Of a DNA stretch of 64,000 nucleotides, positions 1 to 64,000 are shown in pieces. The position numbers were made by a program, and so were the translations under genes. The stretch's first letter is position 1; each line of letters starts with the position of its first letter. The notes below the pieces were generated by a model, which was given only the letters and a program-made list of their open reading frames with translations, was not told where the DNA came from and did no database searches. This DNA comes from Nocardioides pocheonensis (GTDB lineage: Bacteria > Actinomycetota > Actinomycetes > Propionibacteriales > Nocardioidaceae), in NCBI RefSeq assembly GCF_003725535.1, contig NZ_RJSF01000046.1:140203-204202 (forward strand), given 5' to 3'.

Positions 1-93
1 GTCCCCCTGGTTCCGGCAGGCTCAACCACCAGCCCCCCTGGTTTCGGCAAGCTCAACCACCAGTCCCCCTGGTTCCGGCAGGCTCAACCAGCG
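1..93. repeat. Three tandem 31-bp repeats
   Basis: Three head-to-tail 31-bp units lie at 1-31, 32-62 and 63-93. Each carries the core CCCCTGGTTYCGGCARGCTC followed by AACCA. Unit 2 differs from units 1 and 3 at a few positions. The array may continue left of the window. The core resembles dispersed intergenic repeats (GGTTGAGC..GTCGAAACC type) that I recall from actinobacterial genomes; that link is from memory. There are no spacers, so it is not a CRISPR. Confidence 0.8.
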
Positions 94-138
94 AGCGGTA
101 CGGCGACCGCTCGAAAGCCGGGCGCGGGTCGCGTATCA

Positions 139-165
139 TTGGCACTCGACGTAGTGGAGTGCCAA
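139..165 (+). promoter_or_regulatory. CIRCE-like HrcA operator
   Basis: TTGGCACTC, nine bases, then GAGTGCCAA form a perfect 9-bp inverted repeat. This differs from the classical CIRCE element (TTAGCACTC-N9-GAGTGCTAA) by one symmetric base pair. It lies 34 bp before the FmdB-type gene, where HrcA would repress transcription until heat or proteotoxic stress. An FmdB-family protein of mycobacteria (Rv0991c) is also reported to be in the HrcA regulon, which fits. Confidence 0.85.
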
Positions 166-199
166 CGCTCCCCGACCGCCTTGACCCTGAGGAACGCCC

Positions 200-499
200 G
201 TGCCCACGTACCAGTACTCCTGCACCGAGTGCGGCCACTTCTTCGAGGCCGTCCAGAGCTTCAGCGAGGACTCGCTGACCGTCTGCCCCGAGTGCGACGG
301 CCGGCTGCGCAAGGTCTTCAACGCCGTCGGCGTGGTCTTCAAGGGGTCCGGCTTCTACCGGACCGACAGCCGCGGCTCCTCGACCGGCTCCGAGACCGCG
401 GGGTCGACCACGACGGCGACCGAGACCAAGAAGGCCGACTCTGCCGGCGCCACCAAGACCGAGAGCAAGCCTGCGGCTGCCGCTGCCGCGGTCGACTGA
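200..499 (+). CDS. FmdB-family zinc-ribbon protein, probable stress chaperone
   Basis: This is a 99-residue protein with a GTG start. Residues 1-50 form an FmdB/CxxC zinc ribbon with cysteine pairs C8/C11 and C29/C32. Residues from about 54 to the end are low-complexity Ser/Thr/Gly/Ala/Lys and probably disordered. The architecture, a zinc ribbon plus disordered tail behind an HrcA operator, matches mycobacterial Rv0991c (Ruc), a redox-regulated chaperone that binds misfolded protein. The chaperone role here is inferred from that similarity. Several start choices are possible nearby, but the conserved MPTYxYxC opening begins at this GTG. Confidence 0.88.
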   Translation: MPTYQYSCTECGHFFEAVQSFSEDSLTVCPECDGRLRKVFNAVGVVFKGSGFYRTDSRGSSTGSETAGSTTTATETKKADSAGATKTESKPAAAAAAVD

Positions 500-566
500 C
501 CGTCGCGGCCTCCGGGCCTGTGGATCGTCGCGGCGCGTGAGCCGCGCGGCTCTCTAGCGTGAGGGC

Positions 567-1211
567 ATGAACCCCCTGCGCGTGCTCGACCGGGCCCGTC
601 GGCGCGTCCTTGTCCACCGCCGCCTGCTCGGAGCGTGCTCCGCGGCGGCCGCCGTCTGGTTCGTCGCCCAGGCAGCCACCGCGCCGGCCCCACGGACCGT
701 TCCGGTGTGGACGGCCCGGCACGACCTGGCGAGCGGGACGGCGCTCGGTGCGGACGACCTGCGGCGCACGGCATTCGCCCCGGGCAGCGTGCCGGCCCAC
801 GCCGTCCGCTCCGTCGGGGCGGTGCTCGGCCGCACCCTGGCCACGCCCCTCGGAGCCGGTGACCCGGTCACGTCCTCGGACCTGATGGGCGCCGAGCGGC
901 TGGACGGCTACCCCGGGCGAGCCGCCGTCGCCGTACGCATCCCCGACCCGGCGGTGGCCGCGCTGCTCAGCCCCGGACAGCACGTCGCCCTCGTCGCCAG
1001 CGATCCGCAGGGCGCCCACGAGCCCGAACGGATCGCCGCGGACGCCGCGGTGCTCGCGGTCCCACGCAGCTCCTCCGAGGCGTCCGGCGAGGCGTCCGGC
1101 ACCGCCATGCTCGGCGGTCGGCTCGTGGTCTTCGCGGTCCCGGAGGGGCAGGCCGACGAGCTCGCCGCAGCCGGAGCCAGCCGCTACCTGAGCGTGGTCT
1201 GGAGCCGCTAG
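567..1211 (+). CDS. SAF-domain protein, CpaB/RcpC-like
   Basis: The protein has 214 residues. A basic N-terminus (about 1-18) is followed by one membrane segment (about 19-40) and an extracytoplasmic SAF domain (about 48-115, containing ARHDLASGTALGADDL). This is the fold of Flp-pilus assembly proteins CpaB/RcpC. In related actinobacteria such a protein often stands alone between the fmdB-type gene and mscL, without a pilus locus, and no tad/cpa genes are visible here. The function is therefore uncertain: pilus assembly or a cell-envelope role. A Gly/Ser-rich insert (about residues 170-185) precedes the C-terminal strand region. Confidence 0.75.
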   Translation: MNPLRVLDRARRRVLVHRRLLGACSAAAAVWFVAQAATAPAPRTVPVWTARHDLASGTALGADDLRRTAFAPGSVPAHAVRSVGAVLGRTLATPLGAGDPVTSSDLMGAERLDGYPGRAAVAVRIPDPAVAALLSPGQHVALVASDPQGAHEPERIAADAAVLAVPRSSSEASGEASGTAMLGGRLVVFAVPEGQADELAAAGASRYLSVVWSR

Positions 1212-1265
1212 CGTGCGAAAGGTCATCCGGGTGGTCTGGTCCCGGGCCCACACGAAGGAGTACAG

Positions 1266-1622
1266 ATGACCGGCTTCAAGAACTTCCTCCTGCGCGGCAA
1301 CCTCATCGAGATCGCGGTCGCGTTCATCATCGCCGGCGCGTTCGGCAAGGTGGTCACGACCTTCACCGAGTGGCTCACCGGCCTCATGCCCGACTCGACC
1401 AGCAGCGTGTTCGGCACCGCCGCGCAGAGCTTCGGCGCCTTCCTGAACGCCGTGATCGCGTTCGTCCTGCTCGCGGCCGTCGTGTACTTCCTGATCGTCG
1501 TGCCGTACACGAAGGCCAAGGAGCGGTTCTTCCCGGCCGAGGAGTCCGGCAAGCCGTCCGACATCGCCCTGCTCGAGGAGATCCGCGACCTGCTGTCCAC
1601 CCGCGGCGGCCCCGGCGTCTGA
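1266..1622 (+). CDS. mscL: Large-conductance mechanosensitive channel MscL
   Basis: The 118-residue protein has the family N-terminus MTGFKNFLLRGNLIEIAVAF. TM1 covers about 15-45 with its glycine-rich pore-lining face, a short periplasmic loop follows, TM2 covers about 65-90, and the C-terminal helix carries KAKERFF and EEIRDLL. The homopentamer opens under membrane tension to release solutes in osmotic downshock. The length is slightly below the usual 130-150 residues, mainly through a short tail. The ATG is preceded by an AAGGAG ribosome-binding site. Confidence 0.96.
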   Translation: MTGFKNFLLRGNLIEIAVAFIIAGAFGKVVTTFTEWLTGLMPDSTSSVFGTAAQSFGAFLNAVIAFVLLAAVVYFLIVVPYTKAKERFFPAEESGKPSDIALLEEIRDLLSTRGGPGV

Positions 1623-1623
1623 C

Positions 1624-1809
1624 TCAGCCGTGGTGCGGGGGGACCTGGCTCTTCAGCCAGTCCTCCTGCGCCTGGTCGTCCGTACGCCGCTCCGCCGCTC
1701 CGGCTTCCCCCGCGTCGTCGCTTGTCTGCTCGGGGAGCACCTCACCGAAGATCTCGGCCAGCCGGCGGCGCCGCTCAGCGCGCTGCCGGGGAGTGAGCTC
1801 GTCGGTCAC
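1624..1809 (-). CDS. Small hypothetical protein
   Basis: This 61-codon ORF opens VTDELTPRQRAERRRRLAEI, is Arg-rich and probably helical, and has an acidic Asp/Glu/Ser-rich C-terminal half. The GTG start overlaps the stop codon of the upstream epimerase gene by four bases (GTGA), which argues for translational coupling and a real gene. It converges on mscL. No domain is recognised and the function is unknown. Confidence 0.6.
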   Translation of the reverse strand: MTDELTPRQRAERRRRLAEIFGEVLPEQTSDDAGEAGAAERRTDDQAQEDWLKSQVPPHHG

Positions 1810-2738
1810 GACGTCGCCGCGACCGGAGCCTGCGCCGCGTCGAACCAGGCCGGGTCGAACGTGGACCGGCGCGGCTGCCACCCGGTCTGGGCCGAGAAGT
1901 GGTCGGAGCTGACCCGCAGCGACCGGGTCAGCGGCTCGACCCGGGGGCCGGCGAGCCGGCGCAGCACCGGGCCGAGGAACGCACCGCTGTCGACACCGAC
2001 CGCCTTGGCGTACCCGTCGACCAGCTCACCGCGCAGCACCGGCGCGGCGCCCACGTTGTAGACGCCGTTCGGTGCCTGCAGCGCCGCCAAGACGGCGGAC
2101 CCGAGGTCGTCGGTGTGGACCAGGTGCGACCACTGGTCGCGACGCCCGACGCCGACCGGTCGCCGGCTCGCCGCGGCCTTCAGCCAGAAGCGGGTCATGG
2201 CGTCGTCGCCGACGATCGAGCCGAACCGCAGCACGACGCCGGCCCGCGAGGCCGACCCGAAGCCGAGCACGTGGGACTCACCGACGGCCGAGGGCTCGGT
2301 CGCGGGCGTGATCTCGATGGAGTCCTGCTCGGTGATCCAGGCGTCGCCGTGGTCGGCGTACAGGAAGCTGACGCTCTCCTGGACGACCCGGCGCACACCC
2401 GCAGCGCGGGCGGCCGCCACGACGTTCGCGACCGCCGTGGTGCGCAGTGCGTCGTGGTCGCGCCACGAGCCCGGCCAGACGGCGGCGTAGCCGACCGGCA
2501 CGCGGGAGGCGAGGTTCACCACGGCGTCCGCGCCGGCGTAGATGCGCTGGAGGCTGTCGGGGTCGAAGAGGTCGGCCGGGCACGCGCGTGCACCGAGGCT
2601 CTCGATCAGGGCGGTGTTCTCGGGCGACCGGGACAGCACGTCGACGTCGTGGCCCGCGGCCAGCAGAGACTGGACGGCAGCACGACCGATGACTCCTGTC
2701 CCCCCGGACACGACAACCCGCACCCGTCCATCTTGCAT
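1806..2738 (-). CDS. NAD-dependent epimerase/dehydratase family protein
   Basis: An extended-SDR protein of about 310 residues. The Rossmann motif SGGTGVIG is near the N-terminus and is followed by NLASRVPVG. Substrate-binding elements such as VVLRFGSIVGDD and HTDDLGSAV lie in the middle and C-terminal parts. The canonical YxxxK is not clear, so catalysis may be atypical (atypical SDR, NmrA/epimerase-like). I prefer the ATG at 2738, just before the first strand; an in-frame ATG at 2756 would add six residues. It is probably co-transcribed with the small downstream gene. The substrate is unknown. Confidence 0.75.
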   Translation of the reverse strand: MQDGRVRVVVSGGTGVIGRAAVQSLLAAGHDVDVLSRSPENTALIESLGARACPADLFDPDSLQRIYAGADAVVNLASRVPVGYAAVWPGSWRDHDALRTTAVANVVAAARAAGVRRVVQESVSFLYADHGDAWITEQDSIEITPATEPSAVGESHVLGFGSASRAGVVLRFGSIVGDDAMTRFWLKAAASRRPVGVGRRDQWSHLVHTDDLGSAVLAALQAPNGVYNVGAAPVLRGELVDGYAKAVGVDSGAFLGPVLRRLAGPRVEPLTRSLRVSSDHFSAQTGWQPRRSTFDPAWFDAAQAPVAATS

Positions 2739-2824
2739 AACGAATCCGTAACGCACAACTCATGCGGTCCGGTGGGCGCGTCGCGGGAAAGCATGCGGGC
2801 GTCGAGGGCCCGACGCGCGAAAGG

Positions 2825-4051
2825 CTACGTGCAGAGACCCGCAGCCTGTGCGTCCGCCTTCTTCTGCTCCTCGGACTTCGTCGGTGTCGACGACGGCGAC
2901 GAGGACGCACCCGAGGTCGCGCCGGACGACGACGCGGTCGGCGTCTTGCTGGGACTGGCCGAACCGGTCGGGGTGCTCGTCGGGCTGACACCCGCCGTCG
3001 CGGCGCTGTCGCTGCCGGGCGTGACCGCGTCGGAGGTGAACTCCGGGGTCAGCGGCTTGTCGCGCCGGATCAGCTTCCACAGCTGGGCGGCCTCGGGCTT
3101 CCAGGCGACCCGGTTGATGTCCTGGCTCCACGGCTCCCACGGCACGGTGATGAACTTGACGTTGTCGAGCCCGATGTTCTTCAGCGAGCTGCCGAGCGAG
3201 GCGAGCTGCTTGAGGTTCGCGAAGCCGGGGTCGGTGGTGAGCGAGTTCGTGGCGGCGTCGAGGAACTTCAGCAGCCGCACGGGGTTCGCGAGGGTGCCGG
3301 CGGAGACGACCTTCTTGATCATGGCTGAGATGAAGCTCTGCTGCCGCTTCATCCGGCCGATGTCACCGGTCGGTGCGCCGAGGTCGTGGCGCACCCGCAC
3401 GTAGTCGAGGGCCTGCTGCCCGTTGACCTTGTAGGTGCCGGCCGGGAGCCGGATGTGGCCGACGGTGTCGTTGACCTCCTGGGGCACGCACACGGTCACG
3501 CCGTTGATCGCGTTGACCATCGACTTGAAGCCGACGAAGTCGACGACCACGAAGTGGTTGATCCGGATGCCGGTCAGCGCTTCGACGGTCTTCACCGTGC
3601 AGGCCGGACCGCCGATCGCGTACGCCGCGTTGAACTGCGTGATGCCGCCGGGGTCGACGCCGTTGCCGTTCTTCCGCGGGCAGGCCGGCCGCTGCACCAT
3701 CGCGTCGCGCGGCAGGCTGACCCCGTAGGCGAACTGCCGGTTCGCCGAGAGGTGCAGCAGGATGGTCGTGTCCGAGAGCCCCGGGGTGTCGCCGCCGATG
3801 CCCTTGCCGTTGGCTCCCTCGCGGGTGTCCGAGCCCATCACGAGCACGTTGATCGGGCCCTTGACCTCCTCGGTCGGGCGCGGGCCCGCCAGGAACTGCG
3901 CGGTGCCGATGTTGCCCTCGAGCCGCTTGTAGGCGACCACCGCGATGGTCGAGACCACCATGAGGAGCACGGCCACGCCGATGCCGATGCGCTTGAGGAG
4001 TCGCCGCGACCTCGGCGTACGCCCTCGGTGGCGCGGTGCTCCCTCGGACAA
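2825..4051 (-). CDS. LytR-CpsA-Psr (LCP) family cell-wall protein
   Basis: The protein has about 408 residues. The basic cytoplasmic tail contains RSRRLLKRIGIG, one TM segment covers about 23-42, and the LCP domain covers about 65-310. The LCP domain shows INVLVMGSDTRE, SDTTILLHL, SLPRDAMV, DYVRVRHD and the GDIGRMKRQQ polyprenyl-phosphate-binding region. A Ser/Thr/Pro-rich linker of about 60 residues ends at KKADAQAAGLCT. LCP enzymes transfer undecaprenyl-linked glycopolymers such as arabinogalactan or teichoic acids to peptidoglycan outside the membrane. The start reads as TTG with no convincing Shine-Dalgarno, so the N-terminus is uncertain by a few residues. Confidence 0.93.
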   Translation of the reverse strand: MSEGAPRHRGRTPRSRRLLKRIGIGVAVLLMVVSTIAVVAYKRLEGNIGTAQFLAGPRPTEEVKGPINVLVMGSDTREGANGKGIGGDTPGLSDTTILLHLSANRQFAYGVSLPRDAMVQRPACPRKNGNGVDPGGITQFNAAYAIGGPACTVKTVEALTGIRINHFVVVDFVGFKSMVNAINGVTVCVPQEVNDTVGHIRLPAGTYKVNGQQALDYVRVRHDLGAPTGDIGRMKRQQSFISAMIKKVVSAGTLANPVRLLKFLDAATNSLTTDPGFANLKQLASLGSSLKNIGLDNVKFITVPWEPWSQDINRVAWKPEAAQLWKLIRRDKPLTPEFTSDAVTPGSDSAATAGVSPTSTPTGSASPSKTPTASSSGATSGASSSPSSTPTKSEEQKKADAQAAGLCT

Positions 4052-4176
4052 GATGTGACCCCATGATCCTCGACGGGTCCCTGCCCGCGCCTACACGTGG
4101 GCACCCATTGTGGAGCGTCCGCCGGATAGTCCCAAATTGGGCGTGTCAAGATGTACGCCGTCCGGTTCGCCGGCCC

Positions 4177-4252
4177 GCCCCAGTAGCTCAGTGGATAGAG
4201 CAGCCGCCTCCTAAGCGAAAGGTCGCCAGTTCGACTCTGGCCTGGGGCACCA
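4177..4252 (+). tRNA. tRNA-Arg (anticodon CCT)
   Basis: A 76-nt cloverleaf with the CCA end encoded. The acceptor stem is GCCCCAG/CTGGGGC, the D stem GCTC/GAGC, the anticodon loop CTCCTAA with CCT at positions 34-36, and the T arm GCCAG-TTCGACT-CTGGC. The anticodon stem keeps only three Watson-Crick pairs. Its two outer positions (G27/A43 and C28/A42) are mismatched, which is unusual. The anticodon reads AGG arginine codons. Confidence 0.93.
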
Positions 4253-4666
4253 ACGCAGAAGCGCAGGTCAAGACGCCCAACGGGCCCCTCACCTGCGCGT
4301 TTGTCACGGTGCTCCCTCGTGCTGGACCGTGTCGGCTCATGCCGAACTGGTCCAAGGCGACCCCTGCGAATCTGATGTCGACGGCCATTTGACGGCTCCT
4401 CTATGGGAATCCTATGTGAAATCCGGAGCTCAGCGGCCCGAAGATCCGCGCAGAGTGCGGCCAGTGACCGGGCTTTGGACCGCTGCGAGGGGTCCGCAGT
4501 GGGCTGCGGCCCAAACTCTCGGACCGAGGTTACCGCCGCGAGAGGGCAGGGCCCGTCCACGACATCGTCGCTGGTCAGAGACGGTATGAAGGCCTGCGCC
4601 TGCCGCCCCATGGGCACGTATTAGGCACAGACCCGAGCGCCAGTCAGCTCGTGCTCAGGACCTGGG
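4253..4666. other. No recognisable gene downstream of the tRNA
   Basis: About 410 bp between the tRNA and the helicase remnant. Short open frames exist on both strands, but none has a ribosome-binding site or a recognisable domain. Given the decayed gene that follows, this is best read as the eroded end of something that once integrated or rearranged at the tRNA. Confidence 0.5.
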
Positions 4667-5560
4667 TCACGCTCGAGGCCGCCGGGTCGCGACAGTCACT
4701 ACTTCGACCCTTAAACGGACTCGAGCAACGCGCAGGCCTGCGCGAAAGAATATCTTGTTTCGAAAGTTGGCGGGACCACCGGCCGGATTTTCGATGCCGT
4801 CGTGCGACAGATAGACGCAACAGGGAAGCCGGCCCCGAGCTGGTGAGGCTCCTGCAGCTGGGCCAGCGTGGCGTCGAGCGTGGCGAGGGCTGCGGAGTCG
4901 ACAGCAGGCAGGGTGAGGCCGCACCTGGTGATGTGCGCCCGGTCGGGCTCGCCCTGGAGGCGCTGGCGCGACGGGCCGGACATGAACGGCTTGAGCGCTT
5001 CAGGGACGTACAGGTAGGCTCCGAGGTCCTCATTCCTGAGGATCCTGATGCGGTACTCCTCGCCGACGAACTGCTTATCCGCGTGAGCGTCGTCGAACAT
5101 CAGCAGGCGCGTCTCGGGCAGCTTCGGGCTGCTATTGAAATATGGCGCGGTACGTGGTGATGCCGATCGCTTATGCGCCGGCCTCGACGGCGCTCTCGCA
5201 GCAGAGACCCAGCCTCGGTGGCTGCGATGACCAAAACGCCCGGCACTTCTTTTCGCTGCGCGACGGCGAGCACGTGGCGCGCCAGCTGCTTGGTCGGGGT
5301 GGCGGTGAATGACCGGGCCCTCGTTCTTGCGGCGCACCTATCCGACGAGCAGGCCCCGGGGCTTGCCCGATCCGGCCGGTAGTTCGAGCGCGAGATCCGG
5401 TGTGGCTTGGTGGTGATCGGCGTAGACCCGGAAGACGTCGCCCTGGTGCAGCCAAAAGGTCGTCGACGGCCTCAGTGGTGCGGGGCCACGCTGCCCGGCG
5501 CGGCGGACCAGCTTAGGGGAGCTCAGGTCGGCTTCCTGGGGAGCTTCAACCTCCACTGGA
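4667..5560 (-). pseudogene. Decayed DEAD/DEAH-box helicase, multiply frameshifted
   Basis: Reading minus-strand frames in turn from high to low coordinates gives consecutive helicase segments. These are WLHQGDVFRVYADHH and a Walker-A-like LELPAGSGKP (about 5340-5450), ended by a stop. Next comes motif-Ia-like TATPTKQLARHVLAVA in another frame (about 5240-5310), then ITTYRAIFNSSPKLPETRL in a third (about 5110-5160). The motif II region LLMFDDAHADKQFVGEEYR continues to about 4960, and then CCVYLSHDGIE and FRAGLRV (about 4750-4830) return in yet another frame. The order matches one helicase. The P-loop has lost its Thr (GSGKP), and both N- and C-terminal parts are missing. It is not expected to make a functional protein. 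Confidence 0.8.
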
Positions 5561-5594
5561 CGAGGCTTGCGAGCAGCCGGTACGGGGCCCGGGC

Positions 5595-10610
<5,016 letters not shown>

Positions 10611-10611
<1 letters not shown>

Positions 10612-11201
10612 CACGCGATCGCTTCGAGGAGCTCCTTCGCTGCGGTCACCGGATCCGGTTGTCGCCAGATGGCACCGATCACGGCGACGCCGTGAGCGCC
10701 GGCCTCGCGCGCGGCGCGGGCAGTTCCGGCTTCCATGCCGCCGATCGCCAGCAGGGGCAACGGTCCGGCCGCACTCGTCACCGCCTCGAGCCCGAGGGGA
10801 GCCGGCAGCCCGGTCTTGCTTCGGGTCGCGAACACGGGTCCGAAGCCGGCGTAGTCCGCACCGGCCGCAGCGGCGGCCTCCGCCTGGCTGCGGTTGCGGC
10901 AGGTTGCGCCGACCAGCAAGCCGGGAGCGAGCCGGCGCGCCACCTGGATCGGCAGATCGGTGCGACCGAGGTGCACGCCGTCGGCACCGGCCGCGAGCGC
11001 GACGTCGACGCGGTCGTTGACGATCACCGAGGCGCCGTACGGTCGCACGTCTGCGATCACAGCCTGGGTGAACGCGAGCAGCTCGGCGTCCGTGAGCGCC
11101 TTCGCGCGCACCTGGAAACCAGGAACCCCCGCCCGCGCGAGCTCGGGCAGCAGGGACCGATCGACGGACGCATCGACGAGGCAAAACAGGTGGGGCAACA
11201 C
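10611..11201 (-). CDS. thiE: Thiamine phosphate synthase ThiE
   Basis: The 196-residue TIM barrel joins HMP pyrophosphate and thiazole phosphate. Family signatures are intact: QVRAKALTD, VIVNDRVDVALAAGADGVHLG, GATCRNRSQA, YAGFGPVFATRSKTG and LLAIGGMEAG. It is the first gene of the operon. The GTG start lies about 8 nt below the riboswitch, whose 3' end contains the GAGGAG ribosome-binding site, so TPP binding can block translation directly. Confidence 0.97.
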
Positions 11202-11208
11202 AGCAAGC

Positions 11209-11302
11209 TCCTCGCTTCCTTCGCCGGCATGACCCGGATCAGGTTCGACGGTCGGAGCGGCTCCAGCTCCTTCTCAGCCCACTGCCGCGGGCTCCCGTGG
11301 TG
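11209..11302 (-). promoter_or_regulatory. TPP (THI element) riboswitch
   Basis: On the minus strand the conserved order is CACGGGAGCCC, then GGGCTGAGA (pyrimidine-sensing CTGAGA), a GGAGC/GCTCC stem, and CGAACCTGATCCGGGTCATG followed by CCGGCG (pyrophosphate-binding side). This is a full thi-box. It ends at the Shine-Dalgarno of thiE (GAGGAG), so control is probably translational: thiamin pyrophosphate sequesters the ribosome-binding site of the seven-gene operon. Confidence 0.96.
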
Positions 11303-11406
11303 GATGTCGAGGACGCTAGCAGATCAGGTCACCAGTCCCCCAGAGCGCGGTCCGCATTCCGGGACAACCATTCGATAGTTCGTAGGCGCGGCGCATGTTC
11401 GTCGCC

Positions 11407-12963
11407 TTAAATCGACGCAGGCCCATCGCCCGGCCTTCCGGCGCCCTGGGGGTCGCGGGTGCTTTCTCGGCCGCGCGGTGATCGTGCCCCGCAGTTGCCA
11501 CGAGCGTTTGACCCTCGACGGAAGACCGTCGGCAGATGCGGAAGCGATGCAGCCTGACGCTTCAAATGATGCGGACGTCGAGGTAGCAAGGACGTTGGGG
11601 AACCCGCCCGCGCGGCGCCCCACCAGAGACCCGTGCCGTACGCCGCATCATCAAGTCGACGGCCCAACGCAAGAAGGAACGGGCTTACGTGCTCTGTTCT
11701 TTCGCGGTGCTCTGCGAGCCCGACGAAGGAATCCACGACTACGGCGGTAGCCATGGCACGCCGGAGATTGCGGGAGGCCAGTGCTCCGCAGGCTGCTACT
11801 GGCCACCAGTGCCTCAGCAGCAGAGAGGCTTCCTGCCGGACGGCCCAGCAGAGACCGCGCAGGGCGAGCCTACCAGCGACGCGGCGGCGATCCGGCGTGG
11901 GTGGGAGCGCCTTTTGCACCGCACGCATGCCGACCGCCAGCCCGACCGCCGCCGAAGGCCCTGACCAGCGGTTTCGGAGCAAGAGCGCGGCGGCCGCTGC
12001 GGCGAAGGTCGGGGTGAGGACGGCGGGCGCGAGTGCGTCACCATGGCGTTCAGCCAGTTTGGCGCTACCCGAACCGTAGAACGCCTTCCGGCCCAGCCAG
12101 GACCACAAGGTCGTCCTCGTGTCGTGGCCTGCCTCGATGGTCGGGTCGTAGCGCACGCGGTGTCCTTGGGCGACGAGACGCCAGACGAGGTCGACGTCCT
12201 CCCCCACGCGGAGTGACTCGTCGAAGGCGCCGGCCACGATGCTGGTCCGGCCGACGAGACACGCGCTGGGCAGCCACCCCACGTCGCTGCCCGGTGCGAC
12301 GGATGCCGACTTCTCGCCGAGGGTGAGGGATGAGGCGACGACGTCATACCGCTCGAACCAGCGCGGCCGCTCTGAGCGGACCACGCCGGTGATCCGTGGT
12401 CCGACCAGGCAGACCTGCGGGTCGGCGAAGTGGCGGGTGAGCATCAACAGCGTCGTGGCGTCCACCTCCACGTCGGAGTCGACGAACGCTATGAATGGCG
12501 TCGTCACCAGCGCAGCGCCCGCGTTGCGGGCAGCCGCGGGACCAACGTTCGCCTCGAGGGGCAGCAGCCTGGCGCCGTGCCGGGCGGCGATCGCGGCTAC
12601 GGCGCTGCGGTCGAGCGAGGCGTCGTCGACCACGACGGAGCGCAGCGGCGTCAGTGCCCCCAGGGCACGGTCGAGTTGTGCCGGCCGGTCGCGGACGGGG
12701 ATGACCACGGTGAGCGCGTCGGCGTCGGCTTCGGCGACGTTGGCCAGGTCGGGGACGCCGAGGTTCGTGGCGAGCAGGCGCTGGGCGACGTGCGCGGTCT
12801 GCTCGTCCGTCACGCAGATCGTGTTGTCGACCAGCATCTGATGTGCCTGGGCGGACAGGCGCATGGCGGTGAGAGGAGAGCCGCCGACCAGCAGGCGACC
12901 TCCATCGGCGACGAGCACGTCGGATGCGAGCCGGACGGTGAAGCCGGCAGGAAGGGCGCTCAT
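11407..12963 (-). CDS. mftF: Mycofactocin glycosyltransferase MftF
   Basis: A protein of about 518 residues. The N-terminal PqqD/MftB-like segment of about 75 residues is followed by a GT2 glycosyltransferase domain (about 85-310) with LTVVIPVRDRPAQLDRAL, SVVVDDASLD, a DSDVEVD metal motif, GEDVDLVWRL and RYDPTIEAGH. Hydrophobic helices follow. The last 60 or so residues are Arg/Pro-rich and look like a run-on extension beyond the usual family length (about 470). MftF attaches oligoglucose chains to mycofactocin. Its ATG overlaps the SDR stop by four bases. Confidence 0.93.
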   Translation of the reverse strand: MSALPAGFTVRLASDVLVADGGRLLVGGSPLTAMRLSAQAHQMLVDNTICVTDEQTAHVAQRLLATNLGVPDLANVAEADADALTVVIPVRDRPAQLDRALGALTPLRSVVVDDASLDRSAVAAIAARHGARLLPLEANVGPAAARNAGAALVTTPFIAFVDSDVEVDATTLLMLTRHFADPQVCLVGPRITGVVRSERPRWFERYDVVASSLTLGEKSASVAPGSDVGWLPSACLVGRTSIVAGAFDESLRVGEDVDLVWRLVAQGHRVRYDPTIEAGHDTRTTLWSWLGRKAFYGSGSAKLAERHGDALAPAVLTPTFAAAAAALLLRNRWSGPSAAVGLAVGMRAVQKALPPTPDRRRVAGRLALRGLCWAVRQEASLLLRHWWPVAACGALASRNLRRAMATAVVVDSFVGLAEHRERTEHVSPFLLALGRRLDDAAYGTGLWWGAARAGSPTSLLPRRPHHLKRQAASLPHLPTVFRRGSNARGNCGARSPRGRESTRDPQGAGRPGDGPASI

Positions 12964-13772
12964 CCGGTGAACCCGCCGTCGGCACGCACCACGGACCCGT
13001 TGAGTGCCGCACCGGCCGGCGAGCAGCACAAGGCGATGGCGGCGGCGATCTCCTCGGGCTCGAGCAGCCGGCGAATGCCCTGGTGGTCGGCCAGCTGCTC
13101 GGGCGTGCTGTCGTAGAGATCGGCCGTGGCGGCGAGCATCGCGGTTCGGGTCGAGCCCGGCGCTACCGCCACCGCGGCCAGACCCGTGCCGATCAGGTCC
13201 GCGGCCAGACCCCGGACGATCCCGATCACCGCGTGCTTGCTGGCGACGTAGCCGGCCAGGTTGAACAAGCCCCGCTCCCCCGCTGCCGAGGCGACCGCGA
13301 CGAAGCGGCAACCCGCGGGGTCGTCACCGGCGAGCATGACCGGGATCGCGGTGGCGGCGGTGTTCCACACTCCGCGGACGTTGATGTCGAAGAGGGTGTC
13401 CAGGTGCTCGTCGGGGGTATCCCATTGCGGTCGACCTCCGACCACGACCCCGGCTGCCGCGACCACGGCGTCGAGCCGTCCGAACCGGACCAGGGTGGCA
13501 TTGACCGCCCAGTGCATCGCCTCGCGGTCACGCACGTCGGACTCGATCGCGAGGACCCGGTCAGGGTGACGGTCCGCCACCGTTGCGAGATCGGCGCGCG
13601 TGGCGAACGGGTAGCCCACGCCTGCGGGTACGACGCCGCCGGCGCAGATGTCGAGCGCGGTGACGGCGTACCCGTCGGCCACCAGGGCGTCGACGGTGGC
13701 CGCGCCGATGCCGCGGGCAGCGCCGGTGACCAGGGCGACCCGACGCGGAGTGGGAGCGTCAGCACCGGACAC
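12960..13772 (-). CDS. Mycofactocin-cluster SDR oxidoreductase
   Basis: A 270-residue classical SDR: VALVTGAARGIGAATVDALVADG, the NAG-equivalent AAAGVVVGG, INVRGVWNT, catalytic Ser with YVASK (Tyr/Lys), and RADGGFTG at the end. It belongs to the SDR subfamily that sits inside mft operons (TIGR04504 type), thought to use mycofactocin for electron exchange because its bound NAD does not leave. The GTG at 13772 overlaps the mftE 3' end by 14 bases and precedes the nucleotide-binding strand by about ten residues. The physiological alcohol or ketone substrate is not known. Confidence 0.85.
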   Translation of the reverse strand: MSGADAPTPRRVALVTGAARGIGAATVDALVADGYAVTALDICAGGVVPAGVGYPFATRADLATVADRHPDRVLAIESDVRDREAMHWAVNATLVRFGRLDAVVAAAGVVVGGRPQWDTPDEHLDTLFDINVRGVWNTAATAIPVMLAGDDPAGCRFVAVASAAGERGLFNLAGYVASKHAVIGIVRGLAADLIGTGLAAVAVAPGSTRTAMLAATADLYDSTPEQLADHQGIRRLLEPEEIAAAIALCCSPAGAALNGSVVRADGGFTG

Positions 13773-14433
13773 CGGCGACGGCTTCCAGGACGCGGTGCAC
13801 CATGACGTCGAGCAGGTGTCGGCCTTCCGCCGAGCTGGCACCAGTGGGGTCGCCGAGGACGCCGTTGCCGGACACGGCGCCCACACCGTCGCTGACCAGC
13901 ACGGGGAGCAGGATGTCCAGGGGTGCGGTGTTGCCCGGTGCCGCGCGCGTGCGGTCCACCGATCCGGGACGCAGGTGCAGCATCAGCGAGGTCTCCGTGC
14001 GACCGGCGTGGGCGTCGCTTCCGGGAACGCAGCATGGCACCCATGCGACCTCGTGACCTTCGGCCACGAGTTGGTCCACCGCAGCGGTGAGCGCCCGCAT
14101 GTTGCCGCCGTGGCCGTTGACGAAGACCACCTGGCGCGCCCACGTGCGCACCGACCGGGTCAGCTCGACGAGGAGGTGCTGCAAGGCGGCAGTTCCGATC
14201 GAGCTGGTGCCGGGGAACGTCTGGTGCTCGCCGCTGGAGCCGTACGCGATCGCTGGGGCCACCACCGCTCCCGGGATCTTCGCCGCTGCGCGGTGGGTGA
14301 CGGCTTCGGCGATCACCGTGTCGGTGTCCAGGGGCAGGTGCGGTCCGTGCTGCTCGACCGACCCGACCGGGACCAGGACCAGTTCAGTGCCTGTGGCAGC
14401 AGTCGAGGTGATGGCGGCCAACAGCGGAGCCAT
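13759..14433 (-). CDS. mftE: Mycofactocin peptidase MftE (creatininase family)
   Basis: The 224-residue protein contains LVLVPVGSVEQHGPHLPLDTD with metal-binding Glu/His/Asp, YGSSGEHQTFPGTSSIG, VNGHGGNMRAL and DAHAGRTETSLML, as expected of creatininase-fold metallopeptidases. MftE cuts the modified MftA precursor to release AHDP, the valine-tyrosine-derived core. The ATG is one base after the mftD stop (TGAGATG). The longer frame upstream reads mftD DNA out of frame. Confidence 0.94.
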   Translation of the reverse strand: MAPLLAAITSTAATGTELVLVPVGSVEQHGPHLPLDTDTVIAEAVTHRAAAKIPGAVVAPAIAYGSSGEHQTFPGTSSIGTAALQHLLVELTRSVRTWARQVVFVNGHGGNMRALTAAVDQLVAEGHEVAWVPCCVPGSDAHAGRTETSLMLHLRPGSVDRTRAAPGNTAPLDILLPVLVSDGVGAVSGNGVLGDPTGASSAEGRHLLDVMVHRVLEAVAGVRC

Positions 14434-14434
14434 C

Positions 14435-15670
14435 TCAGGCCTCGATGGCGACGGGCCGAGGCTTCGGCTGCCCCAGGAGCCGGTGGAAGCCGTCGGGGAA
14501 GAGGATGTCGTCGGGGTCGATCTGGTGGATCGATCCGACGCCCAGGCCCATGAGGGTGGAGTCGATGCCGCCGCGCAGGACGTCGAGGACGTTCTCGACA
14601 CCGGCCTGGCCGTTGGCGGCGAGGCCCCAGAGGTAGGCCCGGCCGATCATCACGGCTCGGGCGCCGAGGGCGACGGCCTTGACCACGTCGGAGCCGCGCC
14701 GGATGCCGCCGTCCATGAGCACCTCGATCTGCTCGCCGACGGCGTCGGAGATGGGCTTGACCATCCGGATCGTGGCCGGGGTGCCGTCCAGGTTGTTGCC
14801 GCCGTGGTTGGACACCGAGATCGCGTGCACTCCGGCGTCCACGGCTCGTAGCGCGTCGTCGATGCGGCAGACGCCCTTGAGCATGAACGGGGTGCCGCTG
14901 ATCTGGTGCCACTGCTCGCGCATCCAGGCGACGTCGTCCCACGACGGCGGCGGGGTGGTCATCCACTCGTAGTAGGCGCCGAAGAACGTCGGGGCGGCGC
15001 CTCCGGGCGGGGCCAGGTTGGGGGCGGTGAGGTGGGCGATGTGGCCCGGGCGGCCGAAGTGCCACAGCCAACGGGGCTTACGGATCACCGCGGGCGCCAT
15101 CCGGACCATGGTGCGCAGGTCGACCTTCTCCGGGATCTCCGGGCTCCCCCAGTCGCGGCCGATCGAGAACGACCAGTCCAGGGTGGCGATCAGACCCTTG
15201 ACCCCGGCGTCGTGGGCGCGCTGCATCCGCTGGGTCATCGTGTCCCGGTCGCCGGTCCAGTACATCTGGAACAGGGTCGCCGCGCCGGTGGCGGTGACCT
15301 CCTCGACCGGTCGGCTGGCGAAGTTCGACAACCCCATCAGCGTGCCGCGTGCCGCAGCGGCGCGCGCCACCGCGACCTCGCCGTCCGGATGCACGACCTG
15401 GACCCCGGTCGGCGAGATCAGCACCGGCAGCGACACGTCCTGACCCATCACCCGGGTCGACTGCTTCCGTTCGGCCTGCTGGCCGGCCACGTGCGGTGCG
15501 AGGCCGATCTCCGCGAACGCCGCCTGGTTGTCCGCGACACTCTGGCCGCGCTCGGAGCCGGCCACGAGGGCGCCGTACACCGGCTTCGGCAGCCGCTTGC
15601 GGGCCCGCGCCTCCGCGACCGCGACCGACTCGAACCACGGGTTCTGCTTCCAGGGATTCTCGAAATTCAT
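14435..15670 (-). CDS. mftD: Pre-mycofactocin synthase MftD
   Basis: The 411-residue FMN-dependent alpha-hydroxyacid-oxidase-family protein shows PVLISPTGVQVVHPDGEVAVARAA, MGLSNFASR, LFQMYWTGDRD, the SNHGGNNLDGTPATI active-site region, and VLMDGGIRRGSDVVKAVALGA for phosphate binding. MftD oxidatively deaminates AHDP to pre-mycofactocin, the redox-active dione. A 79-bp gap separates it from mftC, the only sizeable gap in the operon apart from the leader. Confidence 0.95.
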   Translation of the reverse strand: MNFENPWKQNPWFESVAVAEARARKRLPKPVYGALVAGSERGQSVADNQAAFAEIGLAPHVAGQQAERKQSTRVMGQDVSLPVLISPTGVQVVHPDGEVAVARAAAARGTLMGLSNFASRPVEEVTATGAATLFQMYWTGDRDTMTQRMQRAHDAGVKGLIATLDWSFSIGRDWGSPEIPEKVDLRTMVRMAPAVIRKPRWLWHFGRPGHIAHLTAPNLAPPGGAAPTFFGAYYEWMTTPPPSWDDVAWMREQWHQISGTPFMLKGVCRIDDALRAVDAGVHAISVSNHGGNNLDGTPATIRMVKPISDAVGEQIEVLMDGGIRRGSDVVKAVALGARAVMIGRAYLWGLAANGQAGVENVLDVLRGGIDSTLMGLGVGSIHQIDPDDILFPDGFHRLLGQPKPRPVAIEA

Positions 15671-15749
15671 CTACACGATCTCTCGGTTGGTGCCGGGTCG
15701 CCGCCTCGTCTCGGGTGCGGGGCGGCGACCCGGAGTCATGGGGTCTCGA

Positions 15750-16985
15750 TCAGGGTCGGGCCAGGGATCGGGGCAGCGTGTAGCCGGCCAGCGGGTTGCT
15801 GGCGCAGGCGGTGACCGGCGCAGCATCGATCTCTTCCCGCCTGGTCAGGGTCAGCATCACCGGCTGGCTGCGGGTCGGAGCGGTCTTCGAGTGGTCCTGG
15901 CTCGGCGCCGGTACGACGCGATTGCCGGCCAGCGCCAGCTCGCCGTACCCCTGGACACATTCCGGGTCCGGCCCGTCGAGCGGAAGGCCGGTGAAGAACT
16001 TCGCGGCCATGCACCCGCCGCGGCACGAGTCGTAGAACGAGCAGCTCGCGCACGCGCCGCCGGTCTGCGGCGAGCGCAGCTGCGCGAACAACGACGAGGT
16101 CTGCCACACCTGCTGAAAGCCGCCGGTGAGCAGGTTGCCGGCCAGGAAGGTCTCATGGATCGCGAACGGGCAGGCATAGACGTCGCCGACCGGGTCGATC
16201 AGGCACACCACCCGTCCGGCACCGCACAGGTTCAACCCGGGCAACGACTCTCCGAAGGCGGCCAGGTGGAAGAACGAGTCCCCCGTCAGCACCCGGTCGC
16301 CGTGCGCCATCAGCCAGTCGTAGAGCTGCCGCTGCTGCTCCGGCAGCGGGTGCAGCTCGTCCCACACGTCCGCACCGCGGCCCGACGGGCGCAACCGGGT
16401 CAGCCGCAAGGTGGCGCCGAACCTTTCGGCGAGTGCCTTGAAGTCGTCGAGCTGGTCGATGTTGTGCCGGGTGCACACCACCGAGATCTTCGCGTCCCGG
16501 AAGCCGGCGTCCTGCAGGTTCGCCAACGCGCGGACTGCGGTGTCGAAAGAACCCGGGCCGCGGACGTAGTCGTTGACCTCGGCGGTCGCGCCGTCCACGG
16601 AGATCTGCACGTCGACGTAGTCGGTGCTCGCCAGGAACCGCGCCCGCTCGGGCGTGATCCGCACCCCGTTGGTGGAGAACTTCACCCCGACCTGGCGGTC
16701 CACGGCGTACTCGAGCAGGTGCCAGAAGTCCGGCCGGATCGTCGGCTCCCCGCCACCGATGTTCACGTAGAACACCTGCATCCGCTGCAGCTCGTCGATC
16801 ACCGCCTCGCACTGCGCCGTGGTCAGCTCCCGCGGATCCCGACGACCGCTGCTCGACAGGCAGTGCGCGCACTCCAGGTTGCAGGCATAGGTCAGCTCCC
16901 AGGTCAGGCAGATCGGCGCATCCAGGCCGTACTCGAACTGCTGGACCAGCGACCCGGTTGTGGGGCGTTCGGCAAGCTCGGTCAT
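15750..16985 (-). CDS. mftC: Mycofactocin radical SAM maturase MftC
   Basis: The 411-residue radical SAM/SPASM protein has C35, C39 and C42 in YACNLECAHC binding the SAM cluster. NIGGGEPTIR follows. The C-terminal SPASM region carries many cysteines (GACASCSFYDSCRGGC) for auxiliary clusters. MftC oxidatively decarboxylates the C-terminal Tyr of MftA and then links it to the preceding Val. It overlaps mftB by four bases. A short Thr/Arg-rich C-terminal tail continues beyond the SPASM domain. Confidence 0.97.
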   Translation of the reverse strand: MTELAERPTTGSLVQQFEYGLDAPICLTWELTYACNLECAHCLSSSGRRDPRELTTAQCEAVIDELQRMQVFYVNIGGGEPTIRPDFWHLLEYAVDRQVGVKFSTNGVRITPERARFLASTDYVDVQISVDGATAEVNDYVRGPGSFDTAVRALANLQDAGFRDAKISVVCTRHNIDQLDDFKALAERFGATLRLTRLRPSGRGADVWDELHPLPEQQRQLYDWLMAHGDRVLTGDSFFHLAAFGESLPGLNLCGAGRVVCLIDPVGDVYACPFAIHETFLAGNLLTGGFQQVWQTSSLFAQLRSPQTGGACASCSFYDSCRGGCMAAKFFTGLPLDGPDPECVQGYGELALAGNRVVPAPSQDHSKTAPTRSQPVMLTLTRREEIDAAPVTACASNPLAGYTLPRSLARP

Positions 16986-17263
16986 CGGGCGTCCTCCGTG
17001 GTAGCCGTGCGCGGGCGGATCATGTCCGCGTCGGCGAGGCCGCGCAGCGCGACGGCGTACGCATCATGCTGGTCCTCGGGAATTCCGGTCGCCGTGAGCG
17101 CGGCCCGCACGTCGATGTGTTCGTCGAGCCCCCTGACCAGCGCGACCAGCTCCCGCCGCTTCAAAAAGGTCAACTTGCGGTTCCCGAAGTGATAGGCCAG
17201 CGCCCCGAACGGCTCCGGCCGCAGGGCGACCGACGGCGACAGCGTCCAAGCCTCCTCCAGCAT
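16982..17263 (-). CDS. mftB: Mycofactocin precursor-binding chaperone MftB
   Basis: A 93-residue PqqD-like RiPP recognition element: WTLSPSVALRPEPFGALAYHFGNRKLTFLK is typical, followed by a helical C-terminal half. MftB presents the MftA leader to MftC. The ATG is 10 nt after the mftA stop, and the gene overlaps mftC by four bases. The length matches the family. Confidence 0.95.
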   Translation of the reverse strand: MLEEAWTLSPSVALRPEPFGALAYHFGNRKLTFLKRRELVALVRGLDEHIDVRAALTATGIPEDQHDAYAVALRGLADADMIRPRTATTEDAR

Positions 17264-17273
17264 CGTGGCGTCC

Positions 17274-17375
17274 TCAGTAGACGCCGCACATACCGTCGAT
17301 CGAGACCTCCTCGATGAGGTCCTCGGCGACCAGGCTCTCGGTGGTCTCTTCAGTCTCGGTGGTGTTGGGCTCCAT
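17274..17375 (-). CDS. mftA: Mycofactocin precursor peptide MftA
   Basis: A 33-residue peptide too short for ordinary gene calling. It starts MEPNTTETEET, has an acidic leader (LVAEDLIEEVS) and ends with the invariant core IDGMCGVY. The terminal Val-Tyr becomes the mycofactocin ring. AGAGGAG sits about six bases before the ATG. It is the first gene of the mft operon, facing mftR. Confidence 0.97.
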   Translation of the reverse strand: MEPNTTETEETTESLVAEDLIEEVSIDGMCGVY

Positions 17376-17478
17376 CAGCTGGCTCCTCTGGGGCGGTCGC
17401 GACGTGGTTCGCGCCACAATAGATGCACTCGATGCCAAAAGGGAAGGGTGCCATCACGGATTGGCTAGGTTTCTCGCC

Positions 17479-18141
17479 ATGACACAGCCCAGCCGCGCGT
17501 TGGCGGGCCGCCCGGAGGCGACCTCGCACGCCGAAATCGAGCAGGCCGCTTTCCGACTGTTCGCCGAGCGCGGCTTCGAGGGCACCACCATGGACGCCAT
17601 CGCGGCCGAGGTCGGCGTCGGCCGGCGCACCCTGTTCCGGTACTACTCCTCGAAGAACGACATCCCCTGGGGCCAGTTCGACCGCACCCTCGAAGGCTTC
17701 CGGCAAATCCTCGACGACATGCCCACCGACATCCCACTCCACGAGGCCGTCCACCGCGCCGTCGTTGCGTTCAACGACTTCCCCGACAACGCCAGCCCGC
17801 CTCACCGCCAGCGCATGCGGCTTATCCTCGAAACCCCCGCGCTGCAAGCCCACTCGGTCCTGCGCTACGCCGAGTGGCGCACCGTCATCGCCGAGTACGT
17901 CGCCCGCCGCCTCGGCCTCGAGCCCGACGAACTGGTCCCCTCCGTCGTGGCACAGGTGTCGCTCGCGCTGGCGCTCACCGCCTACGAGCAGTGGCTCAGA
18001 CTCCCCGAGGCATCACTTCGAGAACTCCTCGGGCGGGCCATGCTGTCTCTTCGAGTCCACCTCGGCGTGGACATCGAGGAGCGTCCGAACGGTGCATCCG
18101 ACCTGCCGCAAAGCGCCAAGACGTCGGGATCGATTGAATAG
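17479..18141 (+). CDS. mftR: Mycofactocin system TetR-family regulator MftR
   Basis: A 220-residue protein. The N-terminal TetR helix-turn-helix (IEQAAFRLFAERGFEGTTMD, then VGVGRRTLFRYYSSKNDI) is followed by a C-terminal ligand domain with FDRTLEGFRQIL and TAYEQWLR, as in MftR, which responds to long-chain acyl-CoA. It is divergent from mftA with about 100 bp between the start codons, where its operator is expected. I could not identify a convincing palindrome there. The reading frame is open further upstream, but the ATG at 17479 matches the family N-terminus. Confidence 0.92.
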   Translation: MTQPSRALAGRPEATSHAEIEQAAFRLFAERGFEGTTMDAIAAEVGVGRRTLFRYYSSKNDIPWGQFDRTLEGFRQILDDMPTDIPLHEAVHRAVVAFNDFPDNASPPHRQRMRLILETPALQAHSVLRYAEWRTVIAEYVARRLGLEPDELVPSVVAQVSLALALTAYEQWLRLPEASLRELLGRAMLSLRVHLGVDIEERPNGASDLPQSAKTSGSIE

Positions 18142-19100
18142 CCGTCAAGGGCGAGTAGCGGCAGACTCCAGCGGGCTAAACAGATCTCGCTGATGAGGTG
18201 AGTGTTGTGGCGATGCGCTTAAGTAGCGCGAGGAGTTCTCGACGTTGATCTGCTCGAGTGCGTCGTTCCTGACTGCGATGGACTCGATCGGCGTGACACC
18301 CGATCCCACGTGCACCTATCCGGTTGCGGTGGCATCGGTTAGCTCCTGGGCGTCACAGCGCTGTGCGTGACCCCCTCTTCCGATGATCGGGCCCAGGCTT
18401 CCGGGAGGAGCTGGCCCCATGGTTTGTCCAACGCATGACGGCAAGCGCTTGACGTCCATGGTTCGGAGCCGCTCCGGCACCTCAGCCCCCTGCCGCGGAC
18501 TCCCGTGGAGATCTTGCGGAACCTAGCAGAAAGATGGGAGCAGCGTTTGTCCGCATTTCAGAATATTGATACAGAAATCAGACCGATCTTTGCAGTGTTG
18601 GGCGTACATGCGCGGGCCTCCGACCGCGGTCATGCCCCAGTCATTTCACTCCGGACGGACCTTTCCTCCGGAGAGGAGGCTGCACGATTCGTCGCCCCTC
18701 GCCTGCACCGCCAGGGACCGCTCCAGGTAGAAGCTCAGGCCCGCCCATCGGTCTTGGGCGTCCAACCGCTGCAGGATCGCCTCGAGCTCGTGGTGCCGCT
18801 GATCGCGATTCGCACTGATGGGGTGCTCCTTGTTTGCGAACCGCCTGGTGGCGACCCGTACGCCAAGTCGCACGCCCAGCGATCAACTTTTCTACGCGAC
18901 TCCTAGACGCACGGACGGAGTCCAACCCATTCCCGGCGCCGGCCGCTTGACGCGGTCCGTAAGCGGGCCGGCCGGACAGCATGTGTCGACGGGCAACGTC
19001 CAATCCGGCGAACCGCCGGAACCGGTCCAGGCTATTTGCCAGATGACCAGGGCGCCTGCGGATTTCGCGGTTGGCACGAGGTTCAGATTACGGTGTGAGT
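18142..19100. other. Long gene-poor boundary stretch
   Basis: About 960 bp between mftR and the LuxR-type regulator. It contains a decayed TPP-riboswitch-like copy (18432-18509). A weak 75-codon minus-strand ORF (18646-18873) has no recognisable domain or ribosome-binding site. Base composition turns less GC-rich around here. I see no convincing complete gene. Confidence 0.6.
18432..18509 (-). pseudogene. Degenerate TPP-riboswitch-like sequence
   Basis: The minus strand reads CCACGGGAGTCCGCGGCAGG, then GGGGCTGAGG and GGAGCGGCTCCGAACC, closely following the 5' half of the riboswitch at 11.2-11.3 kb. The 3' half is eroded: only GTCATGCG remains recognisable where CCTGATCC...GTCATGCCGG is expected. 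No gene follows on that strand. It is best read as a relic of a lost thiamin-regulated gene. Confidence 0.65.
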
Positions 19101-21392
19101 ATGGCCAGTCGCCGAGCTGGTAATCTGCCGTCCGACCTAAGTTCCTTTGTGGGTCGGACCCGCGAGATGCGCGAGGTCCGCCAGTTGTTGGGTCAGGCTC
19201 GCCTGGTCAGCGTGGTCGGGCCGGGTGGCGTAGGCAAATCGCGGTTCAGCATCCGGCTCGCAACGCAGGTCCAGAAGAACTTCCGCGACGGGGCGTGGCT
19301 CGTCGAGTTGGCCGCCGTAACAGACTCTTCACTGGTCGCGGAGACCATGGCCGGCGCTCTGCAAGTACCGGAGGAGTCGAACCGTGATCCGGTTCAAGCA
19401 CTCTGCGAGTATCTGGCCGTCCGCGACGCGCTGTTAGTTGTCGACAACTGCGAACACCTGAGAGAGGCATGTGCGGTTGTACTGAGCACCGTGCTCTCGC
19501 GATCGCCGAAGCTGCGAGTCCTACTCACGAGCCAGGAGGTCCTCGGCCTCCCCGGCGAGGCCGTGTACCACCTCGGTCCACTCGAGGTTCCCGACGGTGA
19601 TGTCGGAACCGACGCGGCGGAGATCTCCCCCGCCGTCGCGCTGTTCGCTGATCGGGCAGCAAACGCGCTGCATGGGTTCACGCTAACCAAGGAGAGCCTT
19701 CAAGCGGTAGTGGATCTGTGCCGGCGCGTGGACGGTCTTCCGCTCGCGATTGAGCTAGCGGCCGCCCACGCCCGCACGTTCACACCTGCCCAGATGCTTG
19801 ACCGCATGGATAACCGGTTCGGCCTGCTGGCTGCCAAGACCACCGCCATACCGGCCCGGCACCAGTCGTTCAAAGCGACGCTAAACTGGAGTTACGAGTT
19901 GTGCGGCAAGCCCGAGCGGCTTGCCTGGCAGCGGCTCTCGATATTTCCTTCGAGTTTCGACCTAGCCAGTGCGCAGGCCGTGTGCACTGACGAGCGGTTG
20001 ACGACCGCCCAAGTGGAAGACGCAGTCGGCGAACTCGTGGACCGGTCGCTGCTCATGCCTAGACCCGACCCGTGGGGGATGCGATACCAGTTGCTGGAGT
20101 CGATCCGTGCCTTCGGCCGACACATGCTTCGCGAGGCCGACAACACCGAGGACGCTCTCCCCGAGAGCGTCCTTAGGTCTCGGCACCTCCTTTGGTACGT
20201 CGCCGTTGCCACCGACTTTGAGCGCGAGTGGTTCGGATCGCGGCAGCCGGAGTGGCTGGAGCGCCTCCGTGCGGACCTCCCGAACATTCGTGCCGCGTTG
20301 TCATTTGCCGCCGAGAAGGAGACTCATCGAGAGTCTGGCTTGATACTCGCCGGCAAGCTGGGGTTCTTCTGGCGTGTTGCCGCGCTGCGTGAAGGCGAGA
20401 CATGGCTGACCAGGCTTCTCGGAGCCGGTTCTAAGCGGTCCACGGGTCGGGCTTGCGCCTTGGTCGCACTGGCCCGCCTCTTGGGTGCGCGTGGCGACCC
20501 GGCCGCCGCAACGGTCGCTGCGGACGCGTTGGAAGCGGCTCAACGCTGCGATCCAGTCCTCGTACCACGGGCGCTGGCGATCCAGGGAGCCCTGGTTCCC
20601 GATCAGGCGAATTCCATCGCTCTGCTGAAAAGAGCGCTCGCGGAAGCAGAGCGGATCGGATCGGCCGCCGACAGAGCCTTCATCCTGCATCGCCTCGGGT
20701 GGAGCATCGGCACCGCAAGCGGGCCGACCGCTGCCGAGTGGTACTTCCGGGAAAGCGTGGCCATGTCGCTCGCGGCCGGCGAGCTTTGGTCTCGTGGCCT
20801 TACCGAGCTTCGGCATGCCCAGATCGCGTGGATGTACGGCCAGTCCGAAATCATGGCCGCATCCGCTGCCGAAGCCCTGAGGGCATCAAGCCGCATTTCC
20901 GATCCTCTCACCTGCGCGAACGCCCTAGCAGTCATCGCAGTTGCAGCGGTCGGCCGTGATGACCACCTTGCCGCACGCTTGTTCGGCGTGGCAGGGCGGG
21001 TGTCGGAGGACGCTGGCGGCTCAATTCTCCTGACTCCACCCTGGCAGCAGCTGCTTGACGACGCGCAGGCCCGCTGCCGCACGATGATCGGCAGCAACGC
21101 ATTTGAACGGCACCACCAACGGGGCAGGGCCCAGTCACTTGATGACGCCATTGCCAATGTCTTGGACGAGCGACCGCCACACGAATCCTATGAAGCCGAG
21201 CCAGACTTCGCGCTCACGCGTCGAGAGTTCGAGGTCCTCGAACTCATCGCGCAAGGGATGACGAACAAGGAAATCGCGAGCAGGCTCGTGATTTCGGTTC
21301 GAACGGCCGAAGCTCACGTTCAGCACATCTTGGTCAAGACAGGGTTCGCCACACGGACTCAACTAGCGGCTTGGCATGCCGCACGCAGGTGA
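19101..21392 (+). CDS. LuxR-family regulator with STAND/NB-ARC-type ATPase
   Basis: A protein of about 763 residues. An N-terminal nucleotide-binding module has SSFVGRTREM, Walker A GPGGVGKS, Walker B ALLVVDNCEH and GLPLAIELAAAHA (GxP motif). A central helical, TPR-like repeat region covers about 380-650. A C-terminal LuxR DNA-binding domain carries LTRREFEVLELIAQGMTNKE and SVRTAEAHVQHIL. Such regulators are signal-gated activators. The ATG at 19101 precedes the conserved N-terminus; in-frame GTG (19095) and TTG (19071) are alternatives. None of the 20-bp-spaced operators lies upstream. It could sense an island substrate, but that is inference. Confidence 0.88.
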   Translation: MASRRAGNLPSDLSSFVGRTREMREVRQLLGQARLVSVVGPGGVGKSRFSIRLATQVQKNFRDGAWLVELAAVTDSSLVAETMAGALQVPEESNRDPVQALCEYLAVRDALLVVDNCEHLREACAVVLSTVLSRSPKLRVLLTSQEVLGLPGEAVYHLGPLEVPDGDVGTDAAEISPAVALFADRAANALHGFTLTKESLQAVVDLCRRVDGLPLAIELAAAHARTFTPAQMLDRMDNRFGLLAAKTTAIPARHQSFKATLNWSYELCGKPERLAWQRLSIFPSSFDLASAQAVCTDERLTTAQVEDAVGELVDRSLLMPRPDPWGMRYQLLESIRAFGRHMLREADNTEDALPESVLRSRHLLWYVAVATDFEREWFGSRQPEWLERLRADLPNIRAALSFAAEKETHRESGLILAGKLGFFWRVAALREGETWLTRLLGAGSKRSTGRACALVALARLLGARGDPAAATVAADALEAAQRCDPVLVPRALAIQGALVPDQANSIALLKRALAEAERIGSAADRAFILHRLGWSIGTASGPTAAEWYFRESVAMSLAAGELWSRGLTELRHAQIAWMYGQSEIMAASAAEALRASSRISDPLTCANALAVIAVAAVGRDDHLAARLFGVAGRVSEDAGGSILLTPPWQQLLDDAQARCRTMIGSNAFERHHQRGRAQSLDDAIANVLDERPPHESYEAEPDFALTRREFEVLELIAQGMTNKEIASRLVISVRTAEAHVQHILVKTGFATRTQLAAWHAARR

Positions 21393-21811
21393 AGCGGCCG
21401 CACTCACAGTGCGCTGCAACGAGCCGACGCGTCGGAACCCGATCGAGCAGCCAAATTCTCCACGGGCTAATTGCTCTCAGCACTGGCCCCTTGTTGCGTC
21501 GCAAACGGAACGCCGCACAGTGACCGGAGCCGACGCATTGGTCGCGTACGCCCAGCGTTGCGCTGGACGCACCGGAAATCCGCAGCGAGGAAGGCGGCTA
21601 TCGGCCCGAGGACGATCGGGTCGGTTCGTCGGCGCCCGCCACTTCCAATCAGGCGGAGGTTGCTGTCACGGCGGTGAGTGCACTGAGCACTTGGTCCTGC
21701 ACGACTAAGCAGGCAATCAACACACCCGGTGGCTCTCGCGTTATCACTGGGAGTTGGCCGATCCCGTTCTTGGTCTGGCTGACGCACCCCAGGCCGCCCT
21801 TTCCTCGGAAA
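21393..21811. other. Convergent intergenic region, no gene seen
   Basis: About 420 bp between the 3' ends of the LuxR-type gene and the MmgE/PrpD gene. Short frames exist but none shows a domain or ribosome-binding site, and no clear terminator hairpin was found by eye. Confidence 0.5.
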
Positions 21812-23281
21812 TCAAGCTCCTGCGACAGTCGAGGTCAACTCCACCGCTTCGTGGAGCTCCTCAAGCCTGGTGACGCGATCGAAGAGGTCGTCCACTTGGG
21901 CGTCGTCCAAGGGTGTCGCGGCGACCGACGCGCACTCGCCGAACTTCTGTCGCAGGTCAGCCCACGACAGCGGGTGTTGAGGCGAACCCGGCACCCCCTC
22001 GCCACCCTGAATCAGCTGACGCCCATCAACGAGAGTGATCTCGATTCTCCCGTCGGGCAGTTTGGACTTCCAATCTAAGGAGGGATCACGGGAGACCGTT
22101 ACACGGGCTGCCAGAGCACGGACTGCTGGGTCCTTGAGTGAGTGGCCGTTCAAGTCGCGGACCGAGACATTACCCCGGACGGCAGCGAGGGCCACAAGGA
22201 ACGGCAGACTGAACCGGGCGTCGAGGACCGTCGCCGGGACGCGACGCTCGTTGAGCGGGACGCACAACAACTCATGGGCGTCTCCTACGAACAGTTTGAG
22301 TTCTCTGATGGTTGAGACGTCGAGAGAGTGGAGCTGGATGGCCTGGATAACGGCGTGAATGTGGCTGTGCGCGGTTCCTATCGCGGGCCACCTCTTATAG
22401 AGGGTGTGTGCGCCCTCGAACTCGCGACCAAGGTCAGCCAGCATCGCGTCCCGGTCGTATCCCATCGAGAAGAAAGCTGCGAATACTCCCGATACCCCCT
22501 CGAGGAAGGTGTCGGTACCTTTCACCCCACGGTCGGCCAATTGCGCGGCCATTACTGCAGTTTTCGCCGGAAACGCGCCGTAGATGCCCCCGAGGTCACT
22601 GCCGAGCCCCGAGACAACCTCCATGACGCCACCGGCCTCGCTGCTAGCAATAGCCATCGCGTGGTTGATCTGACGCCCGTCTAGGCCCAGCACACGACCG
22701 GCCGCCGCTGCCGCCGAGACGGCGCCCATCGCCGTCGAGAGGTTCCAATCCTTCTTCCAGGAGACGTTGCATCGAAGCCGAGCGAACAGGTCCTGTCCGA
22801 CTGCGATCGCCGTGATGAGCTCGGTCCCGGGAACGCGCTCCATTCGCTCCGCAGCGGCGAGCACCGCCGGGACGAGTGACAAGGAACAGTGCTGACCCCA
22901 CGGAAGGTAGTCGTCAAAGTTGAGACTGTGCATCGCGGCGCCGTTGGCCATTGCTGCGAGCATGGCGGGCGCACGGAACCCGAACCCGAACACCGACGCT
23001 TCTTCGCGCCCGCCCATCTCCCGCACCATGTCCACTACCGCGCGGGTTGCATTCTCGTCACCACTGGCCGCCAGCATCACCGCCAGTGAGTCCACGATGG
23101 TCTTCTTCGCGGCATCGACCGCTCCAGCCGGGAGGTCCTCATATCGCGCTGACCGTGCGAAGTCTGCGAACTGACGGCTAACGTCGACGGTGCCCGGAGA
23201 GACGAGCTCGCCATCCCTCTCACTCACTCTGCTCGGCCTCTCGTCGGTTGAAAGGGTGGTAATCGTGCTCATTCGCGACAC
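21812..23281 (-). CDS. MmgE/PrpD family protein
   Basis: An MmgE/PrpD-fold protein of about 489 residues (2-methylcitrate dehydratase, aconitate decarboxylase and iminodisuccinate epimerase relatives). Visible are AKKTIVDSLAVMLAASGDE, ANGAAMHSLNFDDYLPWGQHC (helical active-site region with Asp and His), AAAAAGRVLGLDGRQINHAM, and the swivel-domain parts HSHIHAVIQAI and GGEGVPGSPQHPLSWADLRQKF. It is the last gene of a four-gene minus-strand operon (SDR, HIBADH-like, SDR, this gene). The closest relative in the window is the gene at 41923. The substrate is probably a hydroxy- or unsaturated carboxylic acid. Confidence 0.88.
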   Translation of the reverse strand: MSRMSTITTLSTDERPSRVSERDGELVSPGTVDVSRQFADFARSARYEDLPAGAVDAAKKTIVDSLAVMLAASGDENATRAVVDMVREMGGREEASVFGFGFRAPAMLAAMANGAAMHSLNFDDYLPWGQHCSLSLVPAVLAAAERMERVPGTELITAIAVGQDLFARLRCNVSWKKDWNLSTAMGAVSAAAAAGRVLGLDGRQINHAMAIASSEAGGVMEVVSGLGSDLGGIYGAFPAKTAVMAAQLADRGVKGTDTFLEGVSGVFAAFFSMGYDRDAMLADLGREFEGAHTLYKRWPAIGTAHSHIHAVIQAIQLHSLDVSTIRELKLFVGDAHELLCVPLNERRVPATVLDARFSLPFLVALAAVRGNVSVRDLNGHSLKDPAVRALAARVTVSRDPSLDWKSKLPDGRIEITLVDGRQLIQGGEGVPGSPQHPLSWADLRQKFGECASVAATPLDDAQVDDLFDRVTRLEELHEAVELTSTVAGA

Positions 23282-23313
23282 GGCCGGAGGCGGGGGGTGC
23301 CATCGGCAGATTT

Positions 23314-24123
23314 CTACATGCGGCCCGCTGACACGCCAGCAGCGGGCATCAGGACTACTGACATGCCACCGTCAACCAGCAGGTCGACGCCGGTGATCTG
23401 CGAGGCCTCAGGTCCCGCCAGGAACAAGATCGCGCGTGCTACGTCTTCAGGCATGCCAATTCGTCGCAGCGGCAGATTCGATTCCCGCATCTCGCGAATG
23501 GCCCGCTGCCGTGGGTCGTCCATGTCGTTGAACACTCCCTCTGTGAGCCCCGTGATTGTCGGGCCGGGAGAAACGCTATTGCAACGGATTCCGTCGGGGC
23601 CCCATTCGAGCGCCAGCTGCTTCACGAGCATCAGCAAGCCCGCCTTTGCTACTGAGTATCCGCCCTGGGGAGGAGCCGGGTGATGGCCGCAGATGGAGCC
23701 GGTCGCCACCACGCAACCTCCGGCGGAGGCCAGCCACTGGCGAGCGGCCGTGGCGAGAAGCCAAGTTGCCCGGACGTTGATGGCGATGTTCGCGTCGAAC
23801 TCTTCGATCGTCAGAGTGGAGAGCAACCCCATCTTGGGAGCACCCGCGTTGCTGACGAGGACGTCGAGGCCCCCCAAGGCTCCAACAGCGAATTCGACGA
23901 CGCGTTGTGGCTCCTGCGGGTCAGCCAGGTCAGCCCCGACGGACGACACCTGAGCTCCTTGCTCACGCAGTGCGGCTTCGACCTCGGCAAGCCCCTGCGC
24001 GTTTACATCCACCAGGCAGAGTTGGTGGCCGTCCGCAGCTGCCAGCTCTGCCACGGCCTTCCCAATACCGCTGGCTGCACCTGTGATGAGGAAGCGTTGT
24101 CTATCCGGCCGTGTCCGTTCCAT
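23314..24123 (-). CDS. SDR family oxidoreductase
   Basis: A 269-residue classical SDR: FLITGAASGIGKAVAELAAA for NAD(P) binding, LVSNAG, catalytic Ser in VVATGSICG with YSVAK, and VDGGMS near the C-terminus. Asp in VDVNAQGL after strand 2 suggests NAD preference. GGAGAAGAA precedes the ATG. It is the third gene of the operon, 32 bp before the MmgE/PrpD gene. It probably oxidises a secondary alcohol intermediate. Confidence 0.88.
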   Translation of the reverse strand: MERTRPDRQRFLITGAASGIGKAVAELAAADGHQLCLVDVNAQGLAEVEAALREQGAQVSSVGADLADPQEPQRVVEFAVGALGGLDVLVSNAGAPKMGLLSTLTIEEFDANIAINVRATWLLATAARQWLASAGGCVVATGSICGHHPAPPQGGYSVAKAGLLMLVKQLALEWGPDGIRCNSVSPGPTITGLTEGVFNDMDDPRQRAIREMRESNLPLRRIGMPEDVARAILFLAGPEASQITGVDLLVDGGMSVVLMPAAGVSAGRM

Positions 24124-24182
24124 TTCTTCTCCGCTCGTTCCTCGCGCTAGGTCTCCACCGTTGTCGAGCCCACACTCCGGCC

Positions 24183-25052
24183 CTATACCTCGGCATCCGC
24201 GATCGCACGCCAGGTTTCAAACGCCTTGTCGTCGTTGCCCCTAGCCAGCCGCGCCAGGGCATCAATGACGGGAAAGTCGCCCTGGACCGACGCTGCCAGC
24301 TCTGCCGCGAGCACCGCGTCCTTCGCGTAGAGCGCCATGGCCGAGTGGAAGACTTCGCGCGAGTGGCCGTACCGCTCGAAGTGCCTGTGTAATGCTGAGC
24401 CGCTAGTGGAGAGGAAGTTGCGACCGGTGCTGACCTCAAGCACATTCGCCAATTGGTCAAGCTCCACACCGCAGTCGATGGCGATGCGGGCGACTTCAGC
24501 AGTGACCAGAGCATTGAGAGTCCCGATGGCGTTGTTCAAGATCTTCACATTTTCGCCGGCGCCGACGCTGCCGCAATGGAATACGTGCGATGCGAGGTGG
24601 GACAGCACAGGGACTGCAATTGCCACATCCTCCGGGCGTCCGCCCACCATGACGGTCAGCGATCCAGCTGCCGCGCGCGCATCTCCGCCGCTGACCGGCG
24701 CATCGACCAGTCGCGCTCCGGCAGCGCGGACGATGCCGTCCATCTCGCGCACCGCGCTCGCCGCGACCGTACTCATCACCACCACCACCGGGCCTGGCGA
24801 GACCACACTGAAGGTCAGCCCATGCGGCCCTGTAAGGACCTCGCGCAACTGCGCGGCGGTGTTTACCACGACGAGCACGACGTCGTCTCCGGCGCAGGAA
24901 GCAGGCTCATGGGTGGTCCGAGCGCCTTCCGCCGCGAACGCTGCGAGGGCCGCCTGGGATCGGTCGCAGGCGGTGACGGTGAAGCCAGCGGCCATAAGAC
25001 GGCGAGCCATCGGAGCGCCCATCTCGCCGACACCGACCACGCTCACCTTCAT
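24183..25052 (-). CDS. 3-Hydroxyisobutyrate dehydrogenase-like NAD(P)-oxidoreductase
   Basis: A 289-residue beta-hydroxyacid dehydrogenase: MKVSVVGVGEMGAPMARRLM (dinucleotide motif), LVDAPVSGGDARAAAGSL (substrate-binding SGG), GAGENVKILNN with the catalytic lysine, and a helical C-terminal domain. The family acts on 3-hydroxyisobutyrate, tartronate semialdehyde, 6-phosphogluconate-like and succinic-semialdehyde substrates. It is the second gene of the operon between two SDRs. Confidence 0.88.
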   Translation of the reverse strand: MKVSVVGVGEMGAPMARRLMAAGFTVTACDRSQAALAAFAAEGARTTHEPASCAGDDVVLVVVNTAAQLREVLTGPHGLTFSVVSPGPVVVVMSTVAASAVREMDGIVRAAGARLVDAPVSGGDARAAAGSLTVMVGGRPEDVAIAVPVLSHLASHVFHCGSVGAGENVKILNNAIGTLNALVTAEVARIAIDCGVELDQLANVLEVSTGRNFLSTSGSALHRHFERYGHSREVFHSAMALYAKDAVLAAELAASVQGDFPVIDALARLARGNDDKAFETWRAIADAEV

Positions 25053-25113
25053 CGTCTGACCCCCGGCAGACGGTCGCGCCTGGGCACCTTCGAGACGAAC
25101 CCAAGACCACCAC

Positions 25114-25863
25114 TCAACACAGCGTCGCCCCGCTATCCACCTGCAGGATCTGGCCGGTGACGACTCGTGACTCCTCCGAAGCGAGATACACCGCCAGATG
25201 TGCTACGTCGATCGGCTCGACGAGGCCAAGGAGGTGCTGGCGGACCAGCGGTGCATCCGGGTCAGTGACTCCCGCCCTCGCTTCAACCCGCGGAGACAGT
25301 GTGATGCCCGGGGCGATCGCGTTCACGCGGATACCGAACGAGGCGTACTCGGCAGCCATAGACCGCGTCAGCGAGATGATTCCTCCTTTGGCTGAGGTAT
25401 AGCAGTCGAAACCTGGCACAGCCTTCACGGCCACGATCGATGTGGTGTTGACGATCGACCCTGGGCTTGCCTTGATGAGTTCTGGCAAAGCCTGCTTTGC
25501 GACGTTGAAGGTTCCGAACAGATCTAGTTTCACGGCTCGCCAGAACTCCTCCTCCTTGGCCTCGAGAAGGGGGGCATCTGCGAGGCTGGAGCCACCGGCA
25601 AACTGGCACAGAGTGGTCAGGCGCCCAAAAGCCTCGAGACCCGTGCGAAGAGCTTCCGAAACGCTGTCGTTCTCGGTTACATCGCATGAGACGGCAACGG
25701 CGTTATCCGGGCGCGACTCGACTGCCATCTCCGCGGCTTCCCGCGAGATGTCCGCCGCTACGACCCGCGCGCCTTCCGCAAGGAAACGCTCACAGGTCGC
25801 GCGGCCGATCCCACCCCCGGCACCAGTCACGAAGGCCACTTTGCCATCTAGGCGCCCCACCAT
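25114..25863 (-). CDS. SDR family oxidoreductase
   Basis: A classical SDR of about 249 residues: GKVAFVTGAGGGIGRATCERFLAEG, VAADISREAAEM (Asp favours NAD), FAGGSS in place of the usual NNAG, YTSAKGG and LQVDSGATLC at the end. The ATG at 25863 has AGGGAGG about seven bases upstream. The longer reading starting at 25926 is not supported. It is the first gene of the operon controlled from the 26.1-kb promoter region. The unusual FAGGSS suggests some divergence in the active-site loop. Confidence 0.87.
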   Translation of the reverse strand: MVGRLDGKVAFVTGAGGGIGRATCERFLAEGARVVAADISREAAEMAVESRPDNAVAVSCDVTENDSVSEALRTGLEAFGRLTTLCQFAGGSSLADAPLLEAKEEEFWRAVKLDLFGTFNVAKQALPELIKASPGSIVNTTSIVAVKAVPGFDCYTSAKGGIISLTRSMAAEYASFGIRVNAIAPGITLSPRVEARAGVTDPDAPLVRQHLLGLVEPIDVAHLAVYLASEESRVVTGQILQVDSGATLC

Positions 25864-26059
25864 CGATTTTCCTCCCTGTTGGTCCACCCGCCGCCTGGGC
25901 GCCGCGACGACCAAAGCCGGGGGCAATGCCCAATGGGACGGGCCGAAACCGGGGCCGCGCCCAGGCGTGCATTGCCTGTGTCAGACGAATGGCCAAGCCT
26001 CCGTGAGCCTCCCCGGAAGGCTTGCGTTCGTAACTACGCATCGCTGTACAGTATCTAGA

Positions 26060-26084
26060 ACGTCCCACCCGGTCAATGGGACGT
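26060..26084. promoter_or_regulatory. Inverted repeat, candidate operator
   Basis: ACGTCCCA and TGGGACGT form a perfect 8-bp inverted repeat with a 9-bp spacer. It lies between the divergent SDR operon and the CMD-fold gene, about 60 bp from the paired operators at 26117. Its sequence is unrelated to that family, so a second regulator may act here. Confidence 0.5.
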
Positions 26085-26116
26085 GGCGCCGTCCGCGGCC
26101 TTGCTCGCTTCAGTCG

Positions 26117-26150
26117 TGTGTAATAACGTATGCGTATTCCTAATGCAGAA
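26117..26150. promoter_or_regulatory. Paired 14-bp operator (site pair B)
   Basis: TGTGTAATAACGTA (26117) and TTCCTAATGCAGAA (26137) start exactly 20 bp apart. The first keeps only the right half-site CGTA; the second has TTC and GAA. The pair lies in the divergent promoter of the SDR operon (minus) and the CMD-fold gene (plus). Confidence 0.6.
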
Positions 26151-26311
26151 CAATCTTGACGGCGCAGAATACCCCCGCGCCGATGCCGGCCCGTGAACCG
26201 GGCACCCCTGGGTGGCCCCAACTCGAACGGACAACAACTCGTCGTCGCGGCGCCGGCTGTTCAGCGCGGCGCCCTTAGCAACTTCAAGCGCGCTTCTCGA
26301 AAGGTCACGTC

Positions 26312-26656
26312 ATGAATGAAAGCCTCAAAGCCATGCAGGCTGAGATGGGCGAGCACGTTGTCGAGGCGCACGCGCAGTACGCCACAGTGGACGAAGAGCT
26401 GTATGACGCATATCTTGCGTGGCGGAGCGCGATGCTCGATTCCGGAACAATCCCCCGCAAGGACAAGTTACTCATGGTCATCGCCCTCTTGACCGCGCAG
26501 CGCGACATCATGCCCCTCAAGTTGTATGCGCAAATCGCTCGGTCGCAGGGCGCCACAGCGCAAGAGCTCAAGGAGGCGTTGCGCGTCGGAATCCTCTTCT
26601 CGGGCGGTGCAGGCGTCGACGCCGCTTCCTCGGTCGTCGATCTCCTTGTCGACTAG
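26312..26656 (+). CDS. Carboxymuconolactone-decarboxylase-fold protein lacking the usual Cys
   Basis: A 114-residue all-helical AhpD/CMD-like protein. LLMVIALLTAQRDIMPLKLYAQIARSQG aligns with the family core, followed by GATAQELKEALRVGIL and GGAGVDAASS. In AhpD-like members a CxxC...H motif occurs in the core; here no cysteine is present, so it is not a peroxidatic enzyme and may be a decarboxylase/hydrolase-type or a structural relative. GAAAGGTCACGTC precedes the ATG. It is divergent from the SDR operon. Confidence 0.75.
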   Translation: MNESLKAMQAEMGEHVVEAHAQYATVDEELYDAYLAWRSAMLDSGTIPRKDKLLMVIALLTAQRDIMPLKLYAQIARSQGATAQELKEALRVGILFSGGAGVDAASSVVDLLVD

Positions 26657-27120
26657 TCACACGATATGCACCTGGCGCGGTAGGTCTACCCCCGAGATCG
26701 CACGGGTCAATGAAGACGCATCGGGGTCCTTCGGTGTAGTAAGCCTCCTGACCCAAACTGGGGTTCGCTCGACTCGGGCGGTTTCACAGCTAAACAATCG
26801 GGCCAGTAAGAGCCCGGCGTGTCGCGCCAGAGCTTCATCCGCAGGACAAGTGAACCTCCCCAGGCAGTCCTGTCACGCACTGGGAGCGCGGTGCTGCGGG
26901 CAGGATCACTACACATGACCGCCCATGTTGGCGCCGGGGCGCCTACGGTGACAGCGCACGGTAGGTGATCCCGAGACCTTGACGCGTGATGCTCGGACCA
27001 TAGCGGTTCTCTCGGCACGCGGGTCCTGGGTGGTTTGAACGCGCGTTTGTGATTCGCTGGTGGGTCTCCATCGGCGAAACATCAAATGACCTACCCACCT
27101 CCAGTGGCAGCGGCAGCAGA
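26657..27120. other. Convergent intergenic region, no gene seen
   Basis: About 460 bp between convergent genes. Only short shadow frames were seen. No operator pair of the island type and no convincing terminator were found by eye. Confidence 0.5.
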
Positions 27121-28608
27121 TCAGTCCAGGTAGGGCATCCGCGGCTCGGTCGACAGGTCCCACACAATGCCCTTGTGTCTGGTGTACATCTCCACGGCCG
27201 CGAAGCCGTACTCGACCCCGAAGCCGCTTCGCTTCGCGCCGCCGAAGGGCACTGTCGGATCAAAAGCGCGGTATGTGTTGACCCAGATCGTCCCGGCGTC
27301 GAGATTCTTCGCGAGGTGTTGGATAGCCCTGGCGTCGTTGCCCCACACTTGCGCACTCAGCCCGAACTCGGTGCCGTTCGCCCGGGCGACAGCCTCCTCC
27401 AGATCAGAAAACGGCATAAGGCTCGCCACAGGTCCGAATACCTCGGCCGTTGCCACCGGATTGTCATCCTCTACTCCGGCTAGGACCGTAGGCCGATAGA
27501 AGGCACCCGACGAAAGTTCAGCTCCGTCTGCGGGGCCGCCTCCAGCCAGGCATTCTGCACCCGCCTCGACGGCCCGGTGCACCAGGGCGTCCACCCGACT
27601 TCGATGCTGTTGGCTGATCAACGTGCCCATTTGCGAGCTGGCAGCTGTCGGCAGACCGACCCGGATGGCCGCTGCCCGCTTGGACACGTCAGAGCACACT
27701 TCGTCGTAGATCGATTGGTGCACGAGCACCCGAGAGCCGGCCACGCAGCTTTGACCGGATTTCACGAAGTTTGAGTGCAGAACGGAGGGGACCGCGGTTG
27801 CGAGATCTGCGTCCGGCAACAGGATGGCGGGGCTCTTCCCCCCGAGTTCGAGGATGACTGGAACGATGTTTGCGGCGGAGGAACGAATGATGGAACGCCC
27901 TGCGCTTTCGCTCCCGGTGAATGCGATCATCCCGATGCCCGGGTGCTCGGTGAGGATGGGGCCGACCACTGATCCTCGCCCCGTGACCACGTTCACTACA
28001 CCGGCGGGGATGCCCGCCGCGACAGCCAGTTCGACTACCTTGAACGTGTACAGTGGGGCGATCTCCGGCGCTTTCAGCACAATGCAGTTCCCGGCAATGA
28101 TCGCGGGAGCAGCTTTCATGACTACGAAGTTCGGGGTGCCGTTGTATGGGTTGACTCCTGCGACGACGCCGTACGGTTCCCTCACCCCGTAGGCCAGGCG
28201 ATCTCGCCTGTTCGAGTACGTCTTGCCCTCGATCTTGTCGGCCAATCCCGCGTAATACCGCAGCGTACGCACCGAAGCGTCGATGTCGCCGAGGACCTCG
28301 CTTCGAAGCAAACCGACTTCCGACACCTCAAGTTCTGCGAGCTCGTCTCGGTGATCGACGAGCGCATCCGCCCACGCGCTCAGCAGTTGACCACGCTTCT
28401 CGGGAGTCACGTACCTCCAGGTGTCAGCGAAGGCAGCCTGCGCCTGACCGACCACGAGGTCTATCTCCGACTCGCCTACCTCGTAGGCGCTGGCAATCAC
28501 CGTCCCGGTGGCTGGGTTGTACACCGGAAACCATTCCCCCCGATTAGGCCTCACGTGCCCGTCCGCCGACAGGTAGCCGAACCGCGGCAGGGGTGAGTCG
28601 TCAGTCAT
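27121..28608 (-). CDS. NAD(P)-dependent aldehyde dehydrogenase
   Basis: The 495-residue ALDH has GVVAGVNPYNGTPNF, FTGSESAGR, LELGGKSPAIL (general-base Glu), GQSCVAGSR (nucleophilic Cys) and TAEVFGPVASLMPF, with the tail PFGGAKRSGFGVEYG. Full length and intact. It is co-transcribed with the upstream metallo-hydrolase (8-nt overlap), so it may oxidise an aldehyde formed downstream of that hydrolase. Substrate not assignable. Confidence 0.93.
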   Translation of the reverse strand: MTDDSPLPRFGYLSADGHVRPNRGEWFPVYNPATGTVIASAYEVGESEIDLVVGQAQAAFADTWRYVTPEKRGQLLSAWADALVDHRDELAELEVSEVGLLRSEVLGDIDASVRTLRYYAGLADKIEGKTYSNRRDRLAYGVREPYGVVAGVNPYNGTPNFVVMKAAPAIIAGNCIVLKAPEIAPLYTFKVVELAVAAGIPAGVVNVVTGRGSVVGPILTEHPGIGMIAFTGSESAGRSIIRSSAANIVPVILELGGKSPAILLPDADLATAVPSVLHSNFVKSGQSCVAGSRVLVHQSIYDEVCSDVSKRAAAIRVGLPTAASSQMGTLISQQHRSRVDALVHRAVEAGAECLAGGGPADGAELSSGAFYRPTVLAGVEDDNPVATAEVFGPVASLMPFSDLEEAVARANGTEFGLSAQVWGNDARAIQHLAKNLDAGTIWVNTYRAFDPTVPFGGAKRSGFGVEYGFAAVEMYTRHKGIVWDLSTEPRMPYLD

Positions 28609-29413
28609 CGATAACCCTTCTAGGGACGCGTTGAATCGACGGTTCCTCGGAGGGACCGTCAGCGGTCACGCCATCGGGAGTCTTTGGAAAGTCCTGGTTC
28701 TGGAACTGGGAGAGGCTGGGATCATGATTCATAAGGATCCGGTCTGATTGACCGCAGATCCTGGCGATCGACTCCAACGAGGTCTTCGCCGACACGTTCA
28801 ACCCGGGTGCCGCGGGAACCGTCAAGTTCTCCATCAAGCAGGCGGCGTCGCCGGCAACGCAGAGGATTCCCTCGTCAGTATTGACCAGCACGGACTGGTG
28901 TCCCGGCGTGTGGCCAGGCGTGCGGATAACCCGAAGACCAGGGAGCACATCGTAGTCATCCACTTGAATCAAGGTGTATTGGAGGAACGACAGCACATCG
29001 CTCGTCCATTCCACGTCGTACAGACCGACTTGGTTGCTGCTCGGATCGTGCGCGAAGTCCCACTCCGCGCGCGAGACGAAGAACTGTGCATCGGCCAGGT
29101 CCAGGTTGTTCTCGGAATGGTCGTAGTGCAGGTGTGAGTTGATGACGATATCGATGTCTCGCGTGCGCCATCCGAGGTCCGCGAGCCGGGCATGCAGGGT
29201 CTCGCCAGGATCCAGCGAGTGCGGTGCACCGCTGCTCCACTTGTCGGCGTCCCTCAACCCGGTGTCCACGAGGATCTTGCTGCCGTAGCCCTCGATAGCG
29301 GCAACCCAGATGGGCACGTCGATGAGCTCGGAGCCTCCGCCCTGGACCGCGGCGCTCTTCTCAACCCTGATGGAACCGACCCGAAGGGTATGAACAGAGT
29401 AGGTGGGGATCAC
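28601..29413 (-). CDS. Metallo-beta-lactamase-fold hydrolase, lactonase-like
   Basis: The 270-residue protein has the zinc motif HLHYDH (residues 94-99), IRTPGHTPGHQSVLV (third His), AGDAACLMEN (bridging Asp) and a late MNHDP with the last His. The arrangement is that of AHL-lactonase/AttM-like members, so a lactone or ester ring-opening role in the pathway is plausible. The GTG start faces the divergent serine hydrolase gene across the operator pair at 29533. Confidence 0.87.
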   Translation of the reverse strand: MIPTYSVHTLRVGSIRVEKSAAVQGGGSELIDVPIWVAAIEGYGSKILVDTGLRDADKWSSGAPHSLDPGETLHARLADLGWRTRDIDIVINSHLHYDHSENNLDLADAQFFVSRAEWDFAHDPSSNQVGLYDVEWTSDVLSFLQYTLIQVDDYDVLPGLRVIRTPGHTPGHQSVLVNTDEGILCVAGDAACLMENLTVPAAPGLNVSAKTSLESIARICGQSDRILMNHDPSLSQFQNQDFPKTPDGVTADGPSEEPSIQRVPRRVIDD

Positions 29414-29532
29414 TAGCGCCTCGTTCGCTGCCTCATCATCTCAATCCCTCCTTCGCGGCCGCGTACGGGCTTCATCCCGAGGTGGCGGACAGTTCCTGGC
29501 GCTAAGCTTGCCCGGATCACGTACGCACTTTG

Positions 29533-29566
29533 TTCACGTAGCCGTACGATAGTACGTTAATACGAA
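29533..29566. promoter_or_regulatory. Paired 14-bp operator (site pair A)
   Basis: TTCACGTAGCCGTA (29533) and TACGTTAATACGAA (29553) start exactly 20 bp apart. Both have TWC-N8-GWA. They lie in the 395-bp divergent promoter between the MBL/ALDH operon and the serine hydrolase gene. Nothing else in that intergenic stretch looks coding. Confidence 0.75.
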
Positions 29567-29808
29567 CCTTCGCCGGGGTCAACGTGCCGCCTCAATGCCA
29601 TTACGCAACTCGCGAGCTTCGAAGTGACTTGAGAGCCCCACAGCGACCCTCGGTTGGGGCCATTCCGACTCGAGTCGTTGCCTTGGGCCAAGGGACAGTC
29701 AGGCCTGGTTCACCTGCGGATGGCGCCTGCCGTAGTTTCCTGAAGCTCTTGCACCGCTTGTGAAGATCGGGTTACGTTTTGATTCGCAATCGCAGATAGG
29801 GGTTCGTC

Positions 29809-31002
29809 ATGTCGAACACAGTTGACCGGTCCGCGGCAGCACCCGCCGTCGCCTCTCTAGCGCAGCTTGTCGACGACGCCGTCAGTGACGGCGTGGCGCC
29901 ATTCCTGGTCGCGATGGTTGCTGATCGGGACGGAGTTCGGTGGCAGCATTGCGCGGGCTTAGCCAACGCGACACATCCTGCGAGCCCAGACTCCGTACTT
30001 AGCATCTTCTCGGCCACGAAGGCTGTGGGTGGACTGATGGCCGTCATGGCCATCGATCGAGGCCTCATCACGATGGACACGCCGGTCGGCGATGTGCTTC
30101 CGCAGTTCGACAAGTTGCAGGTGCTTGAGTCCGTAGGCCCAAACGGACCTGTGTTCCGCAAACCCAAGCGGCGCGCGACCCTGCGTCACCTACTCACGCA
30201 CACCAGTGGAATGGGTCTCGAGTTCTACTACCCCTTGATGGCGGAGTACGCGGCCAGGACAGGCGCACCCTCCGACGTCACAGGCACCTTCGAGTCACTC
30301 AATTACCCGTTGCTGTTCGACCCGGGCGAGGATTTCGCTTACGGGATTGGGCTTGATTGGGTGGGTGCGCTAGTGGCGGAACTGGATGGACGGTCCATCG
30401 ATCGCTTCGTGCAAGAGGAGATCCTCGAGCCGCTCGGAATGAAGCACACATACTTCGAGCGGGCCGCGGCGGGGGACCAACTTGCCACGATCAGGCTCAA
30501 GCGGCCGGACGGCGAGTTCGAGCCCATGGAAAACTTCCTGCCAGAAAACCCTGAGATCTACCACATGGGGTACGCGCTGTACTCAAGCTCGGCGGACTAC
30601 TTGACTTTCCTCCGCCTGGTACTCAATGAGGGCGAGCTGGATGGTCGGCGACTTGTCAGCCCCGAGGCGATGCAGCTTATGTACACCGATCAGCTTCCCG
30701 GTGTGGCGCTTCCGACGCCCATCCTGAAGAGTTCGGCTGCCATCATCTGTGACACCGAGCCCTGTCCCGGCACCCGCAAGACCCACACGGCCGGCTTCTT
30801 CCGCAACGAGGATGCCCTGCCGGGCATGCGCAACGTTGGCTCCCTGTTCTGGGGAGGAGCGCTGAATACCCACTATTGGGCAGATCCCCACGCTGGAATT
30901 GCTGCTGTGTTCATGACACAGATGTCGCCGTTCTTCGAGCCTCGACTCATGGAGCGCTTCACGGAATTCGAACGAACGGTGTATCGCGACCTGGTGAACT
31001 GA
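29809..31002 (+). CDS. Serine hydrolase, class C beta-lactamase/EstB-like esterase
   Basis: The 397-residue protein has the catalytic tetrad S68-A-T-K71 (IFSATK), LRHLLTHTSGMG, PGEDFAYGIGLDW (Tyr region) and GGALNTHYWADPHAGIAAV, as in EstB-type beta-lactamase-fold esterases. No signal peptide is visible, so it is cytoplasmic. It probably hydrolyses an ester or lactone of the island substrate. It is divergent from the MBL hydrolase, so two hydrolases share a control region. Confidence 0.86.
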   Translation: MSNTVDRSAAAPAVASLAQLVDDAVSDGVAPFLVAMVADRDGVRWQHCAGLANATHPASPDSVLSIFSATKAVGGLMAVMAIDRGLITMDTPVGDVLPQFDKLQVLESVGPNGPVFRKPKRRATLRHLLTHTSGMGLEFYYPLMAEYAARTGAPSDVTGTFESLNYPLLFDPGEDFAYGIGLDWVGALVAELDGRSIDRFVQEEILEPLGMKHTYFERAAAGDQLATIRLKRPDGEFEPMENFLPENPEIYHMGYALYSSSADYLTFLRLVLNEGELDGRRLVSPEAMQLMYTDQLPGVALPTPILKSSAAIICDTEPCPGTRKTHTAGFFRNEDALPGMRNVGSLFWGGALNTHYWADPHAGIAAVFMTQMSPFFEPRLMERFTEFERTVYRDLVN

Positions 31003-31220
31003 CGTCCTTGTCGAACAGGATCCGCATGACCGCAACTCGAGCCTGGGCTGATGCGGGCCGAGATGGGTATGCGCTTCTCCCGGCAAAGCCCCCACGCCTC
31101 CAGGGCGACCCTTGCCTCCAAGGAGCCCCTCGCCACCAACGAGGACTGAGGCGCCGACTAGCCTGCCGGGGTGGGCGCGGCGGCGCCCGATGCCATCAAG
31201 GGGAGGGCGCCATCTTTAGA

Positions 31221-32705
31221 TCAGGTTGTCAAGTCCTCGGAGGAGCGCAGGTTGTTTACCAAGCCACCCGGAAGTGCGATGCTCTTCAGTTCGTAGTAGC
31301 TCTCAATGCCTTCGCGGCCGTTCTCCCGGCCGAAACCCGACTGTTTCACTCCGCCGAAAGGTCCTCCGCCGCCACCGCCGGGGCTTTCGTTGATCCGACA
31401 GCTCCCGGTTTCCAGGCGTAGTGCAACCTCGAGGCCGCGCTCCTCGTCGCTCGTGAAGACCGCGCCGCCGAGCCCGTAATCCGAGTCGTTGGCAAACGCG
31501 ACCGCTTGATCGACGGTGTCATACGCAGTGAGGGTGAGTACTGGTCCGAAGATTTCGTCGCGCGCGATCGTCATAGAGTTCTCGACTCCCCCGAAGATGG
31601 TGGGCTGCACGAACCACCCACGCTCGCCCTGAGGCCGGCCGCCTCCGTAGAGGAGCGTGGCCCCCTCACTCTTCCCGAGCGCGATGTACTGCTCGACACG
31701 GTCACGCTGGCGTTCGGCTACAAGCGGCCCGATGTCGGTTTCTGGGTCGTGAGGGTCTCCGACCACCAGCGCGGCGACCGCCTCGACAAGGCGCTCCGTC
31801 ACCTCTGCGGCCCGCTTGCGTGGGATCAATAGACGGGTGGTGGCATGGCAAACCTGTCCAGTATTCGGGAGGGAACTCGCGATGAGGTGGGGCATCATTG
31901 CATCGAGGTCGACATCATCGAGAACAATTGCCGCGGACTTTCCCCCCAGCTCAACCGACACGCGCGCGAGCCGTTCCCCACACAGGGCCGCCACGCGGCG
32001 ACCGGCTGCAGTGCTTCCGGTGAATGCCACGCGGGACACTCCATTCCGGCTGATGAGGTACTCGCTCACTTCGCGTCCGCCAGGCAGGATGCTGAGTACA
32101 CCGGACGGGATTCCTGACCTCACCGCAGCGTCGGCCAGGAACGAGGCCGACAACGGCGTTTCCGGCGCCGGCTTCAGGATCAGTGGGCATCCCGCGATTA
32201 GTGCCGCGTAGATCTTTCCGAGCGCCGTCGCGATGGGTCCGTTCCATGGGATAACCGACGCGGTGACGCCGACGGGTTGCCGATCCACGAGCACCTTGCC
32301 CGAAGAACCGTCACGCGTCTCGCGCGGCGGAATGGTCAAGGCGTCTGCCACATACTTTGATGCTGCCTCGATGCGCCCAGCCGTAGTAGCGCGTATCCAC
32401 TTGTCTGGGCCTCCCATCTCGTCGATCTGGAGTTGGACGATCTCGTCGAGGTGAGGCTGCAGCTCGGCAGAAAAGCGCATGAGATATTCGCCCCGCTCGG
32501 CTACCGCCAGCTGGCGCCAATCACCGGCGGCGTGAACAGCCACGGCTGCGGCGACTGCGCGATCGACGTCGGCCTCACTCGCGGCTGGGGTCGTACCGAC
32601 CAGCGCTTCGGTGGTCGGTGAGAATACAGAAATTCGCTCATCGCTAGCTGGAGCGATCCACTCCCCGCCGATGAACAAGTACTGATTCTCAATCACCGCA
32701 TCCAT
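31221..32705 (-). CDS. NAD(P)-dependent aldehyde dehydrogenase
   Basis: The 494-residue ALDH has GVTASVIPWNGPIATALGKI, FTGSTAAGRRV, VELGGKSAAIVLDD (Glu), NTGQVCHATTRLLIP (Cys) and ARDEIFGPVLTL, ending FGGVKQSGFGREN. It is a single-gene unit with its own promoter region and two operator pairs upstream. The general substrate class is aliphatic or aromatic aldehydes; nothing more specific is visible. Confidence 0.93.
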   Translation of the reverse strand: MDAVIENQYLFIGGEWIAPASDERISVFSPTTEALVGTTPAASEADVDRAVAAAVAVHAAGDWRQLAVAERGEYLMRFSAELQPHLDEIVQLQIDEMGGPDKWIRATTAGRIEAASKYVADALTIPPRETRDGSSGKVLVDRQPVGVTASVIPWNGPIATALGKIYAALIAGCPLILKPAPETPLSASFLADAAVRSGIPSGVLSILPGGREVSEYLISRNGVSRVAFTGSTAAGRRVAALCGERLARVSVELGGKSAAIVLDDVDLDAMMPHLIASSLPNTGQVCHATTRLLIPRKRAAEVTERLVEAVAALVVGDPHDPETDIGPLVAERQRDRVEQYIALGKSEGATLLYGGGRPQGERGWFVQPTIFGGVENSMTIARDEIFGPVLTLTAYDTVDQAVAFANDSDYGLGGAVFTSDEERGLEVALRLETGSCRINESPGGGGGGPFGGVKQSGFGRENGREGIESYYELKSIALPGGLVNNLRSSEDLTT

Positions 32706-32794
32706 TCCAATCGCATAGCTCCACTCGGCGCTAGTTTGGATGGGCCCGGCTGACGCGGAGCACTTCGAACGAGGGCGGCGACCGATGCGGATCG

Positions 32795-32828
32795 TTCATC
32801 TTCCCGAATATAAATATGATAACTCGAA
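32795..32828. promoter_or_regulatory. Paired 14-bp operator (site pair C)
   Basis: TTCATCTTCCCGAA (32795) and TATGATAACTCGAA (32815) start exactly 20 bp apart. The pair is centred about 105 bp upstream of the aldehyde dehydrogenase start at 32705. Confidence 0.65.
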
Positions 32829-32967
32829 CGCAGCGCCGGGTCAACCAGGGGCCCGATAGGAGCCGCGTCGTGACACGATGCTCCGATCACGGCGTCCTAC
32901 CCAGGGTTCCTGCGCCCGACCTGGAGTACACCCACCTAGCCGAGCCTCACTGAGTCAGCGTGCCTCA

Positions 32968-33001
32968 GTCGTGCTAAAGAACCGCTGTTCGTAGATATGA
33001 A
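32968..33001. promoter_or_regulatory. Paired 14-bp operator (site pair D)
   Basis: GTCGTGCTAAAGAA (32968) and TTCGTAGATATGAA (32988) start exactly 20 bp apart. They lie about 270 bp upstream of the aldehyde dehydrogenase and between no clearly intact genes. They could be a distal site for that gene or the relic promoter of a lost plus-strand gene. Confidence 0.55.
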
Positions 33002-33092
33002 CATCCCGATGTGAAAACGACGACACTCGCCGGACGAATAGTTAAGATGCCGCAAATATCGACGAGCTCGAACAAGCCGGGGTGTCCCAGTC

Positions 33093-33548
33093 CTAGTCGT
33101 CCCCGGCGAAGATCGCGGCGCTGATCTTTTTGCGCGCACATTGCTCATCTCTCCGGATGGCGAGGAAGGAGTACCTCGAGTCGCCTCGCAGTGGATCTAC
33201 ACGAACATCGGGGTCCGGCACTCGTACCTTGCGAAGGGCATCCATGACCGGGCCGCCCAGATGTGGCCATGAGCCCTCGAGCGCTGTCGCCGCGTCGTGC
33301 TCACTGGCGCCAAGTGGATCAGCGATCACACGCCTGTCAGGGCAAGCGCAGACGTCTCGGATGACCTTGTTGCCGATGGCGTCGAAGGTTTTGGTCGGCG
33401 GCCTCGGCGTGGCGGCATCGAGGCAAGGCGTCAGCATGCGTCCTAGGTGCGTCGCCATAGCGCTGGCTCCGAGCAGCGCCGAACCTACGGTCCAGCGCAC
33501 CGGAATGGACACGCCGGCTGCGGCGACAACGGACGAGGCTGCTGGCAA
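33093..33548 (-). CDS. Hypothetical ORF, doubtful
   Basis: An open frame of 151 codons in the roughly 870-bp gap between the aldehyde dehydrogenase and the F420 reductase. The C-terminal half (VMDALRKVRVPDPDVRVDP, then RYSFLAIRRD) looks more protein-like than the rest. No domain was recognised and the start lacks a clear ribosome-binding site. It may be a gene remnant. The rest of this gap holds operator pairs C and D. Confidence 0.25.
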   Translation of the reverse strand: MPAASSVVAAAGVSIPVRWTVGSALLGASAMATHLGRMLTPCLDAATPRPPTKTFDAIGNKVIRDVCACPDRRVIADPLGASEHDAATALEGSWPHLGGPVMDALRKVRVPDPDVRVDPLRGDSRYSFLAIRRDEQCARKKISAAIFAGDD

Positions 33549-33579
33549 CTCTGATCGCCCAGGCCGAACAATTTGCTCG

Positions 33580-34251
33580 TCAGACGTCAGTCACTCTCAC
33601 TCCGGAATGCGCCTTGTACCGACGGTTGACGCTGATCAGGTTCGCCGTCAAGGCCTCGACCTGATGAGCATTCCGCAACCGGCCGCCGTACACGCCGCGA
33701 ACGCCGGGGACCGTGTCAGCCAATGCCTGCACCATGTCGGTGGCCGCACGGTCATCTCCCAGCACCAACACATCAGTGTCCACTGAGTTCACGTCCGGGT
33801 CGTTGAGCAGCGCCGCGCTGACGTTATGAAAAGCGCCGACCACCGTGGATTCGGTGAGTATCACTGCGGCTTGCTCGGTCGCCGAGCCCTCCTCCACTCT
33901 GAGGGCGAACGCTCCATGCCGGTCGAACCCGAGCGGGTTGACGCAATCGACCACGACCTTGCCACCGAGTTGCCCTTTGAGCTGGCCCAGAAGGTCCGCG
34001 TGACCTTCCCACGGCACCACGATCAGCACGACATCTGCAGCTTTCGCCGCCTGGGCGTTCGAGGCACCTGACACTTCAGCCCCTGTCGCCTCGGAGATCT
34101 CTGCGGCCACCTGTTCCGCGTTCTTCGCCACCCGGCTCCCGATGACGACCGAGAGACCAGCAGCCGCGAAACGACGTGCCAAGCCCCGCCCCTGTGGTCC
34201 GGTTCCCCCAAGGACCGCGAAGGTCATTTCAGCCAAACTCGAGTCAGTCAT
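33580..34251 (-). CDS. NADPH-dependent F420 reductase
   Basis: A protein of about 223 residues of the Fno/Npd family: FAVLGGTGPQGRGLARRFAAAG (NADP motif with SRVAKNAE), VLIVVPWEGH, VVDCVNPLGF, AFHNVSAALL and VYGGRLRNAHQVEALTANLI. It reduces coenzyme F420 with NADPH, supplying F420H2 for enzymes such as the LLM oxidoreductase at 58491. The ATG at 34251 has GGAG eight bases upstream. It is the last gene of the ABC-transporter transcription unit, 69 bp after the importer fusion. Confidence 0.92.
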   Translation of the reverse strand: MTDSSLAEMTFAVLGGTGPQGRGLARRFAAAGLSVVIGSRVAKNAEQVAAEISEATGAEVSGASNAQAAKAADVVLIVVPWEGHADLLGQLKGQLGGKVVVDCVNPLGFDRHGAFALRVEEGSATEQAAVILTESTVVGAFHNVSAALLNDPDVNSVDTDVLVLGDDRAATDMVQALADTVPGVRGVYGGRLRNAHQVEALTANLISVNRRYKAHSGVRVTDV

Positions 34252-34334
34252 GTGTACAAGCTCCATGAAGCGCAGTTAGCGTCCAGCGGTCGCGCCGTTC
34301 GGCCGCACCGCCGAGTTGCGGGTGCTTGGGTCAC

Positions 34335-36869
34335 CTAAGATCTGCCGGCACGGACACGCTCAGCGGCCGCGTAAATCCCCACAGCGACGAATAGGACAAG
34401 GCCGTACAAGGTCTGCTTCGCCGCATCCGGGAGGTTGAGCAGGGGCGTGACGTTGTCGATGAGCGACAGGAAGATCGCGCCGAGCACGGCTCCGACGAAT
34501 GATCCACGACCCCCGCTGAGGACGGCGCCGCCGAGAAAGACGGCGGTAAAGCAGGGCAAGGCATAGCCCAAGCCCACGTCGTTGGTCCCGATGCCGGTCA
34601 GGGAAGCGAGAAACACGCCGGCCACGACTGCACCGAAGGCGCAGACGACCAGGCCCATCGAGCAGATCAGCGCGACCCGTCGACCAACCCGGTTGCTAGC
34701 TTGAGGATCGAAACCGATCGCGCGATGCGCGAGACCACCATGCGAGCGGTACATCCAAAGTTCTAGCGCGACCGCGATGGCGATGAGAACGAGGAACGGA
34801 AACGGGATGAAACCGACGCCCCAGCTGAAGGACTCCCCAAGGTCCGGCGCGATAAGACCGCCGGGTTCAGGTCGAAGGATGATTGCGATTCCCTGAATGA
34901 TTCCCGTGGTCGCGATTGTGGCCACGATCGGGTTGACCTTGAGCACCCCGATGAGGAAGGCGTTGAACCCGCCCACGGCCAACCCACCCAGGATCAAGAC
35001 GGGGATCGCCAGAGCTAGTGACCCCTGACTGACGTCGGGGAGCGTGAGAGACAGAAGCACCACCGTTAAGCTCATTGTCGCGCCAACGGAGATGTCGAGT
35101 CCGCCGGTGAGCATTGTGAACTGCTGGCCTAGGGCTACGAAGGCGAGCGGCAGGCTGAGTAGCAAGAGGTTCGCGAGGTTGGGGCCTGTCCAGAAGACAG
35201 GTGACTGGGTACCCGTGTAGATCGCGAGCAGGGTACACAGGAGCAGTAGCACCAGTATCGAGATCTGAGACGACCCTCTGCTGAGCAGTCTCGTAAGGGC
35301 CGATGGATGATTCGACGCCGCGGTGCTCTGCTCCGCCAGGCCAGCAGCACTCACGAAGCTGCGGACGATCTCGTTCTCTGAGGTTGGTCCGACGATCTCG
35401 CGCGTAACCTTCCCGCGGGACATGACGTACACCCGGTCACACAGACCAGCGAGCTCCGATGAGTCTGATGAGTTCACCAACACGGCCGTGCCATCTTCCG
35501 CGGCGTCCGCCAACATGCGGTAGATGTCCATGCGCGCCTTGGCATCGACACCTTGAGTGGGCTCGTCGACGACAAGCACCTTCGGTTGACGCAGTGCTGG
35601 TCGCGCCAGTACCACTTTCTGCTGATTACCGCCCGAGAGTGCACTGATCGGTTGGAAGGGCGAGGCGGTGACAATCCCAAACTGCTTCGCTGACCGTCGG
35701 AACATCGCGCGCAGGCGACCAAAGACGGCCAATCCGAACGGGCCGCCGGCGGAGCCGGCATGGAGTGTCAGGTTATCCATCACAGACAGCGGGAGGTACA
35801 CCGACTCCGCAGCGCGGTCGCCGCTCTGGAAACTGATGCCAGCTGTCGTGGCCGCGACAGGGTTGCGTCGGGTGATCCTCTTGGCGTCCACCTCGATATC
35901 GCCACCCGTGCGGCCCATGCCGATAAGTCCACGGAGCAGGGCACGCTGCCCATTGCCCTCGGCACCCGCAAGTCCGACGATCTCTCGCGCGCGTACGGAT
36001 AGGGAGATTGGCCCGTAGCCCGGTCCGGTTAGGTCTCGAACGACGAGCCGCTCTGTCTCCGACGAAGGGCGCTGCCGACTCGGGAACTCCAGCTCGGTGG
36101 GCGCTCCGACCATGAGCTCGACAATGTCGTCAACGTTCCACCCGTCCGACGTGTACGTGCCTTGTAGGACGCCGTCGCGAATCACAGACAGTCGGTCCGC
36201 AATGCGGCGCACCTCCTCCAGCCGATGGCTGACGTAGACGATGGCAGTTCCAGCGCTGCGCGCTTGTTTGATGAGTTCTTCGAGATGCGCCGCGAGATGC
36301 ATGTCCAATGCGGCGGTGGGCTCGTCGAGCAGCAGGACCCTCGGCTCGTGACACATCGCTCGCGCGACCTCGAGGAGCTGACGAGCGCCCGGGCCGAGCG
36401 CGGAGACTGAGTCGGTGGTCTTGAAGGGCAGTTCGTAACGGTCAAGGATCTCGCTGAGATCCATTGGCCGCGGCTGCCCGATCGCGTCGAAGGACAGCGC
36501 CAGATTGTCAGCGACCGTTAGTTCGGCGACGAGCGAAGTGTCCTGGTACGCCGTCATCAGCCCGAGCCGACGGGCCTCCCTGGTACCACCGCGCGAGAAC
36601 GGCTTCTCAGCGATGTAGACCTCACCGGCGTCAGGGGTCAGCACGCCGGCAGCGATCTTGATCAGGGTCGACTTCCCCGAGCCGTTCTCCCCAACCAAGG
36701 CGTGTACCTCGCCGGGCCTGCAGTCGAACGTCACGTTGTCGAGCGCCTTCACGCCCGGAAACGTCTTGGAGATACCGGTCAGCAGGACTGCCGTCTCGTC
36801 GGACCGATAAGGTGCCGCATCAGTCTCGTTCAACACAACATTGCTCGTTCCGTCCATCACGGCCTTCAC
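34335..36869 (-). CDS. Sugar-type ABC importer, ATPase-ATPase-permease fusion
   Basis: An 844-residue fusion. Residues about 25-255 are NBD1 with Walker A GENGSGKST, a weak signature (ALGPGARQ) and Walker B VLLLDEPTA. Residues about 260-500 are NBD2 with the usual degenerate P-loop (GAEGNGQR), signature LSGGNQQK and VLVVDEPTQGVD. Residues about 545-840 are an RbsC/AraH-type permease with about eight to ten membrane helices (LTGGLDISVG, PIVATIATTGIIQG). In standard RbsA/RbsC systems these are two proteins. With the separate permease at 38244 it may form a heterodimeric channel. Confidence 0.93.
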   Translation of the reverse strand: MKAVMDGTSNVVLNETDAAPYRSDETAVLLTGISKTFPGVKALDNVTFDCRPGEVHALVGENGSGKSTLIKIAAGVLTPDAGEVYIAEKPFSRGGTREARRLGLMTAYQDTSLVAELTVADNLALSFDAIGQPRPMDLSEILDRYELPFKTTDSVSALGPGARQLLEVARAMCHEPRVLLLDEPTAALDMHLAAHLEELIKQARSAGTAIVYVSHRLEEVRRIADRLSVIRDGVLQGTYTSDGWNVDDIVELMVGAPTELEFPSRQRPSSETERLVVRDLTGPGYGPISLSVRAREIVGLAGAEGNGQRALLRGLIGMGRTGGDIEVDAKRITRRNPVAATTAGISFQSGDRAAESVYLPLSVMDNLTLHAGSAGGPFGLAVFGRLRAMFRRSAKQFGIVTASPFQPISALSGGNQQKVVLARPALRQPKVLVVDEPTQGVDAKARMDIYRMLADAAEDGTAVLVNSSDSSELAGLCDRVYVMSRGKVTREIVGPTSENEIVRSFVSAAGLAEQSTAASNHPSALTRLLSRGSSQISILVLLLLCTLLAIYTGTQSPVFWTGPNLANLLLLSLPLAFVALGQQFTMLTGGLDISVGATMSLTVVLLSLTLPDVSQGSLALAIPVLILGGLAVGGFNAFLIGVLKVNPIVATIATTGIIQGIAIILRPEPGGLIAPDLGESFSWGVGFIPFPFLVLIAIAVALELWMYRSHGGLAHRAIGFDPQASNRVGRRVALICSMGLVVCAFGAVVAGVFLASLTGIGTNDVGLGYALPCFTAVFLGGAVLSGGRGSFVGAVLGAIFLSLIDNVTPLLNLPDAAKQTLYGLVLFVAVGIYAAAERVRAGRS

Positions 36870-36903
36870 TCGGTTGATCTGTCATCACAAGAATCGAAGC
36901 ATT

Positions 36904-36937
36904 GGGTTGGGTTCCGTGATGCCACGGAACCCAACCC
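36904..36937 (-). terminator. Perfect 15-bp hairpin between binding-protein and ATPase genes
   Basis: GGGTTGGGTTCCGTG and CACGGAACCCAACCC pair perfectly around a 4-base loop. No U-tract follows on the minus strand. Placed 17 bp after the binding-protein stop, it probably stabilises or partly terminates the transcript so that more binding protein than ATPase is made. Confidence 0.75.
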
Positions 36938-36954
36938 GTAGTCGCCCGTTGCGC

Positions 36955-38247
36955 TCACCCTGCTGACAAGGACTCCACTGCCAACTCAGGATCAAGCAGG
37001 GTGGTGAAGGAGACGTTCCCCGGGATCCCCGGTTCCGCCAGCTTCTGGATATCGTCAAAAGACTCCGTCGGCACCGGCGCGAGCAGGTTGTTCGGAACGT
37101 CGAGGCCCAGCTTGTTCATCACGCCCGCCGTGACGGCCGTCCGGACATACCACAGGTGGCCGTTGCCCGCAAAAGCCTTCACGTCCTTACCCTCGCCCGT
37201 CCACTTCTTGTAGGCCTCGATCGACGAGTACAGAGCGGCGTCTGTGGCGACAATCGGAGGCGTCTCACCCTTGTCGATGTACGGCTTGACGAACTCCTCG
37301 TAGAATCCGTCCAACAGAATCCCGGTCGGGTTCTTCCCACTCGCGAGCAGCCCGTTAGCGGCCTGCGCCACGCCCTGAGGCGTCCACTTGGTGTAGCCCG
37401 AAAAGACCTTCTTCCAGCCGGCGGCGTCAAACTCCTTCTCGGCACACGGCTGCCACAGCGGCGCGATCGAGTTGCCAGGAACGCCGGTGTAAAGGGCGTA
37501 GGTCTTGGGTCGCGGCCCCGCGTTATCGATCACCTGCTTGGCGGCGGTCGTACCCCAATTGCAGAGGTCGTAAGGGAACTGGGCGGTCACCTCGGCGCCC
37601 ACCGCCTTGGGAAGCGGCGAGTTGGCAGTCACGAAGGCGATTCCCGCCGCCTTGGCTTGCTTCACCGCGGGGAGGATCGCTCCACCGAACACCGGATCCT
37701 CGACGATGATGTCGACCTTCTGGGCAATCAAGCTCCGGAGGTTGGCAAGAACCTGTGCGATGTCGCCACTTTCGGCACTTGTGTAGATCACCTTCCGGAC
37801 CTGAGGGTAGGAAATCGCTTGAAGCGTTCCTTCTGCCCGCCGAATGCTCCAGTAAGGGGCATTGGTGAAATCTGCGTTGATGGCGACGGTCAGCGTCCCT
37901 CGGCCCGTGTCGCACTCGCGCTGGCTGAGGCACTTCTTGAGCAGAGCCTTCTGCTCGTCGGTGACGGGCATCGAGGCTACGGCCAAGGAGTCCGCAACCA
38001 CGGGATCCATGTCAGAGGTGGACACCGGGGCAAGCATCGCCTTCTCGATCGTTGCCTGCAGTTGGCCATGGTCGACCGAAGCGGCCGTCGGGATGTCCTT
38101 GGACTTGCCCTTCGATGAACCCGCGCCGTCGCTGTTGCTTTCCGTCGTGTTCGAGCACGCAGTGAGCACTACGGCGAGCAACGTCGCCATAAACAACGGC
38201 CATTTCTTCGCTAGTGCGAACCGAAGGTTCGGCCACCGACTGGTCAT
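36955..38247 (-). CDS. Sugar-type ABC transporter substrate-binding lipoprotein
   Basis: The 430-residue protein has a lipoprotein signal (LLAVVLTAC) and a periplasmic-binding fold of the ribose/ALS/xylose family (RGTLTVAINADFTNAPYW, VLANLRSLIAQKVDIIVEDP, VKQAKAAGIAFVTANSP, GNGHLWYVRTAV). It captures the island's extracellular substrate. Several ligand pockets in this family have been recruited for non-sugar compounds. The start overlaps the permease stop by four bases. Confidence 0.92.
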   Translation of the reverse strand: MTSRWPNLRFALAKKWPLFMATLLAVVLTACSNTTESNSDGAGSSKGKSKDIPTAASVDHGQLQATIEKAMLAPVSTSDMDPVVADSLAVASMPVTDEQKALLKKCLSQRECDTGRGTLTVAINADFTNAPYWSIRRAEGTLQAISYPQVRKVIYTSAESGDIAQVLANLRSLIAQKVDIIVEDPVFGGAILPAVKQAKAAGIAFVTANSPLPKAVGAEVTAQFPYDLCNWGTTAAKQVIDNAGPRPKTYALYTGVPGNSIAPLWQPCAEKEFDAAGWKKVFSGYTKWTPQGVAQAANGLLASGKNPTGILLDGFYEEFVKPYIDKGETPPIVATDAALYSSIEAYKKWTGEGKDVKAFAGNGHLWYVRTAVTAGVMNKLGLDVPNNLLAPVPTESFDDIQKLAEPGIPGNVSFTTLLDPELAVESLSAG

Positions 38248-39308
38248 CTTGTCTCCTTCATTTTGGCTGGCTGGGTCGATGACTCCAGGCCCTCTAGTTG
38301 GTCGCTACCGGCGACTTGGCGGAAACTGCGAGTGCTCCAGCGCAACCCCGAGAGTGCGTACTGGCCGAGAGTGATGGCGGAGATGGCAACCACAAGTGCG
38401 ACACCTTGCGCCACAACTCGTGGACCAGCGGCTAGTCCATGGATCGTCAGGGCTTGATCGAGCAGCTGAAGGAACACACACGCGCCCACGACACTGGCGA
38501 CGCTGGCCGGACCGCCACTAAACGCCGTCCCCGCGATGGCAACTGCTGTGATCGTCGCCAGTTGGTAAGGCGCTCCAATGGATGTATCGGGGGATCCCAC
38601 GATCCCCGCGACGAGAACCCCAGCGATCCCGTACAGCAGGCCAGCGGCCGCGAACGCAGTGAACTCGATGCGTACGACTCGAACGCCCTGGAATCGTGCT
38701 GCTCGCCTGTTCGTCCCAATCGCAGCGAGTTGACGTCCCCCGCGAGTGCGCGAGAGAACCAGCGCGAGTAGGCCAGCCACGACCAGCGCGACGAGGAACG
38801 ACGCGCTCAAGTTGAGAACCGACCGGTTAGCCAGGGTCTGCAGTGCCTCAGGAGCCCTGCCCGTGAGCGAAAACGAGACTCCGGTCCACCACGCCATGGC
38901 GCCCGTGACGATGCCGAGGGTGGCGAGGGTGGTGATGATCGAATTCAGGCCCAAGCGGGTGATGAACACCCAGTTCCCGAGACTGATGACGACGGCAACT
39001 GCGAGAGCCAGAAGTACGATCGGCGGAAGACTCGCGCCCGGTGTTCCGAAGTGCACCACAATGCCAGCGGACGCCATGATGATGGCGGGCACCGATAGGT
39101 CGATTGCACCCAGCATCACGATGAGCATCTGACCCATGGAGGCCAAGGCCAGCACGCCGGCGAGTGAGGTCACGACTTTGATGCCGTTCGGGTTGAAGGT
39201 GACCGGCACCACGATGGCCACGATCACTGCGAGCAGGACCAAGGCTCCCCAGCACGCCAGGTAGCGGGCGGGGAAGCGGTACTTCAGGTCTGTCACGAGA
39301 CTGGTCAC
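38244..39308 (-). CDS. Sugar-type ABC transporter permease
   Basis: A protein of about 354 residues with some nine hydrophobic helices and RbsC-family stretches LGAIDLSVPAIIMASAGIVV, FITRLGLNSIITTLATLGIV and AIAGTAFSGGPASVASVVGA. The GTG at 39308 has GGAG seven bases upstream. An in-frame ATG at 39368 lies inside operator E and lacks a ribosome-binding site, so I reject it. It is the first gene of the permease - binding protein - ATPase/permease - F420 reductase unit. Confidence 0.9.
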   Translation of the reverse strand: MTSLVTDLKYRFPARYLACWGALVLLAVIVAIVVPVTFNPNGIKVVTSLAGVLALASMGQMLIVMLGAIDLSVPAIIMASAGIVVHFGTPGASLPPIVLLALAVAVVISLGNWVFITRLGLNSIITTLATLGIVTGAMAWWTGVSFSLTGRAPEALQTLANRSVLNLSASFLVALVVAGLLALVLSRTRGGRQLAAIGTNRRAARFQGVRVVRIEFTAFAAAGLLYGIAGVLVAGIVGSPDTSIGAPYQLATITAVAIAGTAFSGGPASVASVVGACVFLQLLDQALTIHGLAAGPRVVAQGVALVVAISAITLGQYALSGLRWSTRSFRQVAGSDQLEGLESSTQPAKMKETR

Positions 39309-39367
39309 GCATTCACTCCACGGTGAGGAGTCGGTCGGCGCATGGATGTATTCACCGCTGCAACTCA

Positions 39368-39401
39368 TACGATAATCCGTACACGCGTACGCTATGGCGA
39401 T
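39368..39401. promoter_or_regulatory. Paired 14-bp operator (site pair E)
   Basis: TACGATAATCCGTA (39368) and TACGCTATGGCGAT (39388) start exactly 20 bp apart. The inner half-sites face each other as CGTAC-N4-GTACG. The minus-strand reading ATTATCGTATG is also found at site I in the same orientation to its gene and may contain the -10. It controls the transporter unit. Confidence 0.75.
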
Positions 39402-39870
39402 CGTCCGTCGGGTGTCAACAGTCACATCGCGCAAAGTCTCGGGCGCCGGTCTCCGCCCTCGCACAAGTTCCTATCGCAGGATTGAGGATGGAACGGCCAG
39501 CCACCACACGCTTGGCAAGACCGGGTCGCGTTGCATTCTCCGGCTGCCAGAAGAACCGAACCCCCAAGCCGCTTTGGGACAGTCCCCCCGCCCCTCACTC
39601 AGAACAGTTCGCGGACTTACGCAGGCATTACGCGTGGCACAAATCAGCGGAGGCTCGGCCCTCGAACAGGTAGCGACCACCTCTGGGCAACCAGCCGCTC
39701 GCGCGACAAGCCCATGCACGGCGCTGGCGCGCGGCGTGGGCCTCTTGCCAGCCCGGACACGCGGAACGGAATCAAAAGAGACTCAAGGCCTGCTCCGCGT
39801 CAGCGCTGCCAGAAGGGAGTGCCATGCGGCGCATCGCATGGCAGGCTGTTGGAACCGCCCGCTGGGCCAA
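39402..39870. other. Intergenic region, no gene seen
   Basis: About 470 bp between the transporter promoter and the 3' end of the alpha/beta hydrolase. Plus-strand open frames here run antisense into the hydrolase and lack domains. Confidence 0.5.
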
Positions 39871-40959
39871 TCAGGCCAGCGACGGCTCCTGGTAAGGAGC
39901 CGTGCGCTGGTCGAGCCCCCTACTCCGAAGAAAGTCGCTGACTACCCCCGCGACTTCGGCATTGTTCAAGTCAGACATGGGGAAGTGTGTGTTGCCCTTC
40001 ACCCCCACGTCGGGAAGTTCCAGATACGTGGCGTCACCGCCTCGCTTGTTGATCGCGTCGACGAACTGTCGGCCACGCTCGCGCTCGAGCCGCCACAGCT
40101 CGATACCGAAGTCGGCGTTCGGGTCAGGCTCGTCTGCGATGTTGTCGCCCATCAGAATCAGGATCGGTATCTTGGTCAGTTCCTGAAACCTCTCGCCCGG
40201 AACCAGCTGTGGCTCCAGGAAGGGAAGTAGGAACTCGTTCGCAGTTGAGACTGGCGGCGGAACGTCGTCGTCCGGGAACGCATACTGGCCCGGCTCGATA
40301 GAAACGATCGCCTTGACGGACTCCGAGCGCTTCATTCCTGTGACCCACCCGTACTGCCCACTAAACGAGTGCGTCATCAGGATGCTGGGCCCGGCAGTAT
40401 CGAGCAGGTCAACCATGCCCTCTGCCATGAACTCCCGGTGCTGTGCGTTGAGCGGCTCCGGACCGGTGTTTGGAGTCTGTTGCGCCATGAACTGACGTAC
40501 AGAACGTGGGTCCCGCGGAAACGCGATACCCGCAAAGAAATCCGGAGACCCCGGAGGATGCCACGACCCGAGTCGCTGGGTGCCCCAGAAAGTCGCCTCG
40601 CTGTCCTGCGATGGCAGGGGCGGTAACTCCTCTTGCGAAGACGGGAAGCTCGACACGCGCCCGCCGCGACCGCGCCTCGGCTGGTCGACGATGAACACGG
40701 GCCAACCTTGACGCGTGAAGATCTGCCAGAAGCCTTCACGTCCGTCTGGGGTCGACTCCCATGTCTTGCCCGACTGTCCCATGCCGTGCCACATGATCAG
40801 TGGGAACTCGCAGGCCTCCATCGGAACGAAGTACTGGGCGTACCCGTGATCACAGTGACACGTTTCGCCTGCTTCATTCTGGACGACCCTGCCTCCGTAG
40901 AAGAGGCTCCCCATGGCGCGGAGAGTGATCGGCTGCTCATGTGGTGCACCGATGGTCAC
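39871..40959 (-). CDS. Alpha/beta hydrolase
   Basis: A 362-residue alpha/beta-hydrolase: LIMWHGMGQSGKTW (oxyanion region), VFIVDQPRRGRGGR, and the nucleophile elbow LMTHSFSGQYGW (Ser in HSFSG, a variant of GxSxG whose first Gly is Thr). A later Asp in MGDNIADEPD and a His in GNTHFPM could complete the triad. No signal peptide. Ester or ring-opening hydrolysis of the pathway substrate is plausible. A single-gene unit with its own operator pair F. Confidence 0.85.
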   Translation of the reverse strand: MTIGAPHEQPITLRAMGSLFYGGRVVQNEAGETCHCDHGYAQYFVPMEACEFPLIMWHGMGQSGKTWESTPDGREGFWQIFTRQGWPVFIVDQPRRGRGGRVSSFPSSQEELPPLPSQDSEATFWGTQRLGSWHPPGSPDFFAGIAFPRDPRSVRQFMAQQTPNTGPEPLNAQHREFMAEGMVDLLDTAGPSILMTHSFSGQYGWVTGMKRSESVKAIVSIEPGQYAFPDDDVPPPVSTANEFLLPFLEPQLVPGERFQELTKIPILILMGDNIADEPDPNADFGIELWRLERERGRQFVDAINKRGGDATYLELPDVGVKGNTHFPMSDLNNAEVAGVVSDFLRSRGLDQRTAPYQEPSLA

Positions 40960-40982
40960 TGGAGTCCTCCTCGAACCAACGA

Positions 40983-41016
40983 TTCGTCATTTCGAATCGA
41001 TTGTCTGATGTACGAA
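40983..41016. promoter_or_regulatory. Paired 14-bp operator (site pair F)
   Basis: TTCGTCATTTCGAA (40983) is a near-perfect palindrome, part of GATTCG-N6-CGAATC. GTCTGATGTACGAA (41003) starts exactly 20 bp later. The pair begins 24 bp before the alpha/beta hydrolase start, so it probably overlaps its promoter or leader. Confidence 0.8.
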
Positions 41017-41124
41017 TGGACTCCGACGCTAGGCGTGTAGATCCAGCCTGTCAATGGGTGGACGACTATCGACGGTCACGCGCGTCTGCCCCGGAATTCG
41101 CGCGGTTGACCCGGAACGCTGCTA

Positions 41125-41158
41125 ATCGGTATTCTGACGATCTATCCTTATATACGAA
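41125..41158. promoter_or_regulatory. Paired 14-bp operator (site pair G)
   Basis: ATCGGTATTCTGAC (41125) and TCCTTATATACGAA (41145) start exactly 20 bp apart. Each keeps only one good half-site. The pair is about 105 bp upstream of the CMD gene at 41263. Confidence 0.5.
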
Positions 41159-41262
41159 CGCGCCACTGGTCTTCGACCGGTCCATGTCGGAGCAGGTAAG
41201 CCACCAATCTAAGAAGCCGCCGGCCTCATCGGGCCGGCCTGCTGACACCAAGGGCGGAGCAG

Positions 41263-41616
41263 ATGACTCAAACCGACCGACCGAAGCCAACTGCTGCTCG
41301 TGAGCTAATCGGCGACTTTGCGCCTCGACTCGTCGAACTGACGGATGGAACCCTGTACGACGAAGTGTGGAACCGGGAGGTGCTGAGTCGTCGCGAGCGC
41401 AGTTTCATCACGGTTGCGGCGCTCGTGGCCGCGGGGAACTTCGAGCAGCTGCCTTGGCATCTTCGGTATGCGGTGGAGAATGGCATCAGCCAGCAGGAGA
41501 TCAGTGAGGCCATCATGCACCTCGCCTTCTACGCCAGCTGGCCAAAGGCGATGTCTGCGATCAACGCGGCCAAGACAGTCTTTGCGGACGCCTTCCCGGC
41601 CGACGTCGTGGACTGA
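41263..41616 (+). CDS. Carboxymuconolactone decarboxylase family protein
   Basis: A 117-residue helical protein: VWNREVLSRRERSFITVAALVA, LPWHLRYAVENGISQQEISEAI (His and ENG signature of 4-carboxymuconolactone-decarboxylase relatives) and FYASWPKAMSAINAAKTVF. It is divergent from the alpha/beta hydrolase. Decarboxylation or lactone chemistry is suggested by the family, but many members have unknown reactions. Confidence 0.87.
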   Translation: MTQTDRPKPTAARELIGDFAPRLVELTDGTLYDEVWNREVLSRRERSFITVAALVAAGNFEQLPWHLRYAVENGISQQEISEAIMHLAFYASWPKAMSAINAAKTVFADAFPADVVD

Positions 41617-41922
41617 GGCGCTGAACGCCCCGCCCGTTCTGGCTTTCTGGCGCTCACCGGATCGCCAGACGCCCGGCCGAACCCCTGAGGCTTGCGCGGA
41701 CGTGGCAGTTGCTTCCCGGCGATATTCCCACCACGTCGATGCGCTTGGCTCTTTTGGTGAGCCGCTCGATCGGGTCGGTCGATCGACGATTTCTTGCGCC
41801 AGTGCGCGTGCGGGAAAGTTGATCCTCTTTGGCGAGTTCCTTGGCGGGTTCTCACAGAGCTCACGCATTGGACTCTCCGACGTGGTGGACCGACACGAAC
41901 CGGTAACCAATCAGACCCAGAG
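41617..41922. other. Convergent intergenic region, no gene seen
   Basis: About 305 bp between the CMD gene and the MmgE/PrpD stop. No open frame with a domain and no operator pair were noted. Confidence 0.5.
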
Positions 41923-43332
41923 TTACATGACTCCAGTGGACGCCCCCACTACGGGCGCGGGGGCCGCCACAAGCCGGATGAGTTGACCAACATCCGCGCA
42001 CCCCTCCAGCTCTCGGATGCCCGACTTGAGCTGACGAAGGTCCCTGGAACTGGGAGGCGCAGCGGCCACGGCCGCGCAATTGGCGAACTTCGCCTCTAAG
42101 GCGTCCCATGTGAGCGGGGCAGATGCACTGCCGGGGACGCGGTCTCCAACGGCCTCGACACTTCGTCCGTCTTCGGTGAGGATCCTGACGCGGCCCAGAG
42201 GGAGCTCGGTGTGCCAGTTCAGTGCGGGGTCGGGAATCGGAACCACTTTTGCCGCGGTACGGAGCACGTCCTCGTTCCGAAGAGCGTCCTCGGTGAAGTC
42301 GGACACGTCGATGCCCCCCCGCACTGCGGCCACGGCTACAAGGTAGGGCAGGCTGTACTGCGCGTCGGCTCGACTTTTCGGCGCTCGGCGGGCTTCCAGT
42401 GGCCTACAGGTCAGCTCGTGATAGTCGCCGACGTAGAGCCGGATCTCTTTAATCTGCGCGCCGGTGAGGCCGTGGTTCGCAACTAGGTCGATCGTTGCCT
42501 TTATGTGGCTGTGCGAGGTGCCGACGCACGGCCACGCCTTGTACTCCGTATCTGCGCCCCTGAAGTCTTCTCCCAACCCTTCGAGCATGGCGGCGCGGTC
42601 GAACTGGCCCTGGAAGTAGCTCGCGAACACGCCGTAGTCACCCTCGAACAACTGAGGAATCCCGGTGACACCCCGTTGCGCTAGGAGAACAGCTTCCACC
42701 GCACCTCTGGCAGAGAATCCTGCATACATCCCGTGCAGATCACTGCTGGTCCCGGCAATCATCTCGGTCATGCCGGCCGAGTGCATGCTGGCGATGCCTA
42801 GCGCATGGGCCACCTGCTCCGAGGGCAGGCCCAGCACCCGTCCGGCTGCCGCCGTCGCGGCATAGACCCCAAAGACCGTGGACAGATTCCACTCTCTGCG
42901 CCAGTCGATATTGCGTCGAAGCCGGGTGAACAGGTCTTGGCCGACTGCGACAGCGGTGATCACGTCCCGCCCGTGCACGTTGCCCGCCCGCTCGGCGACT
43001 GCCAGCACGGCGGGCACAATGGAACTGCTGCAGTGGTGGCCCCACGGTGTGAGGTCATCAAAGTCCAGGCAATGCGCCATGGCTCCATTGGCAAAGGCCG
43101 ACGCCGCAGCCGGATACCGTCCGGAGCAGGAAACGATGGTGGCTTCCTCTTGACCTCCCGTCTCCCGCACTAGGTCGATCAACCCGGTGACCTCTGGCTC
43201 CATCCCACTGGCGGCGAGAATGACACCGAGCACGTCCAAGACGCTCTTCTTCGCGGCCTCAGCTGCAGCAGGCGAGAGCGCGTCGTAGCTCGCGTTCGAC
43301 GCAGCCAAGGCGAAGTGATCGACGAGGTCCAT
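41923..43332 (-). CDS. MmgE/PrpD family protein
   Basis: A 469-residue close paralogue of the gene at 21812, sharing the CLDFDDLTPWGHHCSS active-site helix, AVAVGQDLFTRLRRNIDWR, AAAAGRVLGLPSEQVAHAL, HSHIKATIDLV and GDRVPGSASAPLTWDALEAKF. It is co-transcribed with the cupin gene 125 bp upstream. The two paralogues may act on successive or stereoisomeric acids. Confidence 0.88.
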   Translation of the reverse strand: MDLVDHFALAASNASYDALSPAAAEAAKKSVLDVLGVILAASGMEPEVTGLIDLVRETGGQEEATIVSCSGRYPAAASAFANGAMAHCLDFDDLTPWGHHCSSSIVPAVLAVAERAGNVHGRDVITAVAVGQDLFTRLRRNIDWRREWNLSTVFGVYAATAAAGRVLGLPSEQVAHALGIASMHSAGMTEMIAGTSSDLHGMYAGFSARGAVEAVLLAQRGVTGIPQLFEGDYGVFASYFQGQFDRAAMLEGLGEDFRGADTEYKAWPCVGTSHSHIKATIDLVANHGLTGAQIKEIRLYVGDYHELTCRPLEARRAPKSRADAQYSLPYLVAVAAVRGGIDVSDFTEDALRNEDVLRTAAKVVPIPDPALNWHTELPLGRVRILTEDGRSVEAVGDRVPGSASAPLTWDALEAKFANCAAVAAAPPSSRDLRQLKSGIRELEGCADVGQLIRLVAAPAPVVGASTGVM

Positions 43333-43457
43333 ATCCCGTTCAACTCCTCAGGACAACTGAGCCAACGATGCTCATCAACATGAATTCACTTTTCGCGGGA
43401 ACTAACTGTGCTTGCCTCGGGAGGCGAAGGCGTCGCGCTCCAAAGATTTGTCGCGCG

Positions 43458-44000
43458 TCACTCGCGGACTGCAGCGAACTGCGTGGAGGACAGGGTGCAA
43501 GCGCGTTCGGAACGATTGCTCCAGGCATGACGGGTTCCGCGTTGAACGAGGGTGTCGCCGGTACGCAGGAGAGTTTCACCGTTCTCCATCACCAGCCAGA
43601 TCTCGCCGTCCAGGACCGTCACCACGTCGATGGTGTCCGTCCTGTGCATCCCCGCTGCCCCGCCTTGCGCGTCGTTGCCCTGATCTCCGTAGAGCTCATG
43701 GAGGGCTGCCTCATATGCCGCAGCCTTGTCTGCGTCGATGTCCTTGTCGGCAGGGAACACCGCGAGCCGGACACAGACACCGCGCACGGGGGGCGCCATC
43801 ACCCATTCGCCGCTCTCGACGGGAAAGTCCTCCACCCTGGCCGGCATCGATTCTGCGCGCCAGATCTCCATAACGACGGAGCCGGTCGGTCTTTGCACCC
43901 AGGTCGGAGTTGGGCCGTCACTTACGACTACGGAACGGCCATCGTCTCCAATGCCGGTCACGACTCTACGGGCCAGCCTTGGCTGCGGCTCCGTTGACAT
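43458..44000 (-). CDS. Cupin-domain protein
   Basis: A single-cupin protein of about 180 residues. The C-terminal part reads MHRTDTIDVVTVLDGEIWLVMENGE, TLVQRGTRHAWSNRS, the G(X)5HXH-like and G(X)5PXG-like cupin motifs, though the metal ligands are only partly kept (MHRTDT, RHAWSN). The N-terminal 80 residues resemble cupins described in polyketide or aromatic clusters. The ATG at 44000 has GGAGATC just upstream; earlier ATGs lie across operator H. Confidence 0.82.
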   Translation of the reverse strand: MSTEPQPRLARRVVTGIGDDGRSVVVSDGPTPTWVQRPTGSVVMEIWRAESMPARVEDFPVESGEWVMAPPVRGVCVRLAVFPADKDIDADKAAAYEAALHELYGDQGNDAQGGAAGMHRTDTIDVVTVLDGEIWLVMENGETLLRTGDTLVQRGTRHAWSNRSERACTLSSTQFAAVRE

Positions 44001-44093
44001 CTGATCTCCTCTACACCGCGACATCAGTCGATCGCTGTCCAGCAATTGGGATCGCAAGCTGGCGAAAGACTCGGCCATCTCGGCATGCGTGAT

Positions 44094-44127
44094 TACGTAC
44101 TGTCGTACGCCATTACGGCTTAAGTTA
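44094..44127. promoter_or_regulatory. Paired 14-bp operator (site pair H)
   Basis: TACGTACTGTCGTA (44094) and TACGGCTTAAGTTA (44114) start exactly 20 bp apart. The first is a good palindrome; the second is imperfect in its right half. It lies about 95 bp upstream of the cupin start. Confidence 0.7.
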
Positions 44128-44183
44128 GCGCAAGAACTGACCCAAGACAAGAATCGGAATGGCCCTTCAGGGTGATGGATGGG

Positions 44184-44217
44184 TTCATATTATCGTATGC
44201 TCAGTCGTGATCACGAA
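44184..44217. promoter_or_regulatory. Paired 14-bp operator (site pair I)
   Basis: TTCATATTATCGTA (44184) and GTCGTGATCACGAA (44204) start exactly 20 bp apart. The second contains the perfect palindrome TCGTGATCACGA. It ends 20 bp before the enoyl-CoA hydratase ATG, overlapping its probable promoter. Confidence 0.8.
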
Positions 44218-44237
44218 CCAGCGCGAAGGAGGTGGCT

Positions 44238-45014
44238 ATGCCTACATCGGGAGTTCGGCTCGAAGAGGCAGGAGCGAATGTCAGGGTGCTCGTCATTGAC
44301 CGGGTTGAGCGTCGGAATGCGCTCAGCATCGCCGTGAAGGACCGAATCGCGGACCTGGTCGAGGTGCTCGACAACGACCCGGGCGTCAAGGTCATTGTCG
44401 TCACCGGTGGACCCTCGGTTTTTGTCGCCGGGACCGACGTTGAGGAGATGTCACGCCTCACCCCAACTGAACACACGCTCATGGCGACGGACAGAATGTT
44501 CCGCGTTCTCCGGGCTTGTAGGACACCACTCATCGCGGCGGTGGATGGCTACGCTCTCGGCGGAGGATTCGAGCTCGCGCTGAGCTGCGACCTGATCGTG
44601 GCCGGCGCAGGGGCTAGGTTTGGTCTTCCGGAAATCAGGGTTGGTGTGATGCCAGGAGCCGGGGGGACCCAAAGGTTGGTGCGTTTACTCGGGAAGTACC
44701 AGGCCTTGCGGCTCGTCCTCACGGGTGATCACATCACCGGCACCCAGGCTCATGCCATGGGCGTCGTGTCTGACGTCACCGACGACGGTGCAGCATTGGC
44801 GCGAGCCCTGGAGCTCGCCGAAGTCATCGCAGCGATGCCCCAGCTCGCTGTCCAGGCGATCCTTGAGGTGGTCGAAGTCGGCGCTGAGGCTCCCATCGAC
44901 GTGGCGCTTGTACTTGAACGACGAGCATTTCAGCTGCTCTTCGATACTGAGGATCAGAAAGAGGGCATGCGCGCTTTCCTGGAGAAGCGCTCACCCGAGT
45001 TTCAGAATCGCTGA
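44238..45014 (+). CDS. Enoyl-CoA hydratase/isomerase family protein
   Basis: A crotonase-fold protein of about 258 residues: DRVERRNALSIAVKDRI, VFVAGTDVEEM (oxyanion region), VDGYALGGGFELALSCDLIV, GLPEIRVGVMPGAGGTQRL (with the two catalytic glutamates of hydratases: Glu in GGGFELALSC and Glu in LPEI). The ATG at 44238 has AAGGAGG five bases upstream. A single gene with its own operator pair, convergent with the acyl-CoA synthetase. It would hydrate an unsaturated CoA thioester. Confidence 0.92.
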   Translation: MPTSGVRLEEAGANVRVLVIDRVERRNALSIAVKDRIADLVEVLDNDPGVKVIVVTGGPSVFVAGTDVEEMSRLTPTEHTLMATDRMFRVLRACRTPLIAAVDGYALGGGFELALSCDLIVAGAGARFGLPEIRVGVMPGAGGTQRLVRLLGKYQALRLVLTGDHITGTQAHAMGVVSDVTDDGAALARALELAEVIAAMPQLAVQAILEVVEVGAEAPIDVALVLERRAFQLLFDTEDQKEGMRAFLEKRSPEFQNR

Positions 45015-45039
45015 ATCGTCCGCCGTCCGGCGAATCCCT

Positions 45040-47133
45040 TCACCTGCCGCTTCGCAGCACGAACAGGCCGTCGACCGCCACCACACCTCGGCCTTCCTCG
45101 CGCACGAGCAGCGGATTGATCTCGGCCTCCGAGATCTCGATGCCGGTCAGGCAACCGAGCTGCGACATGGAGGAGACAACTTGGGCGAGTGCCTCCTTGT
45201 CTCCCGGCGGCAGGCCACGAAACCCCGAGAGGACCTTCAGTCCCGAAACCTCTTCGATCATGGCTCGTGCCTCGTCGAGATCGACCGGGGCCAGCCGTAC
45301 AGCGAAGTCGCGATACACCTCCGCCATCACACCACCCACACCCAGCACGACGATCGGTCCGATCTGCGGGTCATGGCGGAAGCCCAGGATGACCTCGGCT
45401 AGCCCAGACTCCATCTGCTGGACCAAGATGCCTTCGATACGCGCTTCGGGCACGTTGGCCCGAACCCGCTCGATGATCGCGGACGCGGACAACCGGAGTG
45501 CCTCGGCATCAGCGATTCCCAGTTGGACTCCACCAGCATCGGTCTTGTGCAGCACGTCGGCCGAAAGAACCTTCGCCACGACAGGGAAGGTCAGTGCCAC
45601 CTCGTGGTCGGGTTCGGCGATGATTTCGCTACGCGCGAACGGGATGCCGAGCGCTTCGAACACGGTGCTCGCTTCCCGCTCGTTGAGGGTGGTGCCCTCC
45701 GCCGTCTCCAGTGCGCGTGTCACCGCCGCGAGGCGATCATCGTCTGTGAGCTGTTCCTCTTTCGGCGGCGTCCAGCATGCCCACGCCCGAATGGCATCGA
45801 CGCAGGACTCGGGAGTCCGGAAGCCGGCGACACCGCTCTCGTCGAGCAAGCGGAGGGACTCGACGGCGTGAGGGGCGATGAACATCGCCAATGGCTTCCC
45901 GTTGCGGTCTGCGCTAATGACCGGCTCGACCGCAATCTCGGGTTGGAATTGCGCGGAGCTGCCTGCGACCGCGAGAACAAGATCACAGTGGTCCGATGCC
46001 AGCAACTCCTCGAGAACTGGACCGTATACATCCGCGCGGGTACCGGCATGGGTCAGGTCGGTCACCCTGGCATCGCTGATGGTGATGCCCCTGGCTGCGA
46101 GGTTCTCGATGACCTTAGGAGAAGGCGGGACGACGTTGACGCCGACGGTTCCCAAACGGTCGACCACGATGCCGGCGCCACCACCGGTGGTTGACATGAC
46201 CGCAACCCGATGCTGCTGCGCCGGCCTCTGAGAGACCAGCAGAGGCGGCAGCTCGAAAAGGGTCTCCAAGTTGTCCACCCTCAGAATGCCGTTGGCGCGG
46301 AAGTAGGCATCGACCACCTCGTCCGCTCCGACCATCGCACCGGTGTGTGAGGCCGCCATGTCGCGACCGAGTTCCGAACGGCCGAGCTTGTAGGCGATGA
46401 TCGGCTTGCCCGCCTCGGCAGCTCGCCGAGCAGCCCGCGCCAGACGAGGAGCATCACGGATGCTCTCGATGAAGAGCAACACTGCGCCGGTCGCATCGTC
46501 GTCTACCAGGAGGTCGACGAGCTCCCCCACCCCTAGGTCGGCCTCGTTACCAATCGAGACGATCCGGGAGAAGCCGACTCCACGCCCGAGCCCGCGGGAG
46601 ACGAGTCCACCGGTCATGCTTCCCGACTGCGAGATGATGGCCAACGGTCCCGGCGTCACGTCAAGCTGCTCCATGGCGGAGTTCACGGAGAGCGCGCAGG
46701 AAGGCCTCGTGCTATAGATCCCGCTGCAGTTCGGGCCGAGGAGCCGCACGCCGTGCTGGCGGGCAACATTGACCAGTTCCTCCTGCAGCCGCGCTCCCTG
46801 GGGGCCGGTCTCCGCAAAGCCGTCGGTGTAGATCGTTGCTACCGTTACCCCGCGCTTCCCGCATTCTTCGATCGCCCGCGGCACGGCGTCGACCGGCACC
46901 ATGATGAATGCATGGTCGATCCGGCCAGGCGCATCAAGGATCGACGGGTAAGCCCGCTCGCCGAAGATCTCGTCGCGCCCGGGGTTGATCGGAACGATGG
47001 TGCCGCCGAATCCGTGCGACCGAAGCATGCGCTGCGGTCGAGCTGTGTTCTTCGTGGCGTCACCGGACGCCCCGACGAGGGCGATGGCCCTCGGTGCGAA
47101 CAAAGCGTCAAACAGATCGCCATGCCGCTGCAC
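45040..47133 (-). CDS. ADP-forming acyl-CoA synthetase (acetate-CoA ligase family)
   Basis: A 697-residue fused alpha-beta enzyme. An N-terminal CoA-binding domain (PRAIALVGASGDATKNTARP) is followed by a succinyl-CoA-synthetase-like middle with LLGPNCSGIYS, IISQSGSMTGGL, and the phosphohistidine segment DMAASHTGAMVG. A C-terminal ATP-grasp domain has FPVVAKVLSADVLHKTDAGGV and AEINPLLVREEGRG. It activates a carboxylic acid to its CoA ester with ATP giving ADP. It starts with GTG one base after the ACAD stop and is the last gene of the nine-gene operon. Confidence 0.92.
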   Translation of the reverse strand: MQRHGDLFDALFAPRAIALVGASGDATKNTARPQRMLRSHGFGGTIVPINPGRDEIFGERAYPSILDAPGRIDHAFIMVPVDAVPRAIEECGKRGVTVATIYTDGFAETGPQGARLQEELVNVARQHGVRLLGPNCSGIYSTRPSCALSVNSAMEQLDVTPGPLAIISQSGSMTGGLVSRGLGRGVGFSRIVSIGNEADLGVGELVDLLVDDDATGAVLLFIESIRDAPRLARAARRAAEAGKPIIAYKLGRSELGRDMAASHTGAMVGADEVVDAYFRANGILRVDNLETLFELPPLLVSQRPAQQHRVAVMSTTGGGAGIVVDRLGTVGVNVVPPSPKVIENLAARGITISDARVTDLTHAGTRADVYGPVLEELLASDHCDLVLAVAGSSAQFQPEIAVEPVISADRNGKPLAMFIAPHAVESLRLLDESGVAGFRTPESCVDAIRAWACWTPPKEEQLTDDDRLAAVTRALETAEGTTLNEREASTVFEALGIPFARSEIIAEPDHEVALTFPVVAKVLSADVLHKTDAGGVQLGIADAEALRLSASAIIERVRANVPEARIEGILVQQMESGLAEVILGFRHDPQIGPIVVLGVGGVMAEVYRDFAVRLAPVDLDEARAMIEEVSGLKVLSGFRGLPPGDKEALAQVVSSMSQLGCLTGIEISEAEINPLLVREEGRGVVAVDGLFVLRSGR

Positions 47134-47134
47134 G

Positions 47135-48286
47135 TCAGCGCCCCGGTCGCTGGGAGAAGCGGCGGCCGAAGACCGACTCCGCGATGCGGTTCTGGAGCAT
47201 CTCGATGGTGCCTCCTGCGATCATCCAGCCGCGGGTACGGCGAAGGCAGTACTCGACAAGCGTTTCGTCGCTGTATCCCATTCCACCCATGACTTGCAGC
47301 GCCTCGTTGGCAACATCGAACCCCACTCGGTTGCACTTAACCTTCGCGATGGCGGTCTCCTCGGGTGAGGGGAATCCCTGGTCAGCGTTCACCGCAGCGC
47401 GGTAGAGCAGCAACTGAGCGGCATCAAGCTCGATCTTCATGTCGGCGAACTTCCACTGCAGTCCCTGGAACTCCGCCAACGGCCGCCCGAACTGGTGCCT
47501 GGTCAGCGCGTGCTCTCGGGCAAGGTCGTAGGCGTAGCGACCAAGTGCAAGCGACCGGGCACTGTTGCCGATGCGCTCGACGTTGAACCCGCTCATCTGG
47601 CTCTTGAAACCACCCGGTCCGAGCAAGACGTTCTCGGCCGGCACGTAGACATTGTCGAAGAAGAGCGGATTCCATTCCTCGCCGCCCAGGAAGTTCGCCG
47701 GCGCACCAAAGGAGAAGCCCTCTGCGCCTCGCTCGATCAGCACCGACCCAATGCCCTCGATCCCTGGCCCAAATCGCACGTAGACCAGGAATACTGACGC
47801 ATGCAGGCCGTGGGTCGTGAAGATCTTTGCACCGTTGATGCGGAAGCCATCGCCGTCCGGCGTAGCCGACGTGGTGAGTTCTGTCATTGCGGAACCCGCG
47901 TCCGGCTCCGTCATCGCGACGCAGATGACGCCATTACCACGCAGCAGCGGTTCCAGATAGCGCTTCTTCTGATCGTCAGTGCCGAATTGCGCCAGCACCC
48001 GCAAGGCGCCGAAGTTGCCGGCCTGGATCACATCCGCGCTCCGGGGGCAGGCGGCGGCAATCTGCTCGATGGCAAGGACCGCGTCCATCAGCGAGCCTCC
48101 TGACCCGCCATCCGCCTCATCCACAGTGATGCCGATGAGCCCCAGCTCAGCCATCCGGCTGGCCACGTCCCACGGGTAGTCGCTGCTGTGAGCCCGCTCC
48201 AGCGCCCCCTTCGCAAGCTCGCGTCGCGCGAAGTCGCGGACTGAGTCGCTGAACGCCTTCTGCTCGGGCGTGAGGTCAAACTCCAT
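47135..48286 (-). CDS. Acyl-CoA dehydrogenase
   Basis: A protein of about 383 residues: MEFDLTPEQKAFSDSVRDFA, CVAMTEPDAGSA (FAD), GAKIFTTHGLHASVFLVYVR, ARSLALGRYAYDLAREHALT and QVMGGMGYSDETLVEYCLRR with the C-terminal helices. The catalytic Glu around 240-250 or in the MGGMGYSDE helix cannot be fixed by eye. It introduces the alpha,beta double bond of an acyl-CoA. The ATG at 48286 overlaps the VOC gene by 11 bases; the longer frame upstream is not the start. Confidence 0.92.
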   Translation of the reverse strand: MEFDLTPEQKAFSDSVRDFARRELAKGALERAHSSDYPWDVASRMAELGLIGITVDEADGGSGGSLMDAVLAIEQIAAACPRSADVIQAGNFGALRVLAQFGTDDQKKRYLEPLLRGNGVICVAMTEPDAGSAMTELTTSATPDGDGFRINGAKIFTTHGLHASVFLVYVRFGPGIEGIGSVLIERGAEGFSFGAPANFLGGEEWNPLFFDNVYVPAENVLLGPGGFKSQMSGFNVERIGNSARSLALGRYAYDLAREHALTRHQFGRPLAEFQGLQWKFADMKIELDAAQLLLYRAAVNADQGFPSPEETAIAKVKCNRVGFDVANEALQVMGGMGYSDETLVEYCLRRTRGWMIAGGTIEMLQNRIAESVFGRRFSQRPGR

Positions 48287-48947
48287 GGAACCGTTCTCCA
48301 GTCTGTAGCTGATGGGCATGCATGTGGCCGGCGCTTCCGGACTCCGGCTGAACGGACGCGAAGTCATCGGACGCCAAGAAGTCCGCGCGCGTTGGGAACC
48401 GACGGATCGGACGCGTGCCGTCCCAGGTGGCGGCGAGCCTTTCGATCGCGGACATGTACGAGTGGCGGTAGGGCGTCATCGGCACAACGGCGACGACTAC
48501 ACCGACCGATGCCGGGCTCTCGTAGTAGCTGGCGTTCTTCGTGCCGTCGGCGACGTGTATGGTGCTGAGTTCCCTGAACCCAGCGCCCTCAATCGCGCGA
48601 CAGGATGCGGCGTAATCCTCCGGCCAGAATTCCAGGTGCTGGACCCCTTCACGCCCGCCATCGAGAAACTCGCGGTAGGGCGACGGTGCATCGTTCGACT
48701 GGCTGATGAGCTCGAACTGGGTTTCACCTCCATACGTCAACGCGAGCGACATCTGCACGTCGCTCCGTCGTCCGCGATGCATGAACGTCCGGCCCTCCAA
48801 CCCATCCTCGATGAGGATCCAGGGCCCGACCCCCAGATGCTCTGACCAGATCAGCGCGGCCTGCTCGAGGTCGTGGACGACCATGCTTACCTGCATTCGC
48901 TTGCCCAGGATGTCTGGAACGCCATTGCCGCGGGGAAGGGAGTTCAT
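48276..48947 (-). CDS. VOC-superfamily protein
   Basis: A protein of about 223 residues with glyoxalase-type betaalphabetabetabeta modules: MQVSMVVHDLEQAALIWSEHLG, FELISQSNDAPSPYREFLDG and GVQHLEFWPEDYAASCRAIE. These are VOC metal-ligand-like positions (His/Glu in HLEFW). It is a clear paralogue of the gene at 56919. Methylmalonyl-CoA-epimerase/dioxygenase-like roles are possible. The ATG at 48947 was chosen over 49001 because it begins just before the domain. Confidence 0.85.
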   Translation of the reverse strand: MNSLPRGNGVPDILGKRMQVSMVVHDLEQAALIWSEHLGVGPWILIEDGLEGRTFMHRGRRSDVQMSLALTYGGETQFELISQSNDAPSPYREFLDGGREGVQHLEFWPEDYAASCRAIEGAGFRELSTIHVADGTKNASYYESPASVGVVVAVVPMTPYRHSYMSAIERLAATWDGTRPIRRFPTRADFLASDDFASVQPESGSAGHMHAHQLQTGERFHGV

Positions 48948-48985
48948 TGGTGTGCCTTTCTTGGTGATTGCAGCAAAGAGGTCTG

Positions 48986-49804
48986 TCAGCGGCCCGACCA
49001 CTTCGGCTGGCGCCTTTCCACGAAGGCTGCTATGCCCTCGCGCATATCGGCGCTGGACATTGCCTCAGTCATCGCCCCCTCAGACAGGCGCCAACATTCG
49101 ACGTCGTCAACGGTGGCGGCCGAATCGATGACCCGCTTGCTCGCACGCACAGCGACCGGTGCATTGGCGGCGATCAGCGCGGCCAGCTCCGTGGCAGCGG
49201 TCAGCGCCTCACCCGGTGCCGTCAACCTGTTCACCCAGCCGAGCTCGCTGGCTCGTGTTGCGTCGATTGGTTCCCCGGTCAGCACCATCTCCATCGCGAT
49301 GTTGCGAGGCAGTCGACGCGGAAGGCGGAACAGACCACCTGCAGCGGCCACGAGCCCGCGCTTGACCTCGGGAATGCCGAACGTTGCCGCGGTCGATGCG
49401 ACGACCAGGTCCGCAGCCAGACAGATCTCGGTGCCGCCGGCAAGCGCGGGGCCTTCTACCGCCACGATAATCGGCTTGGTCCGTTCTCGTGCCACGAAAC
49501 CGGCGAAGCCACCCCGAACTGTGCGCAACTTGTCACGCCGGCCCGCACCGATCTCCTTCAGGTCGGCGCCAGCACAAAACACGGGAGGGGTGGCGGTCAA
49601 CACACCAACCCGTAGCTCCGGATCAGCCTCGAGCCGGTCGACTGCAGCCTCGAGTCCCAAAGCCATCGCGGCGTCGACCGCGTTCCGCGCCTGCGGACGA
49701 TTGAGGCTGATCGTTACGATGTGATCCCGCACCTCGAACCGGACCACGTCCTCGGCGGGCGGGGCGACCAAGGCGCCAGGGGTGTCAAACTCCGAAGCGC
49801 TCAT
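48986..49804 (-). CDS. Enoyl-CoA hydratase/isomerase family protein
   Basis: A 272-residue crotonase: LNRPQARNAVDAAMALGLEA, VFCAGADLKEIGAG, VEGPALAGGTEICLAADLVV, GIPEVKRGLVAAAGGLFRLP. Both oxyanion glycines and the acidic catalytic positions (Glu in GGTEI and in IPEV) are kept, which supports hydratase activity. It overlaps the upstream SDR by four bases and belongs to the nine-gene operon. Confidence 0.92.
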   Translation of the reverse strand: MSASEFDTPGALVAPPAEDVVRFEVRDHIVTISLNRPQARNAVDAAMALGLEAAVDRLEADPELRVGVLTATPPVFCAGADLKEIGAGRRDKLRTVRGGFAGFVARERTKPIIVAVEGPALAGGTEICLAADLVVASTAATFGIPEVKRGLVAAAGGLFRLPRRLPRNIAMEMVLTGEPIDATRASELGWVNRLTAPGEALTAATELAALIAANAPVAVRASKRVIDSAATVDDVECWRLSEGAMTEAMSSADMREGIAAFVERRQPKWSGR

Positions 49805-50568
49805 CGCGGGGGCATTCTTATCGCGCCGTCGAGTCGGACGGTCTCGCCGTTTACGTACGAGTTCTCTAGCAGCGTCACGGCCATCGCGGCATAGTCCTCA
49901 GGTGCCCCGAGACGGCGGGGGTGCGGAACCGCGCTTGCAAGCGCCTCCCGCAAGTCGTCCCGAAGTCGCGCCAGCATGGCGGTGTCAAACGTGCCCGGCG
50001 CAATCGTGTTGACTCGGATCTGCCGGCTGGCCAGGTCTCGCGCCGCCACCAAGGTCATGCCATGGACAGCGGCCTTCGACGCCGTGTAGGCCGTTTGACC
50101 TATCTGGCCATCGAACGCAGCGATCGACGCCGTCAGCACGATGGCTCCCCGATCGCCGCCCAGTACATCGTTCGAGGCCATTCTGGCCGCCGCGAGCCGG
50201 AGCACGTTGTAGGTACCGAACAGATTGACTTCGACGACGTTGCGGAAACTATCGAAATCCCCCGGCTTCCCATCCCGGTCGACAATGCGCAGGCGGTCAC
50301 CACCGCGGCCTGCGCAGTGCACGACTGCCCGGAGGGTGCCGAGCCGCTCGGCGGCGTCGAATGCCGCACCAAGCGCCAGTTCGTCGAGGATGTCCGCCGG
50401 GGCGAACACGGTGCCGTGACCGAGTGACTCTGCCGCCTCGGTTCCCGCCGAGTTGGGTAGGTCGACCAGGACGACGCGAGCACCCCGCGCAACCAAGTCG
50501 GCGGCGGTCGCGAGCCCCAGACCGGACGCACCTCCGGTCACGAGTGCCGATTGTCCGCTGAGGTTCAC
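49801..50568 (-). CDS. SDR, 3-hydroxyacyl-CoA dehydrogenase type II-like
   Basis: A 255-residue SDR: VNLSGQSALVTGGASGLGLATAADLVARG, VLVDLPNSAG, CAGRGGDRLRIVDRDGKPGD, YTASKAAVHGM and PGTFDTAMLA. The insertion RDGKPGDFDSFRNVVEVNLFGTYNVLRLAA is typical of HSD17B10-type 3-hydroxyacyl-CoA dehydrogenases, fitting a beta-oxidation step before the thiolase next door. The GTG at 50568 has AAAGGG upstream; the longer frame is not the start. Confidence 0.9.
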   Translation of the reverse strand: MNLSGQSALVTGGASGLGLATAADLVARGARVVLVDLPNSAGTEAAESLGHGTVFAPADILDELALGAAFDAAERLGTLRAVVHCAGRGGDRLRIVDRDGKPGDFDSFRNVVEVNLFGTYNVLRLAAARMASNDVLGGDRGAIVLTASIAAFDGQIGQTAYTASKAAVHGMTLVAARDLASRQIRVNTIAPGTFDTAMLARLRDDLREALASAVPHPRRLGAPEDYAAMAVTLLENSYVNGETVRLDGAIRMPPR

Positions 50569-50614
50569 TCGTTGTGCCCTTTCGTAGTCTCGTGGTTCGC
50601 TCGCCCGTCCATGC

Positions 50615-51751
50615 TCAGGCGACGAGTTCGAGCAATGTCGCGTTCGCCGTGCCGCCCGCCTCACAGATGGCTTGGAGACCGAAACGGTGTCCCTCGGCAT
50701 GCATGTGGTGGATCAGGCGAGTCATCAAGATGGCGCCTGACGCGCCAAGGGGATGCCCGACCGCGATCGCGCCGCCGAGAGGATTCAGCCGCGTGGCATC
50801 TGGCCCGATGTCGTTCAGCCACGCGAGTGGCACGGTTGCAAACGCTTCGTTCACCTCAAACGCCCCGATCTCCTCCAGCCGCACGGCGCTGCGCTCCAAG
50901 AGCTTCTTGGTTGCCGGAATCGGGGCGGTCAGCACCGACACCGGATCGGCACCTACGGCCACGCCAGAGTGAAGCCGTACCAGCGGGGTGAGTCCCAAAA
51001 CTCGGGCGTTCTCCGGCGTCGTCACCATGACTGCCGCTGCCCCGTCGGAGATCTGTGACGAGTTCCCTGCGGTGACAACACCGGTGTCCTCGAAGACAGT
51101 CGCTAGTTCGGCCAGTTTTTCCATCGACGATCCCCGTCGGATGCCCTCATCGACCGTCAACCGGTCGTCGATGGGCTCTAGTTGCTCTTCGAACAGACCT
51201 GCATCCGTGGCTGCTGCTGCCTTCTCGTGCGACTCCAGGGCGAATTCGTCGAGCTGCTGACGCGACAGCTTCCAGTGCCGGGCCATCATCTCTGCTCCAG
51301 GTCCCTGCTCGAACGTCGCGTCGGGGTAGCGCTCGGACATCAATGGGCCGTACGGGAAGCCAACCGCCCGGGTCGCCCCCAGCGCAACACGGCTCATCGT
51401 CTCCACACCGCCGGCGATCACGAGGTCGTAGCGCCCAGACATGACCCCCATCGCGGCGAACTCAATCGCTTGCTGGCTCGAGCCGCAGGCTCGGTTGATC
51501 GTGACCCCGGGGATGTGCTCCGGCCATCCGGCAGCGAGGACCGCGAAACGTCCTACGTTGCCGGACTGGTCGCCCAGTTGGGTGACACATCCCCAGATCA
51601 CATCGTCCACGACTTCGGGAGCCAATCCCGTTCGCTGGAGAATTCGGGTCAAGACATGGGCCGAGAGGTCGACCGGATGCAGGTTCGCAAGTGCGCCGTT
51701 GCGCCGGCCGATCGGGGTCCTGATCGCCTCGACGATCACAGCTTCACGCAT
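50615..51751 (-). CDS. Thiolase (acetyl-CoA acyltransferase)
   Basis: The 378-residue thiolase carries the nucleophilic Cys in INRACGSSQQAIEFA, the loop NEAFATVPLAWL, the His in NPLGGAIAVGHPLGASGA and the second Cys in AICEAGGTANATL (the usual CxGGG). It is full length. It would cleave a 3-oxoacyl-CoA in the last beta-oxidation step. Co-operonic with the SDR and ECH. Confidence 0.94.
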   Translation of the reverse strand: MREAVIVEAIRTPIGRRNGALANLHPVDLSAHVLTRILQRTGLAPEVVDDVIWGCVTQLGDQSGNVGRFAVLAAGWPEHIPGVTINRACGSSQQAIEFAAMGVMSGRYDLVIAGGVETMSRVALGATRAVGFPYGPLMSERYPDATFEQGPGAEMMARHWKLSRQQLDEFALESHEKAAAATDAGLFEEQLEPIDDRLTVDEGIRRGSSMEKLAELATVFEDTGVVTAGNSSQISDGAAAVMVTTPENARVLGLTPLVRLHSGVAVGADPVSVLTAPIPATKKLLERSAVRLEEIGAFEVNEAFATVPLAWLNDIGPDATRLNPLGGAIAVGHPLGASGAILMTRLIHHMHAEGHRFGLQAICEAGGTANATLLELVA

Positions 51752-51820
51752 GAGCTTCCCCTCCCCCGTGTGCCGGTGGGTAATGTCGGACCTGCCGCGC
51801 GTTGGCCCCCCGGTCCGGGG

Positions 51821-53287
51821 TCACTGGATGCCGCCCATGCACAGATACTTGACCTCGAGATAGTCCTCAAGTCCGTAATGCGAGCCCTCTCGCCCGACTC
51901 CCGACTCCTTGATCCCCCCGAAAGGGACGGACTCGTTCGCCATGAGTCCCACATTGATCCCAACCATCCCGGTTTCGAGGGCCTCGGCGACTCGCCAGAT
52001 CCGGCCGATGTCACGACTGTAGAGATATGCGGCGAGCCCGAACTCGGTGGCGTTGGCAGCGTCGATGAGCTCGCGCTCGTCGGTAAAGCGAAACAGCGGC
52101 GCCAGGGGTCCGAACGTCTCATCACACGACACCAGCGCGTCGCGGGTGACGTCGGCGATCACGGTCGGCTCGAAGAATGCGCCACCGCGGTCGTGGCGCT
52201 TTCCTCCGGTGAGAACACGCGCACCCTTTGCTACTGCGTCGGCGACGTGTGACTCGACCTTTTCTACAGCCTGGGCGTTGATGAGCGGCCCCATCGTCAC
52301 CGCGGGGTCAGCGCCGTCGCCAACGTGCAGCTGCTCGACCCGCTTCACCAGCTCCGCGGCGAACTGTTCATAGATCGAGTCATGCACGTAGAAGCGGTTT
52401 GCACCAACGCATGCCTGACCGCTATTGCGGAACTTCGAAGCCAGGGCACCTTCCACTGCAGCCTCGATGTCCGCATCGCCGAAGACGATGAATGGCGCGT
52501 TCCCACCCAGCTCGAGCGCGAGCTTCTTAATGGTGCTTGCGCTCTGCTCCATCAGCATCTTGCCAACTGCTGTCGAGCCGGTGAAGGAAAGCTTGCGAAC
52601 GACGGGATTCGTAGTCAACTCGCGACCCATGTCCTGCGGGTGACCGGTGACGACATTCAGCACCCCCGCGGGGATGCCCGCGCGTGCGGCCAGTTCGGAG
52701 AGCGCGAGCGCCGAGAATGGCGTCTCTGTTGCTGGTCGCACAACCATCGTGCAGCCGGCTGCCAGCGCAGCACCAGCCTTGCGCGTGATGATTGTGTTCG
52801 GGAAGTTCCACGGTGTGATGGCAGCGCAGACCCCGACCGGCTGCTTGATCACGGCGATGCGACGGTCGTGTGCCGGCGTCGGAATCGTCTCACCGTAGGC
52901 TCGGCGCGCCTCCTCCGCGAACCACTCGATGAATTGAGCACCACTGACGACTTCCGACAACGCCTCGAGGTAGGGCTTGCCCTGCTCGGCAGTCAAGATC
53001 CGCGCAAGGTCCTCTTGGTTGTCGATGATCAAGTCGAACCACGCCCGCAGCAGTCGACCCCGCTCTTTGGCAAGGAGTGAGCGCCAATGCGGCAGCGCAG
53101 CCTCCGCGGCTTCGATCGCCCGGCGTGTCTCCGATGCGCCGAAGTACGGCACCCGGCCGACCTCTACTCCTGTGGCCGGGTTGGCGACCGCGACGGTTTC
53201 TTCGGAGTCCGCGGCCACCCAGTGGCCGCCGACGTGACACAGCTGACGCAGAAGGGTCGGGTCTTTGAGGATGAGCTTAGTTTCCAT
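51821..53287 (-). CDS. NAD(P)-dependent aldehyde dehydrogenase, succinate-semialdehyde-type
   Basis: A protein of about 488 residues: GVCAAITPWNFPNTIITRKA, FTGSTAVGKMLMEQ, LELGGNAPFIVF (Glu), NSGQACVGANRFYVH (Cys) and SCDETFGPLAPLFRF, ending with FGGIKESGVGREGSHYGLED. The motif set is that of GabD-like succinate-semialdehyde dehydrogenases. The ATG at 53287 overlaps the TPP enzyme stop by 11 bases. Other dicarboxylic semialdehydes are equally possible substrates. Confidence 0.93.
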   Translation of the reverse strand: METKLILKDPTLLRQLCHVGGHWVAADSEETVAVANPATGVEVGRVPYFGASETRRAIEAAEAALPHWRSLLAKERGRLLRAWFDLIIDNQEDLARILTAEQGKPYLEALSEVVSGAQFIEWFAEEARRAYGETIPTPAHDRRIAVIKQPVGVCAAITPWNFPNTIITRKAGAALAAGCTMVVRPATETPFSALALSELAARAGIPAGVLNVVTGHPQDMGRELTTNPVVRKLSFTGSTAVGKMLMEQSASTIKKLALELGGNAPFIVFGDADIEAAVEGALASKFRNSGQACVGANRFYVHDSIYEQFAAELVKRVEQLHVGDGADPAVTMGPLINAQAVEKVESHVADAVAKGARVLTGGKRHDRGGAFFEPTVIADVTRDALVSCDETFGPLAPLFRFTDERELIDAANATEFGLAAYLYSRDIGRIWRVAEALETGMVGINVGLMANESVPFGGIKESGVGREGSHYGLEDYLEVKYLCMGGIQ

Positions 53288-55082
53288 CGGACTCCCCCGG
53301 CAGCGCGGGCATCGCTTCGGCACTAAGCGGCCCTGACTTCCAGGTGTCGTGAAAGTTGGCCGGGTACGGATACCAGATCGCGCGGTACTGGGGCGTCTCA
53401 AGCTCCGTGTCGACGCAGATGAGCGTCGGACGACCGGAGTCGAGCGCAGCCTCCAGGGCCGGGCCGAACTCTGACGCCTTCGTCACATTTACGCCCTCGG
53501 CGCCCATCGCCTGTGCCATAGCCGCGAAGTCAGGGCCCCACAGCTCTTCTTCGCCGACCTTCCGGTAGTCACACATCGATTCGCGGCCATAGACGCGCAA
53601 CATGGTCTCGCGTTCGATCTGGAGGGAGCGGTTATCCATGACGATCCAGACGATGGGCAGATTCAGCTCAACCGCGGTCGGCACGACTGTGGCGCGCATC
53701 AGGAACGCGCCGTCCCCGAGTAGCGCGATAGCGGGCTGGTCGCCGCTGGCCATGCTTGCGCCCAGGACCGACGCGGCACTCCACCCCATTCGGTGCATGA
53801 ACCCGGAGTGCACAACGTGGCGCGAGGAGGCCGGCAGGAAGGATGGACCGAAACTGAGCATGTGACCGGTGTCGAAGTGAATCGACGCATCAGGGCACTT
53901 CTCAGCAACGATTCGCGCTGTGTCCCACGTGACGCGGCCATAGTGCAGCGGTGCGATGTCCGAAGTTCGGATCTCTTCGGTTTGAGCGAGCCATGCAGTC
54001 CGCTTTTCGTCGAGGACGGATGTCCACCCGGTCTGCTCAGCCACCTCCCCCTCCCTAGCCGCTTGCGTCATCGCTTCCAGACCGAGCCGCGCGTCGGAGG
54101 TCATGGCGACCGCAGTGGGATAAGCGCGACCCAGCTCGCTGGTGTCGATGTCGATGTGGATGAGCTTCGTATTTGTCGGGATGTCAAACAACGTCCACGC
54201 GCCGGTATCGATGTCGGTGAAGTGGGTGCCCACCCCGATCACGACGTCGGCGTTCTGCGCGGCGTAGTTGCCCTGACCCGTACCCGCGCGGCCAATACAG
54301 CCCAGCGAGAGGCGGTGGTCCTCGGGGAAGGCCGCCTTGCCGGATGGCGTCGTGGCGACGGGGATGCCTGTCGTCTCAGCGAACTCGAGCAGTGCATCCC
54401 AGGCCCCAGAGTTCGCGATCCCGCTTCCGACCACGACCGTGGGCCTCTGAGCGGCCCTGATGATCTCGATTGCCTCGGCCACACCCTGCGGATCTGGCGC
54501 TGGCGGGCGGTGCATCATGTATGGCGTCGGATCGGGAAGGTCATCGTCGATGAGCGTGTTCTGAATGTCGAACGGGATCGCCATCACCACTGGTCCAGGC
54601 CGGCCGGAGTGAGCGGTCTGGTACGCACGGAGAAACATGTCGATCGCAGTGTCCGGCCGGGTGACCATGAGCGACTTCTTGGTGATGGGCTTCATGACCC
54701 CGACCCAGTCCTCAGGGCCATGCCGGTAGAACTCTTCGATACCGCCTCGGTCGAACCAGTGGGTGGCCCCAACGCCGACAAGGATCAGCATGCCGATCGA
54801 CTCATAGTAGGCCGTGGCGATCGGCGGAACGGTGTTCATGTTGCCCGGCCCGACGCTCGTGGTCACGATGGGCAGCGGAGGCTTCCGCGTGCGGCGCCAG
54901 TAGCCATCGGCGAGCTCGATCGCGTGGTCCTCGCTCCGAACTGCGACGCTGCGGATGTTCGTCTCGTGGACGAGCGCGTCCAGCAGCGCCCAGTTACCGT
55001 GTCCATTGAGCCCGAACGCGGCTTCAGTGCCCATCTGCTCCAGCAAGCGCGCAATGGCCTGGGCAACTGTGATCTGTCCCAT
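53277..55082 (-). CDS. Thiamine-diphosphate-dependent enzyme (acetolactate synthase-like)
   Basis: A protein of about 601 residues of the ALS/benzoylformate-decarboxylase superfamily. The N-terminal Pyr domain (ITVAQAIARLLEQMGTEAAF, with Glu in RSEDHAIELADGYWR) and the central domain are followed by the C-terminal PP domain with the TPP motif GDGAFLMRATVVP...WIVMDN. It could decarboxylate a 2-oxo acid to an aldehyde for the following ALDH, or ligate. The ATG at 55082 precedes MGQITVAQ. It sits between MmgE/PrpD and ALDH genes in the nine-gene operon. Confidence 0.9.
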   Translation of the reverse strand: MGQITVAQAIARLLEQMGTEAAFGLNGHGNWALLDALVHETNIRSVAVRSEDHAIELADGYWRRTRKPPLPIVTTSVGPGNMNTVPPIATAYYESIGMLILVGVGATHWFDRGGIEEFYRHGPEDWVGVMKPITKKSLMVTRPDTAIDMFLRAYQTAHSGRPGPVVMAIPFDIQNTLIDDDLPDPTPYMMHRPPAPDPQGVAEAIEIIRAAQRPTVVVGSGIANSGAWDALLEFAETTGIPVATTPSGKAAFPEDHRLSLGCIGRAGTGQGNYAAQNADVVIGVGTHFTDIDTGAWTLFDIPTNTKLIHIDIDTSELGRAYPTAVAMTSDARLGLEAMTQAAREGEVAEQTGWTSVLDEKRTAWLAQTEEIRTSDIAPLHYGRVTWDTARIVAEKCPDASIHFDTGHMLSFGPSFLPASSRHVVHSGFMHRMGWSAASVLGASMASGDQPAIALLGDGAFLMRATVVPTAVELNLPIVWIVMDNRSLQIERETMLRVYGRESMCDYRKVGEEELWGPDFAAMAQAMGAEGVNVTKASEFGPALEAALDSGRPTLICVDTELETPQYRAIWYPYPANFHDTWKSGPLSAEAMPALPGESDGN

Positions 55083-55159
55083 GATGTCCTTCTCGGTAGT
55101 GCCAGTTGGTTCGTACGGATTGATCACTGTGGGATCACCCGCGGTGCCCTCGAGCGTTG

Positions 55160-56527
55160 TTAGTCCTGGAAGATCGAGGTGCAGGTGGGAAGCACCTTCA
55201 CCGATGGGAGAGCGTCTACCTTCTGGAGGAGGTCGAACAGCTCGCGCGACTCTGAATCGGTGTGCGTCTTCGCCGTGCACTCGCGGAACTTGCCCCAAAG
55301 CTGCTCTGTCGTGAGCGGGTCGCTCGCATGCCCAGGGATCGTGGCGATGGGACCGCTCTCGAGAACCTCGCCGCTCTTGAAGCGCAGAGTCACGGACTCG
55401 GTGGGTGAGAAGACCGGGTCGCGCTCGTCGTACTCGTCGACAGGGACGAGCCTGACCTTCGGAAAGAAGGCTTGGATGTCCGGCCGTTGGACGACCTCAT
55501 CGGCAAGTTCCGGCACGCCCATCTTGCCTAGGATCACCGCCGCAGCGATCCCGAACTGACCGCTGAACTCAGCCTCCCAACGCGTCTGCGGACGCTCATA
55601 CACAAGGCAGGTGACCTGGCCCCTGCCCATGCGCACCTCCACGGACTCGACCTCATCCGGATCGACGTCCCGGCCGGCGAGCATGGCAACGGTTCCGTTG
55701 AAGGAGCGGTGCAGGAAGTAGCAGGTGGGGTGCAGCTTGATAAGTAGCTTGTGTGTCGGGAGATACCACTCCTTCCCCAGTTTGGAGTCTGAGGTCAGAT
55801 CCGGCTCCCTTTGGGTCGAATAGGCCATCAAGAAGCCCTGCGGGTTCTCAATCGCGTCGTGACCAGCGGACATTCCGGCAGCAGCAAGACGAGCCGCTTC
55901 CAGGCCACCTCGCGCGGCCAGGCCGGCGTGGTAACCCTTCATCATGGAGCCGAAGTTGGAAAACAGCCCACCGGCGTAACTGCCGGCGATTGCGACGGCG
56001 GCGGCAGCACGGTCTGCGGGCAGCCCACGGAGCACCGCACCAGCGGCAGCTGCGGCCATGGCTCCGAAAACCGACGTCGGGTGCCATCCCTTGGCGTGGT
56101 AGCTGCGATCGCGCCGCCACAGCTCGCACCACACCTCGTACCCTGCTACGTATGCCGTAACAACGTCGCGACCGTCCGAGCCCAGGAACTCGGCTTCAGC
56201 CAGGATAGCCGGCACGAGCACCGCGCTGGGATGTCCTGACATCGACTGGTCGTCGTAGTCGAGCGAGTGTGCGATGGCCCCGGCAAGGAGCGCTGCTTCT
56301 GGCGCGGCGACGCGCTCGGACGACAGGCACGACCGCGCCTCCGCCGCGCCCAGCGGCCGCGCCAGAGTTTTGCGGACGACCTCGGCCACCGGCTGATCGA
56401 TGCCGACCATGATGACCGCAACGGTGTCGGTGAACGCGTCGCGGACCATGGGAAGGACCTCCGGCGGTAGGTCGTCGTACGTCACCGAGGCGAGGAACTC
56501 GCCGATGTCAGAAGTCAGTGATCCCAC
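55160..56527 (-). CDS. MmgE/PrpD family protein
   Basis: A protein of about 455 residues, the most divergent of the three MmgE/PrpD proteins: DAFTDTVAVIMVGID, AGAIAHSLDYDDQSMSGHPS (active-site Asp and His), AAAAAGAVLRGLPADRAAAAV and GYHAGLAARGGLEAARLAA. The C-terminal lid contains KLHPTCYFLHRSFN. The GTG at 56527 has AAGGAG upstream. First gene of the nine-gene operon. A hydro-lyase, decarboxylase or epimerase role on a polycarboxylate is inferred from the family. Confidence 0.87.
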   Translation of the reverse strand: MGSLTSDIGEFLASVTYDDLPPEVLPMVRDAFTDTVAVIMVGIDQPVAEVVRKTLARPLGAAEARSCLSSERVAAPEAALLAGAIAHSLDYDDQSMSGHPSAVLVPAILAEAEFLGSDGRDVVTAYVAGYEVWCELWRRDRSYHAKGWHPTSVFGAMAAAAAGAVLRGLPADRAAAAVAIAGSYAGGLFSNFGSMMKGYHAGLAARGGLEAARLAAAGMSAGHDAIENPQGFLMAYSTQREPDLTSDSKLGKEWYLPTHKLLIKLHPTCYFLHRSFNGTVAMLAGRDVDPDEVESVEVRMGRGQVTCLVYERPQTRWEAEFSGQFGIAAAVILGKMGVPELADEVVQRPDIQAFFPKVRLVPVDEYDERDPVFSPTESVTLRFKSGEVLESGPIATIPGHASDPLTTEQLWGKFRECTAKTHTDSESRELFDLLQKVDALPSVKVLPTCTSIFQD

Positions 56528-56616
56528 CCGATGTCTCCTTATATGACAGGTCCGCGACTCGAACTCGACAGACATCTGGGTGTCGGACTGCAGAACCCGA
56601 GACCCTCTGTGATGTG

Positions 56617-56650
56617 TTCGGTATTTCGAAGGACCATTCGTGATTGCGTA
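56617..56650. promoter_or_regulatory. Paired 14-bp operator (site pair K)
   Basis: TTCGGTATTTCGAA (56617) and TTCGTGATTGCGTA (56637) start exactly 20 bp apart, and both are good matches. They lie in the 391-bp divergent promoter region between the nine-gene operon (minus) and the VOC gene (plus). The rest of the region shows no gene. Confidence 0.85.
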
Positions 56651-56918
56651 GGAATGTACGCGGCTGAAGAGGTCTGGTCAAGCCGAGATGCCGACCGCTT
56701 GGGAACCACCTGCGGCGGGCGCGCCCTGACGAGACAGGTGGACGTCCCGGCATGCACTGGGCCACTGCCGCTTGTCGACGCGAAATTCCTCGACTCGAGG
56801 CCGGGTGTGCTTCCTTACGCAATCGCGAACACAAATGCGGTATCTTGGACGAGGTGTTTCAACCGCAACCGGCGCTCTAGAGCCGCTTGGCGCCGCCGTA
56901 GGAGCAAGTGGAGCCCCC

Positions 56919-57533
56919 ATGATCGAACAACTCATACCGCCGGGCATGCGCAGCGTCCTCGGTCCGCGCATGCAGGTCGGCATGGTCGTGCGCGACCTCG
57001 AGGTGGCGACAGAGTTCTGGGCCCAGCACCTCGGGATCGGCCCATGGATCGCCATGAAGAGCTCGAGCGCCGACCGACGCTTCGTTCATCGGGGCGCGGA
57101 GTCGCCAGTGGAGATGGAGCTGGCATTCTCGTACGCCGGAGACACTCAGCTCGAAATCATCGCCCAGACCAACGATGCTCCGTCACCCTACAAAGAGTTC
57201 CTGGATGAGGGACGCGAAGGAGTCCATCATCTCGGCTTCTGGCCCGAAGACTTCGAGGGGTCGTGTAGCGCGCTGCGGTCAGCTGGCTTTGAGGAACTGT
57301 TCGCGCTCTATCTCCCGGACGGATCTAGCAATGTGACCTACTACTCGAGTCCCGCGTTCATCGGCTTGGTCGTCGAGCTCGCACCGATGACGCCGTTTCG
57401 GCGGAAGTACATGACCGCGATCGAGAAGCTGGCGCAGTCCTGGGACGGCAGCCATCCGCTACGTCGGTTCGGCTCACGAGAAGAGTTCATCGCATCGGAC
57501 GACTTCCGGCGCGTGGAGGGTGAGGGAAAGTGA
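56919..57533 (+). CDS. VOC-superfamily protein
   Basis: A protein of about 204 residues, a paralogue of the gene at 48276: MQVGMVVRDLEVATEFWAQH, IIAQTNDAPSPYKEFLDEG and GVHHLGFWPEDFEGSC (His pair kept). The ATG at 56919, after GGAG, lies just before the domain; the longer frame opening at 56772 is not needed. Its position opposite the operon with the other VOC gene suggests related substrates. Confidence 0.86.
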   Translation: MIEQLIPPGMRSVLGPRMQVGMVVRDLEVATEFWAQHLGIGPWIAMKSSSADRRFVHRGAESPVEMELAFSYAGDTQLEIIAQTNDAPSPYKEFLDEGREGVHHLGFWPEDFEGSCSALRSAGFEELFALYLPDGSSNVTYYSSPAFIGLVVELAPMTPFRRKYMTAIEKLAQSWDGSHPLRRFGSREEFIASDDFRRVEGEGK

Positions 57534-57582
57534 CGGTGGACACGCCCGGCGCCTGGATGAGCCAAGAGCAGAGCCCGGCATC

Positions 57583-58296
57583 ATGACGTCGGCTGATAAG
57601 CACCGCGCAGTGACCTTCATCAGAGTCCCAGCCTGGCACGACGCCCGGACGCCGCAGTACGAATACTGGTACGACAACGTCCACATCCCCTTGCGCATGC
57701 GACAACCGGGATTCCTCGGAGCGCAGCGGTACGAAACGCTTCTGGGGCGGCAGCGCTACTTCGTGCTGTACGAGCTGGCGGATGCCACGGCCACGGAATC
57801 GCCGGAGTACCTGGCCCTTCGCAGTTGGGAGGCAGCCCAGCCCGCCGACAGCTTCGAGGCCCCGGCTACTAGCAGGCCGGGATTCGAGCGAGGCATCTAC
57901 GACCAGACGGCCGGCCCGTCCTGGCCGGACCCGAGCCTCACCGCACCGGTGGCTCATATCGCGGGCTTCCAACCCTCGGAGATCAGCGAGGAAGAGTTCT
58001 TGAAGAAGCTCGAGCTGATGTATGGCACTCTGTTCCGAGCGATCCCGCAGATCGCTGCCGTGCGCCTGTTCAGGCTCACCGGCCACAGCTTCAGGGGCAG
58101 TGCCAAGAAGACTCAAATGCACACGCGCTTCCCTCGTGTCATCGCGATTTCGTACCTCGCCGAAGAGTCGGTGATGAACGCAGCCAAATTCGCGGAGGTG
58201 CAAAGGGACGCCCGGCTCCTGGAGAATCAGCGCGACCACGAGCCTTACCTGATGGTCGGTCGGCTCAAGCACACAGCGTTCGGCGCCGCTGGGTGA
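57583..58296 (+). CDS. Two-domain dimeric alpha/beta-barrel (EthD-like) protein
   Basis: A protein of about 237 residues made of two ferredoxin-like modules. The first has FIRVPAWHDARTPQYEYWYDNVHIPLRMRQPGFLGAQRY, and the second has FLKKLELMYGTLFRAIPQIAAVRLFRL. This resembles EthD/DUF4286-type stress-response barrels, which often accompany oxygenases or lactone hydrolases. It directly follows the VOC gene and may be its partner. I chose the ATG at 57583. Function unknown. Confidence 0.7.
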   Translation: MTSADKHRAVTFIRVPAWHDARTPQYEYWYDNVHIPLRMRQPGFLGAQRYETLLGRQRYFVLYELADATATESPEYLALRSWEAAQPADSFEAPATSRPGFERGIYDQTAGPSWPDPSLTAPVAHIAGFQPSEISEEEFLKKLELMYGTLFRAIPQIAAVRLFRLTGHSFRGSAKKTQMHTRFPRVIAISYLAEESVMNAAKFAEVQRDARLLENQRDHEPYLMVGRLKHTAFGAAG

Positions 58297-58490
58297 GGTT
58301 TCAAGACCACTCTCGATCACCGGAGGGCGGCCAGAGCCGGCCATATCGCTCCGCTCACCCTGCACCCGCTCCGCTGCCCATCACAGGCGCGGGGGCTTGC
58401 GGCCCATCGCAGCAACGATTCAACCCATGTTGGCCAGGGCCTCGAGGTGCCTGCCGCCGTGAACAAACCGATATCCCGCACCAGCGGTGG

Positions 58491-59441
58491 TCATAGCCTC
58501 CCGAGGACGTCGCGCTGGAAGGCCTGCATCTCTTCCACGACTACCTCGGCTCGCTGATGCTCGAAGCGGAAGTCGATGGCAGTGACACCGAGGTCACGCA
58601 CAACGTTGAGATCAGACGCGAAATCAGCATCGCCGCCGGCAAACAGGCGACGCGTCCCGTCGCTCGCCGTCGGGGATAGGCGATGTCCATGCTCGGCGAC
58701 CCGCAAGGCGATGTCGATGGAGCCCGGGTCGCGGCCAGCGGCTTCCGCAAGGTCCCGAAGTCGTCCGATACCGGCCTGGAGTCGATCGACAGTGTCCAAT
58801 GGCTTCGACTGGTCGTTCATCATCGGATACCACGCGTCCCCCAGCCGGGCAGCGCGGCGCATCGCGGGACCACTCATCCCCCCAATCCACAGCGGCGGGT
58901 GTGGTCTCTGAGCCGGCTTGGGCTCCAAGCCAATGCCGTAGACCTGGATGTGCTCGCCTTCGTACTCGACGACCTCCTCAGTCCACAGCAGCTTCATGAC
59001 CTCCAGGTACTCATCGGTGACACGGCCCCGCCTTTCGAAGGCAGGAGCGCCCAAGGCTTCGAACTCGTCCTTGATCCATCCGGTTCCCGCCCCCACCGTC
59101 ACCCGCCCACCTGACAGCACGTCGATCGTGGCCAACATCTTGGCTGCGAGAACGGGCGGGCGATAGGGCACCACCATGACCGCCGTCACGAAGCGCAAAG
59201 CGCGAGTGCGGCCCGCAAGAAAGGCAATCGTCGTGACCTGTTCATGACAGCGGCCGTAACCGATATCGGTGTCGCCTTCGTCGCTGTTGTTGTACTTGGC
59301 CCGCAGAGACCGCTGGACAACCATGTGGTCGAAGACAGTGGTGTAGTCGAAGCCAAGCCGCTCCCCTTCCATCACCAGATCGGCGAGCTCTTGCGTATCA
59401 GTCATGGCACGGGGCGTTCGAACATCGAATCCGATGTGCAT
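58491..59441 (-). CDS. LLM-class F420-dependent oxidoreductase
   Basis: A protein of about 316 residues of the luciferase-like TIM-barrel family: MHIGFDVRTPRAMTDTQELA, VTAVMVVPYRPPVLAAKMLATIDVLSGGRVTVGAGTGW, PPLWIGGMSGPAMRRAARLGDAWYP. In this group the pattern SGGR and the loop after it usually bind F420 rather than FMN. A cytoplasmic oxidoreductase using F420/F420H2, possibly fed by the NADPH-F420 reductase at 33580. The ATG at 59441 was chosen over the frame opening at 59516. Confidence 0.9.
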   Translation of the reverse strand: MHIGFDVRTPRAMTDTQELADLVMEGERLGFDYTTVFDHMVVQRSLRAKYNNSDEGDTDIGYGRCHEQVTTIAFLAGRTRALRFVTAVMVVPYRPPVLAAKMLATIDVLSGGRVTVGAGTGWIKDEFEALGAPAFERRGRVTDEYLEVMKLLWTEEVVEYEGEHIQVYGIGLEPKPAQRPHPPLWIGGMSGPAMRRAARLGDAWYPMMNDQSKPLDTVDRLQAGIGRLRDLAEAAGRDPGSIDIALRVAEHGHRLSPTASDGTRRLFAGGDADFASDLNVVRDLGVTAIDFRFEHQRAEVVVEEMQAFQRDVLGRL

Positions 59442-59545
59442 CGGCGCGGGCTCCTTCTGCAAGTAGGTCCAGGGACGGCACCGCGTTCCCGTCGGAACGG
59501 CCAGCGGCGCGCGCACTGCACTGTCCCTTCTAGAGTAGCGCGGCG

Positions 59546-59579
59546 TTCTCTTTTACGTATGCTAGGTCTAGATGATGAA
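59546..59579. promoter_or_regulatory. Paired 14-bp operator (site pair L)
   Basis: TTCTCTTTTACGTA (59546) and GTCTAGATGATGAA (59566) start exactly 20 bp apart. They lie between the divergent LLM oxidoreductase (minus) and SDR (plus) genes, about 110 bp from either start. Confidence 0.65.
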
Positions 59580-59688
59580 CACATCGTCAGCGTCCAGGGC
59601 CTCGCCCTAACCTCTAATCCTGCCCCTCGTCCACGACAGTTTGAGGATTGCGACGCTCCAACAGCCACACTGCCTGCAGGAGATATAG

Positions 59689-60450
59689 ATGATCACCCTG
59701 GGACTCGAGTCCGCCGTCGTGCCAGTGACCGGAGCCGCTTCCGGCATCGGCCTGGCTATCGCCGAGCGACTGCGCTCCGAGGGCGCGACGCCTCTGTTGA
59801 TCGACGTGGACGAGTCTGGGCTGCGCGACGCAGCAGAGAGGGTGTACGGCGCCGACTCGAATCCGCGCTACACCTACCCTGTCGATGTCAGCGACTCGTC
59901 GGCGGTCGATGCTTGCTTGGCGGAGATCGGCGTTGACCATGGCCCCATCTCGCACGCGGTCGCCAGTGCCGGGATACTCGGCCCCTCCGATGCTCTTGGC
60001 CTCACCGATGAAGTGTGGCATCGCGTGATGGACGTCAACCTTAACGGGGCGATGTACTTCTGCCGGGGTGCCGCACGACAGCTCGCTGACCGCGGCCGCG
60101 GAGGATCGATTGTGACGATTTCCTCGCTGGGAGGGCTTGCGGCGCGAGAGAACCGGGTGAGCTATGTCGCGTCCAAGGCTGCGTTGATCAACCTGACCAG
60201 GGCGTTCGCCCTGGATTTAGGCCATTTGGGCATTCGCGTGAATTCGGTCGCCCCTGGGCTCGTCGACACGCCGATTCAGTCCAACAACCAGGATAGGTTT
60301 CGGGAGCTCGCCGAGACCGTGCCCCTGCGGCGCATCGGGACCCCGGACGACGTAGCAAAGGTGGTCATGTTCCTGCTTTCGGATCTGGCTGGCTACGTGA
60401 CCGGAGAAACGGTCGTTGTCGACGGGGGCCTCGTGGCGAGGTACAGGTGA
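59689..60450 (+). CDS. SDR family oxidoreductase
   Basis: A 253-residue classical SDR: VVPVTGAASGIGLAIAERLR, ASAGILGPSDALG, SIVTISSLGGLAARENRVSYVASK (Ser/Tyr/Lys) and VVDGGLVARYR at the end. Asp in LIDVDESG favours NAD. ATG after AGGAGATAT. Divergent from the LLM oxidoreductase. It probably interconverts an alcohol and ketone intermediate. Confidence 0.9.
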   Translation: MITLGLESAVVPVTGAASGIGLAIAERLRSEGATPLLIDVDESGLRDAAERVYGADSNPRYTYPVDVSDSSAVDACLAEIGVDHGPISHAVASAGILGPSDALGLTDEVWHRVMDVNLNGAMYFCRGAARQLADRGRGGSIVTISSLGGLAARENRVSYVASKAALINLTRAFALDLGHLGIRVNSVAPGLVDTPIQSNNQDRFRELAETVPLRRIGTPDDVAKVVMFLLSDLAGYVTGETVVVDGGLVARYR

Positions 60451-60478
60451 CCGGACTGGACACGGGATCGGCACCATG

Positions 60479-60512
60479 TTCGTTATCACGAATCTCGACG
60501 TGATATTATGAA
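60479..60512. promoter_or_regulatory. Paired 14-bp operator (site pair M)
   Basis: TTCGTTATCACGAA (60479) is a near-perfect palindrome. CGTGATATTATGAA (60499) starts exactly 20 bp later and keeps only the right half-site. TATCACG/CGTGATA also pair across the two sites. About 45-80 bp upstream of the CMD gene at 60558. Confidence 0.7.
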
Positions 60513-60557
60513 CGCCCGGGAACTCGGCGGATCGCCCTGATCACCGCATGGAGGCGC

Positions 60558-60944
60558 GTGGTGGATGTAGATCGCTATGAACAAGGCGTCCGCATTCGGC
60601 GCGAGGTACACGGTGACGAGGTCGTCGACGCTATACACGACGCCACCGATGCGTTTTCGCAGCCGATGCAGGACCTCCTCAACGAGTATTGCTGGGGAAC
60701 GGTCTGGAGCCGCACTGGCCTGGATCGGCGGAGCCGGAGCATCCTCAACATCGGGATGTTGGCTGCGCTGAACCAGCCTGATGCGCTTGCCGGACATATG
60801 CGCTCCGCTCTGAACAACGGGGTCAGCTGGACGGAGATCCGTGAGTGCCTTCTTCAGGTTGCGGTGTACGTCGGCATGCCGGCCGCGCTCGCCGCGTTTG
60901 AGGTCGCGCGAAAGGTTCGAGCGGAGACCGATGCGCTTGGCTGA
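60558..60944 (+). CDS. Carboxymuconolactone decarboxylase family protein
   Basis: A 128-residue helical protein like 4-carboxymuconolactone decarboxylases: YCWGTVWSRTGLDRRSRSIL, NIGMLAALNQPDALAGHMRSALNNGVSWTEIRECLLQVAVYVGMPAALAA carries the family His in GHMRSAL. It begins at GTG (60558 or 60561) after GGAGG. Many relatives in catabolic clusters are unassigned. Confidence 0.88.
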   Translation: MVDVDRYEQGVRIRREVHGDEVVDAIHDATDAFSQPMQDLLNEYCWGTVWSRTGLDRRSRSILNIGMLAALNQPDALAGHMRSALNNGVSWTEIRECLLQVAVYVGMPAALAAFEVARKVRAETDALG

Positions 60945-61103
60945 CTGCCTAGCTAGGCATCCAGTGCAGTCGATCTTGGCAGGCGGACCAGCCCCGGTCT
61001 CCGGCTGGGACAGCCTCCAGCTAGCCGCGGTACGACCGAATCCCAGGCCGTGCGACGGATCTTGCGCGGTTGAAAGACGCGCTCCAGTAACGGAAGGGTC
61101 TTA

Positions 61104-62399
61104 ATGAAGTACCTCGTCCGTGAGTACGCCGACGACGACCTCGACCACGTGTTGCACCTGTGGGACGAAACAGCCTCGCTCGGTCAGCTGAGCATCTTCA
61201 CAGTGGGCGAGTGCCTGGCCGCACTACAGGCCCATCATCCGGCAACCGTCGCGATCAGCGACGGCAGGCTAATTGGTGTCGCCGTGGCACGTGTCGACGA
61301 TGACCGCGCGTGGATCATGCGGATCGCAGTACACCCCCAACGCCGCGGGGAAGGGGTTCCCAGCGCACTTTTAGGCAGCCTTGAGCGCCTGCTCCTCACA
61401 CGAGGGTCACGACGAATCGCTTACGTCCTTCCCCACGAAGAGCGCATAGCCGAAGGCCTCACCAAGGCGGGCTACAACCGTCACCCTGCGATCGCCTACT
61501 ACGAGAAGCGCGAGGGCCTCGGCCCCGGAGAAGCCTCAATGCTCGAAGTTCTCGGAGGCCAGGTACTTCCGGCGGGCCTCTGGGAAGACCTCTCCGGGAT
61601 GAAGTTCGAAAAGGAACTGATCGAGTCACGCATTGTTGCCCCTCTCCAACACCGTGAGTCCGCTCGGGCGAACGGGCTTGAGCCGCCACGGTCGGTGGTT
61701 CTCTTCGGCCCTCCTGGGACCGGAAAGACCACCTTCGCTCGTGCGATCGCCAGCCGCTTGGGTTGGCCGTTCGTCGAGATCTATCCGTCCCGCCTGACGG
61801 CGGAATCTGGTGGGCTCGCAGCGGGACTGCGAGGCACCTTCGAGTGTGTCAGCCGGCTCGAGAAAGTGGTTGTCTTCATCGACGAAGTCGAGGAAATCGC
61901 GCCTGAGCGCACGTTCCCCCCTCTGGGTGAACCAGGGAGGGGAGCGCACGGTGTTGTCAACGAGATGCTCAAGATCATTCCCGCTTTCCGGGAACGCGAC
62001 GCTCGCCTCCTCATTTGCGCCACGAACTCCGTGCGGAGTCTGGATCGAGCGTTTCTTCGCCCGGGACGGTTTGATTACCTCATCCCCGTCGGGCCTCCGG
62101 ACGACGAGGCACGTGCGGCAATGTGGTCACGCCTGGTCCTGCGAGCGGAACGGTTGGACGTCGACATCGACCGCCTAGTCGCAGCGTCGAACTCTCTGAC
62201 GCCAGCCGACATAAGTCAGTGCGCTCAGGCTGCTGCTCATCAAGCATTTGCCCGCGAGATGCGTGGCGTGGGCCCCAGCGGCGCCCGAGGCGCAACGACG
62301 GAGGACTACCTCCATGCACTCGCCCAAGTGCGGCCAAGCGTCTCCGAGGAAAGCATTGCCCAGTTCCGACAGGACATAGACCAGTTCGCCCGGACCTGA
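61104..62399 (+). CDS. GNAT acetyltransferase - AAA+ ATPase fusion protein
   Basis: The 431-residue protein combines two domains. Residues about 1-145 form a GNAT fold with the acetyl-CoA-type loop AVHPQRRGEGVPSALLGSLE (around 75-94). Residues about 160-400 form an AAA+ domain with Walker A GPPGTGKT (202-209), Walker B VVVFIDEVEE (255-264), sensor-1 ATN (306-308) and RPGRFD (319-324), close to CDC48/FtsH-type ATPases. The GNAT motif A is QRRGEG with weak flanking sites. It is a soluble protein without signal or TM segments. Such a fusion could remodel or acetylate an enzyme of the pathway, but no function is established. Confidence 0.85.
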   Translation: MKYLVREYADDDLDHVLHLWDETASLGQLSIFTVGECLAALQAHHPATVAISDGRLIGVAVARVDDDRAWIMRIAVHPQRRGEGVPSALLGSLERLLLTRGSRRIAYVLPHEERIAEGLTKAGYNRHPAIAYYEKREGLGPGEASMLEVLGGQVLPAGLWEDLSGMKFEKELIESRIVAPLQHRESARANGLEPPRSVVLFGPPGTGKTTFARAIASRLGWPFVEIYPSRLTAESGGLAAGLRGTFECVSRLEKVVVFIDEVEEIAPERTFPPLGEPGRGAHGVVNEMLKIIPAFRERDARLLICATNSVRSLDRAFLRPGRFDYLIPVGPPDDEARAAMWSRLVLRAERLDVDIDRLVAASNSLTPADISQCAQAAAHQAFAREMRGVGPSGARGATTEDYLHALAQVRPSVSEESIAQFRQDIDQFART

Positions 62400-62443
62400 C
62401 GCCAACCTGACGAGCCGCGGCGTCGCAGCGGTCGTGACCCAGT

Positions 62444-62465
62444 GCTTCCTAGTCGCTTCCTAGTC
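62444..62465. repeat. 11-bp tandem duplication over a stop codon
   Basis: GCTTCCTAGTC occurs twice in a row. The right copy contains the TAG stop of the minus-strand SDR, so a second in-frame-looking CTAG lies just beyond it. Probably a recent slippage event in the convergent gap; no function is evident. Confidence 0.8.
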
Positions 62466-63377
62466 GCGCGGAACCGTCGTAGTGCCGGCGGCCTGCGCGA
62501 GCTCCGCAATGCGCCGCCCGGTGAAGTGGGTGATGCCGGGCGGCTGGGAGGACATGCCAGCGTCGACGGGGAACACCGCGCCCGTGATGTAGCGGCCTGT
62601 CTCAGCCGCGAGGAACAGCATCGCATCGGAGATCACTCGTGGTTCGATCCAGGGAATTGGCAGCTGGTTCACCGAGGTGAGGACATACTCCATGTCCTTG
62701 TACGTCGGGTTCTCGACGCCTGGGACGAACCTGGTCAGGTTGGCCTCATTGAGAATCAACGGCGTCGCGACGTTGGTCGGGCACACGAGGTTTACCCGGA
62801 TCCAGTGCGGCGAAAGGTCGGCCGCGAGGCACTTCGTCAACCCGACCAGTGCGTGCTTAGCCGCGGTGTACCCCGCGTTGTTGTAGATCGGCACCAGGGA
62901 AGCCGCCGAGCCGGTGATGATGATCGAGCCGCCCTCGTTCTTGAGGTACGGGACAGTTGCAGACACGGTGCGGAAGACCGCGTTCAGGTTGATCGCGACC
63001 ACAGTATCGAACACCTCGTCGGTGTCTTCGTCCTCGAGAGTATGACCGCGACCGATTCCGGCGTTCGCGATGACGGTGTCTAGCCTGCCGAGCTCGGTGA
63101 CTCCTTCGGCCGCCGCCTCACGCAGTTGAGCACTGTCCCGAGCGTCCGCGCGCAAAGCCACGCACCGGCGCCCGAGGTTCTCCACCATCTTGGCGGTCTC
63201 CTGCAGGTCCTCGGCGGTGCCCAGTGGATAGCGGACGAAAGGAATGTCCTCGCAGATGTCGAGGGCGATGACATCGGCCCCTTCCTCGGCGAACCTGACT
63301 GCATGCGAGCGGCCCTGGCCGCGAGCAGCACCTGTAATCAGGACGACCCGCCCATCCATCTGTCCCATTCCTGACAC
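62460..63377 (-). CDS. Mycofactocin-coupled SDR oxidoreductase
   Basis: A 305-residue SDR of the mycofactocin-dependent subfamily (SDR_subfam_1/TIGR03971 type): GRVVLITGAARGQGRSHAVR, FAEEGADVIALDICEDI with the characteristic YPLGTAEDLQETAKMVENLGRR insertion, ANAGIGRGHT, INLNAVFRTVSA, YTAAKHALVGLTK and VDAGMSSQPP. Its tightly held NAD needs mycofactocin as electron acceptor, linking this island to the mft cluster at 11.4-18.1 kb. It may oxidise an alcohol of the pathway. Divergent from the IclR-type gene. Confidence 0.92.
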   Translation of the reverse strand: MSGMGQMDGRVVLITGAARGQGRSHAVRFAEEGADVIALDICEDIPFVRYPLGTAEDLQETAKMVENLGRRCVALRADARDSAQLREAAAEGVTELGRLDTVIANAGIGRGHTLEDEDTDEVFDTVVAINLNAVFRTVSATVPYLKNEGGSIIITGSAASLVPIYNNAGYTAAKHALVGLTKCLAADLSPHWIRVNLVCPTNVATPLILNEANLTRFVPGVENPTYKDMEYVLTSVNQLPIPWIEPRVISDAMLFLAAETGRYITGAVFPVDAGMSSQPPGITHFTGRRIAELAQAAGTTTVPRD

Positions 63378-63482
63378 TCCTCACCATGAACCGCCGCGGC
63401 GACAAGCCACACGCGCCTGCTTCCCCAACTGATAGAGCCTCTTAGGTAGAGCGTCCGGTCCGACGGGGCAGTCCAATGCAGA

Positions 63483-63516
63483 TTCATTAATACGAATCGC
63501 AAAACCGTATATCGAA
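63483..63516. promoter_or_regulatory. Paired 14-bp operator (site pair N)
   Basis: TTCATTAATACGAA (63483) and AACCGTATATCGAA (63503) start exactly 20 bp apart. They lie in the 284-bp divergent promoter between the mycofactocin-type SDR (minus) and the IclR-family gene (plus), where an autoregulatory site would be expected. Confidence 0.75.
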
Positions 63517-63661
63517 CTCGTGGCTTGCGCAAGCAGCGCAGGACGGTCCGGCTTGTTCCCCCGTGTCGCCAGCTCGTTCGCTATGATGAACACACGCGGT
63601 CGTCTTCCACGCCGAGGCCTTCCGCGTGCAATCGGCATCGAGAAAGTGACGGAAACCACGA

Positions 63662-64000
63662 ATGAGCGTCTCTCAGGGTCGCGAACCCTCCCCGGCCGGC
63701 GAGCACCGCACGGTCGCGCGCGTCATGTCACTGCTCGAACTGGTCCTCGCGAGCGATCCGCAAGGGCTGCGACTGGGCGAGTTGTCGAACGCGATCGACG
63801 CGCCGAAATCGTCCGTGCATGGTCTGACGAAGGGCCTCGTAGCAATCGGATACCTCCGGGAGGAGGATGGCCGCTACATCATCGGACCTGCCATCTCGAC
63901 CCTGCTGGCCGTCGGTCCGAGCTCGCTTCCCTCCATGTACCGCCATGCAATGGAGGACCTCACCGAAAGGTGGGATGAAACCACGATGCTCGCGACGCTC
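63662..64000 (+). CDS. IclR-family regulator, N-terminal part only
   Basis: The gene starts at 63662 and runs off the right edge (113 codons seen). The first about 80 residues form an IclR winged helix: HRTVARVMSLLELVLASDP, LRLGELSNAIDAPKSSVHGL, GYLREEDGRYIIGPAISTLL. The C-terminal ligand domain is outside the window. IclR proteins bind 14-15-bp palindromes, often in tandem as dimers of dimers. This fits the paired operators across the island, but the link is inference. Confidence 0.88.
   Translation, partial: MSVSQGREPSPAGEHRTVARVMSLLELVLASDPQGLRLGELSNAIDAPKSSVHGLTKGLVAIGYLREEDGRYIIGPAISTLLAVGPSSLPSMYRHAMEDLTERWDETTMLATL

Follow-up and report, generated by a model that had tools for sequence, protein, structure and literature searches.

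Introduction

Regulators of the IclR family generally control their own gene together with one or two adjacent operons, with regulogs of up to 55 COGs, and in 94 of 181 IclR groups their sites contain tandem palindromes 18-22 bp apart, an arrangement attributed to tetramers in the excerpts considered here of a comparative survey of the family (Suvorova and Gelfand 2021, PMC8222616). The same excerpts describe the sites of PcaU, PobR and HmgR as a palindrome plus an extra half-site, and give GTTCMRYATMRTGAWS as the site of NpdR, an actinobacterial catabolic repressor of Rhodococcus opacus HL PM-1. The tandem architecture is already known; what is of interest in the locus described here is the size of the operator set, its confinement to one island and its coupling to promoters. 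The window analysed comprises 64,000 nt of the Nocardioides pocheonensis genome (contig NZ_RJSF01000046.1, positions 140,203 to 204,202). A literature search on the regulator or its operator, with subscription journals mostly outside its scope, yielded no paper that we recognised among the matches listed.

Results

The repeat unit is a palindrome of 14-16 bp resembling RTTCGTWATWACGAAY, and the two units of a pair start exactly 20 bp apart. The first-pass annotation had listed thirteen promoter regions carrying such pairs. Thirteen sites were found, in only ten intergenic regions, since three regions hold two sites each (32795/32968, 40983/41125 and 44086/44184), and the pair originally placed at 44094 turned out to be 8 bp out of register, with a better pair at 44086. 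Of the 16 positions specified over both units, 12 of the 13 listed pairs match 12-16, and the one at 41125 matches 11. Counting pairs with a total of at least 14 and at least 6 in each unit, we found 8 at spacing 20 versus 0-3 at each other spacing from 14 to 60, whereas in 30 third-order Markov simulations the average was 0.23 and no run had more than 1; pairs at this distance are thus far more frequent than expected by chance. A refined unit matrix, built from these same sites, gave 19 partner matches at +20, no other distance up to 60 having more than 3. The initial search pattern left bases 5-10 of the unit and its immediate flanks unspecified; these positions are also informative, and the motif is therefore more than the search pattern alone. 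Individual copies vary widely in sequence, only the pattern being kept, and they sit between genes. When 36 units were compared with the IclR group-1 consensus GKTYCRYW3-4RYGRAMC, the mean score was 12.6 of 18 against a background of 7.0, and 27 of them scored at least 12/18, as did 1.2% of background positions. Palindrome centres are 20 bp apart both in the island and in loci outside training, within the 18-22 bp of tandem IclR operators.

The initial list lacked the sites at 26027 and 29783 in the window and at 66284 and 69748 past its end; further pairs at 18550, 56816 and 64897 are weak and doubtful. In agreement with the annotation, operon-internal gaps contain no pair of at least 11 bits (44.2-56.6 kb and 33.1-39.3 kb). 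A model of 18 sites run on the whole genome (4,923,121 bases) returned 23 rows, corresponding to 16 places, at E≤10, all of them on contig C45 and inside the island, with 18550 and 41125 below the cut. Since all 16 places are training sites, the informative part is the absence of any match elsewhere, core genome included, at that level. This absence rules out a core-genome regulator, and no pair was found in the 3.5-kb loci scanned around four of the six other IclR_C genes of the genome (L001-L004).

The position of the operator is fixed relative to the core promoter in over half of the sites, a feature that is new here. Among 42 sites, which are partly dependent because they include two near-identical Mycobacterium loci, 12 have a TTGAC (-35) beginning 16-17 bp upstream of the operator, so that the -10 hexamer falls within the first palindrome; in 13 others the distance is 29-32 bp, and the predicted -10 abuts the first palindrome. 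Two sites carry TTGAC at other distances (38 and 19), and 15, including 10 of the 18 island sites, lack an exact TTGAC within 60 bp. Chance alone would give 3.6 matches across the 55 distances and two sides combined. The in-register hexamer reads TANNNT in 12/12 sites of the 16-17 class and, allowing spacers of 15-19, in 8/13 of the 29-32 class. As for sites that came later and took no part in discovering the rule, two from Phycicoccus have TTGAC at 16 bp (L067:2801 and 6480), L066:8753 has none and L068:7925 has it at 22. With a crude caller, 25 of 30 sites had their first open frame in the predicted promoter direction, some of these agreements resting on short or distant frames; annotation, Pfam or homology suggests caller errors in four of the five misses (56617, L033_18104, L033_29433 and L040_1245), and the fifth, L048_9288, stands. 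At some sites, the operator lies only 21-46 bp from the predicted gene start. From this placement, the protein that binds the operator is predicted to be a repressor. This promoter coupling was absent from the first reading of the sequence; it points to repression.

Five minus-strand sites combine TTGAC with a -10 hexamer: 26027..26060 (TTGACC at 16 bp, with TACTGT lying in the first palindrome), facing the SDR gene 25114-25911; 29533..29566 (TTGACC -17- TAACGT), facing lactonase-like/aldehyde dehydrogenase genes; 32795..32828 (TTGACC -17- TATCAT), facing the aldehyde dehydrogenase gene 31221-32705; 39368..39401 (TTGACA -18- TAGCGT), facing ABC permease/binding protein/ATPase-permease genes; and 56617..56650 (TTGACC -17- TACATT abutting the operator), facing MmgE/PrpD-TPP-ALDH-thiolase-SDR-ECH-VOC-ACAD-acyl-CoA ligase genes. 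On the same strand, 40983..41016 has TTGACA at 38 bp and faces 39871-40959. Plus-strand sites are 26117..26150 (TAACGT in the -10 register, weak -35 TTGCTC), 41125..41158 (weak first unit; TTGACC at 19 bp, -18- TATTCT) and 44184..44217 (TATCGT in the -10 register), the latter before the enoyl-CoA hydratase gene 44238-45014. No strand was assigned to 29783..29816, a moderately scoring pair close to where the beta-lactamase-fold gene 29809-31002 begins; to 32968..33001 and 44086..44119, both recovered by the matrix and the genome-wide model; to 59546..59579, between a luciferase-like monooxygenase and an SDR gene; to 60479..60512, before the carboxymuconolactone decarboxylase-family gene 60558-60944; or to the weak pair 18550..18583, upstream of a LuxR-type ATPase regulator. 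In the first reading, both members were well matched at 29533, 56617 and 44184. The longest permease frame, from 39464, overlaps the 39368..39401 site, and its predicted start is uncertain.

An IclR-family gene, the proposed repressor, lies 3′ of the operator set and only partly in the window (63662..64000, plus strand, continuing to 64438; 258 aa). Its product combines an N-terminal HTH_IclR domain (Pfam, 42.7 bits; cut-off 22) with a C-terminal IclR_C domain (69.7 bits; cut-off 24), and falls far below the cut-offs of the PcaR/PcaU/PobR subfamily TIGR02431 (56.4 bits versus 284.75) and of BhcR NF045644 (60.6 versus 350). The pair at 63483..63516 (no strand assigned), between the SDR gene 62460-63377 and the IclR gene, is separated by 146 bp from the IclR start at 63662 and is a candidate autoregulatory operator.

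Searching genome contigs with this protein as a single sequence gave no relative; alignment-based search did, and the viral contigs searched contained none. Rhodococcus megaplasmids carry relatives of 48-50% identity, and Phycicoccus has one of 62%. Around these relatives, a matrix trained on this island alone located pairs, as anticipated if homologous islands keep the 20-bp spacing: those of at least 24 bits numbered 10 around the pRWAY01 IclR homolog (shuffle peak 14.0), 11 on an R. opacus plasmid (12.1), 4 in 20.7 kb of Phycicoccus (10.0) and 11 on an R. koreensis plasmid, closely related to the R. opacus plasmid and counted without shuffle. Scanning L033, L036, L037 and L040 with the unit only gave 23 pairs at 20, one site being common to L033 and L037; no other distance had more than 7. 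The IclR proteins of the four many-site loci form one 100/100 clade. Model R2 returned, in one stretch each, 22 rows in this genome, 12 in Phycicoccus, 15 on pRWAY01 and 18 on the R. opacus plasmid, many of these rows being training sites. Under stricter filters and capped scoring, any R2 match at E≤0.1 was confined to 2 of the 292 other genomes searched within the order. One (G210) overlaps the 3′ end of a guanylate kinase frame; the other (G051) consists of three pairs near glycoside genes, in a 19-kb stretch with no IclR like that from 63662. We take both as unrelated to the IclR operator set, less firmly so for G051.

A pair of at least 19.5 bits is present in 8 of 18 homologous genome loci (Phycicoccus, Sciscionella and two each of Mycobacterium, Streptomyces and Brevibacterium), with modest scores in Streptomyces silaceus (19.5) and Sciscionella (22.4) and a distance of ∼4.4 kb from the IclR gene in Brevibacterium. 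A convincing pair is missing in the other 10: nine have none of at least 15 bits (two Saccharopolyspora, Tamaricihabitans, Pseudonocardia, three Nocardia and two Burkholderiales), and R. jostii (L047) scores only below its own shuffle maximum. Nor was a pair found near the second IclR of pRWAY01 (41% identity). Single shuffles reach 19-24 bits elsewhere (21.3 in L034, 23.4 in L047, 23.8 in L055), so that a lone pair scoring around 20-25 bits carries little weight. In whole-genome R2 searches at E≤1, the genomes of M. angelicum, S. iconiensis and Tamaricihabitans had no match, and that of Sciscionella had a single place, on a contig other than that of the IclR locus; the single-site cases consequently rest on locus scans. 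In Sciscionella and the two Mycobacterium loci, the site lies just upstream of the IclR homolog.

A motif linked to the enzymes rather than to the regulator was ruled out: related enzymes (TPP enzyme 65-70%, acyl-CoA ligase 63-64%) are encoded on Sphingobium pEP1 and Paracoccus pBEN, and R2 gave 0 rows on both plasmids. The pEP1 IclR is 21% identical. The TPP enzyme most resembles chains of BbmA and acetolactate synthase, and a literature search for the pathway returned no matching one among the matches listed.

Discussion

Read from sequence, the motif, its spacing, its confinement to the island, its co-occurrence with an IclR clade and the fixed TTGAC distance in over half of the sites are what the analysis establishes. 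Chance and selection bias are ruled out by the Markov controls, the unselected positions, the blind loci and the whole-genome search. The best overall explanation, in which we have considerable confidence, is an island-wide operator set of an IclR repressor. The gene from 63662 very probably encodes the regulator that binds the pairs, because its relatives in other genera are surrounded by a double palindrome of the same spacing; the case for IclR as the binder is strong and fits the earlier suggestion of an island-encoded regulator. The 34-bp double palindrome would be its operator, with two dimers, probably as a tetramer, on four half-sites that repeat every 10 bp on one DNA face; this fits the dimer of dimers expected in the first reading. 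Ligand-free IclR would occlude the -10 hexamer together with the start region, denying access to RNA polymerase until it was released by a substrate or an intermediate of the pathway that the island encodes. With operators across the island and none elsewhere in the genome at that score, ∼16 promoter-operators may join the uptake, hydrolysis, oxidation and beta-oxidation genes into one co-induced regulon, as the first-pass annotation had proposed, and a single repressor appears to switch the acquired degradation genes together.

The evidence argues with moderate strength for repression. PcaU/PobR-type IclR proteins are activators, activation is also possible for IclR proteins, the PcaR/PcaU/PobR model is among the nearest NCBIfam models, however far below its cut-off, and divergent regions give each gene a more distant operator too (44086/44184, 40983/41125). 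The protein might thus bind and mainly activate, the double site serving the promoter on its other side; we hold this to be unlikely, since the TTGAC distance puts the -10 inside or just before the operator in 25/42 sites, with TANNNT in register throughout the 16-17 class.

That another island regulator binds the pairs, either the LuxR-type ATPase protein (19071-21392), near which the weak pair at 18550 lies, or a PucR-type protein past the window, is very improbable: the site follows IclR homologs across genera, in three loci just upstream of them, and the gene tables of the 40.7-kb pRWAY01 stretch, which are incomplete, list Lsr2, mIHF and IclR as the only DNA-binding candidates. Palindromic, many-copy DNA could also be a repeat element or a methylation or replication signal, an extremely improbable reading given that the copies share a pattern rather than a sequence, are intergenic, often lie at a fixed distance from TTGAC and are lacking elsewhere in the genome at that score.

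The repressor operator set offers a concrete, testable case of horizontally acquired catabolic genes put under one local switch, through a four-part docking site overlapping the promoter at ∼16 places and recurring on plasmids and islands of other genera. Across families, its pattern and spacing persist, while sequence and gene content differ. Regulator, operator and promoter geometry are all named, which would provide inducible promoter material if the ligand were found. More tentatively, and with rather less than even confidence, we suggest that this IclR repressor clade has a portable promoter-operator cassette on islands and megaplasmids, with the -10 hexamer within the site in two registers ∼14 bp apart. 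If so, a captured gene acquiring the 34-bp cassette would join the regulon, and whole catabolic islands would behave as one switch whose operator pattern, not sequence, is kept.

Among known systems, TtgV is an IclR-family relative of the protein from 63662. It is a tetramer that binds cooperatively to one operator, which differs in sequence from the island operator, and it serves few promoters. Compared by phmmer, TtgV (PDB 2xrn/2xro) and the island protein score 42.4 bits. IclR group 1 is close in its operator, as its consensus fits the island unit; the island centres, 20 bp apart, fall within the 18-22 bp given for tandem sites in the excerpts of PMC8222616, where these are likewise read as tetrameric. 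The NpdR site resembles the island unit, a likeness by site only, and these excerpts indicate no tandem arrangement for it. The PcaU, PobR and HmgR sites share with the island operator half-sites beyond one palindrome; they comprise three half-sites, whereas the island operator comprises two full palindromes. Compared with the IclR groups described there, the present set extends ∼16 operators over one island, and where PMC8222616, in those excerpts, places sites relative to gene starts, the placement relative to the -35 and -10 elements comes from this analysis.

Tandem palindromes at a fixed spacing

The first-pass annotation had proposed thirteen promoter regions carrying paired palindromes with starts 20 bp apart. 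All 13 pairs (34-bp operators of two 14-16 bp units) were found in the sequence, but they fall in 10 intergenic regions, and the pair placed at 44094 is present with its correct start at 44086. Spacings from 14 to 60 were compared, counting pairs with a total match of at least 14 of 16 and at least 6 in each unit. The 20-bp spacing was in strong excess: eight pairs occurred at exactly 20 bp and 0-3 at any other spacing, against a mean of 0.23 for 20-bp pairs in 30 third-order simulations. The aligned profile held information outside the positions originally chosen, namely an AT-rich centre and a purine before and a pyrimidine after each unit, the refined unit being approximately YRTTCGTWATWACGAAYR.

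We then scanned 123 kb of contig C45 (the window plus flanks; window positions unless a contig or locus is named) with a two-unit matrix that was symmetric and had been retrained from the hits it produced. At a threshold of at least 11 bits it gave 24 hits, of which 23 lay within 18550-69748 and the remaining one, at 11351, was weak (20.0). Five shuffles gave 0-2 hits each, with a top score of 17.8. Three of the 23 (32988, 56637 and 69728) are overlapping registers of stronger pairs. Additional good pairs were located at 26027 and 29783 and, beyond the window, at 66284 and 69748; those at 18550, 56816 and 64897 (weak, 17.2 bits) are doubtful. A strong single palindrome (63577-63590, 17.9 bits) lacking a partner at 20 bp lies between pair 63483 and the start of the IclR-family gene.

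The pairs are confined to an accessory island

The source genome is a 4.92-Mb draft of 50 contigs, in which the window spans C45:140203-204202. Scanning it whole at E<=10 with R1, a sequence-only model of 18 island sites, gave 23 rows; these represent 16 places, all within C45:166228-209983 and all training sites, and no R1 match at this level fell outside the island. The TPP-enzyme gene of the island was detected at E<=1e-100 in one of 24 genomes of the genus, the source itself. Between -8 kb and 16 kb the G+C content is 0.67-0.74, and over the stretch between 16 kb and ~85 kb it is 0.61-0.67; since it is also 0.645-0.683 at -20 to -8 kb, composition alone does not fix the island borders. These results place the regulon in an accessory stretch.

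As a control, with R2, a later sequence model many of whose matches are its own training sites, two genomes besides the source were positive at E<=0.1 among 293 of the order, under stricter filters and with at most 23 candidates scored per genome among the matches listed; both are apparently unrelated. R2 matches were confined to one stretch each in the source genome, in Phycicoccus (where C7:429753 and 467477 had no training role) and in the two Rhodococcus plasmids searched. Sciscionella had a sole match, on a contig other than that of its IclR locus. In another genome, three similar pairs (L064:9042, 9532 and 11673) lie near genes for a GH43 glycosidase, a histidinol dehydrogenase-family protein and an ABC importer; no IclR gene like that of the island was found in this 19-kb stretch.

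The motif follows the IclR regulator

The proposed repressor, the IclR-family protein P0001, is encoded at 63662-64438 (its end outside the window), 146 bp from pair 63483. The gene is rare, with matches at E<=1e-20 in 3 of 293 order genomes, source included, and at E<=1e-25 in one of 394 class genomes, the source itself; relatives are located on Rhodococcus plasmids and in 18 genome loci. These loci were scanned with the island matrix unchanged, counting pairs of at least 24 bits, and the spacing was conserved: the pRWAY01 homolog has 10 such pairs in the 40.7 kb surrounding it, R. opacus VOC-14 has 11, its close kin R. koreensis R85 also has 11, and a 20.7-kb stretch of Phycicoccus Soil802 has 4. 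Some of the more distant genome loci have a single pair, often directly upstream of the IclR gene (Sciscionella, two Mycobacterium, Streptomyces silaceus), and 10 of the 18 genome loci showed no convincing pair. In the tree, the four many-site proteins included form one clade with 100/100 support, the bootstrap being not fully settled. A second pRWAY01 homolog (L037:15462-16190, 41%), near CoA-ester lyase genes and without a pair, presumably uses another site.

In Phycicoccus, the MmgE-TPP-ALDH-thiolase-SDR-ECH-VOC-ACAD operon is 75-86% identical to that of the island, and it also has counterparts of the island's 844-aa fusion of a sugar-type ABC ATPase with its permease (window 34335-36869) at 71%, of the hydratase at 66% and of the ligase at 70%, the last over the portion that the locus contains. 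Its operator upstream of the TPP operon differs in sequence from the island's but keeps the same register (TTGAC at 30 and 31). Around the Rhodococcus plasmid pairs most genes differ from the island's; among the island proteins compared, just two reach at least 50%, namely IclR (~50%) and, in R. opacus, an aldehyde dehydrogenase (64%). Conversely, Sphingobium and Paracoccus plasmids share enzymes with the island but not the motif. Thus, the motif follows the regulator rather than the enzymes.

Promoter coupling

We tabulated TTGAC positions, read towards the operator, in 42 pairs, of which 18 come from the island, 12 from Rhodococcus, 4 from Phycicoccus and 8 from other sources. TTGAC starts 16-17 bp upstream in 12 pairs, one of which has another at 29, and 29-32 bp upstream in 13 further pairs; two have it at 19 and 38 bp and 15 have none, with 3.6 hits expected across the whole distance range. 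All 12 pairs of the nearer register carry TANNNT at operator positions 8-13 with a 17-18 bp spacer, which would account for the CGTA variants. In the farther register the predicted -10 directly adjoins the operator, and 8 of these 13 pairs show TANNNT in full. Of 30 sites compared, 25 have a predicted promoter direction that matches their first open frame; this test took in three of four later sites, the fourth lacking TTGAC. The second palindrome would overlap the transcription start site. This predicted layout has the geometry of a repressor blocking polymerase, repression being a reading of moderate confidence.

Island genes

By Pfam content, the island encodes aldehyde dehydrogenases, SDRs, MmgE/PrpD proteins, a TPP enzyme, enoyl-CoA hydratases, an acyl-CoA dehydrogenase, a thiolase, an acyl-CoA ligase, a sugar-type ABC importer, a lactonase-like hydrolase, an F420-type oxidoreductase (33580-34266) and a luciferase-like monooxygenase (58491-59516); the last two suggest F420-dependent chemistry. 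From these domains we infer a route of uptake, ring opening or C-C cleavage next to a carbonyl, oxidation to an acid, CoA activation and beta-oxidation. The MmgE/PrpD-TPP-ALDH-acyl-CoA ligase-ACAD set (45040-56575) has counterparts with ~61-70% identity on two plasmids, Sphingobium pEP1 and Paracoccus versutus pBEN, while Phycicoccus shares most of the set at 70-86%; it is a pathway crossing phyla, and the literature search found no pathway matching it. A Phycicoccus pair (L066:8753-8786) directly precedes the gene for a methylmalonyl-CoA mutase, a hint that propionyl-CoA is formed from the substrate. One protein (61104-62399) joins a GNAT acetyltransferase domain to a following AAA ATPase domain.

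Comparison with known IclR systems

According to PMC8222616, which gives a group-1 IclR consensus, an IclR protein as a rule regulates its own gene plus one or two operons next to it, with regulogs reaching 55 COGs; a title in its reference list has the IclR site overlapping the aceBAK promoter. In the literature searched, which is incomplete, we found no description of so many operators under one local regulator, of confinement to a single island or of two promoter registers. For 94 of 181 groups, PMC8222616 reports tandem sites whose centres lie 18-22 bp from each other and reads them as tetramer binding; the operator architecture of the island is therefore not new, and its pairs, at 20 bp, fit that centre distance.
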